Assembly: GCF_900129235.1 (NCBI RefSeq) | Contig: NZ_FQUV01000001.1 | Location: 62,001 to 126,000, forward strand | Direction of reading: 5' to 3' | DNA: 64,000 nucleotides | Source of the DNA: Litoreibacter ascidiaceicola | Lineage (GTDB): Bacteria; Pseudomonadota; Alphaproteobacteria; Rhodobacterales; Rhodobacteraceae | Part shown: piece after piece, positions 1-64,000 of the stretch | How the letters are laid out: each line of letters begins with the position of its first letter | Numbering within the stretch: position 1 is the first letter of the stretch | Translations under genes and position numbers: made by a program | Notes under the pieces: model-generated | Told to the model about the DNA's origin: nothing | The model's database searches: none | Seen by the model: only the letters and a program-made list of their open reading frames with translations

Positions 1-1288
1 TTACCACGACGACGGCCTCGGACAGGCTGATCATCTTGTCGTATTTATTCTTCCGCCGTTCCACCGTAACCTTGTAACGCTTCACCTCAAAGAACTTTGG
101 CAAAAGGCCGAGTTCACGGCGGGCCAAAAGCTCGAACGAGGCTTGGGCGGTGTCGTAGGAATACCCGTCATCCTCGCGCTGCTTAATCACATCAAGAATT
201 CGCGGCAAGGCATTGGTATCAATATCTTTCAGCCCCATTTCAGCAAGGCGTTTACGCAGGTTGGACTGCCCCGCCTGATTGCTCATCGGGATGATGCGGG
301 AATTGCCGACGACGGCAGGGTCGATATGCTCGTACGTCGTTGGATCCTTTAGGATTGCTGACGCGTGGAGGCCTGCCTTATGCGCAAACGCGGAAGCCCC
401 CACATAGGGCGCGTGTTTGTTGGGAACGCGGTTCAGGATGTCGTCCAGCTTGCGCGAGGCCAGTGTCAGCAAGTGCAGGTTTTCTGCTTTGACACCAATG
501 GCATAGCGGGACTTGTACGGCTCTTTCAGCAGCAGCGTCGGGATCAGGGAAGTCAGGTTGGCGTTGCCGCACCGCTCCCCCAGACCGTTCAGGGTGCCTT
601 GGATGTGGCGCGCGCCTGCGTCTACGGCGGCCAAGGAGCCTGCGACGGCGTTGTCGGTGTCATTATGCGTGTGGATGCCAAGACGGTCACCGGGTATGCC
701 GCTGGCGATGACTTTTCCCACGATTTCAGTGATTTCCGCAGGGAGGGTGCCGCCATTGGTGTCGCATAAAACCACTAAAGCACCTGCGTCGAAGGCGGCG
801 TGGATGCAGGACAGGGCGTAGTCGGGATTGGACTTGTAGCCGTCGAAGAAATGCTCCGCGTCGAACAGGGCTTCGCGGGATTGGCTGACAATATGCTGAA
901 AACTTTTCTCAATGTTTTCAAGGTTTTCGTCGAGGGTGATACCGAGGGCGGTTTTCACGTGGAAGTCATGGGTCTTGCCGACAAGGCAGACGGCGGGGGT
1001 ATTGGCGTTCAGGACAGCGGCCAGAACATCATCATTCTCCGCCGATCGCCCCGCGCGTTTGGTCATGCCGAAAGCGGTCATGGTGGCGGAAGTCTTAGGC
1101 GCGTTGGAGAAAAACTCGCTGTCGGTGGGGTTCGCCCCCGGCCAGCCGCCTTCGATATAATCCACCCCAAGCTGGTCGAGCATCTTGGCGATCTCGATCT
1201 TTTCAGGGGTCGAAAACTGCACCCCTTGCGTCTGCTGCCCGTCGCGCAGGGTGGTGTCGAACAGGGTGAGGTGTTCGCGAGGACTCAT
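1..1288 (-). CDS. cimA: Citramalate synthase (CimA family), C-terminus cut off by window edge
   Basis: Condenses pyruvate and acetyl-CoA to (R)-citramalate, an entry to 2-oxobutanoate and isoleucine; the family is related to 2-isopropylmalate synthase. The reverse strand reads without a stop from ATG at 1288 to the window edge (429 codons, so about 110 residues of a typical ~540 are missing). The N-terminus carries the HMGL-like TIM-barrel signature [14 protein letters not shown], then [17 protein letters not shown], the metal-binding [12 protein letters not shown] and [13 protein letters not shown], all typical of the CimA branch. Its ATG overlaps the cysS stop (ATGA at 1285-1288), so translation is probably coupled; GAGG in the end of cysS can serve as ribosome binding site. 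Alternative: a LeuA-like paralogue, but the [10 protein letters not shown] motif favours CimA. Confidence 0.88.
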
Positions 1289-2691
1289 TTGAGGGCCTCG
1301 AGCTTGGAGGAGTCGAAGTTGGGGCCTCTTTCAGCCCAATAGGAGCCGTCTTTGCTATATTTTAGCAAGAGACCATTTTCCTCGGCAAGTGTTCGTAGCC
1401 GATCTGCTTCGCTCCATTCTTCGCTGCTTCGAAACGACTTCCAAAGTTCAAGAATACGATCCGTCTGGCATTGAATCACATCAGCATTTTCGTTGCCGTG
1501 GATCGTCGGTGTGAACTTAAATCCAGTCGCGTCATCCTCAAACTGCGCCAAATCCTTTGCTTCAAAACCCAAAAATATAAGTCCATTCGCAAGATCGGAT
1601 TTCTGCCCAGACCCTGCGAGCCGATGCAAAACTGAGAACGCACCCGGAGTATTGAGATCATCGGAAACCGCTGAGAGTACATCTGGGTGGAGATTTCGCG
1701 AGGCTTCGACATCCAACGTAAGTCTTGCCCACTTCCGCAGCGTCTTCTCTGCCTCAACCCGCTTCTTCTCCGTCCAGTCCATCGGCTTGCGGTAGTGCGT
1801 GCTCAACATCACAAACCGGATCACCTCGCCCGGCACGCCTTGGTCCAGCAAGTCCCGAACGGTGAAGAAATTGCCCAAGCTCTTGGACATTTTCTTGCCC
1901 TCGACCTGTAGCATCTCGTTATGCATCCAGACATTCGCGAAATCGTGGCCTGCGCATCTGCTCTGAGCGATCTCGTTTTCGTGGTGCGGGAAGGTCAGGT
2001 CGTTGCCGCCGCCGTGAATGTCAAATGCCGCGCCCAACAGCTCGTAGGCCATGGCGGAGCATTCGATATGCCAGCCCGGACGGCCCCTGCCCCATGGACT
2101 GTCCCAGCCCGGCAAGTCGTCGGAGGACGGCTTCCACAGGACGAAATCCATCGGGTCCTCTTTATAGGGTGCCACCTCGACCCGAGCGCCGGCGATCATG
2201 TCGTCGACGGAGCGGCCGGACAGCTTGCCGTAATCCTTGTAGCTGCGCACCTTGAACAGGACGTGACCCTCGGCGGCGTAGGCGTGGCCCTTGGCGATCA
2301 GGTCCTCGATCATCGCGATCATCGGCGCGATGTATTGGGTGGCACGAGGCGTGTCGGTCGGCTCAAGCGCGCCCAACGCGCCCATATCGTCAAGGAACCA
2401 CCCGATCGTCTCGTCGGTGATCTCTGAGATCGGGCGGCCTGTTTCGGCGGCACGGGCATTGATCTTGTCATCCACGTCGGTGAAATTGCGCACATATCTG
2501 ACATTCTCCACGCCGTATTCATGGCGCAGCAAGCGGTAGAGCATGTCGAAGACCAGCACGGGACGGGCATTGCCCAGATGGGCGCGCTCGTAGACCGTGG
2601 GGCCGCAGACATACATCGACGCTTTGCCGTCAACGAGCGGTTTGAAAACCTCTTTCTGCCGTGTCTTGGTGTTGTAGATCTTGATCGTCAT
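1285..2691 (-). CDS. cysS: Cysteinyl-tRNA synthetase
   Basis: Cytosolic class I aminoacyl-tRNA synthetase charging tRNA-Cys. The 468-residue product has the expected order: [19 protein letters not shown] (zinc Cys and HIGH-type HLGN) near residue 27, the zinc-ligand stretch HIECSAM and HHENEIAQS in the middle, and KKMSKSLGN before the anticodon-binding helices. Length is normal for the family. A GAGG lies just upstream of the ATG. The last third (about 1300-1740) is visibly poorer in G+C than the first two thirds and uses codons such as TTT, AAA, ATA that are rare in neighbouring genes, which suggests replacement of the C-terminal segment by recombination. The gene overlaps cimA by four bases. 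Confidence 0.96.
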
Positions 2692-2937
2692 TTTGGCCTC
2701 GCGCGCGGGTGTTGCGGCGGGTTTAGCGAAACTGACCTAAGATGGAAAACGCAAAACGACCCGCCTGAGAAATCTCAGATGGTAATGCAGCAACAAATGA
2801 TGGTGCGTGTCGTCATAGGGCGTTGGTAGCAGGTCGAGCCTGTCCGGTCGAGTGCGGTTTTAAGGGCTATCACAAATTTCGATTTGACACGGGCGGCGCG
2901 GGCTGGCCCTTTGCGCGGATCATTGAGGGAGGCACGC

Positions 2938-4110
2938 ATGGATATGTCGAACAGGATACAGGGGCTGACAGGTGGCGGCTCCGACGGGTGGGACGTGTTT
3001 TACAAAGCGCGGCGGATGATTACCGCAGGCGTCGGCGTGACCGAGCTGACGATTGGCGAGCATGACATTCGCACCGACCAGAGTATTCTGGACGCCATGC
3101 ACCGGAGCGCCAGCGGCGGGCATACGGGCTATGCGATGGTGCCCGGCACCGATGCCTTGCGCGACGCGGTGGCGGCGCGGCTGACCGCGCGGACAGGCGT
3201 GCATACAACGCGCGACAACGTGATGGTGACCCCCGGCGGGCAGTCGGCGCTGTTCTCGGCCCATCATGCGCTGTGCGACGAGGGCGACGTGGCGCTCTAT
3301 TGCGACCCCTATTATGCCACCTACCCCGGCACCGTGCGCAGCGTGGGGGCGGTGCCAAGGGCGGTGCCGTGCCTGCCGGAGAACGCGTTCCAGCCGACAT
3401 TCTCGGACATTGCGGCAAAGTCTGCTGGTGCGAAATCCCTGCTGGTGAATACACCGAACAACCCCACGGGCGTGGTCTATTCGCGCGATACCGTAGAAGG
3501 GATCGCGCGGGCGTGTTGCGAGTATGACATGTGGTGCATCTCGGACGAGGTGTATGACACGCAGGTGTGGGACGGCACCCATATCAGCCCGCGCACGCTG
3601 GACGGGATGGCGGAGCGGACCTTGGTGGTCGGCTCCATGTCGAAGAGCCATGCGATGACGGGCAGCCGGATCGGCTGGATTGTCGGGCCGGAGGACGTGA
3701 TCGCCAACCTGATCACACTGGCGACCCACACGACCTATGGCGTGCCGGGCTATATTCAGGACGCAGCGGTGTTCGCCTTGGGCGAAGGGCTGGCGCTGGA
3801 GGAGAAGGTAGCGGAGCCCTTCCGACGCCGCCGCGCCATCGGCCAAAATATTCTGGCGGAGCAGAACGTCGTCGGCTTGGTGCCTTCTGAAGGCGCGATG
3901 TATATGATGCTGGACGTACGCAGCACGGGGTTGAGCGGTGAAGACTTTGCAGACAGATTGCTGGAGGCTCACCACATCGCGGTGATGCCGGGCGAGAGCT
4001 TTGGTGCCGCGGCAGCGGGCCATGTGCGAGTGGCAATGACCGTTGAGGACAGCACATTCGAGGCGTCCTTGAAGACGCTCGTGGGCTTTGCCAAGGAGAT
4101 ACAGCCATGA
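2938..4110 (+). CDS. PLP-dependent aminotransferase, class I/II fold
   Basis: A 390-residue fold-type I aminotransferase, cytosolic. Visible signatures: N-terminal substrate loop GHTGYAMVPGTDALRDA, cofactor-binding NTPNNPTGVVY, the aspartate of ISDEVYD, and SMSKSHAMTGSRIGW, with Lys236 as the Schiff-base lysine. The open frame extends upstream to 2884, but ATG 2938 is preferred because AGGGAGG sits 5-11 bases ahead of it and family proteins begin shortly before the first conserved block. It overlaps the next gene by ATGA, so the two form an operon. The substrate cannot be read from sequence; aspartate/aromatic-type or a 2-aminoethylphosphonate-like amine are possible given its PEP-mutase-family partner, but that is inference. 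Confidence 0.85.
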   Translation: MDMSNRIQGLTGGGSDGWDVFYKARRMITAGVGVTELTIGEHDIRTDQSILDAMHRSASGGHTGYAMVPGTDALRDAVAARLTARTGVHTTRDNVMVTPGGQSALFSAHHALCDEGDVALYCDPYYATYPGTVRSVGAVPRAVPCLPENAFQPTFSDIAAKSAGAKSLLVNTPNNPTGVVYSRDTVEGIARACCEYDMWCISDEVYDTQVWDGTHISPRTLDGMAERTLVVGSMSKSHAMTGSRIGWIVGPEDVIANLITLATHTTYGVPGYIQDAAVFALGEGLALEEKVAEPFRRRRAIGQNILAEQNVVGLVPSEGAMYMMLDVRSTGLSGEDFADRLLEAHHIAVMPGESFGAAAAGHVRVAMTVEDSTFEASLKTLVGFAKEIQP

Positions 4111-4901
4111 GATTTCGCGAGATGCACAAACCGGGCGACCCGTTTATTCTGGCGAATGCGTGGGACATAGGCTCGGCCAAGATGCTGGCGGCGTTGGGGG
4201 CGCAGGCGATCGGCACCTCGTCGGCCGCCCATGCGTTCACCTTGGGCAAGCCCGACGGCGGCAAGGTAGAGCGCGACGTGGCGCTGGCCCATGCGCAGGA
4301 TTTGATCGCCGCGGTCAGTGTTCCCGTGTCCGGCGACTTCGAAGACGGGTTCGGAGAAGCGCCGGAGACCTGCGCGGAGACGGTGCGGCTGTCCGGTGAG
4401 ATCGGACTGGCGGGGATCTGCATCGAGGACACCATCGAAGCCTCAAATCGCGTCTATGACTTCGATCTGGCCGTGGAGCGGGTACGCGCCGCGTCCAGCG
4501 CGGCACGGGCCTTGAAGGACGACTTCTTTTTCGTGGCGCGCGCTGATGGCGTGATGACCGGGGCTTACGACATTGATGAGGCGATCCGGCGCATCCGCGC
4601 CTTTGACGACGCCGGTGCGGACGGTTTGTATGTGCCGATGCCCAAAAGCATGGAAGACCTGAAGCGCGTTATCGACGCGACGGACAAGCCGGTGAACGTG
4701 CTGGTAGCGGGTGCCTACTCCAAACACTCTATCGCGGAATACGCAGCTCTGGGAGCCGCGCGTATCTCGCTTGGCTCGGCTTTGGCACGGGCGACGCATC
4801 GTGTGATCCATGACGCTGGTCTGTCGATGTTCGGAAATGGCGATTTCACACATTTGAGCAACGCAATTTCCGGTTCAGAGGTGGACAAGCTCATAGGTTA
4901 G
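4107..4901 (+). CDS. Isocitrate lyase / PEP mutase superfamily protein
   Basis: A 264-residue TIM-barrel enzyme of the isocitrate lyase/phosphoenolpyruvate phosphomutase superfamily. The N-terminus FILANAWDIGSAKMLAALGA, the metal-binding GDFEDGFG (Asp77-Asp80) and GICIEDT, and the late KPVNVLVAG segment are the family hallmarks. The short length and DFEDG motif match the subgroup that includes oxaloacetate decarboxylase/2,3-dimethylmalate-lyase-like and carboxyvinyl-carboxyphosphonate-mutase-like members, so it probably acts on a 2-oxo acid or 2-hydroxy acid C-C or C-P bond. It is translationally coupled to the aminotransferase (ATGA overlap at 4107). The exact substrate is unknown. Confidence 0.8.
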   Translation: MRFREMHKPGDPFILANAWDIGSAKMLAALGAQAIGTSSAAHAFTLGKPDGGKVERDVALAHAQDLIAAVSVPVSGDFEDGFGEAPETCAETVRLSGEIGLAGICIEDTIEASNRVYDFDLAVERVRAASSAARALKDDFFFVARADGVMTGAYDIDEAIRRIRAFDDAGADGLYVPMPKSMEDLKRVIDATDKPVNVLVAGAYSKHSIAEYAALGAARISLGSALARATHRVIHDAGLSMFGNGDFTHLSNAISGSEVDKLIG

Positions 4902-4943
4902 CGGGCATCTGGACGTCAAAAGACATGTGACGAGGGAATTTTC

Positions 4944-6095
4944 ATGGTTCGGTTTCTGATTGTGCTGGTGTTCGCGCTGGTGCCGGGAGTTTGTTCGGCA
5001 CAAGAAAAGCTCCCCTATCCGCAGCATTACACCGTCTTGACCAACGACTTTGCGGACATCCTAAGCCCCGAAGCCGAGGCTCAGATTAACGCAGTCCTGC
5101 AAGCCGCCCGCGACCAGATGGGCCGCGAAATGACCGTTGTGACCATCCGCTCTCGCGAGGACTACCTGCCATCGGCCAATATCGGCAGCTTTGCCAAGGA
5201 GCTGTTCAACGGCTGGGGTATCGGCAATGCGGCCCGCAATGACGGCCTGCTGCTTTTGGTGGCGATTGACGACCGTGAAATTCGTATTGCCCTCGGGGCC
5301 GGATACCCTGCGCGACAAGACGGCATTGCAGCACGGATCATCCAAAGCGAGATCATCCCCGCCTTCCGAGAAGGCCGTGTGGCCGACGGCATTCTGGCTG
5401 GCACACGCGCCACGCTGAGCCAGATACAGCACCCCGACGACAAGCCCGCCACAACGGCAGCCCCGCAAACGCAACCAGTAACCCGCCCTGCCCCGCAAAT
5501 TCGCGAGCAAGCGCCGGAGCCGCGCAGCACCGGACTTCTCGACCGCGCTCTGGCGTTCTTTGATGGCAACCCTATCGGGTCGCTGATCATCGCGGCAATG
5601 ACCGCCGTTGCAGGCTTCTTTGGCTTTCGCGGTGTCCAACGCTACCGGCCCCGCAAATGCCCGCAATGTGGGAAGATGATGTTGCGGCTGGGTGAGGCAC
5701 AGGAAGACCAGTATCTGGACCACGGCCAGCTGATTGAAGAACGCATCAAGTCAAAAGACTACGGTGTCTGGTTCTGCCCCGACGACGAGCATGTCACGGT
5801 GATCGGCTACCCAAAGATGTTCTCCAAACACGCCGCCTGCCCGGAATGCAGCTACCACACCTACGAGACCACGCGAACGGTTCTGTCGCATCCCAGCACC
5901 ATCAGCATGGGGATCGCCCAACTTGATCATGCCTGCCGCAACTGCGGGCATACCGCAACGGAGAAAAAATCAATCCCGCGCGTGACGCAGAACAACTCCA
6001 GCAGCGGTTCTTCTTCCAGTTTTAGTGGTAGCTCTTCCTCGTCGTCATTCGGTGGCGGGAGCTCGTCTGGTGGGGGGTCCTCCGGCAGCTGGTAG
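4944..6095 (+). CDS. TPM-domain (YgcG-like) protein with signal peptide and zinc ribbons
   Basis: A 383-residue exported, membrane-anchored protein. Residues 1-19 form a signal peptide (hydrophobic FLIVLVFALVPG then cleavage near SAQ). Residues about 25-155 are a TPM domain (LLLLVAIDDREIRIALGAGY, FREGRVADGI), followed by a Pro/Gln/Thr linker, one transmembrane stretch near residue 210 (SLIIAAMTAVAGFFGF), and then an unusual cysteine-rich segment with CPQC (Cys239/Cys242), FCPDDEH, CPECSYH and CRNCGH that looks like two zinc ribbons. The end is a Ser/Gly-only tail typical of TPM proteins. TPM domains act in envelope protein quality control or as phosphatases elsewhere; here the function is unknown. 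Confidence 0.8.
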   Translation: MVRFLIVLVFALVPGVCSAQEKLPYPQHYTVLTNDFADILSPEAEAQINAVLQAARDQMGREMTVVTIRSREDYLPSANIGSFAKELFNGWGIGNAARNDGLLLLVAIDDREIRIALGAGYPARQDGIAARIIQSEIIPAFREGRVADGILAGTRATLSQIQHPDDKPATTAAPQTQPVTRPAPQIREQAPEPRSTGLLDRALAFFDGNPIGSLIIAAMTAVAGFFGFRGVQRYRPRKCPQCGKMMLRLGEAQEDQYLDHGQLIEERIKSKDYGVWFCPDDEHVTVIGYPKMFSKHAACPECSYHTYETTRTVLSHPSTISMGIAQLDHACRNCGHTATEKKSIPRVTQNNSSSGSSSSFSGSSSSSSFGGGSSSGGGSSGSW

Positions 6096-6183
6096 CGTTT
6101 TGATGACGCAAACAGGCCGGACTGGCGCAAACAGGACAGAATGACATCCTCCCGAGGCCAAAACTGGCTTCAGGAGGAAATAA

Positions 6184-6276
6184 ATGCAGCACCTTGAATG
6201 CATTGACGTTCTGGTGGCGCGCACGATTGGCGCCCGCCGAGGCCGCGCCGCACGAGGGCGACCAGTGCAGGTTTGA
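6184..6276 (+). other. Possible 30-residue upstream reading frame with strong Shine-Dalgarno
   Basis: CAGGAGGAAATAA directly precedes ATG 6184, the best ribosome binding site in this intergenic stretch, yet the frame it opens closes after 30 codons (TGA at 6274-6276), 40 bases before the likely start of the methyltransferase gene. The peptide (starting MQHLECIDVLV, ending arginine-rich) has no recognised relatives. It may be a leader peptide, a decayed start region, or chance. Confidence 0.25.
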
Positions 6277-6316
6277 CCGCAAACCTTGCCCTGACCTCTG
6301 CCCGAAAGCCCTCGAT

Positions 6317-7879
6317 ATGAACGACGAGACCCCAAGCTCCCCCCGCCGCGCCGGAGGCCGCGCCGCGCGCCGCGCCATGCGGGCCGCCCCCCTTGCCACC
6401 GACAAACGCCCCGTACGGGCCGGACTGGAGGGTGGGCAATTGCGCGTCCTGTCCGACATCGACATCGCCAATATCCACGAGGCCGCGTTGACGGCATTGG
6501 AGGAAATCGGCTTGGCCGACGCACCCGAAAGCGGCATCAAAATTCTGACGGGTGCTGGCGCGATCTTGGGCGACGACGGCCGCATCCGTTTCCCACGCGC
6601 TTTGGTCGAAGACATGCTGGCGGTGGCGTGCAAGGACATCACCCTATGCGGACGCGATCCGGTCAATGATCTGCACCTGAACGGCAAGAAAGTGCATTTC
6701 GGCACCGCGGGCGCCGCAGTGCATGTGGTGGACGTCGCAGGCCGCGACTACCGCGAAAGCACGGTTCAGGACTTGTTCGACGCCGCCCGCATTGCGGACC
6801 GGCTGGACAACATCCACTTTTTGCAACGTCCCATGGTGTGCCGCGACATCGCCGACAGTTACGAGATGGATTTAAACACCATCTACGCCTGCTGTCGTGG
6901 CACGACCAAACATATCGGCACCTCGTTTACCGAGCCGGACTACGTCGCAGGCGCGTTGGAGATGTTGCACCTGATCGCGGGCAGCGAGGAGGCATGGCGG
7001 GCGCGGCCCTTCTTGTCGAACTCCAACTGTTTCGTGGTCCCGCCGATGAAATTCGCCACCGAGGCCTGCCGCGTGATGGAGGAATGCATCGCGGGTGGCA
7101 TGCCTGTGCTGCTGTTGTCGGCTGGTATGGCTGGTGCCACGGCACCTTCGCCCGTGGCAGGCGCGATTGTGCAGGCGGTGGCGGAATGCCTGGCGGGCGT
7201 GGTCTATGTGAACGCCATCAAGCCGGGTCATCCGGCGGTGTTCGGCACGTGGCCGTTCGGGTTGGACTTGCGCACGGGGGCGATGTCGGTCGGCTCTGGC
7301 GAGCAGGCGTTACTCACGGCGGGCTGCGCGCAGATGCACCACTTCTACGGCATCCCCGGCGGGGCTGCGGCGGGCGCGTCCGATTCCAAACTGCCCGACA
7401 TGCAGGCGGGTTGGGAGCAGATGTGCTCCAACGTGATGGCAGGGCTATCAGGGTTGAACATGGTCTATGAGGCGGCGGGCATGCATGCCTCCTTGCTGGG
7501 GTTTTGCCACGAAAGCCTGATCTTGGGCGATGATCTGATCGGGCAGGCCCTGCGCTGCGTGCGCGGGATCGAAGTGTCCGAGGAGACGCTGGCGCTGGAT
7601 GTGATGCGCGCCACCTGCTTGGGTGTCGATGGGGCCAAGGGCGTCGGGCATTATCTGGGTGCGGATCAAACACTGAGCCGGATGGAAACCGACTACGTAT
7701 ACCCCAGTTTGGGTGACCGGACCTCCCCAAAGGAATGGGCCGAGAAGGACAAACCGGACCTTTTGGAAAACACCACAGCGAAGAAGGACGCCATTCTGGC
7801 GGAGCGGTCGTTGGCAGAGTTTGATCCGACCGTGGATGTGGCGATCCGGTCGCGGTTCAAGGTTCATTTGAAGCTCTAA
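6317..7879 (+). CDS. Trimethylamine methyltransferase family protein (MttB-like, non-pyrrolysine)
   Basis: A 520-residue MttB superfamily enzyme, expected to move a methyl group from a quaternary or tertiary amine (glycine betaine, dimethylglycine or a related compound) to a corrinoid protein. Seen: a basic N-terminus typical of roseobacter members (RRAGGRAARRAMRAAP), then LSDIDIANIHEAALTALEEIGL, the long barrel with HIGTSFTEPDYVAGALEMLHL, and AGCAQMHHFYGIPGGAAAGASDSK. There is no in-frame TAG, so it belongs to the pyrrolysine-lacking branch. The frame is open upstream to a TTG at 6194; ATG 6317 is chosen because family proteins start close to the arginine-rich segment, but the ribosome binding site there is weak. 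No corrinoid-protein gene lies beside it. Confidence 0.82.
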   Translation: MNDETPSSPRRAGGRAARRAMRAAPLATDKRPVRAGLEGGQLRVLSDIDIANIHEAALTALEEIGLADAPESGIKILTGAGAILGDDGRIRFPRALVEDMLAVACKDITLCGRDPVNDLHLNGKKVHFGTAGAAVHVVDVAGRDYRESTVQDLFDAARIADRLDNIHFLQRPMVCRDIADSYEMDLNTIYACCRGTTKHIGTSFTEPDYVAGALEMLHLIAGSEEAWRARPFLSNSNCFVVPPMKFATEACRVMEECIAGGMPVLLLSAGMAGATAPSPVAGAIVQAVAECLAGVVYVNAIKPGHPAVFGTWPFGLDLRTGAMSVGSGEQALLTAGCAQMHHFYGIPGGAAAGASDSKLPDMQAGWEQMCSNVMAGLSGLNMVYEAAGMHASLLGFCHESLILGDDLIGQALRCVRGIEVSEETLALDVMRATCLGVDGAKGVGHYLGADQTLSRMETDYVYPSLGDRTSPKEWAEKDKPDLLENTTAKKDAILAERSLAEFDPTVDVAIRSRFKVHLKL

Positions 7880-7970
7880 ACACGTGGCATAAGGTCGAGG
7901 CGACAGGCTTTAAGTCCGGCCTATCTGAGAGTACGCTTCGGGCGATGAAGCCTCGCGAACAGGAGCTGAT

Positions 7971-8966
7971 ATGTCCGTAACGATACGCCCAGCCGAACTG
8001 GCAGATATTGACGCCATGGGCGCGTTGCTCGTTCAGGACGCCAAACAACGGCAGACCACGGATCCGATCCTGTGGACCTTGGCACCTGATGCGCTGGAAA
8101 AAGTCACATCAACGATCAAATCCGCGATGGAAATAACCTCGCCGCCCTTCCGGCAGCAATGGTTATTAGCAGAGGACCGAGGCACTGTTGTCGGCCTCAC
8201 CCATACCATCCTGCTGCCTGTTCCGCCGATTTATGCGGGTGAGTTTGGCCCGCCCGGATTGATCATGGAAGACTGCTTTGTCGCCGATGAAGCGCCTGCC
8301 GACACTGCCAAAGCCCTGCTGGAAGCGGCAGAGGCTGATCTGGTCGAGGCTGGTGCGAAAATTCTGCTCGGCTCCTCTACATCAGGTGGCGCTTGGGAGG
8401 CTGTGTACCAAGCGGCTGATTATGCGCCTTTGACATTGTATTATGCCAAGTCGGACCTGACCGATGCGCCTACGTCTGAAGATGTCCGCAAGGCAGACGC
8501 CGATGACGTGGAGGCGATCGTCGCGTCCAGTGCGGTTAACCGTCAGGTTTTGTATGACCTCAATGACTTCTGGAAACCCCATCCCGACGCCGACGCGCGG
8601 TTCGGCGCTTGGATGACCCGCAGTCTGACCCTTGCGGACCGCGATATGTTCGCCTCGGAGGCAGAGGGCTATTTTGAAGGCTACGTAATCTCGCAACCAG
8701 CTTCCGCACTACATTTCCCAACCGCCCATGACGTCACAGGCATCGGGTTCGTTGATGACTATTTCCACACAGATTATGAAACCCCCGATAGCTTGGAAGA
8801 GGACGGCCCCGCCGCCGCAGCCCTCCTGCATGCCGCCGAGGCGGCCCTGAAAGAACGCGGCAATCGGGCTGCATTGATCGTCTGCCCCGCAGCTTGGTCC
8901 TCGAAAATCTTTTTGCTGCAAAACCTCGGATATGAGACCGCGATCACATGGTTCATTAAGTCTTAA
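7971..8966 (+). CDS. GNAT-fold N-acetyltransferase, probably two tandem domains
   Basis: A 331-residue protein beginning VTIRPAELADIDAMGALL, a classic GNAT N-terminus. Residues about 1-155 make one GNAT-like unit, and a second begins near 165 with VRKADADDVEAIV and ends with LIVCPAAWSSKIFLLQNLGYETAITWF, the usual last strands of a GNAT fold. The acetyl-CoA loop R/QxxGxG is not clear in either half, so one or both may be degenerate. AGGAG lies 9 bases before ATG 7971. It stands alone and converges on the SRAP gene. Substrate unknown. Confidence 0.7.
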   Translation: MSVTIRPAELADIDAMGALLVQDAKQRQTTDPILWTLAPDALEKVTSTIKSAMEITSPPFRQQWLLAEDRGTVVGLTHTILLPVPPIYAGEFGPPGLIMEDCFVADEAPADTAKALLEAAEADLVEAGAKILLGSSTSGGAWEAVYQAADYAPLTLYYAKSDLTDAPTSEDVRKADADDVEAIVASSAVNRQVLYDLNDFWKPHPDADARFGAWMTRSLTLADRDMFASEAEGYFEGYVISQPASALHFPTAHDVTGIGFVDDYFHTDYETPDSLEEDGPAAAALLHAAEAALKERGNRAALIVCPAAWSSKIFLLQNLGYETAITWFIKS

Positions 8967-9046
8967 TCCTGCGTGCTCAGGCCGTTGCTTGCGGTCGCAG
9001 CTGTCGGGATTTGTTCAGACCGTAGGGTTTGCGGAGGCGAAGCCCG

Positions 9047-9751
9047 TTAAAGAAGCGTGTTTTCAATACTCTCGATCAGTTGCGGCCCATCATCACGGGC
9101 CCCGAACTTGGCCACTTTATGATGTCGGAACCTGCCGTCCCAATGCGTACCAAAGCTGGACCGGATTTGCGCGTCATTTTCGGTGTGCCCCAACCATTGC
9201 TCCGCTTCTTCACCATTGAGGATGACAGGCATTCTGGGGTGAAGGTCTGATATTTCCGGCAAGGCTTCCCTTGTCAGTATCGTACATGTCCTGACACCAT
9301 CCTTGCGCTGCGATTGCAGTCCCGCGAACAGCATCACCGGCTGGTTCTGCTCCACATAAATGCGATGGGGTTGTTTGTTCGCTTTGGTCCCGCTCCATTC
9401 GTAGTAGCCGGTCGCGAGGATCAGACAGCGACCATCCTTCCATGCATTCCGGAAGGTCGGTTTCTCATGGGCCGTTTCAATCTTTGCGTTGAAGGTCGTG
9501 GCTTTCCAGTCCTGAACGCTGCCCTTGTGCCACAGCGGCACCAACCACCAGCGGGCGGTGGTGGAGACCAGTTGCTGGCCCTCCTGCGGGTAAAGCAAAC
9601 AGACCTGCTGCGTCGGAGCAATGTTATAGCCAATCTCCGGGTCGGGTGCGTCCGCTTCTATTTTGATCGGTTTGGACGGGTAAACGAAGCCCTCCACGAT
9701 CGCCGTCATCTCAGCCTGAGTACGGCCGCCACCTATCAATCTTCCACACAT
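9047..9751 (-). CDS. SOS response-associated peptidase (SRAP/YedK/HMCES family)
   Basis: Forms a covalent thiazolidine link with abasic sites in single-stranded DNA and so shields them during replication. The 234-residue product starts MCGRL, giving the catalytic Cys2 after methionine removal; Asn88 in the FNAK segment, Glu118 in GYYEW and His171 in HPRMPVIL are the other active-site residues of the family, and NIAPTQ (residues 43-48) is conserved. All key residues are present and the length is normal. It lies downstream of eda on the same strand with a 46-base gap; it may be read through from edd-eda or have its own promoter. Confidence 0.93.
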   Translation of the reverse strand: MCGRLIGGGRTQAEMTAIVEGFVYPSKPIKIEADAPDPEIGYNIAPTQQVCLLYPQEGQQLVSTTARWWLVPLWHKGSVQDWKATTFNAKIETAHEKPTFRNAWKDGRCLILATGYYEWSGTKANKQPHRIYVEQNQPVMLFAGLQSQRKDGVRTCTILTREALPEISDLHPRMPVILNGEEAEQWLGHTENDAQIRSSFGTHWDGRFRHHKVAKFGARDDGPQLIESIENTLL

Positions 9752-9797
9752 GACCCAAGCATGAGAAGTTTGCCGGGATTTGTCCAGTTAGGACGCC

Positions 9798-10439
9798 CTA
9801 GCGCGAAAGGGTTGCGGCAGCTTTGGCCAACGCGGTGATCCCGTCCCAGTCTCCGGCTTGCACCTTGTCTTTCGGGGCGACCCAAGAGCCACCGGCGCAG
9901 ACAACATTGGACAGGCTCAGGTAGTCGTTCGCATTGGACGGGCTCACACCGCCTGTGGGGCAGAAGCTGACCTGCGGGATCGGCGCGCCGATGGCTTTAA
10001 GCGCCGGTGCGCCGCCGGATGCCTCGGCGGGGAAGAACTTGAGCATGGTGTAGCCACGCTCCAGCAACCGCATGGCCTCTGTTGCGGTGGCGACGCCGGG
10101 GAGCAGCGGCAAGCCTGCCTCTTCGCAGGCGTCGAGCAAACGGTCGGTGGCCCCCGGAGAGACGCCGAACTTTGCACCTGCATCAATAGCTGCGTGAACG
10201 TCTTCAGGCGTCAGCAACGTGCCTGCGCCAACCACACCGCCCTCGACCTTGGCCATTTCGGCAATAACTTCGAGCGCTGCGGGCGTGCGCAATGTAACCT
10301 CCAACGCAGGCAAACCACCTGCGACCAGTGCTTTCGCCAAAGGCTGCGCATGATCTGCATCATCGACCACAAGCACGGGAACAATCGGGGCAAGTTCGCA
10401 GATGTCACGGGCGAGTTGGCTGGCTTGGAGTGGAGTCAT
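9798..10439 (-). CDS. eda: 2-dehydro-3-deoxy-phosphogluconate (KDPG) aldolase
   Basis: Cleaves KDPG to pyruvate and glyceraldehyde 3-phosphate, the last specific step of the Entner-Doudoroff pathway. The 213-residue TIM-barrel enzyme has Glu47 in PALEVTLRT, GAGTLLTPEDV, FGVSPGATD and the Schiff-base Lys134 in MLKFFPAEASGG, with the phosphate site FCPTGGVSPSN. It sits 66 bases downstream of edd on the same strand, and the two form an operon. The spacer holds a GC-rich hairpin (GCCGGAGG...CTTCGGC near 10460-10477). Confidence 0.96.
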   Translation of the reverse strand: MTPLQASQLARDICELAPIVPVLVVDDADHAQPLAKALVAGGLPALEVTLRTPAALEVIAEMAKVEGGVVGAGTLLTPEDVHAAIDAGAKFGVSPGATDRLLDACEEAGLPLLPGVATATEAMRLLERGYTMLKFFPAEASGGAPALKAIGAPIPQVSFCPTGGVSPSNANDYLSLSNVVCAGGSWVAPKDKVQAGDWDGITALAKAAATLSR

Positions 10440-10505
10440 GTGTGATGTCCTTTGTGGTGAGCCGGAGGGGCCTTCGGCGGAGAGATTTATAAACTGTAAG
10501 GTAGT

Positions 10506-12311
10506 TTAGACCACGACCCCTGCCCCGTCAGCAGCAATGCCAGCGGTTTGACGGAAGATCGAGAACAGCTCGCGCCCTATACCATGGGAATTGTCGCTGA
10601 GATCGGGCATGACCGAGGCGCGCGATTGCACGTCGGGGGTCAGAACCTCCAGCGTGCCTTGTGTCGCGTCAAGGCGGATCACGTCACCGTCTTGCAGCTT
10701 GCCAATAAGACCACCATCGACGGCTTCGGGGCAGACATGAATGGCCGCGGGCACCTTGCCGGACGCGCCGGACATCCGACCATCGGTGACCAGCGCCACC
10801 TTGAGACCGCGATCTTGCAGCACGGCAAGGATCGGCGTCAGGCCGTGAAGTTCCGGCATCCCGTTGGATTTGGGACCTTGGAAGCGCACCACGACGATGG
10901 TGTCGGAAGTGAACTCGCCTGCTTTGAAGGCCGCTTTCACCTCGTCTTGCGTCTGGAATATACGCGCGGGGGCCTCGATGATGTGACGCTCGGGCGCGAC
11001 CGCCGAGACCTTGATGACGCCACGACCCAGATTACCAGTGAGTTGCTTCAACCCGCCTTCTGGGGCGAATGGGTCCGACGCGGGGCGCAAGATACGGTCG
11101 TTCTGGGTTTCACGCGGCGCGTCTTCCCATGTCAGCTGACCGTCACGCAGCTTCGGGTCGCGGGCGTACAGGCCAAGACCATCGCCCATCACGGTGCGGG
11201 TGTCAGGGTGCAACAAGCCTGCGTCAAGCAGCTCGCCGATCATATAGGTCAGCCCGCCTGCCGCGTGGAAATGGTTCACGTCGGCCAAGCCGTTCGGATA
11301 GACCCGCGCCATCAGCGGTGTCGCATCCGAGATGTCGGACAGGTCTTGCAAATCAAGGAGTACACCTGCTGCACGGGCCATAGCGATGATGTGGATCACC
11401 AGATTAGTGGAGCCGCCAGTCGCCATCAGGCCGACAAGGCCGTTCACGAATGTCTTCTCGTCAAGGATGTCACACACTGGCGTATAGTCATTGCCAAGGT
11501 TGGTGATTTCCAAAGCGCGTTTTGCCCCGTAATTGGTCAGTGCGTCGCGCATGTCAGTGCCGGGATTGACGAAGCTGGAACCCGGAAGGTGCAGCCCCAT
11601 GAACTCCATCAGCATCTGGTTGGAGTTGGCGGTGCCGTAGAAGGTGCACGTGCCGGGGGAATGGTAAGACGCCATCTCGGCGGCCATGAGCGCGTCGCGA
11701 CCAACTTCACCGGCGGCAAATTTCTGACGGACTTTGGCTTTTTCGTCGTTGGGCAAGCCGGAGGGCATAGGACCTGCGGGCAGGAAGATACCGGGAAGGT
11801 AGCCGAAAGTGGCCGCGGCGATGACGAGGCCCGGCACGATCTTGTCGCACACGCCCAGATAAACAGCGGCATCGAAGGTGTTGTGGCTAAGGCCAACACC
11901 AGCAGCCAGCGCGATCACGTCGCGCGAAAACAGCGACAGCTCCATGCCGACCTGGCCTTGGGTGACACCGTCGCACATGGCAGGCACGCCGCCCGCAACC
12001 TGCGCCGTGCCGCCATTGGCGCGGGCGGTGGCTTTAATCAGGTCGGGGAAATCCTTGAACGGCTGATGCGCCGAAAGCATGTCGTTATAAGCAGTGATGA
12101 TCCCAATATTGCCACCCTGCCCGTCAAGCATCGGCTCTTGGTCATCTTCCATCGCCGCGTAGGCATGGGCTTGGTTGCCGCAGGTCAGGTGCGCGCGACG
12201 CGGACCTTCTTCGGCGGCTTGACGCATGCGGGCCATATAGGTGCTGCGGCTGTTTTTAGAGCGCGCGATGATCCGCTGGGTGACGTCTTGGATTGTGGCG
12301 TTGAGCTGCAT
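10506..12311 (-). CDS. edd: 6-phosphogluconate dehydratase
   Basis: Dehydrates 6-phosphogluconate to KDPG with an iron-sulfur cluster. The 601-residue product belongs to the IlvD/Edd family; cluster-binding cysteines are visible in [32 protein letters not shown] and [12 protein letters not shown], and the family block [13 protein letters not shown] is intact. Length is normal for Edd, longer than for dihydroxyacid dehydratase. The gene order edd-eda, facing the same way as the upstream agl operon, ties glucoside uptake to the Entner-Doudoroff route. A perfect palindrome lies 34 bases upstream of the start. Confidence 0.95.
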
Positions 12312-12345
12312 ATCGACCTCCGTAGGTTAGATATGACATACGCTC

Positions 12346-12357
12346 GTTAGCGCTAAC
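12346..12357. promoter_or_regulatory. Candidate LacI-family operator in front of edd-eda
   Basis: GTTAGCGCTAAC is a perfect 12-base palindrome with a central CG, the form recognised by LacI/GalR-type regulators. It lies 34 bases upstream of the edd start codon in the short msrB-edd gap, so a bound repressor would cover the likely promoter. It differs from the CAAAGCGCTTTG boxes at aglE/aglR, so a separate regulator (for example a GntR-like LacI protein encoded elsewhere) is expected. Confidence 0.55.
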
Positions 12358-12384
12358 AGTAAACCTGAAAATGCTGTCCGCGGA

Positions 12385-12927
12385 TCAGGTGGTGCTTGAC
12401 TTGAACACCAGCGACGCGCCGTTGATGCAGTGGGTCTGGATGCCTTCGACAATCAACAGGTGGCCCAAATGGCTACCACAGCGGCGGCAATGAGTCTCGA
12501 TGAGCGCGGCGAAACCGGCTGCGGAATCTCCGTATTCCGGCGGGATGATCCCATCTATTCCCGTCAACACGTTGTTGGGAACGGCGTGATAGAAAAAGGC
12601 CCAGCCTTTTTTCAGGACAACTTTCCATTTTCCATCATAGCTTGGCAGGTCACAGCCCTTACAGTGGTAGATACCTTCGGCAGTTTCGTTCCAATGCGGG
12701 CTGGATTTTTGCTTTTCAGTCTTTCCCTCGCGCAGGATAGCGTAGTCGAACTCGCTGAGTTGCGCGCGCCACTCTGCTTCTGTGCGGATGACTTCGTATT
12801 GGTAGTCGGACGCGCCCTCCGCTTCGAGCGCCATCGCCCTAGAGGATACGCCAACGGTTAACGCTGCTGCGCTGGAATACGCAAAAAATCCGCGGCGGTT
12901 CAATTCAGTTTTGACTATCATCGACAT
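12385..12927 (-). CDS. msrB: MsrB-family methionine-R-sulfoxide reductase, exported (Tat-type signal)
   Basis: Reduces methionine-R-sulfoxide; here probably in the periplasm. The 180-residue product begins with a twin-arginine-like leader (NRRGFFAYSSAAALTVG). The MsrB core follows: EAEWRAQLSEFDYAILREGKTE, the zinc pairs CKGCDLP and CRRCGSHLGH, and the catalytic cysteine in THCINGASLVF. The usual RYCIN is THCIN here, so the block is slightly divergent, and the protein ends soon after it. The stop codon is 73 bases upstream of edd, and the gene may form a transcript with the small secreted protein upstream. Confidence 0.88.
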   Translation of the reverse strand: MSMIVKTELNRRGFFAYSSAAALTVGVSSRAMALEAEGASDYQYEVIRTEAEWRAQLSEFDYAILREGKTEKQKSSPHWNETAEGIYHCKGCDLPSYDGKWKVVLKKGWAFFYHAVPNNVLTGIDGIIPPEYGDSAAGFAALIETHCRRCGSHLGHLLIVEGIQTHCINGASLVFKSSTT

Positions 12928-13055
12928 GGGCTTTCACTTTCCATCAGCACGCCTTGGCCTTGCCTCGGCGAGACAGGCATTCAGGTTTTCGAATTTAAGG
13001 TGTCACGTCAGCGAGCAATCAGCTTGCCCGCTCGCCAACTTGGCAACTGCGGTGA

Positions 13056-13358
13056 TCAGTTGTTCATTTCAGCGGCGCTGTCGCTTTCCATCAGCTTCAT
13101 CTGAGCTGCCAGAATTTGCTTGCGCGATGCTGTATCGGACGAGAAGAATGCCTCGCGCTCGGCTGCGCTCATGTTGCCCAGAGCGAACCGCATCTGCGCC
13201 GCGTCGACGTCGCCCATGGAGCTGTCGTTCAGCATGATTTCGGCGGCTGAATTGTTGCTCATGGCGAGCAATTCTTCGACACTTGACGCATGGCTTTCAG
13301 CGAAGGAAGGCGCAGCGAAGGCAATTGTGGCAACGAGTGTTGTAATAAAAAATTTCAT
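13056..13358 (-). CDS. Small secreted protein of unknown function
   Basis: A 100-residue product with a clear signal peptide (MKFFITTLVATIAFAAPSFA, cleavage before ESHAS). The mature part is Ser/Ala/Met-rich and helical (VEELLAMSNNSAAEIMLN, AAEREAFFSSDTASRKQILAAQ). ATG 13358 is chosen because GGAGAC precedes it and the signal peptide begins there; the frame is open further upstream. Similar short helical exported proteins are common in roseobacters, but I do not recognise a named family. It lies between msrB and aglK on the same strand. Confidence 0.7.
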   Translation of the reverse strand: MKFFITTLVATIAFAAPSFAESHASSVEELLAMSNNSAAEIMLNDSSMGDVDAAQMRFALGNMSAAEREAFFSSDTASRKQILAAQMKLMESDSAAEMNN

Positions 13359-13563
13359 TGGGTGTCTCCAGTTTTTGTTATTATTATGTCTTGAGCACCT
13401 AACAGTGTAGCACGCCCCTGCGCCCGCGCGGCAGCAATTCTGGATAACAGAGTAGTTGCGCTTCAAACCAACAGGTTACACGCGGAAACGCGCGCAAAAC
13501 GGCCAATTTAGCCGATGATTGTGATCAAACTTTCGCCCCCGAATGTCAGGTTGATCGTCGATA

Positions 13564-14661
13564 TCAGCGATAGAGCAGCGATTTGCCATCCGCGAACAGG
13601 TGCACCTTCGACGGGTCTGCCGTCATGCTAATGACCTTCCCACGCACGCCTGTGTGGATTCCTTGCAGCTTGGCAATAACCGGCTCGTGCTCGGGCGACG
13701 ATTTGGCGAAATAGAGCTGCGTCACTTCGCCCAAAGCCTCGACGATATTGACCGTGCCGGCATAGGCGTAGTTGTCGCCGTCTGTCGCGATCATGTCCTC
13801 GGGGCGGATGCCGACATTTACCTTAAGCCCCATGTCATCCGCATTGGTCGGGATATTGGCAGTGATGGTGCCCTTGCCCTCGGGCAGCGCCACGGTGGTC
13901 ACCTTGCCGGTTCCCACAACCTCGCCTGCCATCAGGTTCATCGCCGGAGAGCCAATGAACTGCGCGACGAATTCGTTCTCAGGCGTCTCGTACAGCTCCA
14001 ACGGGGAGCCGACCTGCGCGATGCCCTTGTTCGCCAGCACCACGATGCGCGACGCCAGCGTCATCGCCTCCACCTGATCGTGGGTCACGTAGATCATCGT
14101 AGAGTTCGGCATGCTCTCTTTAAGCTGCGCAATCTCGATGCGGGTGGCGACGCGCAAGGACGCATCCAGGTTGGAGAGCGGCTCGTCGAACAGGTAAACC
14201 TTCGGGTCGCGCACAATGCTGCGACCGATGGCAACCCGCTGGCGTTGACCACCGGACAGCGCCTTGGGCAAGCGGTCAAGGTAGTCGTCCAGTTGCAGCA
14301 CTTTCGCCGCGCGGTTCACGGCCTCGTCGATCTCGGACGGGCTTTTCTTCGCCAACTTCAACGCAAACGCCATATTGTCGCGCACCGTCATATGCGGATA
14401 AAGCGCGTAGCTTTGGAACACCATGGCGATGCCACGTTGCGCGGGGGGGACGTCGTTCATCACCTCACCGTCGATTTGCAACTCGCCGGCGGTGATCTTC
14501 TCCAGCCCCGCGACCATCCGCAGCAGCGTGGACTTGCCGCAGCCGGAGGGGCCGACGAAGACGATCAACTCGCCCGTGGTGATGTCGAGGTTGATGTCTT
14601 TCAACACCTCGACCGCGCCGCCATAGGTCTTGCCGACATCCGTGAGTTTCAGGTCTGCCAT
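13564..14661 (-). CDS. aglK: ABC transporter ATP-binding protein for alpha-glucosides
   Basis: Cytoplasmic ATPase of the alpha-glucoside importer. The 365-residue MalK/UgpC-type protein has Walker A GPSGCGKST, Q-loop VFQSYALYPHMTV, signature LSGGQRQRVAIGR, Walker B VYLFDEPLSNLDA and switch TH of YVTHDQVEAM, followed by the C-terminal regulatory TOBE/OB region (IRPEDM). It is the last gene of aglEFGAK and follows aglA with a 16-base gap. The gene order matches the agl operon described in Sinorhizobium meliloti, which supports the symbol. Confidence 0.9.
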   Translation of the reverse strand: MADLKLTDVGKTYGGAVEVLKDINLDITTGELIVFVGPSGCGKSTLLRMVAGLEKITAGELQIDGEVMNDVPPAQRGIAMVFQSYALYPHMTVRDNMAFALKLAKKSPSEIDEAVNRAAKVLQLDDYLDRLPKALSGGQRQRVAIGRSIVRDPKVYLFDEPLSNLDASLRVATRIEIAQLKESMPNSTMIYVTHDQVEAMTLASRIVVLANKGIAQVGSPLELYETPENEFVAQFIGSPAMNLMAGEVVGTGKVTTVALPEGKGTITANIPTNADDMGLKVNVGIRPEDMIATDGDNYAYAGTVNIVEALGEVTQLYFAKSSPEHEPVIAKLQGIHTGVRGKVISMTADPSKVHLFADGKSLLYR

Positions 14662-14677
14662 GGTCGTTTCCTCCCCG

Positions 14678-16330
14678 TTACCGTTGCAGCACGAAGCATG
14701 GCTGCCACGGCCCTAAATGCAGTTTTCCATCCGCCGCCGCACCGGTGGAGCCAAGCTCCGTCCCGATAGCGACCCAATCGCCTGCCGGCATATCCAGCGT
14801 GGACGGCGTGTCCGACAGGTTGAAGGCGCAGAAGATGGTCTCGCCTTCGTGGCTGCGCGTGAAGCTGAGCACGTCGCCGTCCGCGGTCAGGTCTGCGTGT
14901 GTACCCTTTACCAACGCCTGATGCGTGCGGCGGAAGGCCAGCGCGCGGCGGTAGTGGTGCAAGGGGGCGGCGGGATCATGTTCCTGCGTCTCGACCGAGC
15001 GCATGACGTGGTCGTGGCTCACCGGCAACCAAGGTTGCGCGGCGGAGAAGCCGCCATTCTGGTTGGACGGCTCCCAGACCATCGGCGTGCGACAGCCGTC
15101 ACGCCCCTTAAATTCGGGCCAGAACTCGATGCCATAGGGATCTTGCAGGTCCTCGAAGGCAACTTCGGCCTCCGGCAGGCCCAACTCCTCGCCCTGATAC
15201 AGGCACAGCGAGCCGCGCAGGGCCATCATCATCGTGGTGTAGCAGCGATGCGCCGCTGGCGTCAGATTCCAACGCGTGGTGTGACGGATCACGTCATGGT
15301 TGGAGAACGCCCAGCAGGCCCAGCCATCCGGCGCGGCCGCGTCCAGACGCGTCATGGTTTCCACCACACGGGATGCGGTCAGCTTCTCGGCGGACAGGAA
15401 TTCGAACGCGTAGCACATATGCACATGGTCATCGCCCGCGGTGTATTCGCCCAGAAGCTCCAGCCCGCGCTGCGCGTCGCCGACCTCGCCCACGCAGGCG
15501 GCGGCAGGGTATTCGTCCAGCAGATCGCGGTAGCGTTCGAGGAACGCGAGGTTCTCCGGCTGGTTCTTGGAATAGAGGTGTTCTTGATGGTTATACGGGT
15601 TCACCGAGGGTGCGATATTGGCGTTGCGCTTCTCTGGCGGCAACGCGGGGTTGTCGCGCAATTCCTTGTCGGCGAAGTAGAAGTTGATCGTATCCAGCCG
15701 GAAGCCATCCACACCGCGATCCAGCCAGAAGCGGGTCGCGTCCAGCAATGCATCCTGTACGTCCACGTTGTGGAAATTCAGGTCGGGCTGGGAAGCGAGG
15801 AAGTTGTGCAGATAATACTGCTCGCGCCGCGCGTCCCAGTGCCACGCAGGCCCGCCGAAGATCGACAGCCAGTTGTTGGGAGGCGTGCCATCCGGCTTGG
15901 GGTCGGCCCAGACATACCAGTCAGCCTTTTCATTGTCGCGACTCGCACGGCTTTCCTGAAACCAAGGGTGCTGGTCGGAAGTGTGCGACAGCACAAGGTC
16001 GATCATCACCTTCAACCCGCGCTCATGCGCAGCCTCGATCAGCACGTCGAAATCGCTGAGTTGGCCGAACATCGGATCGACATCGCAATAATCGCTGACG
16101 TCATAGCCGAAGTCTTTCATCGGCGAAGTGAAAAACGGGCTGATCCAGATCGCGTCCACGCCAAGGGATGCGATGTAAGGAATGCGCGAGACGATGCCGA
16201 GCAGGTCCCCCACCCCGTCGCCATTGCTGTCCTGAAAGCTGCGCGGATAAATCTGGTAGATCACCGCCCCGCGCCACCAGTCCTTGTCGGCGGCCGTTGT
16301 GGCGTTTAGTTTCGGGTCGATTTTGCTCAT
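14678..16330 (-). CDS. aglA: Alpha-glucosidase, glycoside hydrolase family 13
   Basis: Cytoplasmic GH13 enzyme that hydrolyses imported alpha-glucosides (sucrose, maltose, trehalose or similar). The 550-residue product shows the four GH13 regions: DLVLSHTSDQHPWF, GVDGFRLDTINFY with the nucleophile Asp (about residue 215), the acid/base Glu in CVGEVGD, and the transition-state Asp in FSNHDVIRH. No signal peptide is present, consistent with action after uptake. It is embedded between the permease and ATPase genes of the transporter. Confidence 0.93.
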   Translation of the reverse strand: MSKIDPKLNATTAADKDWWRGAVIYQIYPRSFQDSNGDGVGDLLGIVSRIPYIASLGVDAIWISPFFTSPMKDFGYDVSDYCDVDPMFGQLSDFDVLIEAAHERGLKVMIDLVLSHTSDQHPWFQESRASRDNEKADWYVWADPKPDGTPPNNWLSIFGGPAWHWDARREQYYLHNFLASQPDLNFHNVDVQDALLDATRFWLDRGVDGFRLDTINFYFADKELRDNPALPPEKRNANIAPSVNPYNHQEHLYSKNQPENLAFLERYRDLLDEYPAAACVGEVGDAQRGLELLGEYTAGDDHVHMCYAFEFLSAEKLTASRVVETMTRLDAAAPDGWACWAFSNHDVIRHTTRWNLTPAAHRCYTTMMMALRGSLCLYQGEELGLPEAEVAFEDLQDPYGIEFWPEFKGRDGCRTPMVWEPSNQNGGFSAAQPWLPVSHDHVMRSVETQEHDPAAPLHHYRRALAFRRTHQALVKGTHADLTADGDVLSFTRSHEGETIFCAFNLSDTPSTLDMPAGDWVAIGTELGSTGAAADGKLHLGPWQPCFVLQR

Positions 16331-16342
16331 GTCGGTCTCTTG

Positions 16343-17467
16343 TTATTTGACGGAGCCGGCCAGCAGACCGCGCACCAGATAGCGTTGCATTGTGAAGAAG
16401 ACGATCAGCGGCACGGCGATCGAAATGAAAGCCGCCGCCGCAAGAATACCCCAGTCGCCACCCTTGGACCCTAACAGGTCGTCGGCGATCTTGACCGTCA
16501 TCACCCACGACTCCGAGTTCGACGGTAGAAAGACCTTGGCCACCAGCAGATCGTTCCAAGTCCACAGGAACTGGAAAATGGCGAAGCTCGCCAGCGCGGG
16601 GAAGCTCAGCGGCAGCACGATTTTTGTGAACACCTGAAAGTCCGTGGCCCCGTCCACCTTGGCACTCTCGATAATGTCGCGCGGCAGGCCGACCATGTAG
16701 TTTCTGAGCAGGTATATCGCCAAGGGTAACCCGAAGCCGGTATGCGCCATCCAGATGCCAAGGAAGCTCTGCCCGATGCCCACCTTATTATGCAGCGTCA
16801 GCAGCGGCACCAGCGCCAGTTGCAACGGCACGACAAGCAGGCCGACGACCAGTGCGATCAGGAAGCCGCGGCCCTTGAAGTCCATCCACGCAAGCGCATA
16901 GGCGGCGAAGGCGGCGATCAGGATCGGAATGATCGTGGCCGGAATGGTCACCGTCAGCGTGTTGATAAACGCGCGGTCCATGTTGTCGGAGGCCATGATG
17001 GTCCGGTAATTGTCGAGCGAGAATTCCGGCGGGCTGGAAGCCGCATAATAGATCGACGGGTCACGCGTGATCTCGGCGGGCGAGGTATAGACGTAGGAGC
17101 CGTCGGAATGCACCGTCAACGTCCGGTCCTTGGTCAACTGCGCTGTTTCCCCTGCTTTGAATTCAGTCGGGGCCGCCCGTTTGCCCCCAAAGCGGGCCAC
17201 TTTGCCTTTGCCGTCTTCAAACACATTGCCGGTAATGACGTTTACACCACCGTTAATTTCCGCGTCATCTGCGGGCGCTTTGGCCTGATAGTTTTGCGAC
17301 ACCGGAAACGGCGACAACCACCAGCCGGTCGCACTGATCTGGTCGCGGTCGCGGAACGACGATACCAGCAGGCCCACCGTGGGGATCAACCACAAGACGA
17401 CCAGCAACACGACCGAGATATTCACGGCCCATGATAGGGCGGGCTTGGTTCCGGCAATATTATCCAT
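16343..17467 (-). CDS. aglG: Alpha-glucoside ABC transporter permease AglG
   Basis: Inner-membrane permease of the MalG type. The 374-residue product is longer than the usual ~280: after the first membrane helix (VNISVVLLVVLWLIPTVGLL) a periplasmic insert of about 90 residues (roughly 45-135, from SATGWWLSPF to the start of FSLDNYRTIM) precedes the five remaining helices. The EAA loop reads IESAKVDGATDFQVFTKIVLP. Such an insert is a known feature of AglG-type permeases. It follows aglF by 27 bases and precedes aglA by 12. Confidence 0.9.
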   Translation of the reverse strand: MDNIAGTKPALSWAVNISVVLLVVLWLIPTVGLLVSSFRDRDQISATGWWLSPFPVSQNYQAKAPADDAEINGGVNVITGNVFEDGKGKVARFGGKRAAPTEFKAGETAQLTKDRTLTVHSDGSYVYTSPAEITRDPSIYYAASSPPEFSLDNYRTIMASDNMDRAFINTLTVTIPATIIPILIAAFAAYALAWMDFKGRGFLIALVVGLLVVPLQLALVPLLTLHNKVGIGQSFLGIWMAHTGFGLPLAIYLLRNYMVGLPRDIIESAKVDGATDFQVFTKIVLPLSFPALASFAIFQFLWTWNDLLVAKVFLPSNSESWVMTVKIADDLLGSKGGDWGILAAAAFISIAVPLIVFFTMQRYLVRGLLAGSVK

Positions 17468-17494
17468 AATTTGCTTCCTTATGGTCGCGGGCCA

Positions 17495-18733
17495 TTATTT
17501 CATCTCCGCACGGGCTTGGCGAATGTTCCAGATCATCACGGGCAGCACGATAATCATGATCACGAAGGCCACCGCTGTGGCGCGGCCGTCATCGCGGAAC
17601 ATGTAGCTCATCATGTAACTCGGCAGGATTTCGGTGCCGAAATTGCCTCCCGTCATGGTGTAGACGATGTCGAACACTTTCAGCACAAGGATGGTGATGG
17701 TGGTCCACACCACGACGATGGTGCCCATGATCTGCGGCACCTTGATCTTGAAGAATATCTGGAACGGGTTGGCGCCGTCGATGATGGCGGCCTCGATGGT
17801 CTCCTCGGGTATGCCGCGCAACGCGGCGCTAAGGATCACCATGGCAAAGCCCGTTTGGATCCACACGAGGATGAACATCAGGAAGAAGTTATTCCAGAAC
17901 GGCAGTTGCAGCGGGTCCAGCGGGGCCGCGCCAAAGCTGTCGCGGATGGCGTTGATCAGGCCGATATCGGGATTGTTGGCGTAGACAAATTTCCAGATCA
18001 GCGACGCGCCGACAAAAGAGATCGCCATCGGCATGAAAATAATCGACTTGGCAATGTTGCCCCAGACCAACCGGTCGGTAAGCTGGGCCACCAGCAACCC
18101 AAGGAACGTCGCCCCCGCAGGCACGACCAGCACCCATAGGAAGTTGTTCAAAAGCGCAGTCTGGAAACCGGTATCAGCAAACATTGTGCTGTAATTGCCG
18201 AACCCGATGAAGTCATCACCGCTGCGATTGAACAGCGAGCGGTAGAAGGACCCCACCACCGGATAAAGCAGATAAAGGCTCAGCGCCGAGAGCGCCGGAA
18301 ACAGGAACAACCACGGGCGGATGATGTTGGCGCGGTTGATATTCTCGCCCAAGGTGACTGCACGTTTGGGCAGCCAGGCCCAAGGGGAAAAGATCATCAG
18401 CGCCGCCATGAGAAGTGCCACAAGAACGACACCCCACGCACCGCCAAGCCATTGACCCAGCACCACGATGCTCGCCACCGGAGTGATCAGAATGTTGACG
18501 AAACTCTGGGGAAGAATGTCCCCAAGCATAAACACCACGCCGGTCGCCAGAACCACAAGCAGAATAACAACCGCGGCAAGGCCGATCTTGCGGCGTTTGA
18601 GAACGGATGCTTCATCAAGGGCAACGGGGCGGAACAAAATCTTGTCGATGAACAGGTTCGACAACAGGAAGTATCCGACGCAGCCGCCGACACCGATGAG
18701 AATGGTTAGCATGCCTTGGAACAGCGGTGACAT
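17495..18733 (-). CDS. aglF: Alpha-glucoside ABC transporter permease AglF
   Basis: Inner-membrane permease of the MalF type, partner of AglG. The 412-residue product has an N-terminal hydrophobic extension (GVGGCVGYFLLSNLFI, AAVVILLVVLATGVVFML, VNILITPVASIVVLG) ahead of the standard permease core, and the EAA loop IEAAIIDGANPFQIFFKIKVP near residue 315. It is separated from aglE by 155 bases that contain a stable hairpin, suggesting lower expression than the binding protein. Confidence 0.9.
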   Translation of the reverse strand: MSPLFQGMLTILIGVGGCVGYFLLSNLFIDKILFRPVALDEASVLKRRKIGLAAVVILLVVLATGVVFMLGDILPQSFVNILITPVASIVVLGQWLGGAWGVVLVALLMAALMIFSPWAWLPKRAVTLGENINRANIIRPWLFLFPALSALSLYLLYPVVGSFYRSLFNRSGDDFIGFGNYSTMFADTGFQTALLNNFLWVLVVPAGATFLGLLVAQLTDRLVWGNIAKSIIFMPMAISFVGASLIWKFVYANNPDIGLINAIRDSFGAAPLDPLQLPFWNNFFLMFILVWIQTGFAMVILSAALRGIPEETIEAAIIDGANPFQIFFKIKVPQIMGTIVVVWTTITILVLKVFDIVYTMTGGNFGTEILPSYMMSYMFRDDGRATAVAFVIMIIVLPVMIWNIRQARAEMK

Positions 18734-18844
18734 GGGTCAGTCCTCCGGGTGGATGGGCAAGGGTGAAACGCAGATCGCGCCCGCCAGATGTCTATAACGT
18801 TGTGCAGTTTAGACGGCGACAGCGTCGCCTCAGTCAGAGCATGA

Positions 18845-18872
18845 AGGACGCGCAGAGTGCGCCGCGCGTCCT
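18845..18872 (-). terminator. Intercistronic hairpin between aglE and aglF
   Basis: A perfect nine-base stem (AGGACGCGC / GCGCGTCCT) with a ten-base loop lies 16 bases after the aglE stop. In the transcript direction it is not followed by a U-run (the T-run is on the other side), so it probably acts as a 3'-end stabiliser or partial attenuator that raises the ratio of binding protein to permease mRNA. Confidence 0.6.
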
Positions 18873-18888
18873 CGTTTTTGTCTAGGGC

Positions 18889-20244
18889 TTACTGGATTGC
18901 GTCCCAGCGGTCCTGTATACCCTTCGCGACATCGGCAGCGTCTGCTCCGGTCACGTAATCCACCATGCCGGTCCAGAACGCACCTGCCCCGATTTCGCCC
19001 GGCATCAAGTCGGATGCGTCGAAACGGAACGTCGTGGCGTTTTGCAGGATTTCACCCTGCGCCCGCGAGCTGTCATCGGCATAAGTCGCAAGATTGACCC
19101 CCGCATGCGCTGTCAGGAAGCCACCTTGGGTCATCCACAACTCATGCGCGATTGGCAGCTTCATGAACTCGATGAACGCATTGGCCGCGTCGGACGGGTT
19201 GGTGATCGCAAACAGCGCCCCTGCTCCGAGAACGGGTTTGCCAAGGTCCTTGTCTGCGTAGGCCGGGAAGTAGAAGAAATCGACGTCCTCGCCCATTTCG
19301 GTGCCTTCAGGGAAGAACGCCGGAATAAACGACGCCTGACGGTGCATGTAACATTTCGGCGGGATCGCAAACAAACCTGCAGGGCTGTCACGGAAATCCG
19401 TGCTGGCCACCGCTGCGGCACCGCCGTCAACATACGCGTCATTGCGGGCAAAAGCGCCGAACTCTTCAATGGCCGCGATCACTTTGGGATCGTCGAACTT
19501 CATCTCGTTGGCGACCCACGCATCATAGTCTTCTGGCGAGGTGGTGCGCAGCATCATGTCTTCGACCCAGTCGGTCGCAGGCCAACCGGTTGCAGCCCCA
19601 GATCCCAAACCGATACACCAAGGTGTGCCGCCGTCTTCGACGATCTGGTCCGTCAGGGCCTTCAGCTCCTCCATCGTCTCTGGAATGTCATAGCCACCCT
19701 CGTCAAACGCTTCGGGCGCGTACCAAACCAGCGACTTTACATCGACACGGTAGAAGAAGCCGTACATCTGGTCAGCGCCGTCTTTGTCAGCGTAAGTGCC
19801 CAGATCAACCCATGACTGGCCTGCCGCGAAGTTGTTGGCGACCCAATCGGCGGTGCCGTCAGCAAGCGGCGTCAACAAGCCTTGGCTGGCCATATCGGCG
19901 GCCAGACCGGGCTGTGGGAACGCGGCCAGGTTCGGCGCGGAGCCGGAGCGCGCGGACACAACAATGTCCTGCTCGAAGCTGTCAGAGCCGGAATAGGTCA
20001 CGTCAGCGCCAGTCGCCGCGTTGAAGTAAGCCATGACCTTCTCGACTTTTTCTTTCTCGTTTCCGGTCCACGCGCCCGTGATGGTCAGCGATTGACCGCT
20101 CAGATCGGTAGCCTCTGCAAACGCGTTGTAGCTGTCCCATGAAAAGTCACCGCCTTCGGAGCCAAAGGCAAGATGGCCGTCGGCAAATGCGGATGAGCTG
20201 CTCAGCGCGATGATGGCCGCCGAGGTGTATAGGCTAAGTTTCAT
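18889..20244 (-). CDS. aglE: Alpha-glucoside ABC transporter substrate-binding protein
   Basis: Periplasmic solute-binding protein, first gene of aglEFGAK. The 451-residue product has a signal peptide (LSLYTSAAIIALSSSSAFA) and the family-1 binding-protein layout: SLTITGAWTGNEKEKVEKVM, ADVTYSGSDSFEQDIVV, AFPQPGLAADMASQGLL, GFFYRVDVKSLVWY and later WPATDWVEDMML. GGGAGG precedes the start. Its promoter region carries one of the two CAAAGCGCTTTG palindromes, 64 bases from the start codon. Confidence 0.92.
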   Translation of the reverse strand: MKLSLYTSAAIIALSSSSAFADGHLAFGSEGGDFSWDSYNAFAEATDLSGQSLTITGAWTGNEKEKVEKVMAYFNAATGADVTYSGSDSFEQDIVVSARSGSAPNLAAFPQPGLAADMASQGLLTPLADGTADWVANNFAAGQSWVDLGTYADKDGADQMYGFFYRVDVKSLVWYAPEAFDEGGYDIPETMEELKALTDQIVEDGGTPWCIGLGSGAATGWPATDWVEDMMLRTTSPEDYDAWVANEMKFDDPKVIAAIEEFGAFARNDAYVDGGAAAVASTDFRDSPAGLFAIPPKCYMHRQASFIPAFFPEGTEMGEDVDFFYFPAYADKDLGKPVLGAGALFAITNPSDAANAFIEFMKLPIAHELWMTQGGFLTAHAGVNLATYADDSSRAQGEILQNATTFRFDASDLMPGEIGAGAFWTGMVDYVTGADAADVAKGIQDRWDAIQ

Positions 20245-20308
20245 AAAATCCTCCCAGTTTCAGCGCGTGCTGCGCCTAAGTATCTTTCGCGCGTTTGAGA
20301 ATCATTTT

Positions 20309-20322
20309 CCAAAGCGCTTTGG
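20309..20322. promoter_or_regulatory. AglR-type operator upstream of aglE
   Basis: CCAAAGCGCTTTGG is a perfect 14-base palindrome with the central CG of LacI-family operators. It shares the ten-base core AAAGCGCTTT, plus flanking C and G, with the box at 20485-20500. It lies 64 bases before the aglE start and 200 bases before aglR, so it probably controls the transport operon. Confidence 0.75.
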
Positions 20323-20484
20323 ATAAACTTAAAAGTGACCTAGCGTCCGGCCTAAGTCAACAAATCGTATTGGCGAGGTAATGTTTTCCTTATCTTTTCT
20401 GCACATGCGAACACTCATTCCGCGACGCAGCGACCAAATCCCCTTTGACCGCACGCCAAACGCCCCCTAATAATTGTATAAATA

Positions 20485-20500
20485 TTCAAAGCGCTTTGAA
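20485..20500. promoter_or_regulatory. AglR-type operator overlapping the aglR leader
   Basis: TTCAAAGCGCTTTGAA is a perfect 16-base palindrome 21 bases before the aglR start codon, just after the AT-rich TTGTATAAATA that may be the -10 region. Its place between promoter and ribosome binding site (GGAGG at 20511) fits autorepression. The core is identical to the aglE-side box; the spacing between centres is 177 bases, which would also allow looping. Confidence 0.75.
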
Positions 20501-20521
20501 AATCGTAATGGAGGCCGTCAG

Positions 20522-21550
20522 ATGAATTTACGTGAACTGTCGGACCTTCTCGGCCTGTCTCAAACCACAGTCAGCCGCGCTTTGAACGGCTACCCCGAGG
20601 TCAAGGAAGCCACCCGCCTTCGCGTGACCGAGGCTGCACGAACCCATAACTACCATCCGAACACCCGCGCCAAAAGTCTGGCGACAGGTCGAACGATGTC
20701 GATCGGCCATGTCATTCCCCTGTCGAACCAGCATGAGATGGTGAATTGCGTGTTCTCGGACTTCATCGCCGGTGCAGGTGAATCCTATGCCCGCCGCGGT
20801 TATGACATGCGCGTGTCAGTGGTGGATGACGCGGATGAAATCGAAGCCTACGAGCGGCTGGCCAGCACCGGAAAGGTTGATGGCGTCATCGTGCATGGGC
20901 CGCGCCTTGATGACGAACGCCTCCCGCTTTTGCACCAGCTGGGTCTGCCCTTCGTTGTCCACGGGCGTTCCAGCGATTGCACCACGCCTTATAGTTGGCT
21001 GGACGTAAACAACCGCTCTGCCCTTCACCGTGCAACCAACTTCTTGCTGGACTTGGGTCACACCCGCATCGGCCTGATCAACGGGATTGAGGAGATGGAT
21101 TTCGCGATGCGCAGGCGCGACGGCTACACCACGGCCCTTGAAGCGCGCGGGATCAAGGTCGATCCCGACCTCACCCATGCGTTCGAGATGACCGAACCTT
21201 TCGGCTACGCCAAAACCCGCGACATGCTGGACTTGAGTGACCCACCCACTGCCGTGATCGCCTCCTCGTTGATCCCAGCCCTCGGCGTCCGCCGTGCGGT
21301 TGAAGAACGCGGCCTAACCATTGGAAAAGACGTGTCTATTATCTGTTTCGATGACGCACTTTCCTATCTGCCGAACGGCGCAGGCTCCCCGATTTTCACA
21401 GCTACACGCTCGTCGGTGCGCGACGCCGGACGGCGCTGCGGCGAGATGTTGATGGACCAGATCGAAGGCCGCACCACTGAGCCCGTCCATGAACTGTGGG
21501 AGGCCGAGCTTGTCGTGGGGCAATCCACTGGCCCTGCCCCAACCCGTTAG
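20522..21550 (+). CDS. aglR: LacI-family transcriptional regulator of the agl operon
   Basis: A 342-residue DNA-binding regulator with sugar-binding domain. Residues 1-50 are the LacI helix-turn-helix and hinge (LRELSDLLGLSQTTVSRALNG), followed by the periplasmic-binding-protein-like effector domain (SIGHVIPLSNQHEM, GVIVHGPRLDD, HTRIGLING, SIICFDDALSYL). ATG 20522 is preferred over the upstream in-frame start at 20474 because GGAGG lies 7-11 bases before it and LacI proteins begin right at the helix-turn-helix. It is divergent from aglE and is followed after ten bases by the GH1 gene. Confidence 0.9.
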   Translation: MNLRELSDLLGLSQTTVSRALNGYPEVKEATRLRVTEAARTHNYHPNTRAKSLATGRTMSIGHVIPLSNQHEMVNCVFSDFIAGAGESYARRGYDMRVSVVDDADEIEAYERLASTGKVDGVIVHGPRLDDERLPLLHQLGLPFVVHGRSSDCTTPYSWLDVNNRSALHRATNFLLDLGHTRIGLINGIEEMDFAMRRRDGYTTALEARGIKVDPDLTHAFEMTEPFGYAKTRDMLDLSDPPTAVIASSLIPALGVRRAVEERGLTIGKDVSIICFDDALSYLPNGAGSPIFTATRSSVRDAGRRCGEMLMDQIEGRTTEPVHELWEAELVVGQSTGPAPTR

Positions 21551-21560
21551 AGGCTCGCAC

Positions 21561-22874
21561 ATGCAGTACACCCGCGCAGACTTCCCCGAAGGTTTCCTGT
21601 TCGCCGCCGCGACCTCGGCCTATCAAATCGAGGGTCACAGCTTTGGCGGGGCCGGACGCACCCATTGGGACGACTTCGCCGCCACACCGGGCAACGTGGT
21701 GCGCGCTGAAAACGGCGCCATCGCCTGTGACCACTACCACCGCTTCGAGGAGGATCTGGACCTAATGGCGGCCATGGGTCTGGACGCCTACCGCTTCTCG
21801 ACCTCTTGGGCGCGGGTCATGCCCGACGGGCGCGGCGCGCCAAATCAACAGGGCCTCGACTTCTATGACCGCCTCGTGGACGCCATGCTGGAGCGCAACC
21901 TGAAACCCATGGCGACGCTCTACCACTGGGAGCTGCCCTCCGCGCTGGCCGATTTGGGCGGTTGGCGCAATCCTGACCTGCCGAAGTGGTTTGGCGACTA
22001 CACCCGCATCATCATGGACCGCATCGGGGACCGCATGTTCTCGGTCGCGCCGATTAACGAGCCTTGGTGCGTCGGCTGGCTCAGCCACTTCCTTGGTCAC
22101 CACGCCCCCGGACTGCGCGACATCCGCGCCACGGCCCATGCAATGCACCACGTCCTGTGCGCCCATGGCCGCGCGGTCGAGGTTCTGCGGGATTTGAACG
22201 TCCAGAATGTCGGTGCGGTGTGCAATTTTGAATACGCCCACCCCGCAAGCGACAGCCAAGCCGACCACGACGCGGCAATGCAATATGACGGCTACTACAA
22301 CCGCTTCTTTCTGGGTGGGTTGTTCAAAGGCGCCTACCCCGACGCCGTCATGGAAGGGTTGGAGCCTCATATGCCAAAGGGCTGGCAGGACGATTTCCCG
22401 CTGATCGGTCAGAAGCTGGATTGGCTCGGGCTGAACTACTACTCTTGCAAGCGTATCGCTGCCACCGATGGTGCATGGCCAGCCCATAAAGAGGTGGAGG
22501 GCCCGTTGCCCAAAACCCAGATGGGCTGGGAGATATACCCAGAAGGCTTGCGTCATTTCCTGACATGGGTGGATGAACACTACACCAAAGGCTTGCCGCT
22601 CTACGTAACCGAAAACGGTATGGCCAATCCCGACACGCCAGACAAACCCGACACGGCGCGCATCGACTACCTCGACCAGCATTTGGGTGCCGCCAGACAC
22701 GCGATTGCCGACGGGGTACCGCTCAAAGGCTATACATTCTGGTCCCTGATGGACAATTACGAATGGGCTTTGGGCTACGAGAAGCGCTTCGGTTTGATCC
22801 ATGTCGACTTCGATACGCTTGAACGCACCCCAAAAGCCTCTTACCACGCCCTTGCACGCGCATTGAAAGCCTGA
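21561..22874 (+). CDS. Beta-glucosidase, glycoside hydrolase family 1
   Basis: A 437-residue cytoplasmic GH1 enzyme releasing glucose from beta-glucosides. It begins with FPEGFLFAAATSAYQIEG and shows the acid/base Glu167 in PINEPWCVGW and nucleophile Glu351 in YVTENGMANPD, plus the aglycone motif FWSLMDNYEWALGY. ATG 21561 is chosen because the homologous start MQYTRADFPEG is there; the frame stays open upstream inside aglR. Spacing of ten bases from aglR and five to glk suggests one transcript aglR-bgl-glk, so the regulon handles both alpha- and beta-glucosides. Confidence 0.93.
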   Translation: MQYTRADFPEGFLFAAATSAYQIEGHSFGGAGRTHWDDFAATPGNVVRAENGAIACDHYHRFEEDLDLMAAMGLDAYRFSTSWARVMPDGRGAPNQQGLDFYDRLVDAMLERNLKPMATLYHWELPSALADLGGWRNPDLPKWFGDYTRIIMDRIGDRMFSVAPINEPWCVGWLSHFLGHHAPGLRDIRATAHAMHHVLCAHGRAVEVLRDLNVQNVGAVCNFEYAHPASDSQADHDAAMQYDGYYNRFFLGGLFKGAYPDAVMEGLEPHMPKGWQDDFPLIGQKLDWLGLNYYSCKRIAATDGAWPAHKEVEGPLPKTQMGWEIYPEGLRHFLTWVDEHYTKGLPLYVTENGMANPDTPDKPDTARIDYLDQHLGAARHAIADGVPLKGYTFWSLMDNYEWALGYEKRFGLIHVDFDTLERTPKASYHALARALKA

Positions 22875-22879
22875 CCGAT

Positions 22880-23851
22880 ATGAACCGTCCAGCAAATACC
22901 TATTCCCTCGTCGCCGACATCGGGGGCACCAACACCCGCGTGGCTTTGGCGGAGGGCACCCGGCTGTTGACCGAAACCGTGACCCGCTACGCCAATGTGG
23001 ACTACCCGGGGCTGGAGTCGGTGTTGAACGCCTATATCGACGCGCAGCAGGTTGACTGCAAAGCCGCTTGCGTGGCCTTAGCGGGTCCGGTCAAAGACGG
23101 GCGCGGCTCGATGACCAATCTTGATTGGGAACTGGACGAGGCAACGCTGGCACGCGCCACCCGCTCCGAAACCACTTGCCTGTTAAATGATCTTCAGGCC
23201 CAAGGTCACGCCTTGGGGGCGTTGCCAGACGGGGCTGTGACGCAACTAATCGCCTCCGCCGAGGCCAAGCACGACCCGAACGCCACGAAACTGGTCATCG
23301 GGGTCGGAACCGGGTTCAACATCGCCCCCGTCTACGAAACCCGTGGCGGGCGGCATGTCCCGCCATCGGAAAGTGGTCACGCCAACCTGCCCTTGCGATC
23401 CGACCGCGAGCTGCGGCTGGCCCAGTATTTCGAAACCGCCCATGGTTTCCCCGCCGTGGAAGACATGATCTCCGGCCGCGGGCTGGAGCGGGTCTATGCG
23501 TGGTTGGGGATCGAGGCGAACGACCCGCGCGAAGCCCGCGCGGCCGAAATCATGGCGGCGTTTGAAAACGGCACCGACCCGCGGGCGCGCGAAGCGGCCG
23601 AGATGTTCGTGCGGATGCTTGGCACAGTCGCAGGGAACCTGTCTTTGATCCATCTGCCTTTTGGCGGTGTTTTCTTCTCTGGCGGCGTAGCGCGGGCTTT
23701 TGCGCGGCATTTCGTGCCTTTGGGCTTTGCCGAGGCCTTCCGCGACAAAGGGCGCTTCGCGGGGTTTATGCACAACTTCGAGGTTGGTGTCATTGAAGAT
23801 GACTTTGCGGCGCTGACAGGCTGCGCGACCTATCTGGCAGGCTTGGAATGA
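22880..23851 (+). CDS. glk: Glucokinase
   Basis: Phosphorylates glucose freed by AglA and the GH1 enzyme to glucose 6-phosphate, feeding the Entner-Doudoroff genes nearby. The 323-residue product has the phosphate motif VADIGGTNTRVALAEG, LAGPVKDGR, the glucose-binding TNLDWELDE and NDLQAQGHAL, VIGVGTGFNIA and the PPSESGHANLPL block of bacterial Glk (PF02685 type). The stop is followed by a weak seven-base inverted repeat (23850-23878) without a T-run. Confidence 0.93.
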   Translation: MNRPANTYSLVADIGGTNTRVALAEGTRLLTETVTRYANVDYPGLESVLNAYIDAQQVDCKAACVALAGPVKDGRGSMTNLDWELDEATLARATRSETTCLLNDLQAQGHALGALPDGAVTQLIASAEAKHDPNATKLVIGVGTGFNIAPVYETRGGRHVPPSESGHANLPLRSDRELRLAQYFETAHGFPAVEDMISGRGLERVYAWLGIEANDPREARAAEIMAAFENGTDPRAREAAEMFVRMLGTVAGNLSLIHLPFGGVFFSGGVARAFARHFVPLGFAEAFRDKGRFAGFMHNFEVGVIEDDFAALTGCATYLAGLE

Positions 23852-23932
23852 CGCCTTCTTGGTGAGTCTCCAGGCGTCGCGACCTACGCCACGTAGTTGC
23901 CCTAAAACCCTCGAAACCAGCGTCCTCACGGG

Positions 23933-23950
23933 TGTGAATTTGCTTTCACA
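23933..23950. promoter_or_regulatory. Dyad TGTGAA-N6-TTCACA upstream of the eCIS operon
   Basis: Perfect six-base arms separated by six bases make an 18-base dyad 429 bases before the sheath start. A further TTCAC half-site follows at about 23955. The form resembles operators of CRP/FNR- or GntR-type regulators, though the CRP spacing would be N6 between TGTGA and TCACA and here it is N8. Candidate control site for the injection system. Confidence 0.4.
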
Positions 23951-24002
23951 TCTTATTCACGCCAACTAACACACTGTTTTTAATGACATTAACCACCGAC
24001 GC

Positions 24003-24017
24003 TTAACGTAAGGTTAA
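24003..24017. promoter_or_regulatory. Dyad TTAAC-N5-GTTAA upstream of the eCIS operon
   Basis: A perfect inverted repeat of five-base arms with a five-base spacer, inside an AT-rich stretch containing several TTAA words. Its place between the 23933 dyad and the hairpin at 24059 fits a promoter-proximal operator. No cognate regulator gene is adjacent. Confidence 0.35.
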
Positions 24018-24058
24018 CTTGGGTCTTGCCCGATCTACGGGGAATATCGCAGAGTTTT

Positions 24059-24096
24059 CGTCATAAGCGAAGAGTGAACCGCTTATTTTTATGACG
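24059..24096. other. Bulged hairpin in the eCIS leader
   Basis: CGTCATAAGCG pairs with CGCTT and ATGACG across a ten-base loop; the 3' arm is interrupted by ATTTTT, giving an eleven-pair stem with a six-base bulge. The bulge also supplies a T-run after the inner stem, so the element could act as a weak terminator or switch between two pairings. Confidence 0.4.
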
Positions 24097-24378
24097 TAAC
24101 TCTACTTGCCGCCCGGCCGCACTGCTTTCGACGAGGATTACCCCTTTGCAGGCTGTCGGGCACCGCAAGCTCCGCGTTACGGCACGCTCAGGTGCCCCCC
24201 AGCACCGTCCCAATTCGTGCCGCAGCGTTTGGTCCTCTTGTGTGGTTCTCCCCCACACCAGAGGACCTGCGGGCTTCGCCGTACCGGCAAACCAATCTAA
24301 TGCCACCTGTTCCGTGCCTGACGGCTCGGGGCCGGACCAAAACTGCTGACATTCATGCTGCCAAGGAGCCAGAGCCCC

Positions 24379-25974
24379 ATGTATCAACACCCCGGCGTCT
24401 ACATCGAACACGTCCCCTCAAATGCGTTGGCCATAGAAGCGGCCTCGACCTCCGTCACAGCCTTTATCGGTCATGTGCGGCGCGGCGCGCCCGTGACCAA
24501 ATCCGGCGGCACGCCCACCTTCATCACCTCGCCGTCTCAATACACCACGCTGTTTGGACCTGGTGACGGATCGGCAGGCGGGGTGAAGAACCTTGCGGCA
24601 GACAAAGTGGATTACTTCGGGTTGGCGGTGAACGCCTATTTCGCCAATGGCGGCACCAAGGCCTATATCGTTCCGGTCCAAGGGTCGGGTGGCACCAAAG
24701 CCTCCGCTCAACTGAAGATATCCGGCGCGACGGACCCGAAATCGGTGGCGGTCACCGCCAAGGACAACGGCACATGGGCTAACGATCTCATGGTGACGAT
24801 GTCCAGCGACAAGGACGCCAAGACCTTCTCCATCACCGTTGGAACATGGGCCGCCCAGCCCGATGGGACCAAAAAACTTGATCAGGTCATCGAGAGCTTT
24901 ACCGGCCTTGAGTGGGAAGTTGGCGACGGAACTGCCGCCGCAAAGCTGAAAGCCGCGACCGATCTGGCAACCGAAACCATCAAGAAGGGCTCTACCCTGA
25001 TTGAGGTCGCGTTCGGTGCCGATGTCGACATGCCTTCATCTGACAAAGAGGTGAGCGACATCACCACAAGCGGTGCAGACACCGCAGCCCCCGCAAAGGC
25101 GCAATATACCGAAGCACTGGGACAGCTTGAGGATTACCGTGATGTCTCCATCATCGTGCTGCCTGATGTAAAACCCGATACCGCCGGCAAGGTCATCTAT
25201 CAGGAAGCCATCGGCCATTCCGAAAAGATGCAAAACCGGATGGTCATCGTCGATCCGGGCGACGCGGCGATCACCACACCCAAGGAAGCCAAGGACGCGG
25301 TTTTCACCAACTCGCCCTATGCCGCGCTGTATTACCCGCGCGTCAATATCGGCAACCCGCATTTCGACGCGGAGCTTGCCCCTGACCAACCCCGCAGCTT
25401 CCCCGTTGGCCCTGCTGCCGTGGCCGCAGGCATGTGGGCGCGGATTGATGGCACCCGCGGCGTCTGGAAAGCCCCCGCAGGTCTGGAGGCCGGTGTGCGT
25501 GGCACGTTCGGCCCCGAACGGCTGATCGGCAATGGCGTGCAGGACAACCTCAACGAATGGGGTGTGAACTGCCTGCGCTCCATCACCGGCCCGACGGTCA
25601 TTTGGGGTGCACGCACCACCGCGACGAAGGCCAAACCGCAATACCGGTATATCTCGGTCCGACGGACGCAAAACATGATCGGTGAAAGCCTCTACAATGC
25701 CTTGCAGGCCGTGGTGTTCGAGCCGAACGATCACAAGCTTTGGGGCGGATTACGCGCCTCGGTCGGCAACTTCATGGATGGGCTGCACCGCTCTGGCGCC
25801 TTTCAGGGCGAAAAAGCCAGCGACGCCTATTTCGTCAATTGCGGCTTGGGCTCCACCATGACGCAAGGCGACATTGATGCAGGTATCGTGCGGGTTGCCG
25901 TAGGGTTCGCGCCGTTGAAACCCGCCGAGTTTGTCGTTGTCCAGATCAGCCAGAAAGTCGGGCAGACGGCTTAG
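24379..25974 (+). CDS. Contractile injection system tail sheath protein
   Basis: Forms the contractile outer sheath of a phage-tail-like particle. The 531-residue product starts YQHPGVYIEHVPS, the typical sheath N-terminus that meets the neighbouring subunit, and ends with the conserved sheath core (WGGLRASVGNFMDGLHRSGAF, FVNCGLGSTMTQGDIDAG, VVQISQK). Residues about 80-240 are an insertion domain with variable sequence. ATG 24379 is preferred over upstream frames on homology and AAGGAG. It is the first gene of the array; only one sheath gene is present, unlike Afp/PVC systems with several. Confidence 0.95.
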   Translation: MYQHPGVYIEHVPSNALAIEAASTSVTAFIGHVRRGAPVTKSGGTPTFITSPSQYTTLFGPGDGSAGGVKNLAADKVDYFGLAVNAYFANGGTKAYIVPVQGSGGTKASAQLKISGATDPKSVAVTAKDNGTWANDLMVTMSSDKDAKTFSITVGTWAAQPDGTKKLDQVIESFTGLEWEVGDGTAAAKLKAATDLATETIKKGSTLIEVAFGADVDMPSSDKEVSDITTSGADTAAPAKAQYTEALGQLEDYRDVSIIVLPDVKPDTAGKVIYQEAIGHSEKMQNRMVIVDPGDAAITTPKEAKDAVFTNSPYAALYYPRVNIGNPHFDAELAPDQPRSFPVGPAAVAAGMWARIDGTRGVWKAPAGLEAGVRGTFGPERLIGNGVQDNLNEWGVNCLRSITGPTVIWGARTTATKAKPQYRYISVRRTQNMIGESLYNALQAVVFEPNDHKLWGGLRASVGNFMDGLHRSGAFQGEKASDAYFVNCGLGSTMTQGDIDAGIVRVAVGFAPLKPAEFVVVQISQKVGQTA

Positions 25975-26029
25975 GGCCGACAGCGTGAACTTTCAGACCT
26001 AAAGCATTTCCGAAAAAGGATTTTATCCA

Positions 26030-26542
26030 ATGCCAGCCCCTATGTTTCCTGCCAATGCCCACCGCTATGACCCTTACCGGACCTTCAAGTTCCAAGTTGT
26101 GATCGGTGGTAAAACCATCGCAGGCTTGTCGAAGATGGGCGCCCTGAAAAAGACCACCGAGGTGGTCAACTGGCGCGCTGCCGGTGATCCCAGCTACCAA
26201 CGCGCCATGCCCGGCGGCACCAAGTTCGAGAACGTCACGCTGGAGCAAGGCCTCAGCCATGACCCCGCGTTCGAAGAATGGGCCAATTCCGTCAACAACG
26301 TGGCCGATGGTGACGCAGGCATGAGCCTTCTGAACTTCCGCCGCGACGTGGTGATCAATGTGCTGAACCTGCAAGGCACACCGGCCATTTCCTATGTGCT
26401 TCGTCGGGCCTTCGTAACCGAATACCAAGCCCTCCCTGAACTGGACTCAAACAGCATGAATGCCGTTGGAATTCAGTCTGTTACCCTCGCCTATGAAGGT
26501 TTCACCCGTGACGCCGCTGTGGCCGAGCCCGCAGAGTCCTAA
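26030..26542 (+). CDS. Contractile injection system inner tube protein
   Basis: Forms the inner tube pushed out upon contraction. The 170-residue product has the family's layout: HRYDPYRTFKFQVVIGGKTIAGLSKMG, then EVVNWRAAGDPSYQRAMPG and FENVTLEQGLSHDPAFEEW, matching the T4 gp19/Afp1-type conserved-hypothetical tube family. AAGGA lies 11 bases before the start. It is separated by 55 bases from the sheath gene, the largest gap inside the array, and overlaps the next start by one base (TAATG). Confidence 0.93.
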   Translation: MPAPMFPANAHRYDPYRTFKFQVVIGGKTIAGLSKMGALKKTTEVVNWRAAGDPSYQRAMPGGTKFENVTLEQGLSHDPAFEEWANSVNNVADGDAGMSLLNFRRDVVINVLNLQGTPAISYVLRRAFVTEYQALPELDSNSMNAVGIQSVTLAYEGFTRDAAVAEPAES

Positions 26543-27330
26543 TGCCCGACCGCGCCCCAATTACCCTTGCCGTTGGCTTCCCAACAGCAACCCCCCGTGC
26601 CTTGACGGGGCGGGTCGAACTTGCTTTGGCCAGCGCCTTACGCCTGCCGACCCGCCCCGAGCAGGTGAGCGGCGTTTTGGGTGCGGTCTTTACAACCATC
26701 GGTGGCCTGCCAGTAACCAGTGATCTCGTCGACCGTCTGGCCACCGGTGCCCGTGCGTGGTGTCTCATCCGCGCGGCACTGTCCTTCCTGCCGGGCATGC
26801 GCTGGTTTCAGGCCAGCTGTACGTCCTGCGGGGAGGCTTATGATCTGTCCGTCTCGCTGGCCGACACCCCGCGCTCGGATATCCCGTCCGCGTTTCCGGT
26901 TGTCGAAGTCGACACCTCGCTTGGCCCGTGCCGCTTCGAGGTACCGAACGGGTCAACCGAGCGGGCCTTGGCCCGCGTCAAGAGCTCCGACGCCCCGCGG
27001 GTTCTGGCGGCAACCTGTGGACTGGGGCCGGATGCGGTGACCCAAGCCGAGCAATTCACCGCGTCCGATCTGGCATTGATCGACGCGCAGCTGGACGCCG
27101 CAACACCGGATATTCCTGACACGCTCACCACCCTCTGCCCCACCTGCGAGGCCGAAACGACGGCCCGGATTGACCCGCTCAGCTTCGCTTTTCCGGACGC
27201 GACAGCGGTGCTGCGCCATGTCCATTCCTTGGCCTCGGCCTATCATTGGAGCGAGGACGCGATCCTTGATCTGCCCACAGGCCGACGCAAAGCCTACGCC
27301 AGTCTGATAGCCGAAGGGGCGCGCCGATGA
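26542..27330 (+). CDS. eCIS-associated protein with two CxxC pairs
   Basis: A 262-residue protein with no named family that I can recognise with certainty. Two cysteine pairs, CTSC (Cys93/Cys96) and CPTC (Cys199/Cys202), probably bind one zinc. The late segment VLRHVHSLASAYHWSEDAILDLPTGRRKAYASLI resembles the end of T4-type baseplate hub assembly chaperones (gp26-like), where a short helical region follows a zinc-binding part. It lies right after the tube gene and is coupled to both neighbours (TAATG before, ATGA after), so a role in assembly is likely. Function otherwise unknown. Confidence 0.55.
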   Translation: MPDRAPITLAVGFPTATPRALTGRVELALASALRLPTRPEQVSGVLGAVFTTIGGLPVTSDLVDRLATGARAWCLIRAALSFLPGMRWFQASCTSCGEAYDLSVSLADTPRSDIPSAFPVVEVDTSLGPCRFEVPNGSTERALARVKSSDAPRVLAATCGLGPDAVTQAEQFTASDLALIDAQLDAATPDIPDTLTTLCPTCEAETTARIDPLSFAFPDATAVLRHVHSLASAYHWSEDAILDLPTGRRKAYASLIAEGARR

Positions 27331-28313
27331 GCCTGTTGACCCGCCTTCTGCCCCGTGCGGGTCATAACACCAGTGCTTTGGCGCGGCCCAAAGGCATCGC
27401 CCGTCAACGCGATCCTGCCGGATTGGCGCACCCCTTGAGCAGGACGGACGACGAAGAGGCGCAACCTTTGCGACGTACCGACGAAGGCGACGAGGCCAGC
27501 CCGTTACATCGCGCTCCACATGCTCCGTTGCAGCGAACGGAGGAAGAGGAGCCCGCTCAGCCGTTGCACCGCACGAAGGACGAGGACGCGCAACCGCTGC
27601 ACCGCGCGCCGGAGGACGAGGCGCAAGCCCTGCATCGCAAAGTTGAAGATGAGGCGCAGCCCCTTCACCGCCTTGAGGAGGAAGAGGCAGCGCAACCGCT
27701 CCACCGCGCAGAGGATTTGGAGGAAGCGCAACCGCTGCACAGAACTCAGGATGAAGAGGTGCAACCGTTGCACCGCACGCAGGCCGCGCGCGCAGCGCAG
27801 GACGATATGCAACCCCTGCACCGCGCGGAGGAAGACGACGCGCAACCCCTGCGCCGCATGGAAGAAGAGGCGCAGCCACTTGCCCGCATGTCGCCGCCGG
27901 ATGACCAGCAGCTATCGGCGCAGAACAGCCCGAAGCCTGCCGCGCTTTCCAGCATGGATGACCAGCCACCCGCGATGACGTTGCGCCGCGAGCAAGCAGC
28001 GAGCGCACCGATGGGCGCTTCCACCGCGACACCGGTCGCACCGCCCATGACCGAAGCCGGACCCTTGCCGCAGGCTGAGCCGGCCATCGCGCAATTCGAT
28101 CAGGTCGAGCCAAGCTCCACAGAGCCGGACCCGCAGCCTCCTGCCCGATTTGACCCACCACAGCAGTCACTGCTCGCAGCCGAAGGCCCCGCCAAGGTGG
28201 TCATAGATCAGGTCGACGTGGTCATCCACGAACCCGCCCGCGCATCAGCGCCCGCAGCCCCCATGGCGGACCTCTCCGCGATGGCGCGCCGCCGCTATCT
28301 AGGGGGGGTCTGA
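27327..28313 (+). CDS. Acidic QPLHR-repeat protein of the eCIS operon
   Basis: A 328-residue protein. Residues about 34-188 are some 14 tandem copies of a unit like AQPLHRxEDEE, 10-16 residues each, giving an acidic, probably extended chain with regularly spaced LHR. Residues 189-300 are Pro/Ala/Gln-rich and disordered-looking; the end (MADLSAMARRRYLGGV) looks conserved and may anchor the protein. Similar LQR-acidic repeats occur, as I recall, beside DUF4157 domains in other eCIS loci, but here they form a separate gene with no DUF4157. Coupled to both neighbours. Role unknown: scaffold, length ruler or cargo carrier are options. Confidence 0.6.
   Translation: MSLLTRLLPRAGHNTSALARPKGIARQRDPAGLAHPLSRTDDEEAQPLRRTDEGDEASPLHRAPHAPLQRTEEEEPAQPLHRTKDEDAQPLHRAPEDEAQALHRKVEDEAQPLHRLEEEEAAQPLHRAEDLEEAQPLHRTQDEEVQPLHRTQAARAAQDDMQPLHRAEEDDAQPLRRMEEEAQPLARMSPPDDQQLSAQNSPKPAALSSMDDQPPAMTLRREQAASAPMGASTATPVAPPMTEAGPLPQAEPAIAQFDQVEPSSTEPDPQPPARFDPPQQSLLAAEGPAKVVIDQVDVVIHEPARASAPAAPMADLSAMARRRYLGGV
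27426..27890 (+). repeat. In-frame degenerate coding repeats (QPLHR units)
   Basis: About 14 units of 30-48 bases built around a core encoding CAACCGCTGCACCGC-like words separated by Asp/Glu codons. Units differ by synonymous changes and by length, so the array is old and held by protein-level selection rather than being a recent expansion. Confidence 0.8.
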
Positions 28314-28314
28314 G

Positions 28315-29274
28315 ATGGCGATTGACGCAAGTTCCCTCTCCGTCGCCATGCAGGGCTTTGCAGATCATTTGGCGGCGAACTTCACGCAGGATGTGACCGT
28401 CACCGTCGAAAGCCCAAGCGCGGCGGCGGACCAGGCCAAAGGGTCGGACAAAGCCGTCCTTAACGTCTTTTGCTACCGGATTTCACCGTCTGGCATCCAT
28501 CCCGATCTGTCCCCGAACGAGCCGACATTCATCCGCGCCCATGTGCTGCTGACCGCCTTTTCCAACGCCACTGATGCGGCGATCAAGGACAAGGACTTAC
28601 GGGTGCTTGGCCATGCGGTGCGCGTGCTGCAATCGCAGCCCGTGATCCCGACCATCCTGCCCGGTGGTGTTCCGGCCCCCGAGGTCAGCCAGTACCGCCT
28701 TCAAGCCGTGCTGCAAGCCACCGAGATGGAGGAGATGAACCATATCTGGTCCATCCAAGGCAGTGAAATCTCTTACCGTTTATCAGTGGCTTACGAGCTG
28801 GCCCTCATCCCGGTTGAGCCACTGGCCTACCTGACACCGCCATCCCCTGTGCAAAGCGTGGTTCTGGATCTGGGCGCGGACGTTTTGCCCGACGCTGAAA
28901 TCGGCGCAACCCCCATCGCTATCACCGCACCGGATGCGCCTGTGAACTGGCTTCCGTTCTCGATGATCCGCTCCGGCGACGCGCTAAGCTCCGATGTCAC
29001 CGTCCCAGCCGGCGCGGCACAGGTGCAACTCGCCATCGCCGGCCCTGAGGGCGAGGCCGTTCAAGTCACAGTGGCTTGGACCCGCGCCGACGGAACGCCC
29101 CAGTCGCAAGCGGCCCAAGCTGCGAGCGCTGCGGCCATGGCCCTCGACCTAGACACACCGACCGCAGCGGTGGCACTCGACAGTGCGGCCAGCGGCGACG
29201 TGGCAACGCTTATCGTGCGGCCTGACGGGGCGGACATGCCCGCAGGAAACACAGTTCGGGTGGTGGTGACATGA
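28315..29274 (+). CDS. DUF4255 / Pvc16-like tail terminator protein
   Basis: Expected to cap the tube-sheath distal end, as Afp16/Pvc16 do. The 319-residue product begins with a DUF4255 domain (about residues 5-185): LNVFCYRISPSGIHPD, FIRAHVLLTAFSNATD, LGHAVRVLQSQPVIP and SYRLSVAYELALIPVEP are typical. The C-terminal half is Ala/Val-rich with beta-sandwich-like pattern, variable in this family. The stop precedes the AAA+ gene by ATGA overlap, an arrangement seen in other eCIS clusters. Confidence 0.85.
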   Translation: MAIDASSLSVAMQGFADHLAANFTQDVTVTVESPSAAADQAKGSDKAVLNVFCYRISPSGIHPDLSPNEPTFIRAHVLLTAFSNATDAAIKDKDLRVLGHAVRVLQSQPVIPTILPGGVPAPEVSQYRLQAVLQATEMEEMNHIWSIQGSEISYRLSVAYELALIPVEPLAYLTPPSPVQSVVLDLGADVLPDAEIGATPIAITAPDAPVNWLPFSMIRSGDALSSDVTVPAGAAQVQLAIAGPEGEAVQVTVAWTRADGTPQSQAAQAASAAAMALDLDTPTAAVALDSAASGDVATLIVRPDGADMPAGNTVRVVVT

Positions 29275-30656
29275 ATATCGAAGCCCCGACCCCCGCAACC
29301 GCCGAATTGCTGTCCTCCGCCATGGATCTGGAATGGGCACGGCTGCACGACATGCTGTCATTGGCTGAAGCCATGCGCACGGGTGCCGCCCTTGATGACG
29401 ACTTCGCAGACCGCTTCGCCGCCCTGTCCACCAGCGTCTCCGAAACCCGCGCGGCGGGCAGCTGGCAAGGGCTCAGCGCGATGATTTCCGGCGATGTGCT
29501 GGAGCAACTGACGCCGCAAGACCTGGACCTGATGGCCTTGGCTTTGGCCCCCGTGGCCCGTCCCGCCTTCGCCCCGCGCATCCAGTCCTTGCAGCCCCAG
29601 CTTGGCACACCTTGGCCCGGCTTGGCCTTTGTTCAAGAGCTGCTGATGCTGGAAACCAGCGACGAGATCGCCGCATTGATCGCCCGTCTGACCCCCACAT
29701 CGCCTTTGGTGGCATCCGGATTGCTGAAAATCGAAGGCACGACACCGTCCCAGACCCTGCGCCCCGGCCCCGTTTTGATCAGAGCGATGCTGGATCGCGA
29801 CCCTGAACTGTCCCCCCCGCCCGGCGCGTCCCTTTCGACCTTGCGCGGCGCATGGGATCAACTGGTGCTGCCCGCCCCGACCCTACGCCAGCTCCGCGAG
29901 TTCGGCGCTTGGGTGGAACACCGCCACGCCATGACCCGCGATTGGGGTGCGCGCGCTGTGCATGGCCCGCTGGCGCTGTTCTCGGGCGCGTCCGGTACTG
30001 GCAAAAGTTTCGCGGCAACCGTGCTGGCAACGGAGCTGGGCGAGCGAACGGGAGAGCCTTGGGCACTCTACAGCCTCGATCTGGGGCGGATCATGTCGAA
30101 ATATGTCGGCGAGACCGAAAAGAACCTCAACGCGCTTTTGGACAGCCTGGAGGGCCGCAACGCCATCCTGCAAATCGACGAGGCGGACGGGCTTCTGGGC
30201 AAGCGTGGCGAGGTTAGCGATGCCCGTGACCGTTACGCAAATCTTGAGGTCAGCCACATGCTGGCGCGGTTCGAGCGGCATTCCGGTCCCGTGATCCTGA
30301 CCACCAACCTGCGGGCCAACGTAGACCCCGCCTTCCTGCGCCGCTTCCAACTGGTTGTGGATTTCCCGACGCCCGACGACGCAGCGCGCGCTGCCTTGTG
30401 GAAGGTGCTTCTGCCCCCCAAAGCGCCGCTCGCGACGCGGGTCAAGTTGGACTCCCTTGGCGCGGCGGTCCGTTTGTCCGGCGGCTCCATCGCCAATGCG
30501 GCGACCTATGCCGCCGTGCTGGCCTATGCAGACACTGGCACCATCGACTTGCCACATATTGCCCGCGCGATCTGGGCCGAACTGACCAAAGACACAAGGC
30601 AAGTTCGCCCATCTGAAATCGGATATCTTGCTGATTATCTAAAGGTTACGACATGA
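29271..30656 (+). CDS. AAA+ ATPase of the eCIS (Afp15/Pvc15-like)
   Basis: A 461-residue cytoplasmic ATPase, needed in related systems for particle assembly or cargo loading. The N-terminal 200 residues are helical and system-specific. The AAA+ module follows: Walker A GASGTGKS (residues 239-246), Walker B ILQIDEADG (Asp303/Glu304), sensor region VILTTNLRANVDPAFLRRF and arginine finger candidates in RRFQLVVDFPTPDD. It resembles the CDC48/FtsH-type AAA module of Pvc15. Coupled at both ends by ATGA. Confidence 0.9.
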   Translation: MNIEAPTPATAELLSSAMDLEWARLHDMLSLAEAMRTGAALDDDFADRFAALSTSVSETRAAGSWQGLSAMISGDVLEQLTPQDLDLMALALAPVARPAFAPRIQSLQPQLGTPWPGLAFVQELLMLETSDEIAALIARLTPTSPLVASGLLKIEGTTPSQTLRPGPVLIRAMLDRDPELSPPPGASLSTLRGAWDQLVLPAPTLRQLREFGAWVEHRHAMTRDWGARAVHGPLALFSGASGTGKSFAATVLATELGERTGEPWALYSLDLGRIMSKYVGETEKNLNALLDSLEGRNAILQIDEADGLLGKRGEVSDARDRYANLEVSHMLARFERHSGPVILTTNLRANVDPAFLRRFQLVVDFPTPDDAARAALWKVLLPPKAPLATRVKLDSLGAAVRLSGGSIANAATYAAVLAYADTGTIDLPHIARAIWAELTKDTRQVRPSEIGYLADYLKVTT

Positions 30657-30865
30657 AGCTAAAGCGCCTCACTGTGAAACTTCCTGCCTCGATGGCTGCG
30701 ACCGCGTCCCATGACGCCCGCGCCATTGCCGAAGCCGTGGGCCAAGCCTTGGCCAAGGGCGCACAACCCAATGGCCCGATCACAATCCAAAGCCACGGGC
30801 AAAGGGGCGCGGTTCTGGCCAGTCAGGTCACCTCCGGCTTGAAAGGCGGGCGCAATGGCGGTTGA
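30653..30865 (+). CDS. Small eCIS protein, unknown
   Basis: A 70-residue basic protein (LTVKLPASMAATASHDARAI...) with a predicted amphipathic helix and a glycine-rich end. Start and stop both overlap neighbours (ATGA with the ATPase gene, 11 bases with the next gene), so it is very likely translated. Short proteins at this place occur in other eCIS operons, but I cannot name a family. Confidence 0.6.
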   Translation: MKLKRLTVKLPASMAATASHDARAIAEAVGQALAKGAQPNGPITIQSHGQRGAVLASQVTSGLKGGRNGG

Positions 30866-31484
30866 GACCAAAGGAATGCTGTTCGAATACGGGCTGACGA
30901 TCCCGCCGCTGGCGCTGGTCTTCAAGTTCAACCCGCAAGAAATCAGCCGTTCGCGCACTGTTACGGTCAAAACCGGCGATGCGCCGGGGTCGCGCGGTGG
31001 CTATGACTTCCTGTCGCCGCTGGAAACCTCCCGCGTCGCGCAAGGCGTTGAAATGCAGGCGGAAAGCTTCTCGGTCACCATCCTGCTGGATGCCACCGAC
31101 GCGCTGAATGACGGGGACGCAATCGCCAAAACCTTTGGCGTACAGCCGCAGATTGACACGCTCCGCTCCATGGCGGAACCCAAAGCACAAGGTCCCGGCG
31201 GTGTGAAAGTGCTGGCCTCGCTCGGCCTGTCCGGCGCGCGGGCGTTCGAGCGGGATGAAACCGCCTCGGTGCTGGTATTCGCGTGGGGGATGCAACTGCT
31301 TCCGGTGTTCCTGACAGGCGTGACCCAAAAAGAGACGATGCACCTGCCCAACCTGATGCCCTACCGCGCCGAAATGGGGCTGACGATGCAAGTGATCGAA
31401 AGCGCCAACCCATTCTTCCTTGCCGACAAGGTGCGCCAGACCATTGGCACAGGGTTGAACCTCGCATCCGGATTGGGGGCCTAA
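30855..31484 (+). CDS. CIS tube-initiator-like protein (baseplate-tube adaptor)
   Basis: A 209-residue protein of the CIS tube/Afp7 type that joins tube and hub. Diagnostic stretches are LVFKFNPQEISRSRTV, GVEMQAESFSVTILLDATDA and GMQLLPVFLTGVTQKETMH, which alternate like a tube-fold beta-barrel. The start (ATG 30855) overlaps the end of the 70-residue gene. It is followed after four bases by the LysM-like gene, a pairing seen in phage tails where a tube adaptor precedes the gpX-like LysM protein. Confidence 0.8.
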   Translation: MAVETKGMLFEYGLTIPPLALVFKFNPQEISRSRTVTVKTGDAPGSRGGYDFLSPLETSRVAQGVEMQAESFSVTILLDATDALNDGDAIAKTFGVQPQIDTLRSMAEPKAQGPGGVKVLASLGLSGARAFERDETASVLVFAWGMQLLPVFLTGVTQKETMHLPNLMPYRAEMGLTMQVIESANPFFLADKVRQTIGTGLNLASGLGA

Positions 31485-31488
31485 CGCG

Positions 31489-31824
31489 ATGGCATTTTTC
31501 AAAGGCAGCTACTACGAAACCACCGCCCTGTTCGAGCCACCAGAGGATGGCACACGCGGCTTTCGCGGCGTGCGGGGGCGCGCAATCGCGAACCCCGAAG
31601 CGGTGCTGGAACATAGCGTCGCCGTGGGTGACCGTCTCGACCAGATGGCGCAAAATTACTACGCAAATCCAAGGGATTGGCGGCGGATGGCGGATTGCAA
31701 CGCGGAGGTGATGTTCCCCGAAGATATGGTTTACGGGCCAGATGGCCACCCAGACAAGCCCGAAGTCGCAGCCGAGAAAACCGGCACCACGCTGCTTGTC
31801 CCGCGTCGGCGGGAGGTGCGTTGA
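31489..31824 (+). CDS. LysM-like baseplate protein (tail protein X type)
   Basis: A 111-residue protein. VAVGDRLDQMAQNYYANPRDWRRMADCN is the LysM pattern (GDxLxxIAxxxYGxxxxWxxIxxxN), and the end TGTTLLVPRRREV matches its last strand. In contractile tails such a protein sits around the spike hub. The N-terminal 35 residues are extra. Its stop overlaps the next ATG by one base (TGATG). Confidence 0.8.
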   Translation: MAFFKGSYYETTALFEPPEDGTRGFRGVRGRAIANPEAVLEHSVAVGDRLDQMAQNYYANPRDWRRMADCNAEVMFPEDMVYGPDGHPDKPEVAAEKTGTTLLVPRRREVR

Positions 31825-32993
31825 TGGGCTTGCTCGATCAACTCCTTGACCCCGGTTTCCGGCAGGCCGCATCGGTGGAAATACTGGTCGGCTCTGCCAA
31901 GACGGATATCGGCTCGCTCGCCGCACTGGTCTCCTCCATTGAGGTCCGTGCAGCGCGCATGGAAGCAGCCAGTGCGTCGATCACCATCGACGACCGCCGC
32001 GACACCAATGGCGACTACATGGCCGCCGATGCGGGGCTGTTTGCGCGGTGGGAAACCATTGTCATCAATGCCGACTTCCAGACCCATATCGACGAAGTGT
32101 TTCGCGGCTACATCATGGAATTGAAGCCCAGCTACCCGCAAAATGGCGGCGAGGCGAAGCTGGTGATCGAGTGCCTCGACGACAGTGCAGCCCTGTCGCG
32201 CGAACATCAACGCAAGGTGTGGGGCGACGAGACCGCCCCCATGACCGACCGCGCCATTGTGGAGGAGTTGATCAAACCCCTGCCCTTGAAGCTTCTCGAC
32301 GGGCCGGACGGGGCAAGCGCCCGCGCGCTTACGCAAGATTCCACCCCGATTGCCTTGCTGCAAGACCGCGCCAAGGCCAACGGGTTCGAGATGATCTTCG
32401 AGCGCGGCGAGGTCTATTTCGGCCCCAAACGGCTGGAGGCAGACCCGCAAGCACCGATCATGGTCTATGCGGGAAGCGCTACGAATTGCCTGAATTTCGC
32501 TGTCTCCGACGAGGCCAACAAACCCGATGTCGTGGCATGGGAAAAAGCCCCTGCGACGGATGGCGCGGAAGCGGTGACCGGCGAAGCCGTGGCCGACCTG
32601 CCCTTGCTGGGCAAATACCCCGCCGCATCGGAGGGCGCAGGGCTAGGCACGCCCGCCATTGCCCGCATCAAGGGCGAAGGCGACGAAACTGTCGACGAGA
32701 TCGAAGCCCGCGCCCAAGGCATGGTCAACGAGGCCAGCTTTCGCATCAGAGCCAATGGCGAGCTGGACGGCACGCTTTACGGCCATGTCCTGCGGGTTGG
32801 CGGCACGGTGACCGTCGACGGCGTGGGGTCACGCAATGGTGGCGTCTACTACGTGGATACGGTCACGCACCAGTTCTCCCCCGACGGCTATCGCCAGCAA
32901 TTCCAACTGATCCGCAACGCCGTGGGTGAAACCGAAGCCGTGGGCGCGGCACCGCTATCGCCAGTCCTGTCCGCCATCCAAAACCTGTTCTGA
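31824..32993 (+). CDS. Baseplate hub protein, phage late control gene D family (gpD/VgrG-like)
   Basis: A 389-residue hub protein that trimerises around the spike base. It starts GLLDQLLDPGFRQAASVEILVG and shows the gpD/VgrG double-barrel features: IDEVFRGYIMELKPSYP, DDSAALSREHQRKVW, DSTPIALLQDRAKANGFEMIFERGEVYFGP and DGTLYGHVLRVGGTVTVDGVG. ATG 31824 is preferred to the longer frame because of the TGATG coupling and the homologous N-terminus. It is followed by gpV after ten bases that include AGGAGG. Confidence 0.88.
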   Translation: MGLLDQLLDPGFRQAASVEILVGSAKTDIGSLAALVSSIEVRAARMEAASASITIDDRRDTNGDYMAADAGLFARWETIVINADFQTHIDEVFRGYIMELKPSYPQNGGEAKLVIECLDDSAALSREHQRKVWGDETAPMTDRAIVEELIKPLPLKLLDGPDGASARALTQDSTPIALLQDRAKANGFEMIFERGEVYFGPKRLEADPQAPIMVYAGSATNCLNFAVSDEANKPDVVAWEKAPATDGAEAVTGEAVADLPLLGKYPAASEGAGLGTPAIARIKGEGDETVDEIEARAQGMVNEASFRIRANGELDGTLYGHVLRVGGTVTVDGVGSRNGGVYYVDTVTHQFSPDGYRQQFQLIRNAVGETEAVGAAPLSPVLSAIQNLF

Positions 32994-33003
32994 GGAGGCC
33001 GAA

Positions 33004-33828
33004 ATGTCCGAAATCTTCCAAGCCCTCGAGAGCACGATCCGCAAGCAACAGCGCAGCTATTTCGGCAAGTACCGCGCTTTTGTGGCCGATGTGGAAGACC
33101 CCGACCTGCGCGGCCGCTGCAAGCTGGTGATCCCGTCCGTTCTGGGCACCGAGACCTCGGACTGGGCCTTGCCCGTTGTCCCGTATGGTGGCGGCGAAGG
33201 GTTCGGGATGCTCGCCGTGCCGCCAGTGGGATCGCAGGTCGTGGCGGAGTTTTTGGAAGGCGACGCCGCCAGCCCGATGTGGACCGGCACGTTCTGGCGC
33301 ACAGGTGGTGAAGTGCCTGAAGAATATGCCGACCAAGCGGTGAAGCTGATCAAGACCGAAAGTGGCCATGTGCTGTCGCTCGACGACACTGACGGCACCG
33401 AGGTGTTAACCCTGAAATCCGCCGCTGATGCCTCGATGGTATTGGATCAGGACGGCTCCATGATCCTGACCGATGCGGCGGGTGCGACGGTGACGTTGGA
33501 CGCGGCGGGTGGTGAATTGACGGTCGCGGATGGCAACGGGAACGAGCTGGTCATGACCTCCTCCGGCATCACCTGCACGGATGCGAATGGCAATGAAATC
33601 AGCATGTCAGGCAGCGGCGTTGAAGTGAAATCCTCCGCCACTGTGAATATCGAAGGCTCCATGGTGACGGTCGCCGGATCGGGCGGGGAGCCTTTGATCA
33701 AGGGCTCCACATTCCTGTCGCTGTTCAACGCGCACACCCATAACGCGACCTCCATCGGCGCACCGACCTCGCCGCCGCTGGTCCCTCTCACCCCGTCCGT
33801 TTTAACCACGAAAAGCACGGCAAGCTAA
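33004..33828 (+). CDS. Baseplate spike protein V (gp5/gpV-like)
   Basis: A 274-residue spike. Residues about 15-110 are the OB fold of gpV/gp45 (GKYRAFVADVEDPDLRGRCKLVIP, VVPYGGGEGFGMLAVPPVGSQVVAEFLEGD). Residues about 130-235 are short repeats with a DGNGNE/xSSG pattern that should form a triple-stranded beta-helix needle. The end HTHNATSIGAPTSPP is typical of gpV proteins, where the histidines bind an apical metal; no separate PAAR gene is seen. ATG 33004 follows AGGAGG by six bases. Confidence 0.88.
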   Translation: MSEIFQALESTIRKQQRSYFGKYRAFVADVEDPDLRGRCKLVIPSVLGTETSDWALPVVPYGGGEGFGMLAVPPVGSQVVAEFLEGDAASPMWTGTFWRTGGEVPEEYADQAVKLIKTESGHVLSLDDTDGTEVLTLKSAADASMVLDQDGSMILTDAAGATVTLDAAGGELTVADGNGNELVMTSSGITCTDANGNEISMSGSGVEVKSSATVNIEGSMVTVAGSGGEPLIKGSTFLSLFNAHTHNATSIGAPTSPPLVPLTPSVLTTKSTAS

Positions 33829-34226
33829 TGTCCCAATATGAAAGCACCCTACCGCGTGTCGGCTACATGGCCTTCCCCTTTCGCATCACGGAAAACGGGG
33901 CCGCACAGGTCGCAAGGTTCGACCATATCCGCCAGCAGGTGGAGCAGGTTCTGTTCACCTCGCCGGGCGAGCGGGTGTTCCGCCCCGAATACGGCTTCGG
34001 CGCACGCCAGCATGTGTTCGAGCCGAACGCCGTGGGCTTGTGGGAACTGGCCCAAAACCGTCTTTACGGCGCGTTGTCGGAAGCGCTGGCCGGAGAGGTT
34101 GACCCGAAAACCATCCGCGTCGATATCGGCGCGCCACCGGACCAGCCCGAGGTGTTGATGGTCCAGATCAGCTACACCATCGCGGCGCTTGCCCGCGAAG
34201 AAACCCATAGATTTGAGGTGACGTGA
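33828..34226 (+). CDS. gp25/GPW-family baseplate wedge protein
   Basis: A 132-residue wedge protein that starts sheath polymerisation. The family core is clear: VRQQVEQVLFTSPGERVFRPEYGFGARQ-type stretch (seen as EQVLFTSPGERVFRPEYGFG), FEPN, and the glutamate-rich lysozyme-like fold. Overlaps both neighbours by one base (TAATG, TGATG). Length fits gp25. Confidence 0.92.
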   Translation: MSQYESTLPRVGYMAFPFRITENGAAQVARFDHIRQQVEQVLFTSPGERVFRPEYGFGARQHVFEPNAVGLWELAQNRLYGALSEALAGEVDPKTIRVDIGAPPDQPEVLMVQISYTIAALAREETHRFEVT

Positions 34227-35434
34227 TGGCGGACCTTGCCGCAGCCAAACTGATTTTCGACGGAACCTGCCCCGATTGCGGAACCCGCGAACAGGTGTTG
34301 CCGCTGCCCATTCCCGGCGTGGAGGATGATTTCGACTGGAAAGTCCGCGACTATGATAGCTTCCGGCTGTTTATGATGCAGGAACTGGCGTCGCGCTACC
34401 CCGACCGTCGCCGCTGGACCCCTGCCGATATGGAGGTGGTGCTTGTCGAGCTGCTGTCCGCCGCGTTGGACCGCGCCTCACACGCATTGGACCGCGTGCA
34501 GGCCGAGCGGTTCCTGGACACCGCCCGCCGCCCAGGCTCCGTGCGCAGGTTGCTGGTGATGATTGGCTGGCAACCCGATGACGCCGAACTGGCAGAAGCA
34601 CATCGCCTTTACCGCCCCGCGAACGCAGACCCCACCGACGCGCAAGCGTTGGAGCAGTACTGGCTGCGGGTGCCGTCCGCGATGGAGCGTGCGCGCCAAG
34701 ACGGTCCCAGCCAGATCGCAGCGCAACACCGGATGGTCACCTTGGACGACCACAGCGCGACCGTGCAAAGCCACCCGCTGGTGGCGCTGGCACAAGCGCG
34801 GCTGGTTTGGTCGGGGGCGTGGAACTCGATCCTGATCGCCACCTTGCTGGAGGACGATTTGCCGATGGATGCGCCCCTGCATGACGGGGCTGCGAACGCA
34901 CCCCGTCCCAACTGCCTGCGTGCGGAGCTTTGGGAGCAGATCGTGACATTCCACTCCAACCGCAATCTGGCCCTGCCCCCAATCGGACCTAAACTCACGG
35001 GCCGGACCATCCTGCGCGTGTTGATCGACGCCTACCGGATGATTGGCTCCGAGGTGTTCTTGGAACCTGCCCGCGCAGCGCCGATCAACGTCACCCTGTC
35101 CGTGCGTGCAAAACCCGGCTTCTTCCGCTCCGAATTGCGCCAAGCGGTTGCCGAAGTCTTCACCTCCGACCAGGGCGGTTTCTTCGAGCCGGGTCGCTTG
35201 GGGTTTGGCGAGGCGCTTTATGCCTCCGACATCATCGAGGCCGCAATGCAGATCGAAGGCGTGGCCGTGGCCTGCCTGAACCGCTTCCGCCGTGTCGGGC
35301 GCAGCTTCGAGGATCGCAGCGCCGAAGGCTTCATCGCCGTCGATCCAGACACCTATTTGCTGTGTGCCGGCGACGCGCATGCCCCAGAACGCGGTGCGTT
35401 CCGCATCACCGTCCAAGGAGGGGAAACCGGATGA
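34226..35434 (+). CDS. Baseplate assembly protein J-like 1
   Basis: A 402-residue baseplate wedge protein. An N-terminal CPDCG motif (near residue 14) precedes DWKVRDYDSFRLFMMQEL and the region VLVELLSAALDRASHALDRVQAERFLDTARRPGSV, typical of Afp11/gpJ-type 'putative baseplate assembly protein'. The end resembles the second half of J proteins (VFTSDQGGFFEPGRLGFGEALY). A GTG at 34223 in the same frame is possible, but ATG 34226 overlaps the previous stop neatly. Confidence 0.82.
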   Translation: MADLAAAKLIFDGTCPDCGTREQVLPLPIPGVEDDFDWKVRDYDSFRLFMMQELASRYPDRRRWTPADMEVVLVELLSAALDRASHALDRVQAERFLDTARRPGSVRRLLVMIGWQPDDAELAEAHRLYRPANADPTDAQALEQYWLRVPSAMERARQDGPSQIAAQHRMVTLDDHSATVQSHPLVALAQARLVWSGAWNSILIATLLEDDLPMDAPLHDGAANAPRPNCLRAELWEQIVTFHSNRNLALPPIGPKLTGRTILRVLIDAYRMIGSEVFLEPARAAPINVTLSVRAKPGFFRSELRQAVAEVFTSDQGGFFEPGRLGFGEALYASDIIEAAMQIEGVAVACLNRFRRVGRSFEDRSAEGFIAVDPDTYLLCAGDAHAPERGAFRITVQGGETG

Positions 35435-38424
35435 GCCACCTGATGCCCACCGACCTGACCCGCTGGAACCGCGCTGGCATGAGCCGGTTCGACTATGTCG
35501 ACGGCGACGCCGCCATCTGGCTGGAACGCCTGCGCGAGATTTTGACGGGGCTTTACGCCAAAGGCGTTCCGGTCGAGATGCGCCAGCCCGAGGCCTTGCG
35601 CGATCTGTTCCTGACCGAAACCTCCGATCTGGCGCGCTCGGAGGTCGATGTTGATGCCTTGCGCAGTGCGCTCGTCTGGCAACGGTTGGCGCAAGCCTTG
35701 CCACCCACTACCGAGGATGGCGTAAAACTGGAAAGCCGCGGCCAGCGCGGGCTGCGTATTCGGGCGCAATATGAAGCCGGAAGCGACGGCGACTACGCCT
35801 GGGACATTTTGCGCGCCTTCGCGCGGGCCAGCCATGTCACGCTGGGCCATCTGAACGCCTATGCCAACGAAGGCTATCTGCGCACCGCCACGCAATGGGA
35901 CAACCTGCGCCGTCTGGCCGCCTTGGTGAACTACCAACCAACGCCCGCCGCCTCTGCCAGCACGCTGGTCGCGTTGGAGTTGAAGCCCGACGCTGACAGC
36001 ACCGAAATCGCCGCAGGACTGGCCATGAAGCACACGCCCGCCACGGGAAAGCCGCTGATCTTCGAAACCCTCTCCAAACTGCTTGCGCATCCCGACCTGA
36101 ATGCCGCCCGCGTGGTCGGTTGGGACGTGAACACCACACCCCTGCCCGCGCAGAACGCCGACTGGCTTAACCCCGACGCGGACGCGATCAGCCCCGGAGA
36201 GCTGGCAATCGTCGCGGGTCATGGCAGGGGTCAGGTGGTAACCCTCTCAGATGTCAGTGACCAAAGCGATGACAGCGTGCTGACGCTGACCTTCGCGCAA
36301 GGCTTGGCGCGCCGCCCGGAGACGTCGCGGGCGATGCTTTGGCGCGATCCGGCGGATGTGCTGCGCGCCTTGCCCCGCAGCACGGAAGACACCAGCGTCG
36401 TCGAATTAGAGCGTCCAAACGCCTTGCAGAAAAGCGACCTTGTGGAGCTGCGCGACGGGAATGCCTCGCGCATCCTGCGCGTCGTGGACCGTAATGAAAG
36501 CCGCGTGACCCTAGCGATACCCAAGGACATGGAGCTGCCTGACGCGTTCGAGCTGGTCCCGCTGACACCGCTGGCCAGCGTCAAGCCGGGAGTGTTTCAA
36601 AGTCCGACCCCGAAGATCGACCGCGTCTTCTATATCAATGGCGGTGACGTGGTGGCACAGGTCTGGGGCGACGACACGGACGATCTGGAAGGGCTAGAGA
36701 TTATCCGTGAGGGCGTGGGCGAGGTCCGTTCGGACAAAAGCGGTGCACCGCTCGTGGGCTACACCTTCAAACCGCCCCATAGCCCCGATGTCGTCTACAT
36801 GCGATTGCAGGGCGAAAAATCCGTATCGGCCAAAGTGGTGAAAGATCCGAAAGTGACGGGCGAAGACAGCGCGCGCGTCGCGTCGTTTCAAGGGGCCTTG
36901 CCCAAGGGTTTGAGCCGTGGCGTATATTTTATTCGCCGCAATCGCCGCGACGGGGCGATGCAAGCGCTGCGCGTGCGCGGATTACGTCAGGACAAGGGGC
37001 AGTTCCACGTCGAGTTCGACGCGAACATCCCTGCCCCGCACCAATCCGAGTTCATCGGCCCGCTGCGCAAGTCCCTGCACCCCGACGGCCATGACTACAA
37101 CCCTGCGCCTTTTGGTAATCTTGCTCTGCTCACGCTCGAAAGCATCTCCGACGCGGCGTTGGACATTTTGCGCCCCGGCCGTCCGCTTATCATCAGTGAT
37201 GCCGTGACCGACGTGCAGGCCAGCCTTGCCACGATCAAGCCGCTGGGCAGCGGGCGCGTGGAAATCAGTCTGGAAATTGCAGGCTCCATCGCGCCGATGA
37301 CCCGTGGTGATACTGTGTTCCAACTGAACGCGATCACTGCGGGTCATGGTGAAAGCAAAGGGCCAAAGACGCTGGGCTCCGGCGATGGCGAACAGATGCG
37401 CCAAAGCTTTCTGCTGCAACTCGCCGATATCAGCCACATCGCATCCCCCGTGCCCGAAAGCGGCGTCATGCCCGCCTTGGATGTCGCCGTGGAGGGCGAG
37501 GTTTGGCCTTATGCGGATTACATCAATCCGGCAGCTGACGGGACCCGCAGTTGGTCCTCCACCTTGGGCGAGGACGGATTTCTGACCATCCATTTCCGCA
37601 GGCGTCTGCCAACCGGCAGCAACAACGTCACCTTGTTGCGGCACCGTGTCGGAACCGGTGCGCGCGGGTCCGGAATGCCGCCCTTTTCCTTGGTCGAGCC
37701 CTCGAAGAAGCACGCCGCCGTGAAGGCGGTTTATCAGCCCTTCGCGTCCTCGGGCGGTGCCGACCGCGAGCCGGTGGAAAGCCTGCGCACCTCCGCCCCT
37801 GCGCGTCTGTCGTCAAACGGGCGCGCGGTCTCCCTGCGCGACACTGAAATGCTGTGCAACCGCCATGCCGCCATCTGGCGTGCCCGTGCGCATGAAGTGG
37901 CCACGGCGCGGCGCACCCGTCTGGTGCGGCTCCATGTCGTGCCCGCAGGCGGTGCAGAGTTGAACGAACAGCTCAAACTGGACCTGCAAGAGGCGCTTGG
38001 CGGTCGGGTCTTGCCCGGGGTCACGCTGGCGTTTGAACCTTACACACCGCTATACTTGCGTATCTGGGCCGACATTCGCGCCGATCTCACCTCCTATGAC
38101 GCCACGGACATTGCAGGTGCGTGTGATGCCGCCCTGCGTTCCCGTTTCGCGTTGAAACAGCGCGACTTTGGCCAGCCTGCCTATATCTCCGAGGCGATTG
38201 CCGCGCTCGAAGCCGTCCCCGGTGTCGCCACAAGCATCGTCACCCGTTTCGATTACGGCCCGAACACGCCCCGCGACCTGCCGCGCGTGATGGTGCGTGA
38301 CGACCAGATCGTCACGATCTTTCCACGCGCCAACGAGGTGGCCCATATCGGCGAAAACTCCGCCGCGGCGACCCTCTCCGGCGCACCTTCGATTTCCGTA
38401 AATGTGCGAGGCCTCCATGACTGA
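35431..38424 (+). CDS. Large baseplate protein J-like 2
   Basis: A 997-residue protein of the Afp12/Pvc12 type, the large baseplate wedge component. Seen are an N-terminal helical part (FDYVDGDAAIWLERLREIL), a middle of beta-rich repeats, and the C-terminal J core (PLYLRIWADIRADLTSYDATDI, GQPAYISEAIAALEAVPGVA). It is coupled to the smaller J gene by ATGA and overlaps gpI by eight bases. The presence of two J-type genes in tandem matches other eCIS clusters. Confidence 0.82.
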   Translation: MSHLMPTDLTRWNRAGMSRFDYVDGDAAIWLERLREILTGLYAKGVPVEMRQPEALRDLFLTETSDLARSEVDVDALRSALVWQRLAQALPPTTEDGVKLESRGQRGLRIRAQYEAGSDGDYAWDILRAFARASHVTLGHLNAYANEGYLRTATQWDNLRRLAALVNYQPTPAASASTLVALELKPDADSTEIAAGLAMKHTPATGKPLIFETLSKLLAHPDLNAARVVGWDVNTTPLPAQNADWLNPDADAISPGELAIVAGHGRGQVVTLSDVSDQSDDSVLTLTFAQGLARRPETSRAMLWRDPADVLRALPRSTEDTSVVELERPNALQKSDLVELRDGNASRILRVVDRNESRVTLAIPKDMELPDAFELVPLTPLASVKPGVFQSPTPKIDRVFYINGGDVVAQVWGDDTDDLEGLEIIREGVGEVRSDKSGAPLVGYTFKPPHSPDVVYMRLQGEKSVSAKVVKDPKVTGEDSARVASFQGALPKGLSRGVYFIRRNRRDGAMQALRVRGLRQDKGQFHVEFDANIPAPHQSEFIGPLRKSLHPDGHDYNPAPFGNLALLTLESISDAALDILRPGRPLIISDAVTDVQASLATIKPLGSGRVEISLEIAGSIAPMTRGDTVFQLNAITAGHGESKGPKTLGSGDGEQMRQSFLLQLADISHIASPVPESGVMPALDVAVEGEVWPYADYINPAADGTRSWSSTLGEDGFLTIHFRRRLPTGSNNVTLLRHRVGTGARGSGMPPFSLVEPSKKHAAVKAVYQPFASSGGADREPVESLRTSAPARLSSNGRAVSLRDTEMLCNRHAAIWRARAHEVATARRTRLVRLHVVPAGGAELNEQLKLDLQEALGGRVLPGVTLAFEPYTPLYLRIWADIRADLTSYDATDIAGACDAALRSRFALKQRDFGQPAYISEAIAALEAVPGVATSIVTRFDYGPNTPRDLPRVMVRDDQIVTIFPRANEVAHIGENSAAATLSGAPSISVNVRGLHD

Positions 38425-40051
38425 GAACATCAATGACCTCCGCTCACGGGCCGGACGCATCCTCTATCGCGAGTTGCCCGAAGAATACCGGTATCGCGAC
38501 ACTGGTACCGAAGGCGATTTCGGCGATCTGGAAGCGATGTTGCACGGCTTTGGCCACCTGCTCGACCAGATCCGCATGACAACCGAACAAGCCCATGCCG
38601 ACAGCTTTGCCGAACCCTTGGATGACGGGCGAGCAATCCAGCCATGGGTTGTGCCCTATCTGGCGGAGCTTTTGGGCGCAGAGTTGACAGCACCCGACCC
38701 TGTGGCGCGCGCCGACGAGCTGAACAACTCCGTCGCGTGGTTCAAATCGAAAGGAACGCTGTCGTCCATTGACAATATTGGCGATGTGGTGGCCCGCACC
38801 GAAACCGTTGCCAAAGAAGGCTGGCGCATGACCGCGCAGACGCCGCGCATGGATTTACCGCCGTTCACGCAACACCCCGACGCGGCGCAGCCGTCCAACG
38901 TCGTCACGCCGGATTTCCGCAAACTTGACCGCGCGGTCGTGGATGAGGGCGGATCGAACCCGCTCCACCGGCTCAAGGCCGACCGCCACGACCCCGATGC
39001 GCGCGACAGTTACTGGCGCCCGCTGGCACCGAACGGTGTCTCGTGCTTTCCGCGCGCCTATGATGACAGCACCGCGCGCAGCCCTGACTTGCGTGATCCA
39101 GACCGCGTGCGCCGCATCGGCCCACACCCGCGCCGCACCTTGATCCATGTGCGCCCGCCGCAGGGGATATTCCACAAAGCGTTGCCAGAGGTGGTTTTGG
39201 GGCAGAAGAAGCTCAACGCATTGCTCAGGGAAGGTTCTGTCGTGCGGGCGGAGGACCTGTTGCCCATGGCGCAATTGGGCGACGGCATCACCGGCCCTGC
39301 TGTCATTGCCAAGACACCCGCCAAGCTGAACCTTCCGAACCGCGCGGTGACATTCGAAGGCATCCGCTTTGTCAGCGACAAGGGCGACGTCACGCTCAAG
39401 GGCGCGGCCAATACCAATGTGACGTTCATTGATTGCGCCGCGCACACGGTGCAATTGGCGCTTCCCAAGGTGCGGGGCGTGAGTTTTCGCGCGGTCAATT
39501 CGGTATTCGAGTTGATCCTCGCTGACGGGCGTCACGGGCAGATGGAATACTGCACCGTCATGGAAGGCGCTGATTTTGCGCGGCTGGATGCGTCGGACTG
39601 CCTGTTCGTCTCGCTCGCCGATACGCTGATCTGCGCCGATGCGGAAACTCCGCCCAGTTGCATCCGCTATTCGCGGTTTGCCCAACGCGATGAAGGCCGC
39701 AAAAAGTCGCGGCGTTGTCTGGATGCGCGCGGTGGGTCGAACACCACCGCCCTGCCGCAGTTCATCGATCGCTGGCACATGGACGACAAGGACTGCGTCA
39801 AACGCATCGCCCGCTATGGCGAGGCCGGATACGCCGTGCTCGACACCGACACCACCGCCGCCATCACCACTGGCGCGGAGGATGAGGGCGAGATGGGCGC
39901 GGGCCACGGTCTGTACCACGCCGCCAGTCTGCGCGCGCTCAAGAACAAGCTCGAACAATTCCTGCCGCTCGGGCAGGAGATCGCCATTTTTTACGACCCC
40001 ATGCTGGCCCTGAGTCCACCCATTTCGGGCTCCGCCGACAGCGACATATAG
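38417..40051 (+). CDS. Tail protein I-like with beta-helix C-terminus
   Basis: A 544-residue protein. Residues about 1-130 resemble gpI wedge proteins (LYRELPEEYRYRD, FGHLLDQIRMTTEQ, LAELLGAELTAPDP, NNSVAWFKSKGTLSSIDNI). Residues about 300-430 have the regular turn pattern of a right-handed beta-helix (VTFEGIRFVS, GAANTNVTFIDCAAHTVQL, VSFRAVNSVFELIL, MEYCTVMEGADFARLDASDC), as in tail-fibre or enzyme domains. So this gpI carries a fibre-like module; the receptor or fibre role is inference. Overlaps the J gene by eight bases. Confidence 0.75.
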   Translation: MTENINDLRSRAGRILYRELPEEYRYRDTGTEGDFGDLEAMLHGFGHLLDQIRMTTEQAHADSFAEPLDDGRAIQPWVVPYLAELLGAELTAPDPVARADELNNSVAWFKSKGTLSSIDNIGDVVARTETVAKEGWRMTAQTPRMDLPPFTQHPDAAQPSNVVTPDFRKLDRAVVDEGGSNPLHRLKADRHDPDARDSYWRPLAPNGVSCFPRAYDDSTARSPDLRDPDRVRRIGPHPRRTLIHVRPPQGIFHKALPEVVLGQKKLNALLREGSVVRAEDLLPMAQLGDGITGPAVIAKTPAKLNLPNRAVTFEGIRFVSDKGDVTLKGAANTNVTFIDCAAHTVQLALPKVRGVSFRAVNSVFELILADGRHGQMEYCTVMEGADFARLDASDCLFVSLADTLICADAETPPSCIRYSRFAQRDEGRKKSRRCLDARGGSNTTALPQFIDRWHMDDKDCVKRIARYGEAGYAVLDTDTTAAITTGAEDEGEMGAGHGLYHAASLRALKNKLEQFLPLGQEIAIFYDPMLALSPPISGSADSDI

Positions 40052-40064
40052 AGAGGGATTTCAG

Positions 40065-43000
40065 ATGAAGGGTTCTCATTCAAGGCTCAGCTTCCGCGAG
40101 GAGCACCGCTATTCCAACATCGCCCATGTCCAAGGGGCGATGATCACCGATGCCGATTTGACCGAAGCCGGACAAATCCACCAGGACCGCGACGAAGCAC
40201 AAGGGGCTGCGTTCGCAGGCTCCGGCGTACCTGCGGTCGGTGGAATGGTCGCGTTGGGCAAGGAAGACGAGGTAATGCTCCAATCCGGCACCGTCTTCGC
40301 GCAAGGCAAGCAAGGTCATTTCCGCCTTGGGGATGTCGAGAAAGAGGGCGTCGACCTGTTCTCGGCCTTTGCGGCACAAGCCGACCTGCCCAACGGCCCG
40401 CCCCCCACCAAAGGTTTGGTCTATGTCGACCTGTGGGAGCGGCCAATTATGGCGCATGAGGACCTGTATCTGGCCGATGCGGGCCTGCACGGGGCGGAGA
40501 CGTCGTATCGGACCCGCACAATGGTCCAGCTGAAATGCCTGCCCGAACTGGGCAGCCTCGAAGACCTGCCCAAAGCGCTTGACCAACATCCGGCCTTCAA
40601 GGCGCGCGGCACTGCGGTGATGTCGCTGGAGTTGGCTCAAGCCTCGACCGAGCTGGACGCCTGCGATCCCTGCGCCGATCTGATCAGCATCGACAAGGTG
40701 CTGCCGAACGCACTGGTCCGCATCGAGGTCGTCTCGGTGGAACGCGATCAGCGCGGCGAGATGACCGCCATCCGGCTGGCTTGGTCCTCCGAGAATGCCG
40801 AAGCAGTGGAGCCGCTGGAAACCCGCTCCGCGCTAGAGCGTGACAACGCGGTCTATGAGTATTTCTCCGAGACGACCGAGGCGCAACTTGGCTACTTCGC
40901 CAGTGACCATGTTGCTGCGCGCGGGGCGTTTACCGCCGATTTACGCTCTGACACCCCTAGCGATGCAACGCTTCCCAAGGACACCTCCGAGCTGGGCTAT
41001 ACCCATGTGCGCCGCTGGGACGGCATGGTGCGTCTGCCACTGGACACCAGCACGCGGCCCTCCGGCCCCAGTGCCGCCAGCGCCAAACCGCGTGTCAGCA
41101 CCCGTGATATTACCCTGACCACAGAGTTCTTCACCCTGACCCTGACGCATCAGGGTCGCGAACTGGTTGCAGGCGACTATTGGCTGGCCGAATTGCGCCG
41201 TTACGCCCCCGAAGACGCGCAGGCGCTGCTGAACGGCGCGCCCTTGGGCCGCGCGCAACCGCCGCTTGGCCCGATGCACCACTTCTGCCCGATTGCCTTC
41301 TCGAATGGCGAAACCTTGGAGCCGTTGCCGGACGCCCTGCGCCGCCGCTTGTCCTTTCCCACCCTCGCCGATCTGCCGGCCAGCCATATCAGCTATGACG
41401 CGGACCCGAATTGCGACCTTCTGGGCGAGACGCAAACCGTTCAAGAGGCGCTGGACCGCGTCTGCGACATTAACGCCACCCATGTTGCTTTCAATCCGTC
41501 CGATGAGGAATGCGAAACCTTGGGCAGCGCGCGCTCGGTTGACGAGGCGCTGAACGCGCTGTGCCGTGCCGACGACAACAAGCAGCTGCAACTGATGATG
41601 CGCACGATGATGGATTGGGGCGTTGTCTGCGGCCTGTCGGTCGAGCTGGGCGACGGCACGATCGAGATCAGCGGCGGAGTTGCCCTTGACCGCAACGGCA
41701 TCCTGCACGAACGCCAGCGCGACCAGCTACAGCTGTCAAAGTTTGACGAAAGCCAGTTTCTGCCAGACGCCAAGTCTTTCGTGGACCTCCAAAAGCGCAA
41801 CGTCGAAATCTGTCTGTCTTTGGGCGTGCGCGACGGCCGGACCAAGTATTTCCTGTCCCCCGCCGCACTGGCTTACCGCACGTCCGATCTGACCCTGTCG
41901 GATCAGGTGCGCAATTGCCTTGAGGGGCGTGGCAGCCTGACCCAAAGCGAATTGTTCGAGAAACTGCCGGACAGGAAAGACGCCGTGGAAGTGCTGACCC
42001 TGCTGCACGTCTGCCTGCGCAACAACATCCGCCCCCTGCCCGGCGCGGAGTTGAACAAATCAACCATCAACGTCGCCCAGAAAATCCTCGACGAGTTGAT
42101 CGAGGAATACCAAAAACGGCTGTCGGAGGCAGGCGACCCCTTGGCCAAACGCAAAGCCGAAGAGCTGCGCGAGATCAACGCCGCTTTGGACAAGGAATTG
42201 TCGAACGGCCCGCTGCAAGGCACGTCCGGCCAACTGGCTCTGGTCAGCAAAACACTGGCCTATGCCGCAATTATGAAAAAGGACGAGGAATTCCGCCTTG
42301 AATGCCTCTGCGACCGCGTGGTGCCAGCCTGTCCGGACATGGTCGAAGGCTGGACCCTGATCCCCCTGGCCTGCGTGGAGCTGTCGAACTACAAACCCGG
42401 CAGCATCGTCGCCAGCGAGGTCTGCATGATGTGTTGCCGCAAGCAAGCCAACACGCCGCGCAGTCAGCGCTACTACAACGGTGACTTGATCGGCACGATC
42501 CTGTCCGGCTTCAAGGACCTGTGTACCGAGGAAGTCCTGCGCGCCGACAATGGCCCGTCGGGACGTTTGCGCGCGTGGCTCGCCGCCGCTGGTCCCGCCC
42601 CGTGGGATCCGCCGCAGAAAACGCCGCTCTGGCCGATCAAGCCAACCTATGGCGCGACCAATTACCAGATTGGCGGACCGTTCCTTGGAGGTGGAGGTGG
42701 AGGTGGCGCTGCGGTGCTGAACGAATGGCAACGCGGCTTCAACCCGCCCATCCTCAATGTCACGGGAATGAAAAACGACGAGGCGATGAAAGAGCTCAAG
42801 GAGGCGGGTTTCGAACTCGCCGAGAAGCTTGATATCGGCAATGTGGCGCAGTTGGTCGAAATGGCCGACGGACGCCGCCCACTGCTCAACCGCCGTCCTG
42901 GCCCGGGGGATCGGGTCGTGCTGCTGGAACGCGAAGGCGTCGCGGTCGAGTTCGTGGTGATTGAGCAAACTCCCCCTCTGTTCAAAAACCGGTTCGCCGA

Positions 43001-43487
43001 ATTTGGAGGCCTGCTCAAGGTCGACACAAGCAAACTGGCCGACAAGCTGAAGGGCGACTTGGGTATACTCTCGAAGGACCAAGACCGGCTCATCCTTGAT
43101 ATTGGGGAAAAGGGCGGCAAGCTGACGGATGTCAAAGGTGGCAAGAAGCAACCCGCCAAGGGAACCAAAGACCTACCGAAAGGGCGTGATCTGGATATCT
43201 CCGGCATCAAAGAGGTCGACAAGAAAAAGGTGGTCGAAAAAGAGCCGGTCATTATCAAACAAGCAACCGACAAGGTCCTCAAAGGCAAGCTGGATATCCT
43301 CGCCAAAAATCCGGCGCGTCTGAAGATGGAGACCAAAACACCGACGTCTAAGGACGAGGCTGCGGCGAAAGAGAAAACCGTCAAAACGCGCACCCAGCCG
43401 ACGCGCCAGACCACCACAACGCGCAAGGGAATTGGCACACGCAAACCGCGCGGGGTCACCCGCAAACCGCGTCAGCCGAAAAAGTAG
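40065..43487 (+). CDS. Large eCIS protein with PASTA-like segment and lysine-rich tail
   Basis: A 1140-residue protein. The start (LSFREEHRYSNIAHVQGAMITDADL...) resembles DUF6519-type eCIS proteins whose N-terminus reads like a fibre or peripheral baseplate module. Middle parts have two similar stretches (DCLGETQTVQEAL-like 'LLGETQTVQEALDRVCDI' and 'TLGSARSVDEALNALC'). A glycine run (nine of ten residues near 870) links to a PASTA-like unit at about 892-965 (ILNVTGMKNDEAMKELKEAG). The last 120 residues are Lys/Arg/Thr-rich. PASTA folds bind peptidoglycan elsewhere, so a wall or surface contact role is possible. No firm family. Confidence 0.55.
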   Translation: MKGSHSRLSFREEHRYSNIAHVQGAMITDADLTEAGQIHQDRDEAQGAAFAGSGVPAVGGMVALGKEDEVMLQSGTVFAQGKQGHFRLGDVEKEGVDLFSAFAAQADLPNGPPPTKGLVYVDLWERPIMAHEDLYLADAGLHGAETSYRTRTMVQLKCLPELGSLEDLPKALDQHPAFKARGTAVMSLELAQASTELDACDPCADLISIDKVLPNALVRIEVVSVERDQRGEMTAIRLAWSSENAEAVEPLETRSALERDNAVYEYFSETTEAQLGYFASDHVAARGAFTADLRSDTPSDATLPKDTSELGYTHVRRWDGMVRLPLDTSTRPSGPSAASAKPRVSTRDITLTTEFFTLTLTHQGRELVAGDYWLAELRRYAPEDAQALLNGAPLGRAQPPLGPMHHFCPIAFSNGETLEPLPDALRRRLSFPTLADLPASHISYDADPNCDLLGETQTVQEALDRVCDINATHVAFNPSDEECETLGSARSVDEALNALCRADDNKQLQLMMRTMMDWGVVCGLSVELGDGTIEISGGVALDRNGILHERQRDQLQLSKFDESQFLPDAKSFVDLQKRNVEICLSLGVRDGRTKYFLSPAALAYRTSDLTLSDQVRNCLEGRGSLTQSELFEKLPDRKDAVEVLTLLHVCLRNNIRPLPGAELNKSTINVAQKILDELIEEYQKRLSEAGDPLAKRKAEELREINAALDKELSNGPLQGTSGQLALVSKTLAYAAIMKKDEEFRLECLCDRVVPACPDMVEGWTLIPLACVELSNYKPGSIVASEVCMMCCRKQANTPRSQRYYNGDLIGTILSGFKDLCTEEVLRADNGPSGRLRAWLAAAGPAPWDPPQKTPLWPIKPTYGATNYQIGGPFLGGGGGGGAAVLNEWQRGFNPPILNVTGMKNDEAMKELKEAGFELAEKLDIGNVAQLVEMADGRRPLLNRRPGPGDRVVLLEREGVAVEFVVIEQTPPLFKNRFAEFGGLLKVDTSKLADKLKGDLGILSKDQDRLILDIGEKGGKLTDVKGGKKQPAKGTKDLPKGRDLDISGIKEVDKKKVVEKEPVIIKQATDKVLKGKLDILAKNPARLKMETKTPTSKDEAAAKEKTVKTRTQPTRQTTTTRKGIGTRKPRGVTRKPRQPKK

Positions 43488-43502
43488 GGTGCTGGCAGGG
43501 TC

Positions 43503-46500
43503 ATGAAAACCAAGGCGCGCACAGTCACAAGAACGGCCCGGCCCTCGCGGTCCGTGGTGCCTGTACGCAGACCTCAACCTGCGATCCTGCGCCCTGCGCC
43601 GCCTGTGTTGAGCCCCAGCCTGACGGTGGGCGCGGTCAATGATCCGGCAGAGCGGGAAGCCGAAACCATGGCTGCGCGCGTTGTCGGTGCAACACCTGCG
43701 CGCGTAGCCCCTGTTGCCGTCGCAGCCCCCGCAACGGCCGCAGCCCTCCGGCGCGACGCCGAGGCCCAGCCGAACCTTGACGAGTTAACCCACGTTCCGG
43801 CCCCTGCGGACCAACAGGATTTCGACCTCCCCGCCGAAAATGACGTAGCGACCGAAGGGCTGGACGCCGCCGATATGGGGGAACTCGAAAGCGGCGCGCC
43901 CGTTGACACCGGCGGCGCGGCGGAGGGCGAACTTCAGGCTTCCGCATCGCCCACTGCGGTCGTCGGGCGCATGGGCGGCCCTGCCCCGTCCGATGTGTCG
44001 CGGCTGGTTGCCAATCCCGGCCCTGGCCGCCCGCTGCCCAGCGGCGTGCGCGCGCGGATCGAGCCGCATTTCGGCACCAGTTTCGAAGATGTGCGGCTGC
44101 ATGATAGCCCCGCTGACCAAGACGCCGCCGCCCGCATCGGCGCGCGCGCCTTTGCCCATAAGAACCGTATCTGGCTTGGCCGTGGGGAAAGCCCCACCAA
44201 TACCCGTCTGATGGCGCATGAGTTGACCCATGTGGTGCAACAAACCAAAGGGGCCGAGGCCCTGCCCCTGCGCTGCGAGCCCGTCCGGCGCGAAGAAGCC
44301 CCTGAAGCTGGCGGCTTCGGCAGCGGCGCCATCGAGGCGCTCGCCCGCTACGTTCCGGGCTATACGCTGATCACGGTAATCATGGGCCGCACGCTGTTCT
44401 CGGGCAAAAAGGTGCTGAAAACCGCCACCAACCTGCTGGGTGGCCTCTTTGGTCTGCACCCGCTTGGCACCGTCCTGTTCGACAAGTTGCGCGAGACCCG
44501 TATGGTCGAGGAAGCGTTCCAATGGGTGCAAACCCGCCTCGGCGATTTGAACCTGACATGGTCACGCCTCAAGGGGGTGATCGCCAAAGCCCTCAGCCCG
44601 CCGCTTTTGGGCGCGAAAGAGTTCATCATGGAGCAGTTCCTGCCCCTTGTCCGTGACATCGGCACTTTCGCGGTGGATGTGGGCAAGAAGGTGTTGGAAT
44701 TCACCGTGCGCGGCGCATTGAAACTGGCGGGGCCTTACGCCGACAAGGTTTGGGCGATCATCCAGCAAGCCGGTGACGTTCTGGATCTGATCGTCGAGAA
44801 CCCGCTCGCTTTTGCCAAAAACCTGATCAAGGCCGTCGTCGGCGGCTTCATGAAATTCGGGACCAACATTTTGCAGCACCTGAAGAAAGGTCTGCTTGGT
44901 TGGTTGTTCGGGGCCATTGCGGGCGCAGGGATCACCCTGCCCGCCAAGTTCGACTTCAAAGGGCTGATGTCGCTGGTCATGCAAATCCTCGGCCTGACCT
45001 ACGCCACCTTCCGCGCGCAACTGGTCAAGCAACTGGGCCCGTCAGGGGAACGCAAAGTGGCGCTGATTGAAAAATCGGTCGAGATCGTGCGGGTCCTGTT
45101 GAAAGAAGGCTTCGCGGGCATCTGGCAGAAAATGCTGGAGATGATCGAGAACTTCAAAGCCACCCTGATCGGCGGCATCTCCACCATGGTGATCACGACG
45201 GTGATCAAAGCGGGGATTTCATGGCTGGCAGGCTTGTCCAATCCCGTGGGGGCCGTGGTGAAGGTGGTCTTGGGCATCTACGATCTGATCGTGGCCTTCA
45301 TCGAGCGGCTGCAACAGATCATGGATGTGGCGCAGTCTATCTTCTCGTCTGTCGGGGCCATTGCGCGCGGCCAGACCGAGGCGGCGGCCAACTTTGTCGA
45401 GCAAACCATCGGGCGCACGGTGCCAGTGGTGATTGCTTTCCTCGCCGCAGCCTTGGGGCTTGGAGGTATTTCGTCGAAGATCAAGGCGGTGATCACCAAG
45501 CTGCAAGCGCCTGTTAAAAAGGCGATGGGCAAGATGATCGCCTTCGTGATCAAGAAGGCCAAGGCGCTGTTCTCTAAACTGATCGGCAAGCTGAACGGCA
45601 AGCGCAAGCTGCCGTCCAAAGCGTTCAAGATCGGGCGCACGCCTCACACGATCTTTGGCAAGAAAGTTGGCCGCAAGATTGAGGTCTACATGGCCAGCGA
45701 GGAAGGACCGCTGAAAGGCAAAGGCCCCGCCACCAACGACGCGACCAAGGATATCGACGACAAAACCGCCACCGAGCGATCCAACAAGCTGGAGAAATCC
45801 AGCAACGAATCCACCGAGGAAACGACCGCGGAAACCAAAGGGCTCGACCCGCAATCCGAAAAGCAGAACAACAAAACCAAATTTGCGGCCCTACACGCTG
45901 AACTTGAAGAGGCAGCAGCGGAATTCGAATTGTTGGGGCGCGACATCGAAACCGACCCGTTCCTTGACACCGACGGAGACGGCCAAGCGCTGCTGCGCGC
46001 GCAAGAGCCGCGTTCGGAGACCTTTGAGGGTGAGGTTGACACCTATAGCAAGTTGACTTTTGCCGCCTCGAATAAGGACCCCATAAAAGGCTTTCACCTG
46101 TCGCGGTTCTACGAGTTGGACCACACCATCGAAAAGCGCTTCCCCTTGGGCGTGTTCGAGCAACTGCACACGCTCAACGATCTGTCCGCCACACCGCAAC
46201 CCGATACCCAATTCCTGCGCGCGTCTCGCAAAGCCAAGGCTGAAAAATCCGGTGTGAACCCGTTGCCCGGCACCAGTCTGGATGCCAGCGTTCAAAAAGG
46301 GGCCGCCCCTGTGCTTGGTTTGCTCAACAGCAAAGCCACCGGTGATAAAATCGGGCCGGATGCGGGCGGCTTTCCTGCCATCGCGCTCTATCACCGCAAC
46401 CACATCAATCTTAAAGGCAAAGGTCTGCCGAACGCAGCCGCCATCGTCGCCAGCGCGATGAAAAAGAAGACCGTCCCCGAAAGGATCAACGACGTTAAAT

Positions 46501-47396
46501 CCGCGATCAGGGCGCAGCTGAACGCCGAGGCTGCGGAGGTTCAGAAGATATACAATTCCGACCCCACCGCGACCGAGACGGTTAAGGCGAAAGTAAGCAA
46601 AGGTCTCGCCAACCTGAAGGCGCAGAACATCGCACTTTACGGGCTTGACCGCATCCAGCCCAAACGCCCCGAACACAAGATCGACGAGGTCGCCACCAAA
46701 GACGGCAGCGACATCTATTTCGAGGGCGGTCAGGCCGGTGGCGACAACCTGATCAAAATCGAAGGTATCGGCAAAAAATACGGATCACGCACCGCAGGCT
46801 TGGGCGATTTTATCGAGTATGACCACATCCTTGATAAGTCCTTCGTTCATGCGGCCAAATCCCACAAAATCGTCGACCCAAACGAGAAGCAGACGGTCAA
46901 ACTGGCCTCGGACAAGAACGCCACAACAAAGCTGCAATCGCGTCTGGATCGCTTGGCGGAACTCGAGGCGACGCCGCTATTTGCCGACAAGCCGAAGATT
47001 TTGGGTTATAAAGATGATGACGGCTTTGCCGTGCCGATTTACCGCCCCTTGGCGACCGAGGTGACCTTGGCAGTCAAGCACCCCGCCGACACACAAACAG
47101 CACCGGTGGACACCAAGGGCTTTACCAACGACGCGGCGGAGTATGTCAGATCGGGCGTCCCGCAAGCCCGGCTTGATTTTGTCGCCAAGAAGCGTGTCGC
47201 GATCCAGCGTGTTTTGGAAGCGCGCACCACCACCCACGCCGATGCCGTGCGGGAGGTGTATTTGCCAGAGGTCGCGAAGGTGAAAGCGATCAATACCGAC
47301 GCCGACGGCGCCGACCGCAAGATGAAAGTTGTATTAAAGAACCTCTATGTTTCCCTGAGAAAAGCGGAATCCGAGACCGTTAAGCTCTTCCAATAA
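43503..47396 (+). CDS. DUF4157 (eCIS core domain) protein with hydrophobic middle and HNH-like end
   Basis: A 1297-residue protein. Residues 1-35 are Arg/Pro-rich; VNDPAEREAETMAARVV (about 40-56) and the stretch from 177 to 250, ending in HELTHVVQQ (His239, Glu240, His243), form the DUF4157 domain common in eCIS cargo. Residues about 290-720 are long hydrophobic/amphipathic helices. The C-terminal part (about 730-1297) has DH at 873-874 (YELDHTIEKRFP), HRNH at 964-967 and DH at 1107-1108 (EYDHILDKSF), recalling HNH/toxin-type nuclease folds, possibly duplicated. Likely a cargo toxin; the helical middle could also act as tape measure. Confidence 0.7.
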   Translation: MKTKARTVTRTARPSRSVVPVRRPQPAILRPAPPVLSPSLTVGAVNDPAEREAETMAARVVGATPARVAPVAVAAPATAAALRRDAEAQPNLDELTHVPAPADQQDFDLPAENDVATEGLDAADMGELESGAPVDTGGAAEGELQASASPTAVVGRMGGPAPSDVSRLVANPGPGRPLPSGVRARIEPHFGTSFEDVRLHDSPADQDAAARIGARAFAHKNRIWLGRGESPTNTRLMAHELTHVVQQTKGAEALPLRCEPVRREEAPEAGGFGSGAIEALARYVPGYTLITVIMGRTLFSGKKVLKTATNLLGGLFGLHPLGTVLFDKLRETRMVEEAFQWVQTRLGDLNLTWSRLKGVIAKALSPPLLGAKEFIMEQFLPLVRDIGTFAVDVGKKVLEFTVRGALKLAGPYADKVWAIIQQAGDVLDLIVENPLAFAKNLIKAVVGGFMKFGTNILQHLKKGLLGWLFGAIAGAGITLPAKFDFKGLMSLVMQILGLTYATFRAQLVKQLGPSGERKVALIEKSVEIVRVLLKEGFAGIWQKMLEMIENFKATLIGGISTMVITTVIKAGISWLAGLSNPVGAVVKVVLGIYDLIVAFIERLQQIMDVAQSIFSSVGAIARGQTEAAANFVEQTIGRTVPVVIAFLAAALGLGGISSKIKAVITKLQAPVKKAMGKMIAFVIKKAKALFSKLIGKLNGKRKLPSKAFKIGRTPHTIFGKKVGRKIEVYMASEEGPLKGKGPATNDATKDIDDKTATERSNKLEKSSNESTEETTAETKGLDPQSEKQNNKTKFAALHAELEEAAAEFELLGRDIETDPFLDTDGDGQALLRAQEPRSETFEGEVDTYSKLTFAASNKDPIKGFHLSRFYELDHTIEKRFPLGVFEQLHTLNDLSATPQPDTQFLRASRKAKAEKSGVNPLPGTSLDASVQKGAAPVLGLLNSKATGDKIGPDAGGFPAIALYHRNHINLKGKGLPNAAAIVASAMKKKTVPERINDVKSAIRAQLNAEAAEVQKIYNSDPTATETVKAKVSKGLANLKAQNIALYGLDRIQPKRPEHKIDEVATKDGSDIYFEGGQAGGDNLIKIEGIGKKYGSRTAGLGDFIEYDHILDKSFVHAAKSHKIVDPNEKQTVKLASDKNATTKLQSRLDRLAELEATPLFADKPKILGYKDDDGFAVPIYRPLATEVTLAVKHPADTQTAPVDTKGFTNDAAEYVRSGVPQARLDFVAKKRVAIQRVLEARTTTHADAVREVYLPEVAKVKAINTDADGADRKMKVVLKNLYVSLRKAESETVKLFQ

Positions 47397-47420
47397 AACA
47401 AAATTAATTTGGAGAATAAC

Positions 47421-48587
47421 ATGCCCCTAGCCCCCGCCTCCTCCGACCTTGGCTTCTTCCGCTCCTCCGAGAGCCGCGACAGCAAATATGACCCCGCCGC
47501 CATCGGTCTTGCGTTTTCCGGCGGTGGCTACCGTGCATCCCTGTTTCATGCGGGCGCGGTGATCCGGCTTAACGAGTTGGGCATTCTGTCCAAGGCGTCC
47601 CGCATTGCCTCGGTCTCCGGCGGCTCGATCACCACGGGCATCTTGGCAATGAACTGGGACAAGATCGACTGGAACGGCAAGTCCGAAGGCGTCGCCACCC
47701 ACGAGGCGATGACCGAACATTTCATCAAGCCACTGATGGACGCCACGGCGCTCAACATCGACGTGGGCGTCTCGATCCTCGGATTTGTGCCGGGCATCTC
47801 GGGGGGCAACCAGTTGGCCCGCAGCTATGACAAGCATATCTTTCACAACAAAAAGCTGAACACCATCACAGGCAGCCGCCGCTTCCTGTTTTGCGCGGCG
47901 AATTTGCAAACCGGCGGGTTGGTGCGGTTCACCAAGGAATATGTGGCTGACTGGAAGGCGTTCTTCTCGACCACCCACAACATCAAACTCAGCGAGGCAG
48001 TCGCCGCATCGTCCGGCTTTCCGCCCATTCTGGCCCCCCTGCGCCTTGATCTGAGCGGCGAGACCGTCACCGCGCCCGCAGGGGCAATGTATGACAACGA
48101 AGCGCTGCGCAAGAACCCCGTGCTGGTCGATGGCGGTGTGTATGACAATATCGGGTTGGAGCCGATCTGGAAGCGCTGCGGCATCCTGATTGCCTCCAAC
48201 GCAGGGTCCAACAACCCCGCCATGGTATCGCAATTCCGGCTGGGCATGATGATGCGCGTGGTCAACACCTTCCTTGATGTGTCGGTGAACTGGCGCGAGC
48301 GGATGCTGGTCAACATGTTCCGCAACCAGTTGGCTGACGGGCTGAAAGAACGCAACGGCGCGTTCTGGACCATCAAAACACCGACGCATAACCTTGCTTG
48401 GGACGGTTTCAAGGCCAGCCCTGCGCAGTTGAAAACGGCAGGCGACATGGCGACACGACTGAAAAAGTTTCCGGTCGAAACCCAACGCGCGGCGGTGCTG
48501 GCAGGCTATTCCTACGCGGATGGCACGATCCGCCAGTTCGTTCTGCCCGATGCGCCCGCACCAACAGCGGCTCCGGTGCTTCCATGA
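47421..48587 (+). CDS. Patatin-like phospholipase, candidate eCIS cargo
   Basis: A 388-residue serine lipase of the patatin fold. The oxyanion loop GGGYRA (about residues 34-39), nucleophile block SVSGGSITTG (Ser65) and dyad Asp237 in LVDGGVYDN are all present, so it should be active on lipid acyl esters. The usual GxSxG has Ser in place of the first Gly, as in other bacterial SVSGGS members. No signal peptide, so delivery by the particle is plausible. ATG 47421 follows TTGGAGAATAAC; the TTG itself is an alternative start. Followed by the peptidase gene with ATGA overlap. Confidence 0.85.
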   Translation: MPLAPASSDLGFFRSSESRDSKYDPAAIGLAFSGGGYRASLFHAGAVIRLNELGILSKASRIASVSGGSITTGILAMNWDKIDWNGKSEGVATHEAMTEHFIKPLMDATALNIDVGVSILGFVPGISGGNQLARSYDKHIFHNKKLNTITGSRRFLFCAANLQTGGLVRFTKEYVADWKAFFSTTHNIKLSEAVAASSGFPPILAPLRLDLSGETVTAPAGAMYDNEALRKNPVLVDGGVYDNIGLEPIWKRCGILIASNAGSNNPAMVSQFRLGMMMRVVNTFLDVSVNWRERMLVNMFRNQLADGLKERNGAFWTIKTPTHNLAWDGFKASPAQLKTAGDMATRLKKFPVETQRAAVLAGYSYADGTIRQFVLPDAPAPTAAPVLP

Positions 48588-50797
48588 CGCCGGAGTTCCG
48601 CCCGCCACGCAGGCTGAACGTCTTCGCGTTCGATCCCTCCACCGCGCGCAGCTTTGCCAACTGCAACGCGCGCACCGTTAAGATTACCCTGCCCTACGAG
48701 CTGGACCCGCCTGATCTGGGCAAACCCTTCTACGGGCCGAAAGGTAAATATGTGGAGGTGGTGGATTTCGACCCCGCAAGCGGGGCGTTCTATGCGCCGG
48801 TGAACCTCAATGATGATGCGGTGATGTTCAATGACGGGCTGCCGCCCTCGCCCGAGAACCCGCAATTTCATCAGCAAATGGTCTATGCGGTGTCAATGAA
48901 CACCATCGCCGCCTTCGAGGAGGCGTTGGGCCGCGTCGTCCAATGGGCGCCCACCGAGAAGAAGATCGAGCGCAAAGGCAAAGACCCCGAATGGACCTAT
49001 GATTTCACCCGCCGTCTGCGCATCTATCCGCACGCATTGCGCGAGGCCAACGCTTATTACCATCCCGCAAAGAAAGCGCTGCTGTTCGGCTATTTCACCG
49101 CAGGCCCAGACAGCACCAGCGCGCCGTCAGGCACCACAGTGTTCACCTGCCTGAGCCACGACATCATCGTGCACGAAACGGTGCATGCCATCCTCGACGG
49201 GCTGCATCCGACCTTCGCCGAGGACGCCAATCCTGACATGCGCGCGCTGCATGAAGCCTTCGCCGACATCATCGCGCTGTTCCAACTTTTCTCGTTCCCT
49301 TCGGTGCTGGAGGAGCAAATCGCCAAAACGCGAGGCGATCTGAGCCGCCAGAACCTGTTGGGTGAGCTTGCCCAAGAATTCGGCCAAGCGGTCGGGCGCG
49401 GCTGCTCGCTCCGCGATTTTCTGGGCAGCGTGAACGAACATGGCGTCTGGGAAGCGCAGGAACCCGACCCGACCAAACTGCGCGACGCCACAGGTCCGCA
49501 TGACCGTGGCGCGGTGCTGGTCGCGGCTGTCTTCCGCGCCTTCCTGACGATCTACAAAACCCGCGTAGGCGATCTGTTCCGCATCGCCTCGAACGGCTCC
49601 GGCGTGTTGCGTGACGGGGCGATCGATCCTGACCTGAAACGCCGCCTCGCCTCCGAGGCCGCGCAATGCGCGCGCCGCGTCATGCGCATTTGCATCCGCG
49701 CGATGGACTATACACCGCCCGTGAATGTCAGTTTCGGCGACTATCTGCGCGCCATCATCACCGCCGACCGCGACCTGTTCCCCGAAGACGCGCAAGGTTA
49801 CCGCGCGGCGTTTATCGAGGCGTTCGCAAGTTGGGGCATCCTGCCCGAAGGCATCGCCTCGATCTCAGAGCCGGCCTTGTGCTGGCCAACGCTGGACATT
49901 GCCGAGGCCGACCGTCAGGCGCTGCGTGGCATCTCGGAAGACATGAGCTGGCTCGACAAAATCCACTCCAATCTGGGGTTGATGCTGTCCCAGCCCCGCA
50001 AGATGCTGTCGCATTTCGCCAGCCCGATGAGCATTGACGGCGAAGATCGCCGCGCCCGTTACCAAGAAGAGGTGAAGCGCGCGCAAGTCGAAGCCCAGCA
50101 GGTCGGCATTCTGATCCATGACCGCCTGACCCGCTTCAATGATGCCAGCACCACCATGACCGTGAAGGAAAAGGTACCGGCACGGGCGTTGCAGCTGGAT
50201 GTGAACCTGTTGGAGGTCGATGACAGCCGCGACCGCGAGATTGTCTACCACGCTTCCAGCCATTACCAGCGGTTGCTCTGGTTGCTGATGAACTCTGCCA
50301 GCTCTCCTCGGTTTGCCGAACTGACCGGCCTGACTTTTTCACCTGACGCACCTGCCACCGTACGCAGGTCCCGCACAACATTGCTGCCCTCGCTTCATGT
50401 CTCGGCGGTGCGCATTGCCCGCAGGCAGGGCCAGCGCGGCCAGCCGGAACGCGAATATGTCATCGAGGTGATCCAGACACGGCGCGGCTACTTTGATCCC
50501 GATCGTCAAGCCCATGAGGATGCGCGGCCCATTGACCCCAAAGATTCCGACCGCGCCAGCGATTTCAAATTTCGTGCCGGAACGACCTTTCTGGTGGATG
50601 CCCGCAGCTTCAAAATCCGCCGCTTGATCCGCTCCACCTATGCGGTTGACGATCCCGACGGGTTGACTGCGTGCCGCGCCTATGTGGATGGCACCGACGC
50701 GCAGGCGGCCAATGCGTTTTACTCCGGTCGTTCCTCTCGTGCGGCAGCGTTCGCCGATCTGCACCATCCGCCCCATATCAAGGACGGTTTCCGATGA
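48584..50797 (+). CDS. HExxH metallopeptidase-like protein, candidate eCIS cargo
   Basis: A 737-residue protein with a thermolysin-type zinc site: HETVHA (His197, Glu198, His201) followed by HEAFAD (Glu224 as third ligand candidate), a gluzincin layout. An N-terminal region (about 1-190) with FNDGLPPSPENPQFHQQMVYAVSMNTIAAFE resembles the pro/peptidase start of M4-like enzymes. The second half (about 380-737) has no motif I recognise. No signal peptide. Overlaps the patatin stop and the next start (ATGA both), so the three enzymes are translated together. Confidence 0.75.
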   Translation: MTPEFRPPRRLNVFAFDPSTARSFANCNARTVKITLPYELDPPDLGKPFYGPKGKYVEVVDFDPASGAFYAPVNLNDDAVMFNDGLPPSPENPQFHQQMVYAVSMNTIAAFEEALGRVVQWAPTEKKIERKGKDPEWTYDFTRRLRIYPHALREANAYYHPAKKALLFGYFTAGPDSTSAPSGTTVFTCLSHDIIVHETVHAILDGLHPTFAEDANPDMRALHEAFADIIALFQLFSFPSVLEEQIAKTRGDLSRQNLLGELAQEFGQAVGRGCSLRDFLGSVNEHGVWEAQEPDPTKLRDATGPHDRGAVLVAAVFRAFLTIYKTRVGDLFRIASNGSGVLRDGAIDPDLKRRLASEAAQCARRVMRICIRAMDYTPPVNVSFGDYLRAIITADRDLFPEDAQGYRAAFIEAFASWGILPEGIASISEPALCWPTLDIAEADRQALRGISEDMSWLDKIHSNLGLMLSQPRKMLSHFASPMSIDGEDRRARYQEEVKRAQVEAQQVGILIHDRLTRFNDASTTMTVKEKVPARALQLDVNLLEVDDSRDREIVYHASSHYQRLLWLLMNSASSPRFAELTGLTFSPDAPATVRRSRTTLLPSLHVSAVRIARRQGQRGQPEREYVIEVIQTRRGYFDPDRQAHEDARPIDPKDSDRASDFKFRAGTTFLVDARSFKIRRLIRSTYAVDDPDGLTACRAYVDGTDAQAANAFYSGRSSRAAAFADLHHPPHIKDGFR

Positions 50798-52425
50798 CCA
50801 AGCCCCCCACCCCCCGCATCAAAGCCCCGAAATCCGGCGTCCGCGTGCGCATGTATCGCCAAGGACACGGCGACTGCTTCCTGCTGACTTTCCGACGCAG
50901 TCGAGGGGCCAAGCCGTTCTTTATGTTGATCGACTGCGGGCGCAAGAAAGGCAGCACCCCTGCCGACCTGAAGGACAAAGACATCGACATGGATGCGGTG
51001 ATCGAGGCGCTGTGGGTCGACACAGGCGGCAAGCTGGACGTGGTCGTGGTTACCCATGAACACGAAGACCACGTTTCTGGCTTTCCCAAAGCGGGCGACG
51101 ACAGCCACCCGTTCTCCAAGTTCCATGTCGAGGATCTGTGGCTTGCATGGACCGAGGACGGCACCGATGCGGACGCCAACCGCTACCGCGAGCTTTATGG
51201 CGACAAGCTGTTAACCTTGGCGCTGGCGCATGAAAAGCTGCGGGCGTTGCAAGGCGTGGGCGCACCGGACGGTGTGGCCGACGAGATAGCCGAATTTCTG
51301 GAACTGGAAACCGGCCACCGCACCGGCGCGGAGGTACTAAAAGAAGCGTGCATCGAAATGGGCGTCGCCCCGCGCGACATCAGCGCAGGGCCGGAACAGG
51401 CCTTCGCCGCCGCGCGCAGCACCAAAATCCGCGGCAAGCGTTACAAGGAACGCCTTGCGGGGCTGCGCTCGATGGTGAAAGGCGAGATCAAGTTCCTGTC
51501 CCCCGGTGACCCGCCGCTCCCCCTGAAAGGCGTAAAAGGCGTGCGGGTCTATCCGTTCGGTCCGCCGCGCGATCAAAAGCTGTTAACCAGCCTGAACCCG
51601 CACCAATCCGAGGAATTCCACATCGGGCCTTTCGCCATGGGCGAGGCTGGCGCAGGGCTGTTCGCCGCCTTTGCCAGTGGCACAGAAGGCGCCACATCAT
51701 CGCCTTTTGCTCCGCGTTTCGTAATACGGCAAGACCAGATATCCGACAGTGTGGCCGAAGACGCGCCACCGGAACTGGCCTACCTTTCACGGACCTATCT
51801 GGCAGAAGACGACGCGGACCAACGCATCGACGGGGACTGGATGGGCGAAGCCGAAGCCTTGGCGTTGCGGTTGAATTCCGAGGTGAACAACACCTCGTTA
51901 GTGCTTGCTTTTGAACTGGAAAAGAGCGGTCGCACCCTGCTGTTTACGGGCGACGCGCAACGCGGATCATGGATGTCTTGGTCCGACCTGTCATGGCAAG
52001 TTGATGGCTCCACCGTCACCGCCAAAGACCTGCTGGCGCGCTGCACGTTCTACAAGGCCGGGCATCACGGCTCTCACAACGCAACGCTCAATGGTACGTT
52101 GGATAGCCCGCACGCCAACCTCAACTGGATGGCGCAAGGGGCTTACGCGCAGGATTTCGTCGCCATGGTGCCGTCGAACAAAACATGGGCTTGGGGCAAG
52201 TCGCGCCCGTGGCGTCACCCGATGAAGGCGATCGAGCACGCGCTGATCAACAAGACAAAATCCCGGGTGTTGATGATCGAGCCGCATGAGCCGGAGCGCC
52301 ACGACGCCCATTCAGGGGCAGAATTCGATGCGATGTGGGCCGCGTTTACGAAAGCAACAAAGGCCGAAGAATTCGCGATTGAGCATCTTGTTGAGGATAC
52401 CGAACCTGCCTCTGGTGAAACTTGA
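50794..52425 (+). CDS. Metallo-beta-lactamase-fold hydrolase (ComEC-like), candidate eCIS cargo
   Basis: A 543-residue MBL-fold enzyme without membrane segments. The start VRMYRQGHGDCFLLTF and the metal site THEHEDH (His88, His90, Asp92, His93), FTGDAQ (Asp387) and AGHHGSH (His424, His425, His428) fit the ComEC/Rec2-type MBL family, whose members cut nucleic acids or phosphoesters. A long insert (about 110-370) separates the first and later metal motifs. Last gene of the array; it converges on the FAD monooxygenase gene with a ten-base gap and no clear terminator. Confidence 0.82.
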   Translation: MTKPPTPRIKAPKSGVRVRMYRQGHGDCFLLTFRRSRGAKPFFMLIDCGRKKGSTPADLKDKDIDMDAVIEALWVDTGGKLDVVVVTHEHEDHVSGFPKAGDDSHPFSKFHVEDLWLAWTEDGTDADANRYRELYGDKLLTLALAHEKLRALQGVGAPDGVADEIAEFLELETGHRTGAEVLKEACIEMGVAPRDISAGPEQAFAAARSTKIRGKRYKERLAGLRSMVKGEIKFLSPGDPPLPLKGVKGVRVYPFGPPRDQKLLTSLNPHQSEEFHIGPFAMGEAGAGLFAAFASGTEGATSSPFAPRFVIRQDQISDSVAEDAPPELAYLSRTYLAEDDADQRIDGDWMGEAEALALRLNSEVNNTSLVLAFELEKSGRTLLFTGDAQRGSWMSWSDLSWQVDGSTVTAKDLLARCTFYKAGHHGSHNATLNGTLDSPHANLNWMAQGAYAQDFVAMVPSNKTWAWGKSRPWRHPMKAIEHALINKTKSRVLMIEPHEPERHDAHSGAEFDAMWAAFTKATKAEEFAIEHLVEDTEPASGET

Positions 52426-52435
52426 AGAACATCTC

Positions 52436-53626
52436 TCAAGCCCCTGCATCAAAACTATAAATCCAGTCTTGCTGGCGGTGGATAGCCCCCACTGAAAGCC
52501 GCGAGGCCACGGCCATCGGACCGTAGGTCGCCAGCTGTGCCAACCCGGTATGGCGGTGAAACATGCTCGCATTCGCCGCCGAGCGTTGCTGGATCTTGGT
52601 CACACGCGGCTTGCGCTGTGCCTCATAGGTTTGCAGCGCCCGCACGCAGTCACTGTCTTGATCCAGCACTTCGGCCAGCACCACCGCATCCTCCAGCGCC
52701 ATCACCGCGCCTTGCGCCATGGAGGGCAACATCGGGTGCGCCGCGTCGCCCAGCAAGGTGACCGGCCCGTCGCACCATTTGGCCAATGGCGGCCGCCCGT
52801 ATAAGGCCCAGCGAAACAGCCCGCTGGAGGCCTCCAGCACCGCGCGCAGGCAGGGCTGCCATTCGCCGAAATCCGCCAAAGCGTCCTCGATGCGACCGGG
52901 GATCGACCAGCCTTCTTCGGTCCAGCTGTCCTGCTCCACGATGCCCACAAAATTGACATGGGTGCCGCCTTTTACCCGCGTGGTCACCGCGTGTTTGCCG
53001 CGACCTGCCCAGATCACACCGAACGGTGGCGGGGCGTTGTCGCCCAACGCATCGACCGGCACCACCGCACGCCACGCAACATTGCCGGTGAACCGCGCAC
53101 GGTCCGCACCGCAGATTTGCTGGCGTATCTCCGAGCGCACCCCGTCTGCGCCGATCAGAACGTCGCCAAACACACGATCACCGCGCTCCAGATAAACCGA
53201 GGCCCCGCCCCGTTCGCGCACATATCCGGTGATTTTCGCGTTGGTGCGCAATTGCGCGGAGGGCTGCGCACGCAGCGCTTGCGCCAGCGCGTCATGCAGG
53301 TCCGCACGGTGGATCTGGATAAACCGGTTTCCCCAACGTGCCTGCGCGTAACCTTTCATCGGCAGGCGGAATATCCGTCGGCCTGAGCGGCCCAAGCGCA
53401 GCTCGATCGCCTCGGGCTCGAACAATGTGCCTTCGATCATGGGGGTCACCCCAAGACGGTCCAACATCGCCATGCCGTTCGGGCTGACCTGAATTCCGGC
53501 GCCGACTTCTTTCAGCTCTGGCGCTTGTTCCAGCACCTCGACTTCCCAGCCCTTGCGCGCCAAGGCCAAGCCGCAGGCAATTCCCCCGATGCCGCCTCCG
53601 GCAATTACTGCGCGTCTTTTTGTCAT
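52436..53626 (-). CDS. FAD-dependent monooxygenase (salicylate/6-hydroxynicotinate hydroxylase-like)
   Basis: A 396-residue flavoprotein hydroxylase. It begins RRAVIAGGGIGGIACGLALARKG (FAD-binding GxGxxG) and has VLIGADGVRSEIR (DG motif) and VTLLGDAAHPMLPSMAQGAVMALEDA (GD motif), so it uses NAD(P)H and O2 on an aromatic or similar substrate. ATG 53626 is chosen; the frame is open for another 300 residues upstream, but that part is antisense to the next gene and lacks homology. The substrate is unknown; salicylate hydroxylase-like by motif pattern. Confidence 0.88.
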   Translation of the reverse strand: MTKRRAVIAGGGIGGIACGLALARKGWEVEVLEQAPELKEVGAGIQVSPNGMAMLDRLGVTPMIEGTLFEPEAIELRLGRSGRRIFRLPMKGYAQARWGNRFIQIHRADLHDALAQALRAQPSAQLRTNAKITGYVRERGGASVYLERGDRVFGDVLIGADGVRSEIRQQICGADRARFTGNVAWRAVVPVDALGDNAPPPFGVIWAGRGKHAVTTRVKGGTHVNFVGIVEQDSWTEEGWSIPGRIEDALADFGEWQPCLRAVLEASSGLFRWALYGRPPLAKWCDGPVTLLGDAAHPMLPSMAQGAVMALEDAVVLAEVLDQDSDCVRALQTYEAQRKPRVTKIQQRSAANASMFHRHTGLAQLATYGPMAVASRLSVGAIHRQQDWIYSFDAGA

Positions 53627-53731
53627 GGAATTCCGCTGCCCCGCATGGTTTTGCCGGAAGATACGCAGGATACGGGTGGCGCGAAAGGGCGTAGCTGGAC
53701 ATAGTGGCAAAACACCGCTGGAGCCGCCCTG

Positions 53732-54922
53732 ATGACCCTTCCCCTGATCCCGCTTGCCACCGTGCGCCATCACCATCTGGCGCGGCACCGTCTGTGCGAG
53801 ACCCCGACAGGTGCTGGCAAGGGCCAAGACCTGCACCAGTTGATGCAGGACCTGACATTCGTGCAGCTCGACAGCATCAGCACCGTCGCGCGGGCGCATC
53901 ACATGATTTTGCACGCAAGACGCACCAATTACCGCCCCAAGGCGCTGGACAAACTGATGTCCGACCGTCTCGCCTTCGAGCATTGGACCCATGATGCCTC
54001 GGTCATCGACATGGACAATTTCGGCCATTGGAAGCTGAAATTCGCCCGCGACGCCGTTACCCTGAAATCGCGCTACAAAAACTGGCGCCGTGACGGCTAC
54101 GAGGAGAAGTTCAACGCCGTGTTGAAGCGGATCGCGGACCATGGGCCGTGCTGTTCGTCGGATGTGGGCGCGGATGAAAAGAAGGGCTCCGGCGGCTGGT
54201 GGGACTGGCACCCGTCGAAGACCGCGCTGGAGTATCTGTGGCGGTCCGGCAAGCTGTCGGTCTCGCATCGTCAAGGATTTCGCAAGTTCTACGACCTGAC
54301 CGAGCGCGTGATCCCGCAGCCCCACCTGAGCACGCAGTATCTGCCCGAAGAGACAATCGCGCATACCTGCACCACCGCGCTGGATTGTTTGGGCTTCGCA
54401 ACCGCGGGAGAAATCGCGGCGTTCTGGGACATCATCACCCCCGCTGAAGCCAAGCAGTGGTGCGCGGATGAACTGGCAGCGGGGCAATTGATCGAGGTTG
54501 AGTTGGAAACCGCCCAAGGCAAACCGCGCCGCTCCTTCGCGCGACCGTGCGTGCTGGAGGTGCCGTTAATGGAGCCGACCAAGCGCATTCGCATCCTGTC
54601 ACCGTTCGATCCTGCGTTAAGGGACCGCAAACGCACCGAACGGCTGTTCGGGTTCTACTACCGGATCGAGGTTTTCGTGCCAGAGGCGAAGCGGCAATAT
54701 GGCTATTATGTCTTCCCCGTTCTCGAAGGCGACCGCCTGATCGGGCGCATCGACATGAAGGCGGACCGTGCGCGCGGTGTGATGGCGGTGCGGGCGTTCT
54801 GGCCGGAGGCAGGATTGCGCATGGGGTCCGGTCGGGTCAAGGCGCTGACCACGGCGATCGAGCGCACGGCGCGGCTTTCAGCGGTCACAGATATGGAGTT
54901 TGCCCCCGACTGGATTCGGTAA
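53732..54922 (+). CDS. YcaQ/AlkZ-like winged-helix DNA glycosylase family protein
   Basis: A 396-residue HTH_42-type protein; characterised relatives unhook DNA interstrand crosslinks or alkylated bases. FVQLDSISTVARAHHMILHAR carries the QxD catalytic motif (QLD), and FEHWTHDASVIDM, LEYLWRSGKLSVSHRQGFRKFYDL and ILSPFDPALRDRKRTERLFGFYYRIE are family blocks. It diverges from the FAD monooxygenase with 105 bases between starts. Confidence 0.88.
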   Translation: MTLPLIPLATVRHHHLARHRLCETPTGAGKGQDLHQLMQDLTFVQLDSISTVARAHHMILHARRTNYRPKALDKLMSDRLAFEHWTHDASVIDMDNFGHWKLKFARDAVTLKSRYKNWRRDGYEEKFNAVLKRIADHGPCCSSDVGADEKKGSGGWWDWHPSKTALEYLWRSGKLSVSHRQGFRKFYDLTERVIPQPHLSTQYLPEETIAHTCTTALDCLGFATAGEIAAFWDIITPAEAKQWCADELAAGQLIEVELETAQGKPRRSFARPCVLEVPLMEPTKRIRILSPFDPALRDRKRTERLFGFYYRIEVFVPEAKRQYGYYVFPVLEGDRLIGRIDMKADRARGVMAVRAFWPEAGLRMGSGRVKALTTAIERTARLSAVTDMEFAPDWIR

Positions 54923-54979
54923 AAGCTTGATCAAACGGCCTTTTCCGGCGATGAACGCTACAACCCTGCGGAGGTTCCC

Positions 54980-55624
54980 ATGACCGAGACCCAGTTGCGC
55001 GAGCAGATTTGCCTGCTCGCCAAATCCATGTTTGATCGCGGCTTGACTGGTGGCTCCACCGGAAACATCTCTGCGCGCACCGAGGATGGCGGCTTGTTGG
55101 TTTCCCCCACGGGTACGTCCTTCGGGCGCTTGGATCCTGCCCGCTTGTCGCGCTTTGATGCGGATGGTGCGTTGATCGACGGTGACGCCCCGACCAAGGA
55201 AATGCCGCTGCATTCGGCCTTCTACGACACCCGTTCCAGCGCGGGTGCGGTTGTGCATTTGCACGCCTGCCATTCCGTCGCGTGGTCGATGATGCCGGAT
55301 GCGGACGAAGACAACTTCCTGCCGCCCCTCACACCCTATGCGATCATGAAACTAGGCAAGGTCAAGCTGTTGCCGTTCTTCCTGCCGGGCGATCCGGCCA
55401 TGGGCGAGGCCGTACGCGGGCTTGCGGGCAAGCGCTCTGCGGTGATGCTGGCCAATCACGGCCCCGTGGTCGCAGGTAAGGACGTGGAGGCCGCCTGCAA
55501 CGCCATCGAGGAGCTGGAGGACACTGCCCGCCTTGCCATGTTGATGCGCGGCTATGATGCGCGGGCATTGAGCCCTGAGCAGGTGCAAAATCTTGTAGCA
55601 AAATTCGATGTGGAGTGGGACTGA
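54980..55624 (+). CDS. otnC: 3-oxo-tetronate 4-phosphate decarboxylase (class II aldolase family)
   Basis: Decarboxylates 3-oxo-tetronate 4-phosphate to dihydroxyacetone phosphate. The 214-residue class II aldolase/adducin-fold protein has GGSTGNISARTEDG, SPTGTSFGRL, PTKEMPLHSAFYDTR and the zinc histidines of VVHLHACHSVAWS plus NHGPVVAGKD. Gene order with a hydroxypyruvate-isomerase-like partner supports OtnC rather than fuculose aldolase. Stop and next start share one base (TGATG). The kinase OtnK is not adjacent. Confidence 0.82.
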   Translation: MTETQLREQICLLAKSMFDRGLTGGSTGNISARTEDGGLLVSPTGTSFGRLDPARLSRFDADGALIDGDAPTKEMPLHSAFYDTRSSAGAVVHLHACHSVAWSMMPDADEDNFLPPLTPYAIMKLGKVKLLPFFLPGDPAMGEAVRGLAGKRSAVMLANHGPVVAGKDVEAACNAIEELEDTARLAMLMRGYDARALSPEQVQNLVAKFDVEWD

Positions 55625-56391
55625 TGGTACAATTCTCGGCCAATTTGGGGTTCCTGTGGAATGATCTCCCCCTGCCCGACGCGATCCTTAAAGCCAAAGA
55701 CGCGGGCTTCGTCGCAGTCGAACTGCACTGGCCCTACGCCACGCCATCGGCAGACGTCAGAGCCGCGCTGGACGAGACAGGGCTGCCTTGTCTTGGCTTG
55801 AACACCCAACGCGGTGATGTTGCGGGCGGTGACAACGGCTGTGCCGCCATACCGGGCCGAGAGGCGGAGGCGCGCGGCTATATCGACGAGGCACTCGCCT
55901 ATGCCCGAGATATCGGTGCGCCGAATGTGCATGTGATGGCGGGCTTCACCGATCGCAGTACTGCGGCCAAAGCTACTTTTGCGCAAAACCTGCGCTATGC
56001 GTGCGCACAAGCGGCGCTGACGCAACGCACGATCCTGATCGAGCCATTGAACAGCCGCGACGCCAAGGGCTATCACATCGGGACAATCCCCGAGGCGCAG
56101 GAAGCACTTGCCGCGGTCGACCTGCCGAACCTGAAAATCATGTTCGACTGCTACCACTTGCAGATCATGCAGGGGGAGTTGGTGACGCTGTTTACGGGGT
56201 GTCAGAAGCACATCGGCCACGTCCAGTTCGCCGCCGTGCCAGACCGTGGCGAGCCTGATACCGGAGAGGTGGATTACAAGGTGCTGCTACCGGAATTGGA
56301 GCGTCTGGGCTGGAACGCCCCGTTCGGGGCCGAGTACAAGCCACGCGACACCATGGAAAGCGGCCTTAAGTGGATGAATTCTTACCGTTAG
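55624..56391 (+). CDS. otnI: 2-oxo-tetronate isomerase (hydroxypyruvate isomerase family)
   Basis: Interconverts 2-oxo- and 3-oxo-tetronate. The 255-residue TIM-barrel starts VQFSANLGFLWNDLPLPDAI, typical of Hyi/OtnI, with NVHVMAGFTDR, ILIEPLNSRDAKGYHIG and IMFDCYHLQIMQGEL; Glu in IEPLN and the late PFGAEYKP glutamate are the active-site acids. The start overlaps the otnC stop; the gene's end overlaps the convergent MmgE/PrpD gene by four bases. Confidence 0.85.
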   Translation: MVQFSANLGFLWNDLPLPDAILKAKDAGFVAVELHWPYATPSADVRAALDETGLPCLGLNTQRGDVAGGDNGCAAIPGREAEARGYIDEALAYARDIGAPNVHVMAGFTDRSTAAKATFAQNLRYACAQAALTQRTILIEPLNSRDAKGYHIGTIPEAQEALAAVDLPNLKIMFDCYHLQIMQGELVTLFTGCQKHIGHVQFAAVPDRGEPDTGEVDYKVLLPELERLGWNAPFGAEYKPRDTMESGLKWMNSYR

Positions 56392-57770
56392 AAGTCGATC
56401 TTCATCTTGTTGACCAGCTGCGTCAGTGCTTTGAAATCAGCGTCTTTGCCGTCCAATCCCATCACTATACCCTCCAATTCAACCACCTGATCCACACTTA
56501 GAACGCTTCCTGCGAAGCGGCGGAATTTCTGCACAATTTCGGCCTCGGTCGGCTGCGGGTCAGGACCGCCCGACGCCTCAACCACGCCACTGTCGAAGCT
56601 GCGCCCGTCATGCAAGGTGACCTTGACCCGTGCCTGTCGCCGCGCAGGGTAATCGGCCTCCAGCGCGGTATCGACATGCGCAGAGGTGAGCCCAGTCAGC
56701 TTGATCAGGTCAGGGTCGCCAAATGCCTTTGGCATCACCTCGTCCACACCCACGACGCCGCGCGCGAAGGCGCAGGCGACGGGCCACGCCAGAGAATATT
56801 GCGCTTTAGGTGATGTGTCCGGCACCGAGGCGCTCAATTCCGCGCTATACTTGAAGGTATACACATCAATTGATGCAATGAGTTGTGGATCAATGTTAAA
56901 CTTGGCACGTAACCCCAAGGCGGCATCAATCGGGGCGTGCGCCCAACGGCATATGGGATAGGGTTTCACATATTGCTGGCAGGTCAGCCAAACCTGCCCC
57001 AGATCCCCCCAAGACCCCTCCGCATCATCGAACTCGACCGTCGCAGCAGGGGCGCCGGTGAAGCCGTCTTCGGCAATTAGCACCGCATAAAGGCCAACAG
57101 GCGCGCCAAAACCGGTCCCGTCATGCAGCATAGTCGGGTTGGCAATTTCACGCATCATCTGGCTGCGTGGGGCGTGATATTCGGCAATGCCAAGCGCGTG
57201 GCGGAACACATCATCGCTCACCCCGCGCAAACGGGCGGCCATTGCAACACAGCCAAGCGCATTCCAGGCCCCCGATGTGTGATAGTCCGGCACCGTTGCG
57301 TGCAAGGCTTCCGCCGCGCGGTAGGCGATTTCGTAGCCTGCGATCATCAGCACCAACGCCTCGCGGCCAGACAGCTCCGGCGCGTCTTCTGCCAAGGCCA
57401 GCAATGCGGGCAATAAAGCCGCCCCTGCGTGCCCCTTGGACGGCTGCCAGCCATCATGCGCGTCGAGATTGTCGAGCTGGGTCGCCATGGCGAACGCAGC
57501 CCCCGGCAAAGACGCTTTGCGCCCGTCAAAGGCAATTCGCGCTGCGGGCGCATCAGGACCCGCCGCCCAGTGCCGCACCGCATGGTCGCGGGCGATACGT
57601 CCGGCATCCAGTCGATGTGCGGCGGCAAGAACCCCGATCAGGTCAAGCACCAGCAGTTTGGCCGTGGTCATCACCTCGGGCGGCATAGTCTTGGCATCCA
57701 GCCCGCGCAGCCACGCGTTTGACGTGTCGAAAACCGGCTTTGGGCCAGCGAGCGTTTCCATTTTGGTCAT
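56388..57770 (-). CDS. MmgE/PrpD family protein
   Basis: A 460-residue member of the MmgE/PrpD family (2-methylcitrate dehydratase fold; also cis-aconitate decarboxylase and others). Seen: LVLDLIGVLAAAHRLDAGRIARD, ATQLDNLDAHDGWQPSKGHAGAALLPALLALAE, HAPRSQMMREIANPTMLHDGTGFGAPVGLYAVLIAE-type block, and YPICRWAHAPIDAALGLR. No prpB or prpC is nearby, so methylcitrate is unlikely as substrate. Convergent with otnI; could act with the neighbouring tetronate or C4 dicarboxylate genes, which is inference. Confidence 0.85.
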   Translation of the reverse strand: MTKMETLAGPKPVFDTSNAWLRGLDAKTMPPEVMTTAKLLVLDLIGVLAAAHRLDAGRIARDHAVRHWAAGPDAPAARIAFDGRKASLPGAAFAMATQLDNLDAHDGWQPSKGHAGAALLPALLALAEDAPELSGREALVLMIAGYEIAYRAAEALHATVPDYHTSGAWNALGCVAMAARLRGVSDDVFRHALGIAEYHAPRSQMMREIANPTMLHDGTGFGAPVGLYAVLIAEDGFTGAPAATVEFDDAEGSWGDLGQVWLTCQQYVKPYPICRWAHAPIDAALGLRAKFNIDPQLIASIDVYTFKYSAELSASVPDTSPKAQYSLAWPVACAFARGVVGVDEVMPKAFGDPDLIKLTGLTSAHVDTALEADYPARRQARVKVTLHDGRSFDSGVVEASGGPDPQPTEAEIVQKFRRFAGSVLSVDQVVELEGIVMGLDGKDADFKALTQLVNKMKIDF

Positions 57771-57871
57771 GGTATCTGCCTTAAAAGTCAGCCTACCCCC
57801 GTTCTAAATCCCGCATATCTGCCTCGCCTGTCATTAAGCGACGGATTTCGTCGTGTTCCACCTCAGCCTGT

Positions 57872-58720
57872 TCATCCCTGCGCAGGCGGCGGTGCTCCAC
57901 CAATGGCCACCGTCAATCTGGACGCGGCAGCAACCACAGCCTCGCTCAGAGCCGCGACTTGCTCTGCCCCGACGCGGGTGGTCGGGCCGGACACCGAAAT
58001 TCCCGCAATCGCCTCGCCGTGGATGTCAAAAACCGGAGCCGCAATGCAACGCATGCCGAGGTTCCGCTCCTCGCCGTCAATGGCGTATCCGCGCGCTTTG
58101 GAGAGGTGCAAGTCTTCCAGCAGCGCGGTGTGATCGGTCAATGTGAATTCGGTAAACCCTTCCAGCGGAGCCTTGGAGAGCAGTTTTCTGATACGCTGTT
58201 CTTCCATTTCCGCCAGCAGCGCCTTGCCAATGCCGGAGGCGTGCATGCGTGACAAGGTTCCGGGCGGGAAGAACGCGCGAATGCTGGCCGTTGTCTCGAC
58301 CTGACTGACAAACAACACATGACCGTTCTGCTCGATGCCAAGATTGGCGGTCTCGCCTGTGTCTTCCATCAACGACCTCAAGACCGGACGCGCGCGCTCC
58401 ACAAGGCTGGTGCGCCGCAGAAACCGCGCCCCGATCACAAAGGCGCGCGGGCCGATATGCCAGACCTGATCGTCTTGGTCGAACTCGACCAAGCCCCTGC
58501 CCTCCAGCGTCACCAAAATCCGGTACACCGTCGCCGGAGACTGGCTCAGGTCAGTCGCCAGCATGGTCAGGGTTTTGCCCTGCGCCTCGCTCAGGAATTC
58601 AAAAACCTCCATGGCGCGGTCGAGGGATTTAATCGTGTTCTGCGCGCTTTTATCATCCCAGTCCCGTGGCCGTCCGCGCGCTTTGCGATGACTGATTCCG
58701 GCATTATTTTTCGAATCCAT
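57872..58720 (-). CDS. bhcR: IclR-family regulator of the beta-hydroxyaspartate cycle
   Basis: A 282-residue IclR-type regulator: winged helix at about 30-95 (LDRAMEVFEFLSEAQGKTL, DLSQSPATVYRILVTLEGRG) and effector domain (ANLGIEQNGHVLFVSQVE, GTLSRMHASGIGKALLAEM, GMRCIAAPVFDIHGEAIAGISVSGP). In Paracoccus denitrificans BhcR controls bhcABCD and binds glyoxylate. It is divergent from bhcA with a 167-base AT-rich gap. ATG 58720 fits; ATG 58729 is also possible. Confidence 0.9.
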   Translation of the reverse strand: MDSKNNAGISHRKARGRPRDWDDKSAQNTIKSLDRAMEVFEFLSEAQGKTLTMLATDLSQSPATVYRILVTLEGRGLVEFDQDDQVWHIGPRAFVIGARFLRRTSLVERARPVLRSLMEDTGETANLGIEQNGHVLFVSQVETTASIRAFFPPGTLSRMHASGIGKALLAEMEEQRIRKLLSKAPLEGFTEFTLTDHTALLEDLHLSKARGYAIDGEERNLGMRCIAAPVFDIHGEAIAGISVSGPTTRVGAEQVAALSEAVVAAASRLTVAIGGAPPPAQG

Positions 58721-58738
58721 AAGATACATCCAAATTTT

Positions 58739-58755
58739 GTGAAAAGCGTATTCAC
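58739..58755. promoter_or_regulatory. Candidate BhcR operator
   Basis: GTGAA-N7-TTCAC is an inverted repeat centred at 58747 between bhcR and bhcA; a second dyad TTCA-N5-TGAA overlaps it (58751-58763). IclR regulators bind such short dyads. The region from 58770 to 58850 is strongly A-rich with several A-tracts, so it may be bent and holds the bhcA promoter. Confidence 0.45.
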
Positions 58756-58887
58756 TGCATGAAAAATATAACCTTCTGACAATGCTCAATTTTCTACCAA
58801 AATGCAAAAATAAAAAACAATTTCAAAAAAATATCTCTTTGGAGCATGCGGCCCTAAGTTGGCCTCAACGTTTACAAGGAGACGATC

Positions 58888-60066
58888 ATGAGCTTCCAGA
58901 ACCCCGTATTCATTCCCGGTCCGACCAACATGCCAGAAGCGGTGCGTCAAGCCTGCTATATGCCGACGATCGACCACCGCTCGCCAACCTTTGGGAAAAT
59001 CCTGCACCCGTGCCTTGAGGGTGTGCGGAAGGTTCTGAAGTCGAAAGATGCGAAGATCTTCATCTTCCCGTCGACCGGTACCGGCGGCTGGGAAACGGCC
59101 CTGTCCAACACTTTGAGCAAGGGTGACAAAGTTCTGGCTGCGCGCAATGGCATGTTCTCGCACCGCTGGATCGACATGTGCCAGCGCCATGGGTTGGACG
59201 TGCACGTTGTAGAGACCCCTTGGGGCGAAGGCATTCCGGCCGACAAATACGAAGAAATCCTGAAAGCGGACACCAAGCACGAGATCAAAGTCGTGCTGGC
59301 CACGCATAACGAGACCGCAACCGGCGTGAAATCCGACATCGCCGCCGTGCGCAAAGCACTCGACGCTGCGGGCCACCCTGCGATGCTGTTCGTAGACGGG
59401 GTTAGCTCCATCGCGTCGATGGATTTCCGCTTTGACGAGTGGGGCGTGGACGTCGCCATCACCGGATCGCAGAAAGGCTTTATGTTGCCAGCCGGTCTGG
59501 CCATCATCGGCTTCTCCGGCAAGGCCATCGCGGCTGCGGAAAAATCCGACCTGCCGACAACCTTTTTTGATATCAAAGACATGCAAAAGGGCTACGACGC
59601 CAACGCATTCCCATATACCCCACCGGTTGGCCTGATGAACGGCCTGAAACTGTCGCTCGACATGCTGTTGGAAGAGGGTCTGGAGAACGTGTTCGCCCGC
59701 CACCACCGCATCGCCGAAGGTGTCCGCAAGGCCGTCTCGGCTTGGGGGCTGGAGCTTTGCGCGGCCTCGCCTGATCTGTACTCCGACACGGTCAGCGCGA
59801 TCCGCACGCCGGAAGGCTTCAACGCCACCGATATCGTGACCCATGCGGCTGACAAATACGACGTGGCCTTCGGTGTGGGCCTTGGCGAAGTTGCGGGGAA
59901 GGTCTTCCGCATCGGCCATTTGGGCAGCCTGACGGACGTGATGACGCTGAGCGGCTTGGCCACCGCCGAGATGTGCATGGTCGATCTGGGTCTGGATGTG
60001 AAACTGGGCTCCGGCGTCGCTGCAGCGCAAGAGTACTATCGCACCAACCCTGTGGCAGGCAAATAA
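58888..60066 (+). CDS. bhcA: L-aspartate-glyoxylate aminotransferase
   Basis: Transfers the amino group of aspartate to glyoxylate giving glycine and oxaloacetate, so the cycle's amino donor is regenerated. A 392-residue class V PLP enzyme: FIPGPTNMPEAVRQACY, ACYMPTIDHRSPTFG, STGTGGWETALSNTLS, and Schiff-base Lys196 in ITGSQKGFMLP. AAGGAGACG precedes the start. First gene of bhcABCD. Confidence 0.95.
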   Translation: MSFQNPVFIPGPTNMPEAVRQACYMPTIDHRSPTFGKILHPCLEGVRKVLKSKDAKIFIFPSTGTGGWETALSNTLSKGDKVLAARNGMFSHRWIDMCQRHGLDVHVVETPWGEGIPADKYEEILKADTKHEIKVVLATHNETATGVKSDIAAVRKALDAAGHPAMLFVDGVSSIASMDFRFDEWGVDVAITGSQKGFMLPAGLAIIGFSGKAIAAAEKSDLPTTFFDIKDMQKGYDANAFPYTPPVGLMNGLKLSLDMLLEEGLENVFARHHRIAEGVRKAVSAWGLELCAASPDLYSDTVSAIRTPEGFNATDIVTHAADKYDVAFGVGLGEVAGKVFRIGHLGSLTDVMTLSGLATAEMCMVDLGLDVKLGSGVAAAQEYYRTNPVAGK

Positions 60067-60088
60067 CGCCCGACGGGAGGAGAAACAG

Positions 60089-61039
60089 ATGTATATTCCA
60101 ACCTATCAAGACATGCTGGATGCTCACGAGCTGATCAAGCCCTACATCCACCGCACGCCCGTGATGACTTCGGATTACCTAAACGAGCTGACCGGCGCGC
60201 AGCTGTTCTTCAAATGCGAGAACTTTCAGACACCGGGTGCCTTCAAGGTACGCGGTGCCAGCAACGCGGTGTTCGGGCTGGACGCGGAACAAGCCAAGCT
60301 GGGTGTGGCGACACACTCGTCGGGCAACCACGCGTCCTGCCTCAGCTATGCGGCAAGCCGTCGTGGCATCCCTTGCAACGTGGTCATGCCACGCACAGCC
60401 CCGCAGGCGAAAAAAGACACCGTGCGGCGCTATGGCGGCGTGATCACTGAATGCGAGCCGTCGACGTCGTCGCGCGAAGAGACCTTCGCCAAGGTGCAAG
60501 CCGAAACCGGTGGCGACTTCGTCCACCCCTATAACGACCCGCGCGTGATTGCGGGCCAAGGCACCTGTGCGCGGGAGTTCATGGAGCAGACCGACGGTCT
60601 GGATATCGTGATGGCCCCTATCGGTGGCGGCGGCATGATCTCGGGCACCTGTCTGACCCTGTCAAACCAAGCGCCGGAAACGCAGATCATCGCAGCCGAG
60701 CCCGAGCAGGCGGATGACGCCTATCGCAGCTTCAAGGCCGGCCATATCATCGCCGATGACGCGCCCAAGACTATCGCAGACGGCCTGCTGGTGCCGCTGA
60801 AAGTCCTGACATGGCACTTCGTATCGAACCATGTGACCGATATTCTGACCGCGTCCGACCAAGAAATCATCGACGCGATGAAACTGACATGGAAGCATCT
60901 GCGGGTCGTCATGGAGGCTAGCTCCTCTGTGCCGCTGGCGACGATCCTGAAAAACAAAGACCGGTTCGCGGGTAAACGCGTCGGCATCATCATCACGGGC
61001 GGGAATGTCGATCTCGACATTCTGCCATGGCTCAAGTGA
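60089..61039 (+). CDS. bhcB: erythro-beta-hydroxyaspartate dehydratase
   Basis: Converts beta-hydroxyaspartate to iminosuccinate. A 316-residue fold-type II PLP enzyme of the serine/threonine dehydratase family with FKCENFQTPGAFKVRGASNA (Lys53 binds PLP), SSGNHASCLSYAA and the phosphate loop APIGGGGMISGT. GGGAGGAG precedes ATG 60089. Between bhcA and bhcC on one transcript. Confidence 0.95.
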   Translation: MYIPTYQDMLDAHELIKPYIHRTPVMTSDYLNELTGAQLFFKCENFQTPGAFKVRGASNAVFGLDAEQAKLGVATHSSGNHASCLSYAASRRGIPCNVVMPRTAPQAKKDTVRRYGGVITECEPSTSSREETFAKVQAETGGDFVHPYNDPRVIAGQGTCAREFMEQTDGLDIVMAPIGGGGMISGTCLTLSNQAPETQIIAAEPEQADDAYRSFKAGHIIADDAPKTIADGLLVPLKVLTWHFVSNHVTDILTASDQEIIDAMKLTWKHLRVVMEASSSVPLATILKNKDRFAGKRVGIIITGGNVDLDILPWLK

Positions 61040-61053
61040 AGGGAGTTCAAGCA

Positions 61054-62217
61054 ATGAACACACATGTAGATTTTAAAGACCTCGAAGTCGGCTACGACGT
61101 CCCCGCCCTGCCCGGTATGGACGAGGCCGACATCCAGACACCCTGCCTTGTGCTGGATCTGGACGCGCTGGAGCGCAATGTCAAAAAGATGGGCGACTTT
61201 GCGAAGGCTGCTGGCATGCGTCACCGTAGCCATGGCAAAATGCACAAATCGGTAGATGTGCAAAAACTGCAAGAGTCCCTTGGCGGGGCCTGCGGAGTGT
61301 GCTGCCAGAAGGTCTCCGAAGCAGAAGTATTCGCACGCGGTGGCATCAAGGACGTGCTGGTCTCTAACCAAGTGACACAGCCTGCCAAGATCAAACGCCT
61401 TGCCAACCTGCCCAAACTGGGTGCCCGCACCATCTGCTGCGTCGACGACCTCAACAACGTAGCCGACCTGTCCAAGGGCGCGGTTGAAGCTAGCACCCAG
61501 ATTGAATGTCTGGTTGAAATCGACTGCGGCGCAGGCCGTTGCGGCGTGACAACCACACCGCAAGTGGTGGAATTGGCGAAAGCCATCGACGCCGCCGACG
61601 GGCTGAAGTTCTCGGGCATCCAAGCCTATCAGGGCGCGATGCAGCATCTCGACAGCTACGAAGATCGCAAGGGCAAAACCCAGATCGCCATCGATATGGT
61701 CCAAGACGCCGTGGATGCATTGAAGGCCGAAGGGTTGGAGTGCGACATAGTCGGCGGCGGCGGCACAGGCAGCTACTATTTCGAGAGCGCGTCGAACGTG
61801 TTCAACGAGTTGCAATGCGGCTCTTACGCTTTCATGGACGCCGATTATGGTCGTATTCTTGATAAAGACGGCAAGCGCATCGACGAAGGCGAGTGGGAAA
61901 ACGCGCTGTTCATCCTGACCTCCGTTATGTCCCACGCCAAGGCTGACAAAGCCATCGTGGACGCCGGTCTGAAAGCACAATCCGTCGACAGCGGCCTGCC
62001 CACGATCTATGGCCGCGACGACGTGGAATACGTCAAATGCTCTGACGAGCATGGCGTGGTCTCCGACCCGAAGGGCGTCTTGAAGGTCAACGACAAGCTG
62101 CGCCTTGTTCCCGGTCACTGCGACCCGACCTGCAACGTGCATGACTGGTATGTCGGTGTCCGTAACGGCAAGGTCGAAACCCTGTGGCCCGTCTCGGCCC
62201 GCGGTAAAGCCTACTAA
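61054..62217 (+). CDS. bhcC: beta-hydroxyaspartate aldolase
   Basis: Condenses glycine with glyoxylate to (2R,3S)-beta-hydroxyaspartate. A 387-residue protein of the D-threonine aldolase/alanine-racemase fold: DIQTPCLVLDLDALERNV, MRHRSHGKMHKSVDV with the PLP lysine, CVDDLNNVADLSK, ECLVEIDCGAGRCGV, and the metal-site VPGHCDPTCNVHDWY. ATG 61054 is chosen because GGGAG precedes it at the right distance. Confidence 0.95.
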   Translation: MNTHVDFKDLEVGYDVPALPGMDEADIQTPCLVLDLDALERNVKKMGDFAKAAGMRHRSHGKMHKSVDVQKLQESLGGACGVCCQKVSEAEVFARGGIKDVLVSNQVTQPAKIKRLANLPKLGARTICCVDDLNNVADLSKGAVEASTQIECLVEIDCGAGRCGVTTTPQVVELAKAIDAADGLKFSGIQAYQGAMQHLDSYEDRKGKTQIAIDMVQDAVDALKAEGLECDIVGGGGTGSYYFESASNVFNELQCGSYAFMDADYGRILDKDGKRIDEGEWENALFILTSVMSHAKADKAIVDAGLKAQSVDSGLPTIYGRDDVEYVKCSDEHGVVSDPKGVLKVNDKLRLVPGHCDPTCNVHDWYVGVRNGKVETLWPVSARGKAY

Positions 62218-62233
62218 AACAAGACCCCCGTAT

Positions 62234-62249
62234 GCGCCGTCAAAGGCGC
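62234..62249 (+). terminator. Intercistronic hairpin bhcC-bhcD
   Basis: GCGCC-GTCAAA-GGCGC, with an alternative longer pairing of ATGCGC (62232-62237) with GCGCAT (62260-62265). No T-run follows, so it more likely tunes stability or read-through than ends transcription. Confidence 0.4.
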
Positions 62250-62282
62250 GTGCGGGCGCGCGCATCCCAAAGGAAATAGCCC

Positions 62283-63248
62283 ATGTTTATCGTCCCAGAA
62301 CGCGAAATTGCCGACCTGATGACCCGCGACGCCGCTTTCGACGCTGTCGAAAGTGTGTTTGCCGCAATGGCGTCTAAAGACGCCTATAACTTCCCCGTCA
62401 TTCGCGAGGCGATCGGCCACGAAGACGCGCTCTATGGCTTCAAGGGCGGGTTCGACAAAGCAGGCATGACGCTTGGCCTGAAGGCGGGTGGCTACTGGCC
62501 GAACAATCTCGAAAAACATGGCCATATCAACCATCAGTCCACGATTTTCCTGTTTAATCCAGACACTGGCATGGTCAGCGCCATGGTCGGCGGCAACCTG
62601 TTGACCGCCCTGCGCACCGCCGCCGCGTCATCGGTGTCGATCAAGCATCTGGCCCGCAAGGACGCGAAGGTCATGGGCATGGTGGGGGCCGGCCATCAGG
62701 CTACATTCCAGCTGCGCGCCGCCCTTGAGCAGCGTCAGTTCGAGAAAGTCATCGGTTGGAACTACCACCCCGAGATGCTGCCCAATATTGAGAAAATTGC
62801 CATTGAAGCGGGGCTGCCGTTTGAAGCGGTCGAGCTTGACGGCATGCGTGAAGCCGACGTGGTGATTTCCATCACCTCCACTTTTGCGCCGACCATCATG
62901 GCCGACCACATTGCACCCGGCACACATATCGCCTGCATGGGCACCGACACCAAAGGCAAGCAAGAGGTTGAGGCCGCCCTGCTCGCCCGCGCCACGGTCT
63001 TCACCGACGAGGTCGCGCAGTCCGTCAGCATCGGCGAGGCGCAGCACGCCGTCGCCCAAGGTCTGATCAAGGAAAGCGACGTGCACCAGCTTGGTGCGGT
63101 GATCAACGGCACCCACAAAGGCCGCACGTCTGACGATGAAATCACGTTGTTCGATGGCACGGGCGTTGGTTTGCAAGATTTGGCGGTCGCCGCGAGCGTT
63201 GTCGAATTAGCCGTCGCAAAAGGCGTTGCAATCGAGGTCGATTTCTAA
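62283..63248 (+). CDS. bhcD: Iminosuccinate reductase
   Basis: Reduces iminosuccinate to L-aspartate with NAD(P)H, closing the beta-hydroxyaspartate cycle. A 321-residue protein of the ornithine cyclodeaminase/mu-crystallin family with GGNLLTALRTAAASSVSIKHLA, the nucleotide-binding MGMVGAGHQATFQLRA and ADVVISITSTFAPTIMA. AAAGGAAATAGCCC precedes the start. Last gene of bhcABCD. Confidence 0.94.
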   Translation: MFIVPEREIADLMTRDAAFDAVESVFAAMASKDAYNFPVIREAIGHEDALYGFKGGFDKAGMTLGLKAGGYWPNNLEKHGHINHQSTIFLFNPDTGMVSAMVGGNLLTALRTAAASSVSIKHLARKDAKVMGMVGAGHQATFQLRAALEQRQFEKVIGWNYHPEMLPNIEKIAIEAGLPFEAVELDGMREADVVISITSTFAPTIMADHIAPGTHIACMGTDTKGKQEVEAALLARATVFTDEVAQSVSIGEAQHAVAQGLIKESDVHQLGAVINGTHKGRTSDDEITLFDGTGVGLQDLAVAASVVELAVAKGVAIEVDF

Positions 63249-63277
63249 GGGTAGGCCATTTGCATAAGTCTGAAATG

Positions 63278-63313
63278 TGAAACGCGCGCTCTTGGGCGCG
63301 CGTTTCAGTTTTT
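63278..63313 (+). terminator. Rho-independent terminator after bhcD
   Basis: A perfect twelve-base stem (TGAAACGCGCGC / GCGCGCGTTTCA) with a six-base loop, followed by GTTTTTC. It lies 30 bases after the bhcD stop and 18 bases from the convergent lpd stop, so it may serve both directions. Confidence 0.9.
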
Positions 63314-63330
63314 CGGCCGCTGGATACAGA

Positions 63331-64000
63331 TCAGTGCCGTTTTTTCGGCGGCATCAGGTCGGTGATCGTCCCTTCAAACATTTCTGCTGCGAAGTTCACC
63401 GTTTCCGACAAGGTCGGGTGCGGGTGGATGGTGTGGCCCAGATCGGTCGCGTCGCAGCCCATCTCGATTGCCAGCGCCACCTCGGCGATCAGATCGCCCG
63501 CGTTGGTGCCGACGATAGCCGCGCCGACGACACGGTCGTCGGTCGGGTCAAACAGCACCTTGGTCATCCCTTCGGAGCGCGCGTTGGACAGCGCCCGACC
63601 GGACGCCGCCCATGGAAACACGCCCTTGCCGACTTTCAGACCTTTGGCCTTGGCTTCGGTTTCGGTGATCCCGACCCAAGCGACCTCGGGGTCGGTATAG
63701 GCCACCGACGGGATCACCAGCGCATCGAAGGCGCGGTTGTGTCCCGCGCAGACTTCGGCTGCGACCTTGCCTTCATGCACGGCCTTATGCGCCAGCATCG
63801 GCTGGCCGACCACATCGCCGATGGCGAAGATATGCGGCACGCCGGTGCGTTGCTGGTTGTCGACGGCGATGAAGCCGCGCTCGTCCACGGCGACACCTGC
63901 GGCTTCGGCGTTGATCAACTTGCCGTTCGGACGCCGCCCGACCGAGACGAGGACCTTGTCGAACGTGTCGGTCGTGACCTCGCCCTTGTCGTCCTCGAAG
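63331..64000 (-). CDS. lpdA: Dihydrolipoyl dehydrogenase, N-terminus beyond the window
   Basis: C-terminal 222 residues of an FAD-dependent disulfide oxidoreductase. Read upstream from the stop at 63331 the frame stays open to the window edge: DKVLVSVGRRPN is the NAD/FAD-domain link, FAIGDVVGQPMLAHKAVHEG is the second FAD site, and the dimer domain ends with ALAIEMGCDATDLGHTIHPHPTLSET, holding the His-Pro-His-Pro active-site histidine of lipoamide dehydrogenases. So it is the E3 component of a 2-oxoacid dehydrogenase complex. Convergent with bhcD. Confidence 0.93.
   Translation of the reverse strand, partial: FEDDKGEVTTDTFDKVLVSVGRRPNGKLINAEAAGVAVDERGFIAVDNQQRTGVPHIFAIGDVVGQPMLAHKAVHEGKVAAEVCAGHNRAFDALVIPSVAYTDPEVAWVGITETEAKAKGLKVGKGVFPWAASGRALSNARSEGMTKVLFDPTDDRVVGAAIVGTNAGDLIAEVALAIEMGCDATDLGHTIHPHPTLSETVNFAAEMFEGTITDLMPPKKRH

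Follow-up and report, generated by a model that had tools for sequence, protein, structure and literature searches.

The question raised by this locus is whether a set of enzymes encoded at the end of a contractile injection gene array belongs to the injection system at all. The array lies at positions 24379-52425 of the window (the whole stretch of 64,000 nucleotides that was analysed), in a genome of the same genus as Litoreibacter meonggei, and an earlier description made from the sequence alone (the sequence-only reading) had claimed it as a 20-gene plus-strand extracellular contractile injection system (eCIS) with its own enzyme set. All 20 open reading frames (ORFs) were found, all on the plus strand and mostly abutting or overlapping. 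Seventeen of them (24379-47396) carry the full eCIS gene set and form, judging by the genes alone, a complete eCIS; the remaining three (47421-52425) encode a triad of candidate enzymes. We are reasonably confident that two units share the array, the eCIS at 24379-47396 and an autonomous mobile conflict module at 47421-52425.

The sheath (24379-25974; PF04984, 5.3e-10; PF17482, 1.2e-8) matched PDB entry 9ezm with 4.1e-57, and Pvc2 and Afp3 were matched too. Together with the gp19-type tube (26030-26542; PF06841, 1.2e-36), the tube terminator Pvc16 (DUF4255, Pvc16_N; 28315-29274; PF14065, 3e-20), the AAA+ ATPase in the Pvc15 position (29271-30656; PF00004, 1.4e-19), the CIS_tube adaptor (30855-31484; PF19266, 3.6e-7), the gpV-type spike (33004-33828; PF04717, the gpV OB fold, 2.2e-17), gp25 (33828-34226; PF04965, 8.8e-14) and a DUF4157 (eCIS_core) protein of 1297 aa (43503-47396; PF13699, 5.7e-23), it exceeded the Pfam cut-off, in agreement with the sequence-only reading. 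The same reading's gpD-type hub (31824-32993; phrog_196, 3.9e-9; start set by eye at MGLLDQ) and two baseplate J proteins (34226-35434; TIGR02243, 9.8e-17; phrog_6, 6.5e-4; and 35431-38424; TIGR02243, 8.4e-26; phrog_6, 1.6e-13) are backed by PHROGs and NCBIfam, the NCBIfam matches being below cut-off. Thus sheath, tube, DUF4255, AAA ATPase, gp25 and DUF4157 are present in one locus along with hub, spike and J proteins.

Three further assignments held in part. The proposed gpI (38417-40051) matched no family in Pfam, PHROGs or NCBIfam, but its place is kept in relatives. The supposed LysM gene (31489-31824; 111 aa) matched a baseplate wedge family (phrog_7145, 1.3e-4) and nothing in Pfam, LysM included. 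The protein described as PASTA-like (40065-43487) matched that family at E 0.046, below cut-off, and is closer to DUF6519 (8.4e-5; 21.8 bits against a cut-off of 22.4) and DUF4815 (1.2e-4), likewise just below cut-off, which makes it a fibre candidate. The eCIS genes would build a contractile particle in which the CIS_tube, 111-aa, gpD, gpV, gp25, J and gpI proteins form baseplate and spike and the DUF6519-like protein the fibre.

The spike is split, with gpD and gpV as separate genes. The idea that this is unique to the lineage was rejected, since among 80 ATPase loci 20 have a split and 4 a fused arrangement, the other 56 having no plus-strand gpD/gpV pair to judge. Its stem matched chain 7aef_q (1.1e-6; an entry that also has a sheath chain) and phi92 gp138 (0.0019). 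The gpV C-terminus ends in an HxH motif in 17 of 23 rows when any middle residue is accepted by eye, and in 10 of 23 with the regular expression H[TSNA]H; HxH tips in phage spikes bind iron. No PAAR match was obtained among the scanned array proteins (all but a 70-aa gene, which was outside the family-library scans), the spike having the HxH end instead. PAAR has been listed as a core domain of eCIS (PMC8213781), and is here taken as common, not required. The genome's one PAAR gene (G000:C11:196091-196297) lies on a contig other than that of the eCIS, in a genome without TssM.

Both the QPLHR repeats and the paired CxxC motifs noticed earlier are real; the genes that carry them are, instead of unusual extras, components of this eCIS lineage, kept in relatives. 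The CxxC protein (26542-27330), whose own matches are not significant, is possibly an assembly protein of T4-baseplate type with zinc ribbons: among seven proteins at this place, the window's included, T4_baseplate was matched in three (best 2.4e-4) and DUF6760 in four (best 0.029), all weakly. The QPLHR protein (27327-28313) is a disordered linker with a conserved C-terminal motif. Proteins at its place from 18 clusters all combine a high content of disorder-promoting residues with a C-terminal motif of VxIDxVDVVI type, and most have a basic end; clusters truncated ahead of this place or differing in gene order (e.g. G125, G001, G119) were left out of the count. The score of 18 out of 18 is partly by construction, because the motif was fitted on the same 18 proteins; the motif turns up in shuffled tails at a rate of 0.0004 and in none of the 19 other array proteins. 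With the limits on composition, length and end added, the motif occurred in only one of 67 wider loci (plus-strand ORFs) and is therefore a mark of this lineage and not of eCIS in general. The QPLHR protein probably links two structural parts. A small 70-aa gene (30653-30865) was, among the relatives read, seen only in the closest eCIS ones, with identities of 94% (Litoreibacter meonggei), 61% (a Paracoccaceae MAG, hereafter ParaMAG), 61% (G153), 52% (Shimia) and 44% over partial length (Nitrospirales).

With the ATPase of Litoreibacter meonggei DSM 29466, a member of the same genus with a closely similar eCIS, the window's ATPase shares 92% identity, and 58-69% with those of ParaMAG, Shimia, Halomonas rhizosphaerae and a Nitrospirales MAG, the best 80 of at least 575 ATPase relatives having been kept. 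Within the genus, 7 of 21 genomes, the window's included, have an ATPase match with 70% identity or more. In the family sample gpV was matched in 57 of 198 genomes, many weakly; of the ten strongest beside the window, G153, G130, G035 and G013 are syntenic over the array, the remaining six being farther removed or truncated. In G013 (L028, L029) the fibre gene is split into two ORFs; downstream of it, the opposite strand has ORFs that look, by eye, like terminase and recombinase genes. With eight structural proteins joined (2550 columns, 13 clusters), the tree grouped the window with L. meonggei, ParaMAG and G153 (100/100), followed by Shimia and then by Halomonas, G130 and Nitrospirales; in the ATPase-only tree G153 and ParaMAG/G1053 are weakly placed. 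The earlier suggestion of a little-described marine alphaproteobacterial subtype holds as to little-described but is too narrow in its host range, as the lineage is also found in Halomonas, Saccharospirillum, Desulfobulbaceae, Syntrophobacteraceae and Nitrospirales. Since the Nitrospirales and Halomonas copies fall among alphaproteobacterial ones, the sequences suggest horizontal transfer of the eCIS.

The last gene of the eCIS encodes the 1297-aa DUF4157 protein, which has a tape-measure-like middle with hydrophobic peaks, matches proteins at a tape-measure-like gene position and ends in a duplicated DH...H motif without family match, for which a fold search gave nothing decisive. It resembles tape-measure-type eCIS effectors, and may fill the tube as tape measure and effector combined, its tail probably being a nuclease. 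Between the fibre gene and this last gene, the relatives L041-L044 (downstream L137-L140), G153, G130 and G035 have one or two smaller DUF4157 genes in addition, some 436-496 aa long (481 aa in G153), which are absent from the window and L. meonggei. These small genes are likely variable cargo.

Behind the large DUF4157 gene follow a patatin (47421-48587; PF01734, 6.4e-15, above the Pfam cut-off), a metallopeptidase candidate with conserved HExxH and HExFxD motifs (48584-50797) and a ComEC-like MBL protein, a candidate pro-nuclease by its model fold and catalytic residues (50794-52425). The peptidase had no match in Pfam, PADLOC, PHROGs or NCBIfam, and neither it nor the patatin had a sequence match in the PDB. 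The sequence profile of the MBL protein gave only weak PDB matches, the best being Cas14 (3.6e-4) and ComEC (0.01). Its structural model has a ComEC-like MBL fold with catalytic residues; the Foldseek ranking differs. The model spans 542 residues against 266 of the ComEC domain and contains insertions and low-confidence stretches. We suppose that the triad works like published pairs of an MBL pro-nuclease and a protease: the metallopeptidase would probably cleave gating insertions of the MBL protein, which would then cut DNA, and the patatin would attack membrane lipid. In this it would resemble the modules with which bacteria counter viruses, and a role against phages is presumed. It is not filed among those pairs, because its partner gene is not trypsin-like or caspase; the partner has an HExxH motif and no family match.

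Peptidase and MBL genes stand directly behind the DUF4157 gene in all eight near loci (window, G1038, L. meonggei, G1039, G1041, ParaMAG, G1053 and G153; G1038, G1039, G1041 and G1053 were read at the ATPase and DUF4157 end only), and the patatin in six of them, being absent in G153 and G1053. In the window only 25 bp lie between the DUF4157 and patatin genes, with no plus-strand terminator pattern between them, and co-transcription of eCIS and triad is probable.

The triad is nevertheless a separable unit that does not look like part of the eCIS, and the claim of an own enzyme set is unsupported on two counts. Near eCIS relatives stop short of it: no relatives of patatin, peptidase or MBL were present in the stretches read of Shimia, G130, Halomonas, Nitrospirales and G035, where other genes follow DUF4157. 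None of the three was seen in the 80 ATPase loci either (10-kb flanks), which says little because the flanks mostly fall short of the operon end. Conversely, the triad exists without an eCIS, even in a genome of the same genus between the same flanking genes. The peptidase was found at 1e-10 in 4 of 295 family genomes, namely the window's, G153 (with eCIS), G171 and G082. The latter two have the whole triad but no gpV match, and G171 no ATPase match either. In G171, from the same genus, the triad sits between the same neighbours as in the window, with an FAD monooxygenase on one side and ABC transporter, LacI, beta-glucosidase and glucokinase genes (named by eye) on the other; a PPK2-like gene (by eye) takes the place of the eCIS, of which there is no clear remnant. 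First trees with four eCIS-linked rows showed the linked peptidase and MBL proteins as one clade, which was broken once free copies from the same family were added: in the enlarged tree G153 pairs with the free G082 (98.3/98), and the free G171 stands beside the other linked rows (88.4/87).

In addition, 26 loci without eCIS were examined, comprising 11 genome stretches and 15 plasmid stretches, five of the latter taken from 62 matching records and ten from 27. Seven eCIS probes matched none of them. Peptidase and MBL occur together in 23 of the 26, and the third partner close by is a patatin (6 loci), a subtilase (8) or an SMC-like ATPase (2), while 10 loci have none of these. The pair with a swapped third partner was observed on rhizobial, Hymenobacter, Deinococcus and planctomycete plasmids (L162-L166, L174-L183). 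A defence-type gene is present in 7 of the 15 plasmid stretches (a raw count with no background rate): Hachiman, confirmed by PADLOC, and by annotation alone SIR2, SAVED, MoxR, ThiF (two) and a caspase-family gene. In the other plasmid stretches, one of them unannotated, no defence gene was recognised (e.g. L176). The peptidase-MBL pair of plasmids is a candidate for a defence module in its own right.

Other explanations concern the nature of the first unit. Sheath, tube and baseplate genes are common to eCIS, T6SS and contractile prophages, and such matches are what a defective prophage or a T6SS would also show. Either is very improbable here and was rejected: the genome has one sheath gene and no TssM match, its sole PF05065 capsid match is a minus-strand gene some 85 kb away from the array (73.6 kb beyond the window end), and the array has DUF4255, ATPase and DUF4157 genes. 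ORFs flanking the arrays of Shimia, Halomonas and L. meonggei look metabolic (by eye), those near G013 including terminase-like ones. The earlier preference for eCIS over T6SS or prophage is thus borne out as far as tested, namely for PF05065, TssM, sheath and the Pfam families of array proteins. The capsid gene in question, of HK97 type and on the contig of the array (G000:C7:199556-200410, minus strand), possibly belongs to a gene transfer agent or prophage. A particle that works inside the producer cell, as in Streptomyces, and is not released seems unlikely to us: one system of that sort does have a tape-measure-related DUF4157 effector (PMC11126660), but the fibre candidate, just below cut-off as it is, has its likeness to DUF6519 (eBAP5), described as a fibre-anchoring domain (PMC12923769).

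As for the triad, it might have become eCIS cargo, the tube then carrying the three enzymes as a set of toxins for injection. According to the literature (PMC8213781), genes for eCIS toxins frequently stand at the operon 3' end beside DUF4157 genes, exactly where six of the eight near loci have the whole triad and all eight the peptidase and MBL genes. Linked proteins, however, start about where free-standing ones do, with no evident extra leader and no DUF4157 domain; triads on their own are present in the same family and genus, and the patatin is missing in G153 and G1053, so that we hold this reading as a tentative one. Slightly more doubtful is that the triad serves the producer, being co-expressed with the eCIS and killing or lysing the cell for particle release. 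The probable co-transcription, the lack of a lysis family among the scanned array proteins and the action of related nuclease-protease modules via cell death or growth arrest (PMC12799240) would fit, but triads without eCIS must have another role, and the near relatives Shimia, G130, Halomonas, Nitrospirales and G035 are without all three genes in the stretches read. Our preferred reading, held as a whole with the reasonable confidence given at the outset, remains an eCIS next to an autonomous conflict module. It is unlikely, though conceivable, that an eCIS operon has taken up a previously undescribed antiviral-type module, made of an HExxH protease and a gated ComEC-like pro-nuclease with a patatin, subtilase or SMC-like partner, and that this module would bring about cell suicide on infection or a producer death that releases the syringes. 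The link between triad and eCIS is the most interesting point: a functional one would tie cell-suicide modules to the way in which syringes are released, a question that eCIS biology has yet to answer. It is often assumed that genes at the 3' end of an eCIS operon encode cargo; the comparison within one genus, with and without eCIS, shows that such genes can be separable.

With Afp, PVC, MAC, AlgoCIS and the Streptomyces CIS, the window system shares sheath, tube, DUF4255 terminator, AAA+ ATPase, CIS_tube, gp25, J and DUF4157 proteins. It differs in its separate gpD and gpV (found in other loci too and therefore not unique to it), in the HxH tip of gpV with no PAAR match in the array, and in the disordered linker and zinc-ribbon protein conserved in its lineage; it is a further eCIS of a little-described lineage, with lineage-specific parts. 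Its large DUF4157 protein has the DUF4157 domain and hydrophobic tape-measure-like part of the Tme effector of the Streptomyces davawensis CIS (PMC11126660), which has an EndA-like nuclease domain where the window protein has its duplicated DH...H tail. The words 'contractile', 'patatin' and 'HExxH' do not occur in the main text of PMC12799240, and among the open-licence papers listed, titles and abstracts gave no recognised case of an eCIS linked to such a module or of an HExxH partner; fig. S2 of PMC12799240, on further protease families, could contain the pair. With the MBL pro-nuclease and protease pairs described there (HamMAB, Avs1, Lamassu, DRT, canu) the triad shares a ComEC-like MBL protein with insertions beside a protease-like gene, and both occur in several contexts, some near defence genes. 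In contrast to those pairs, its partner is an HExxH candidate without sensor fusion, and a third gene encodes a patatin, subtilase or SMC-like ATPase. The enzyme set is a candidate for a new type of nuclease-protease module, most likely the metallopeptidase counterpart of these pairs.
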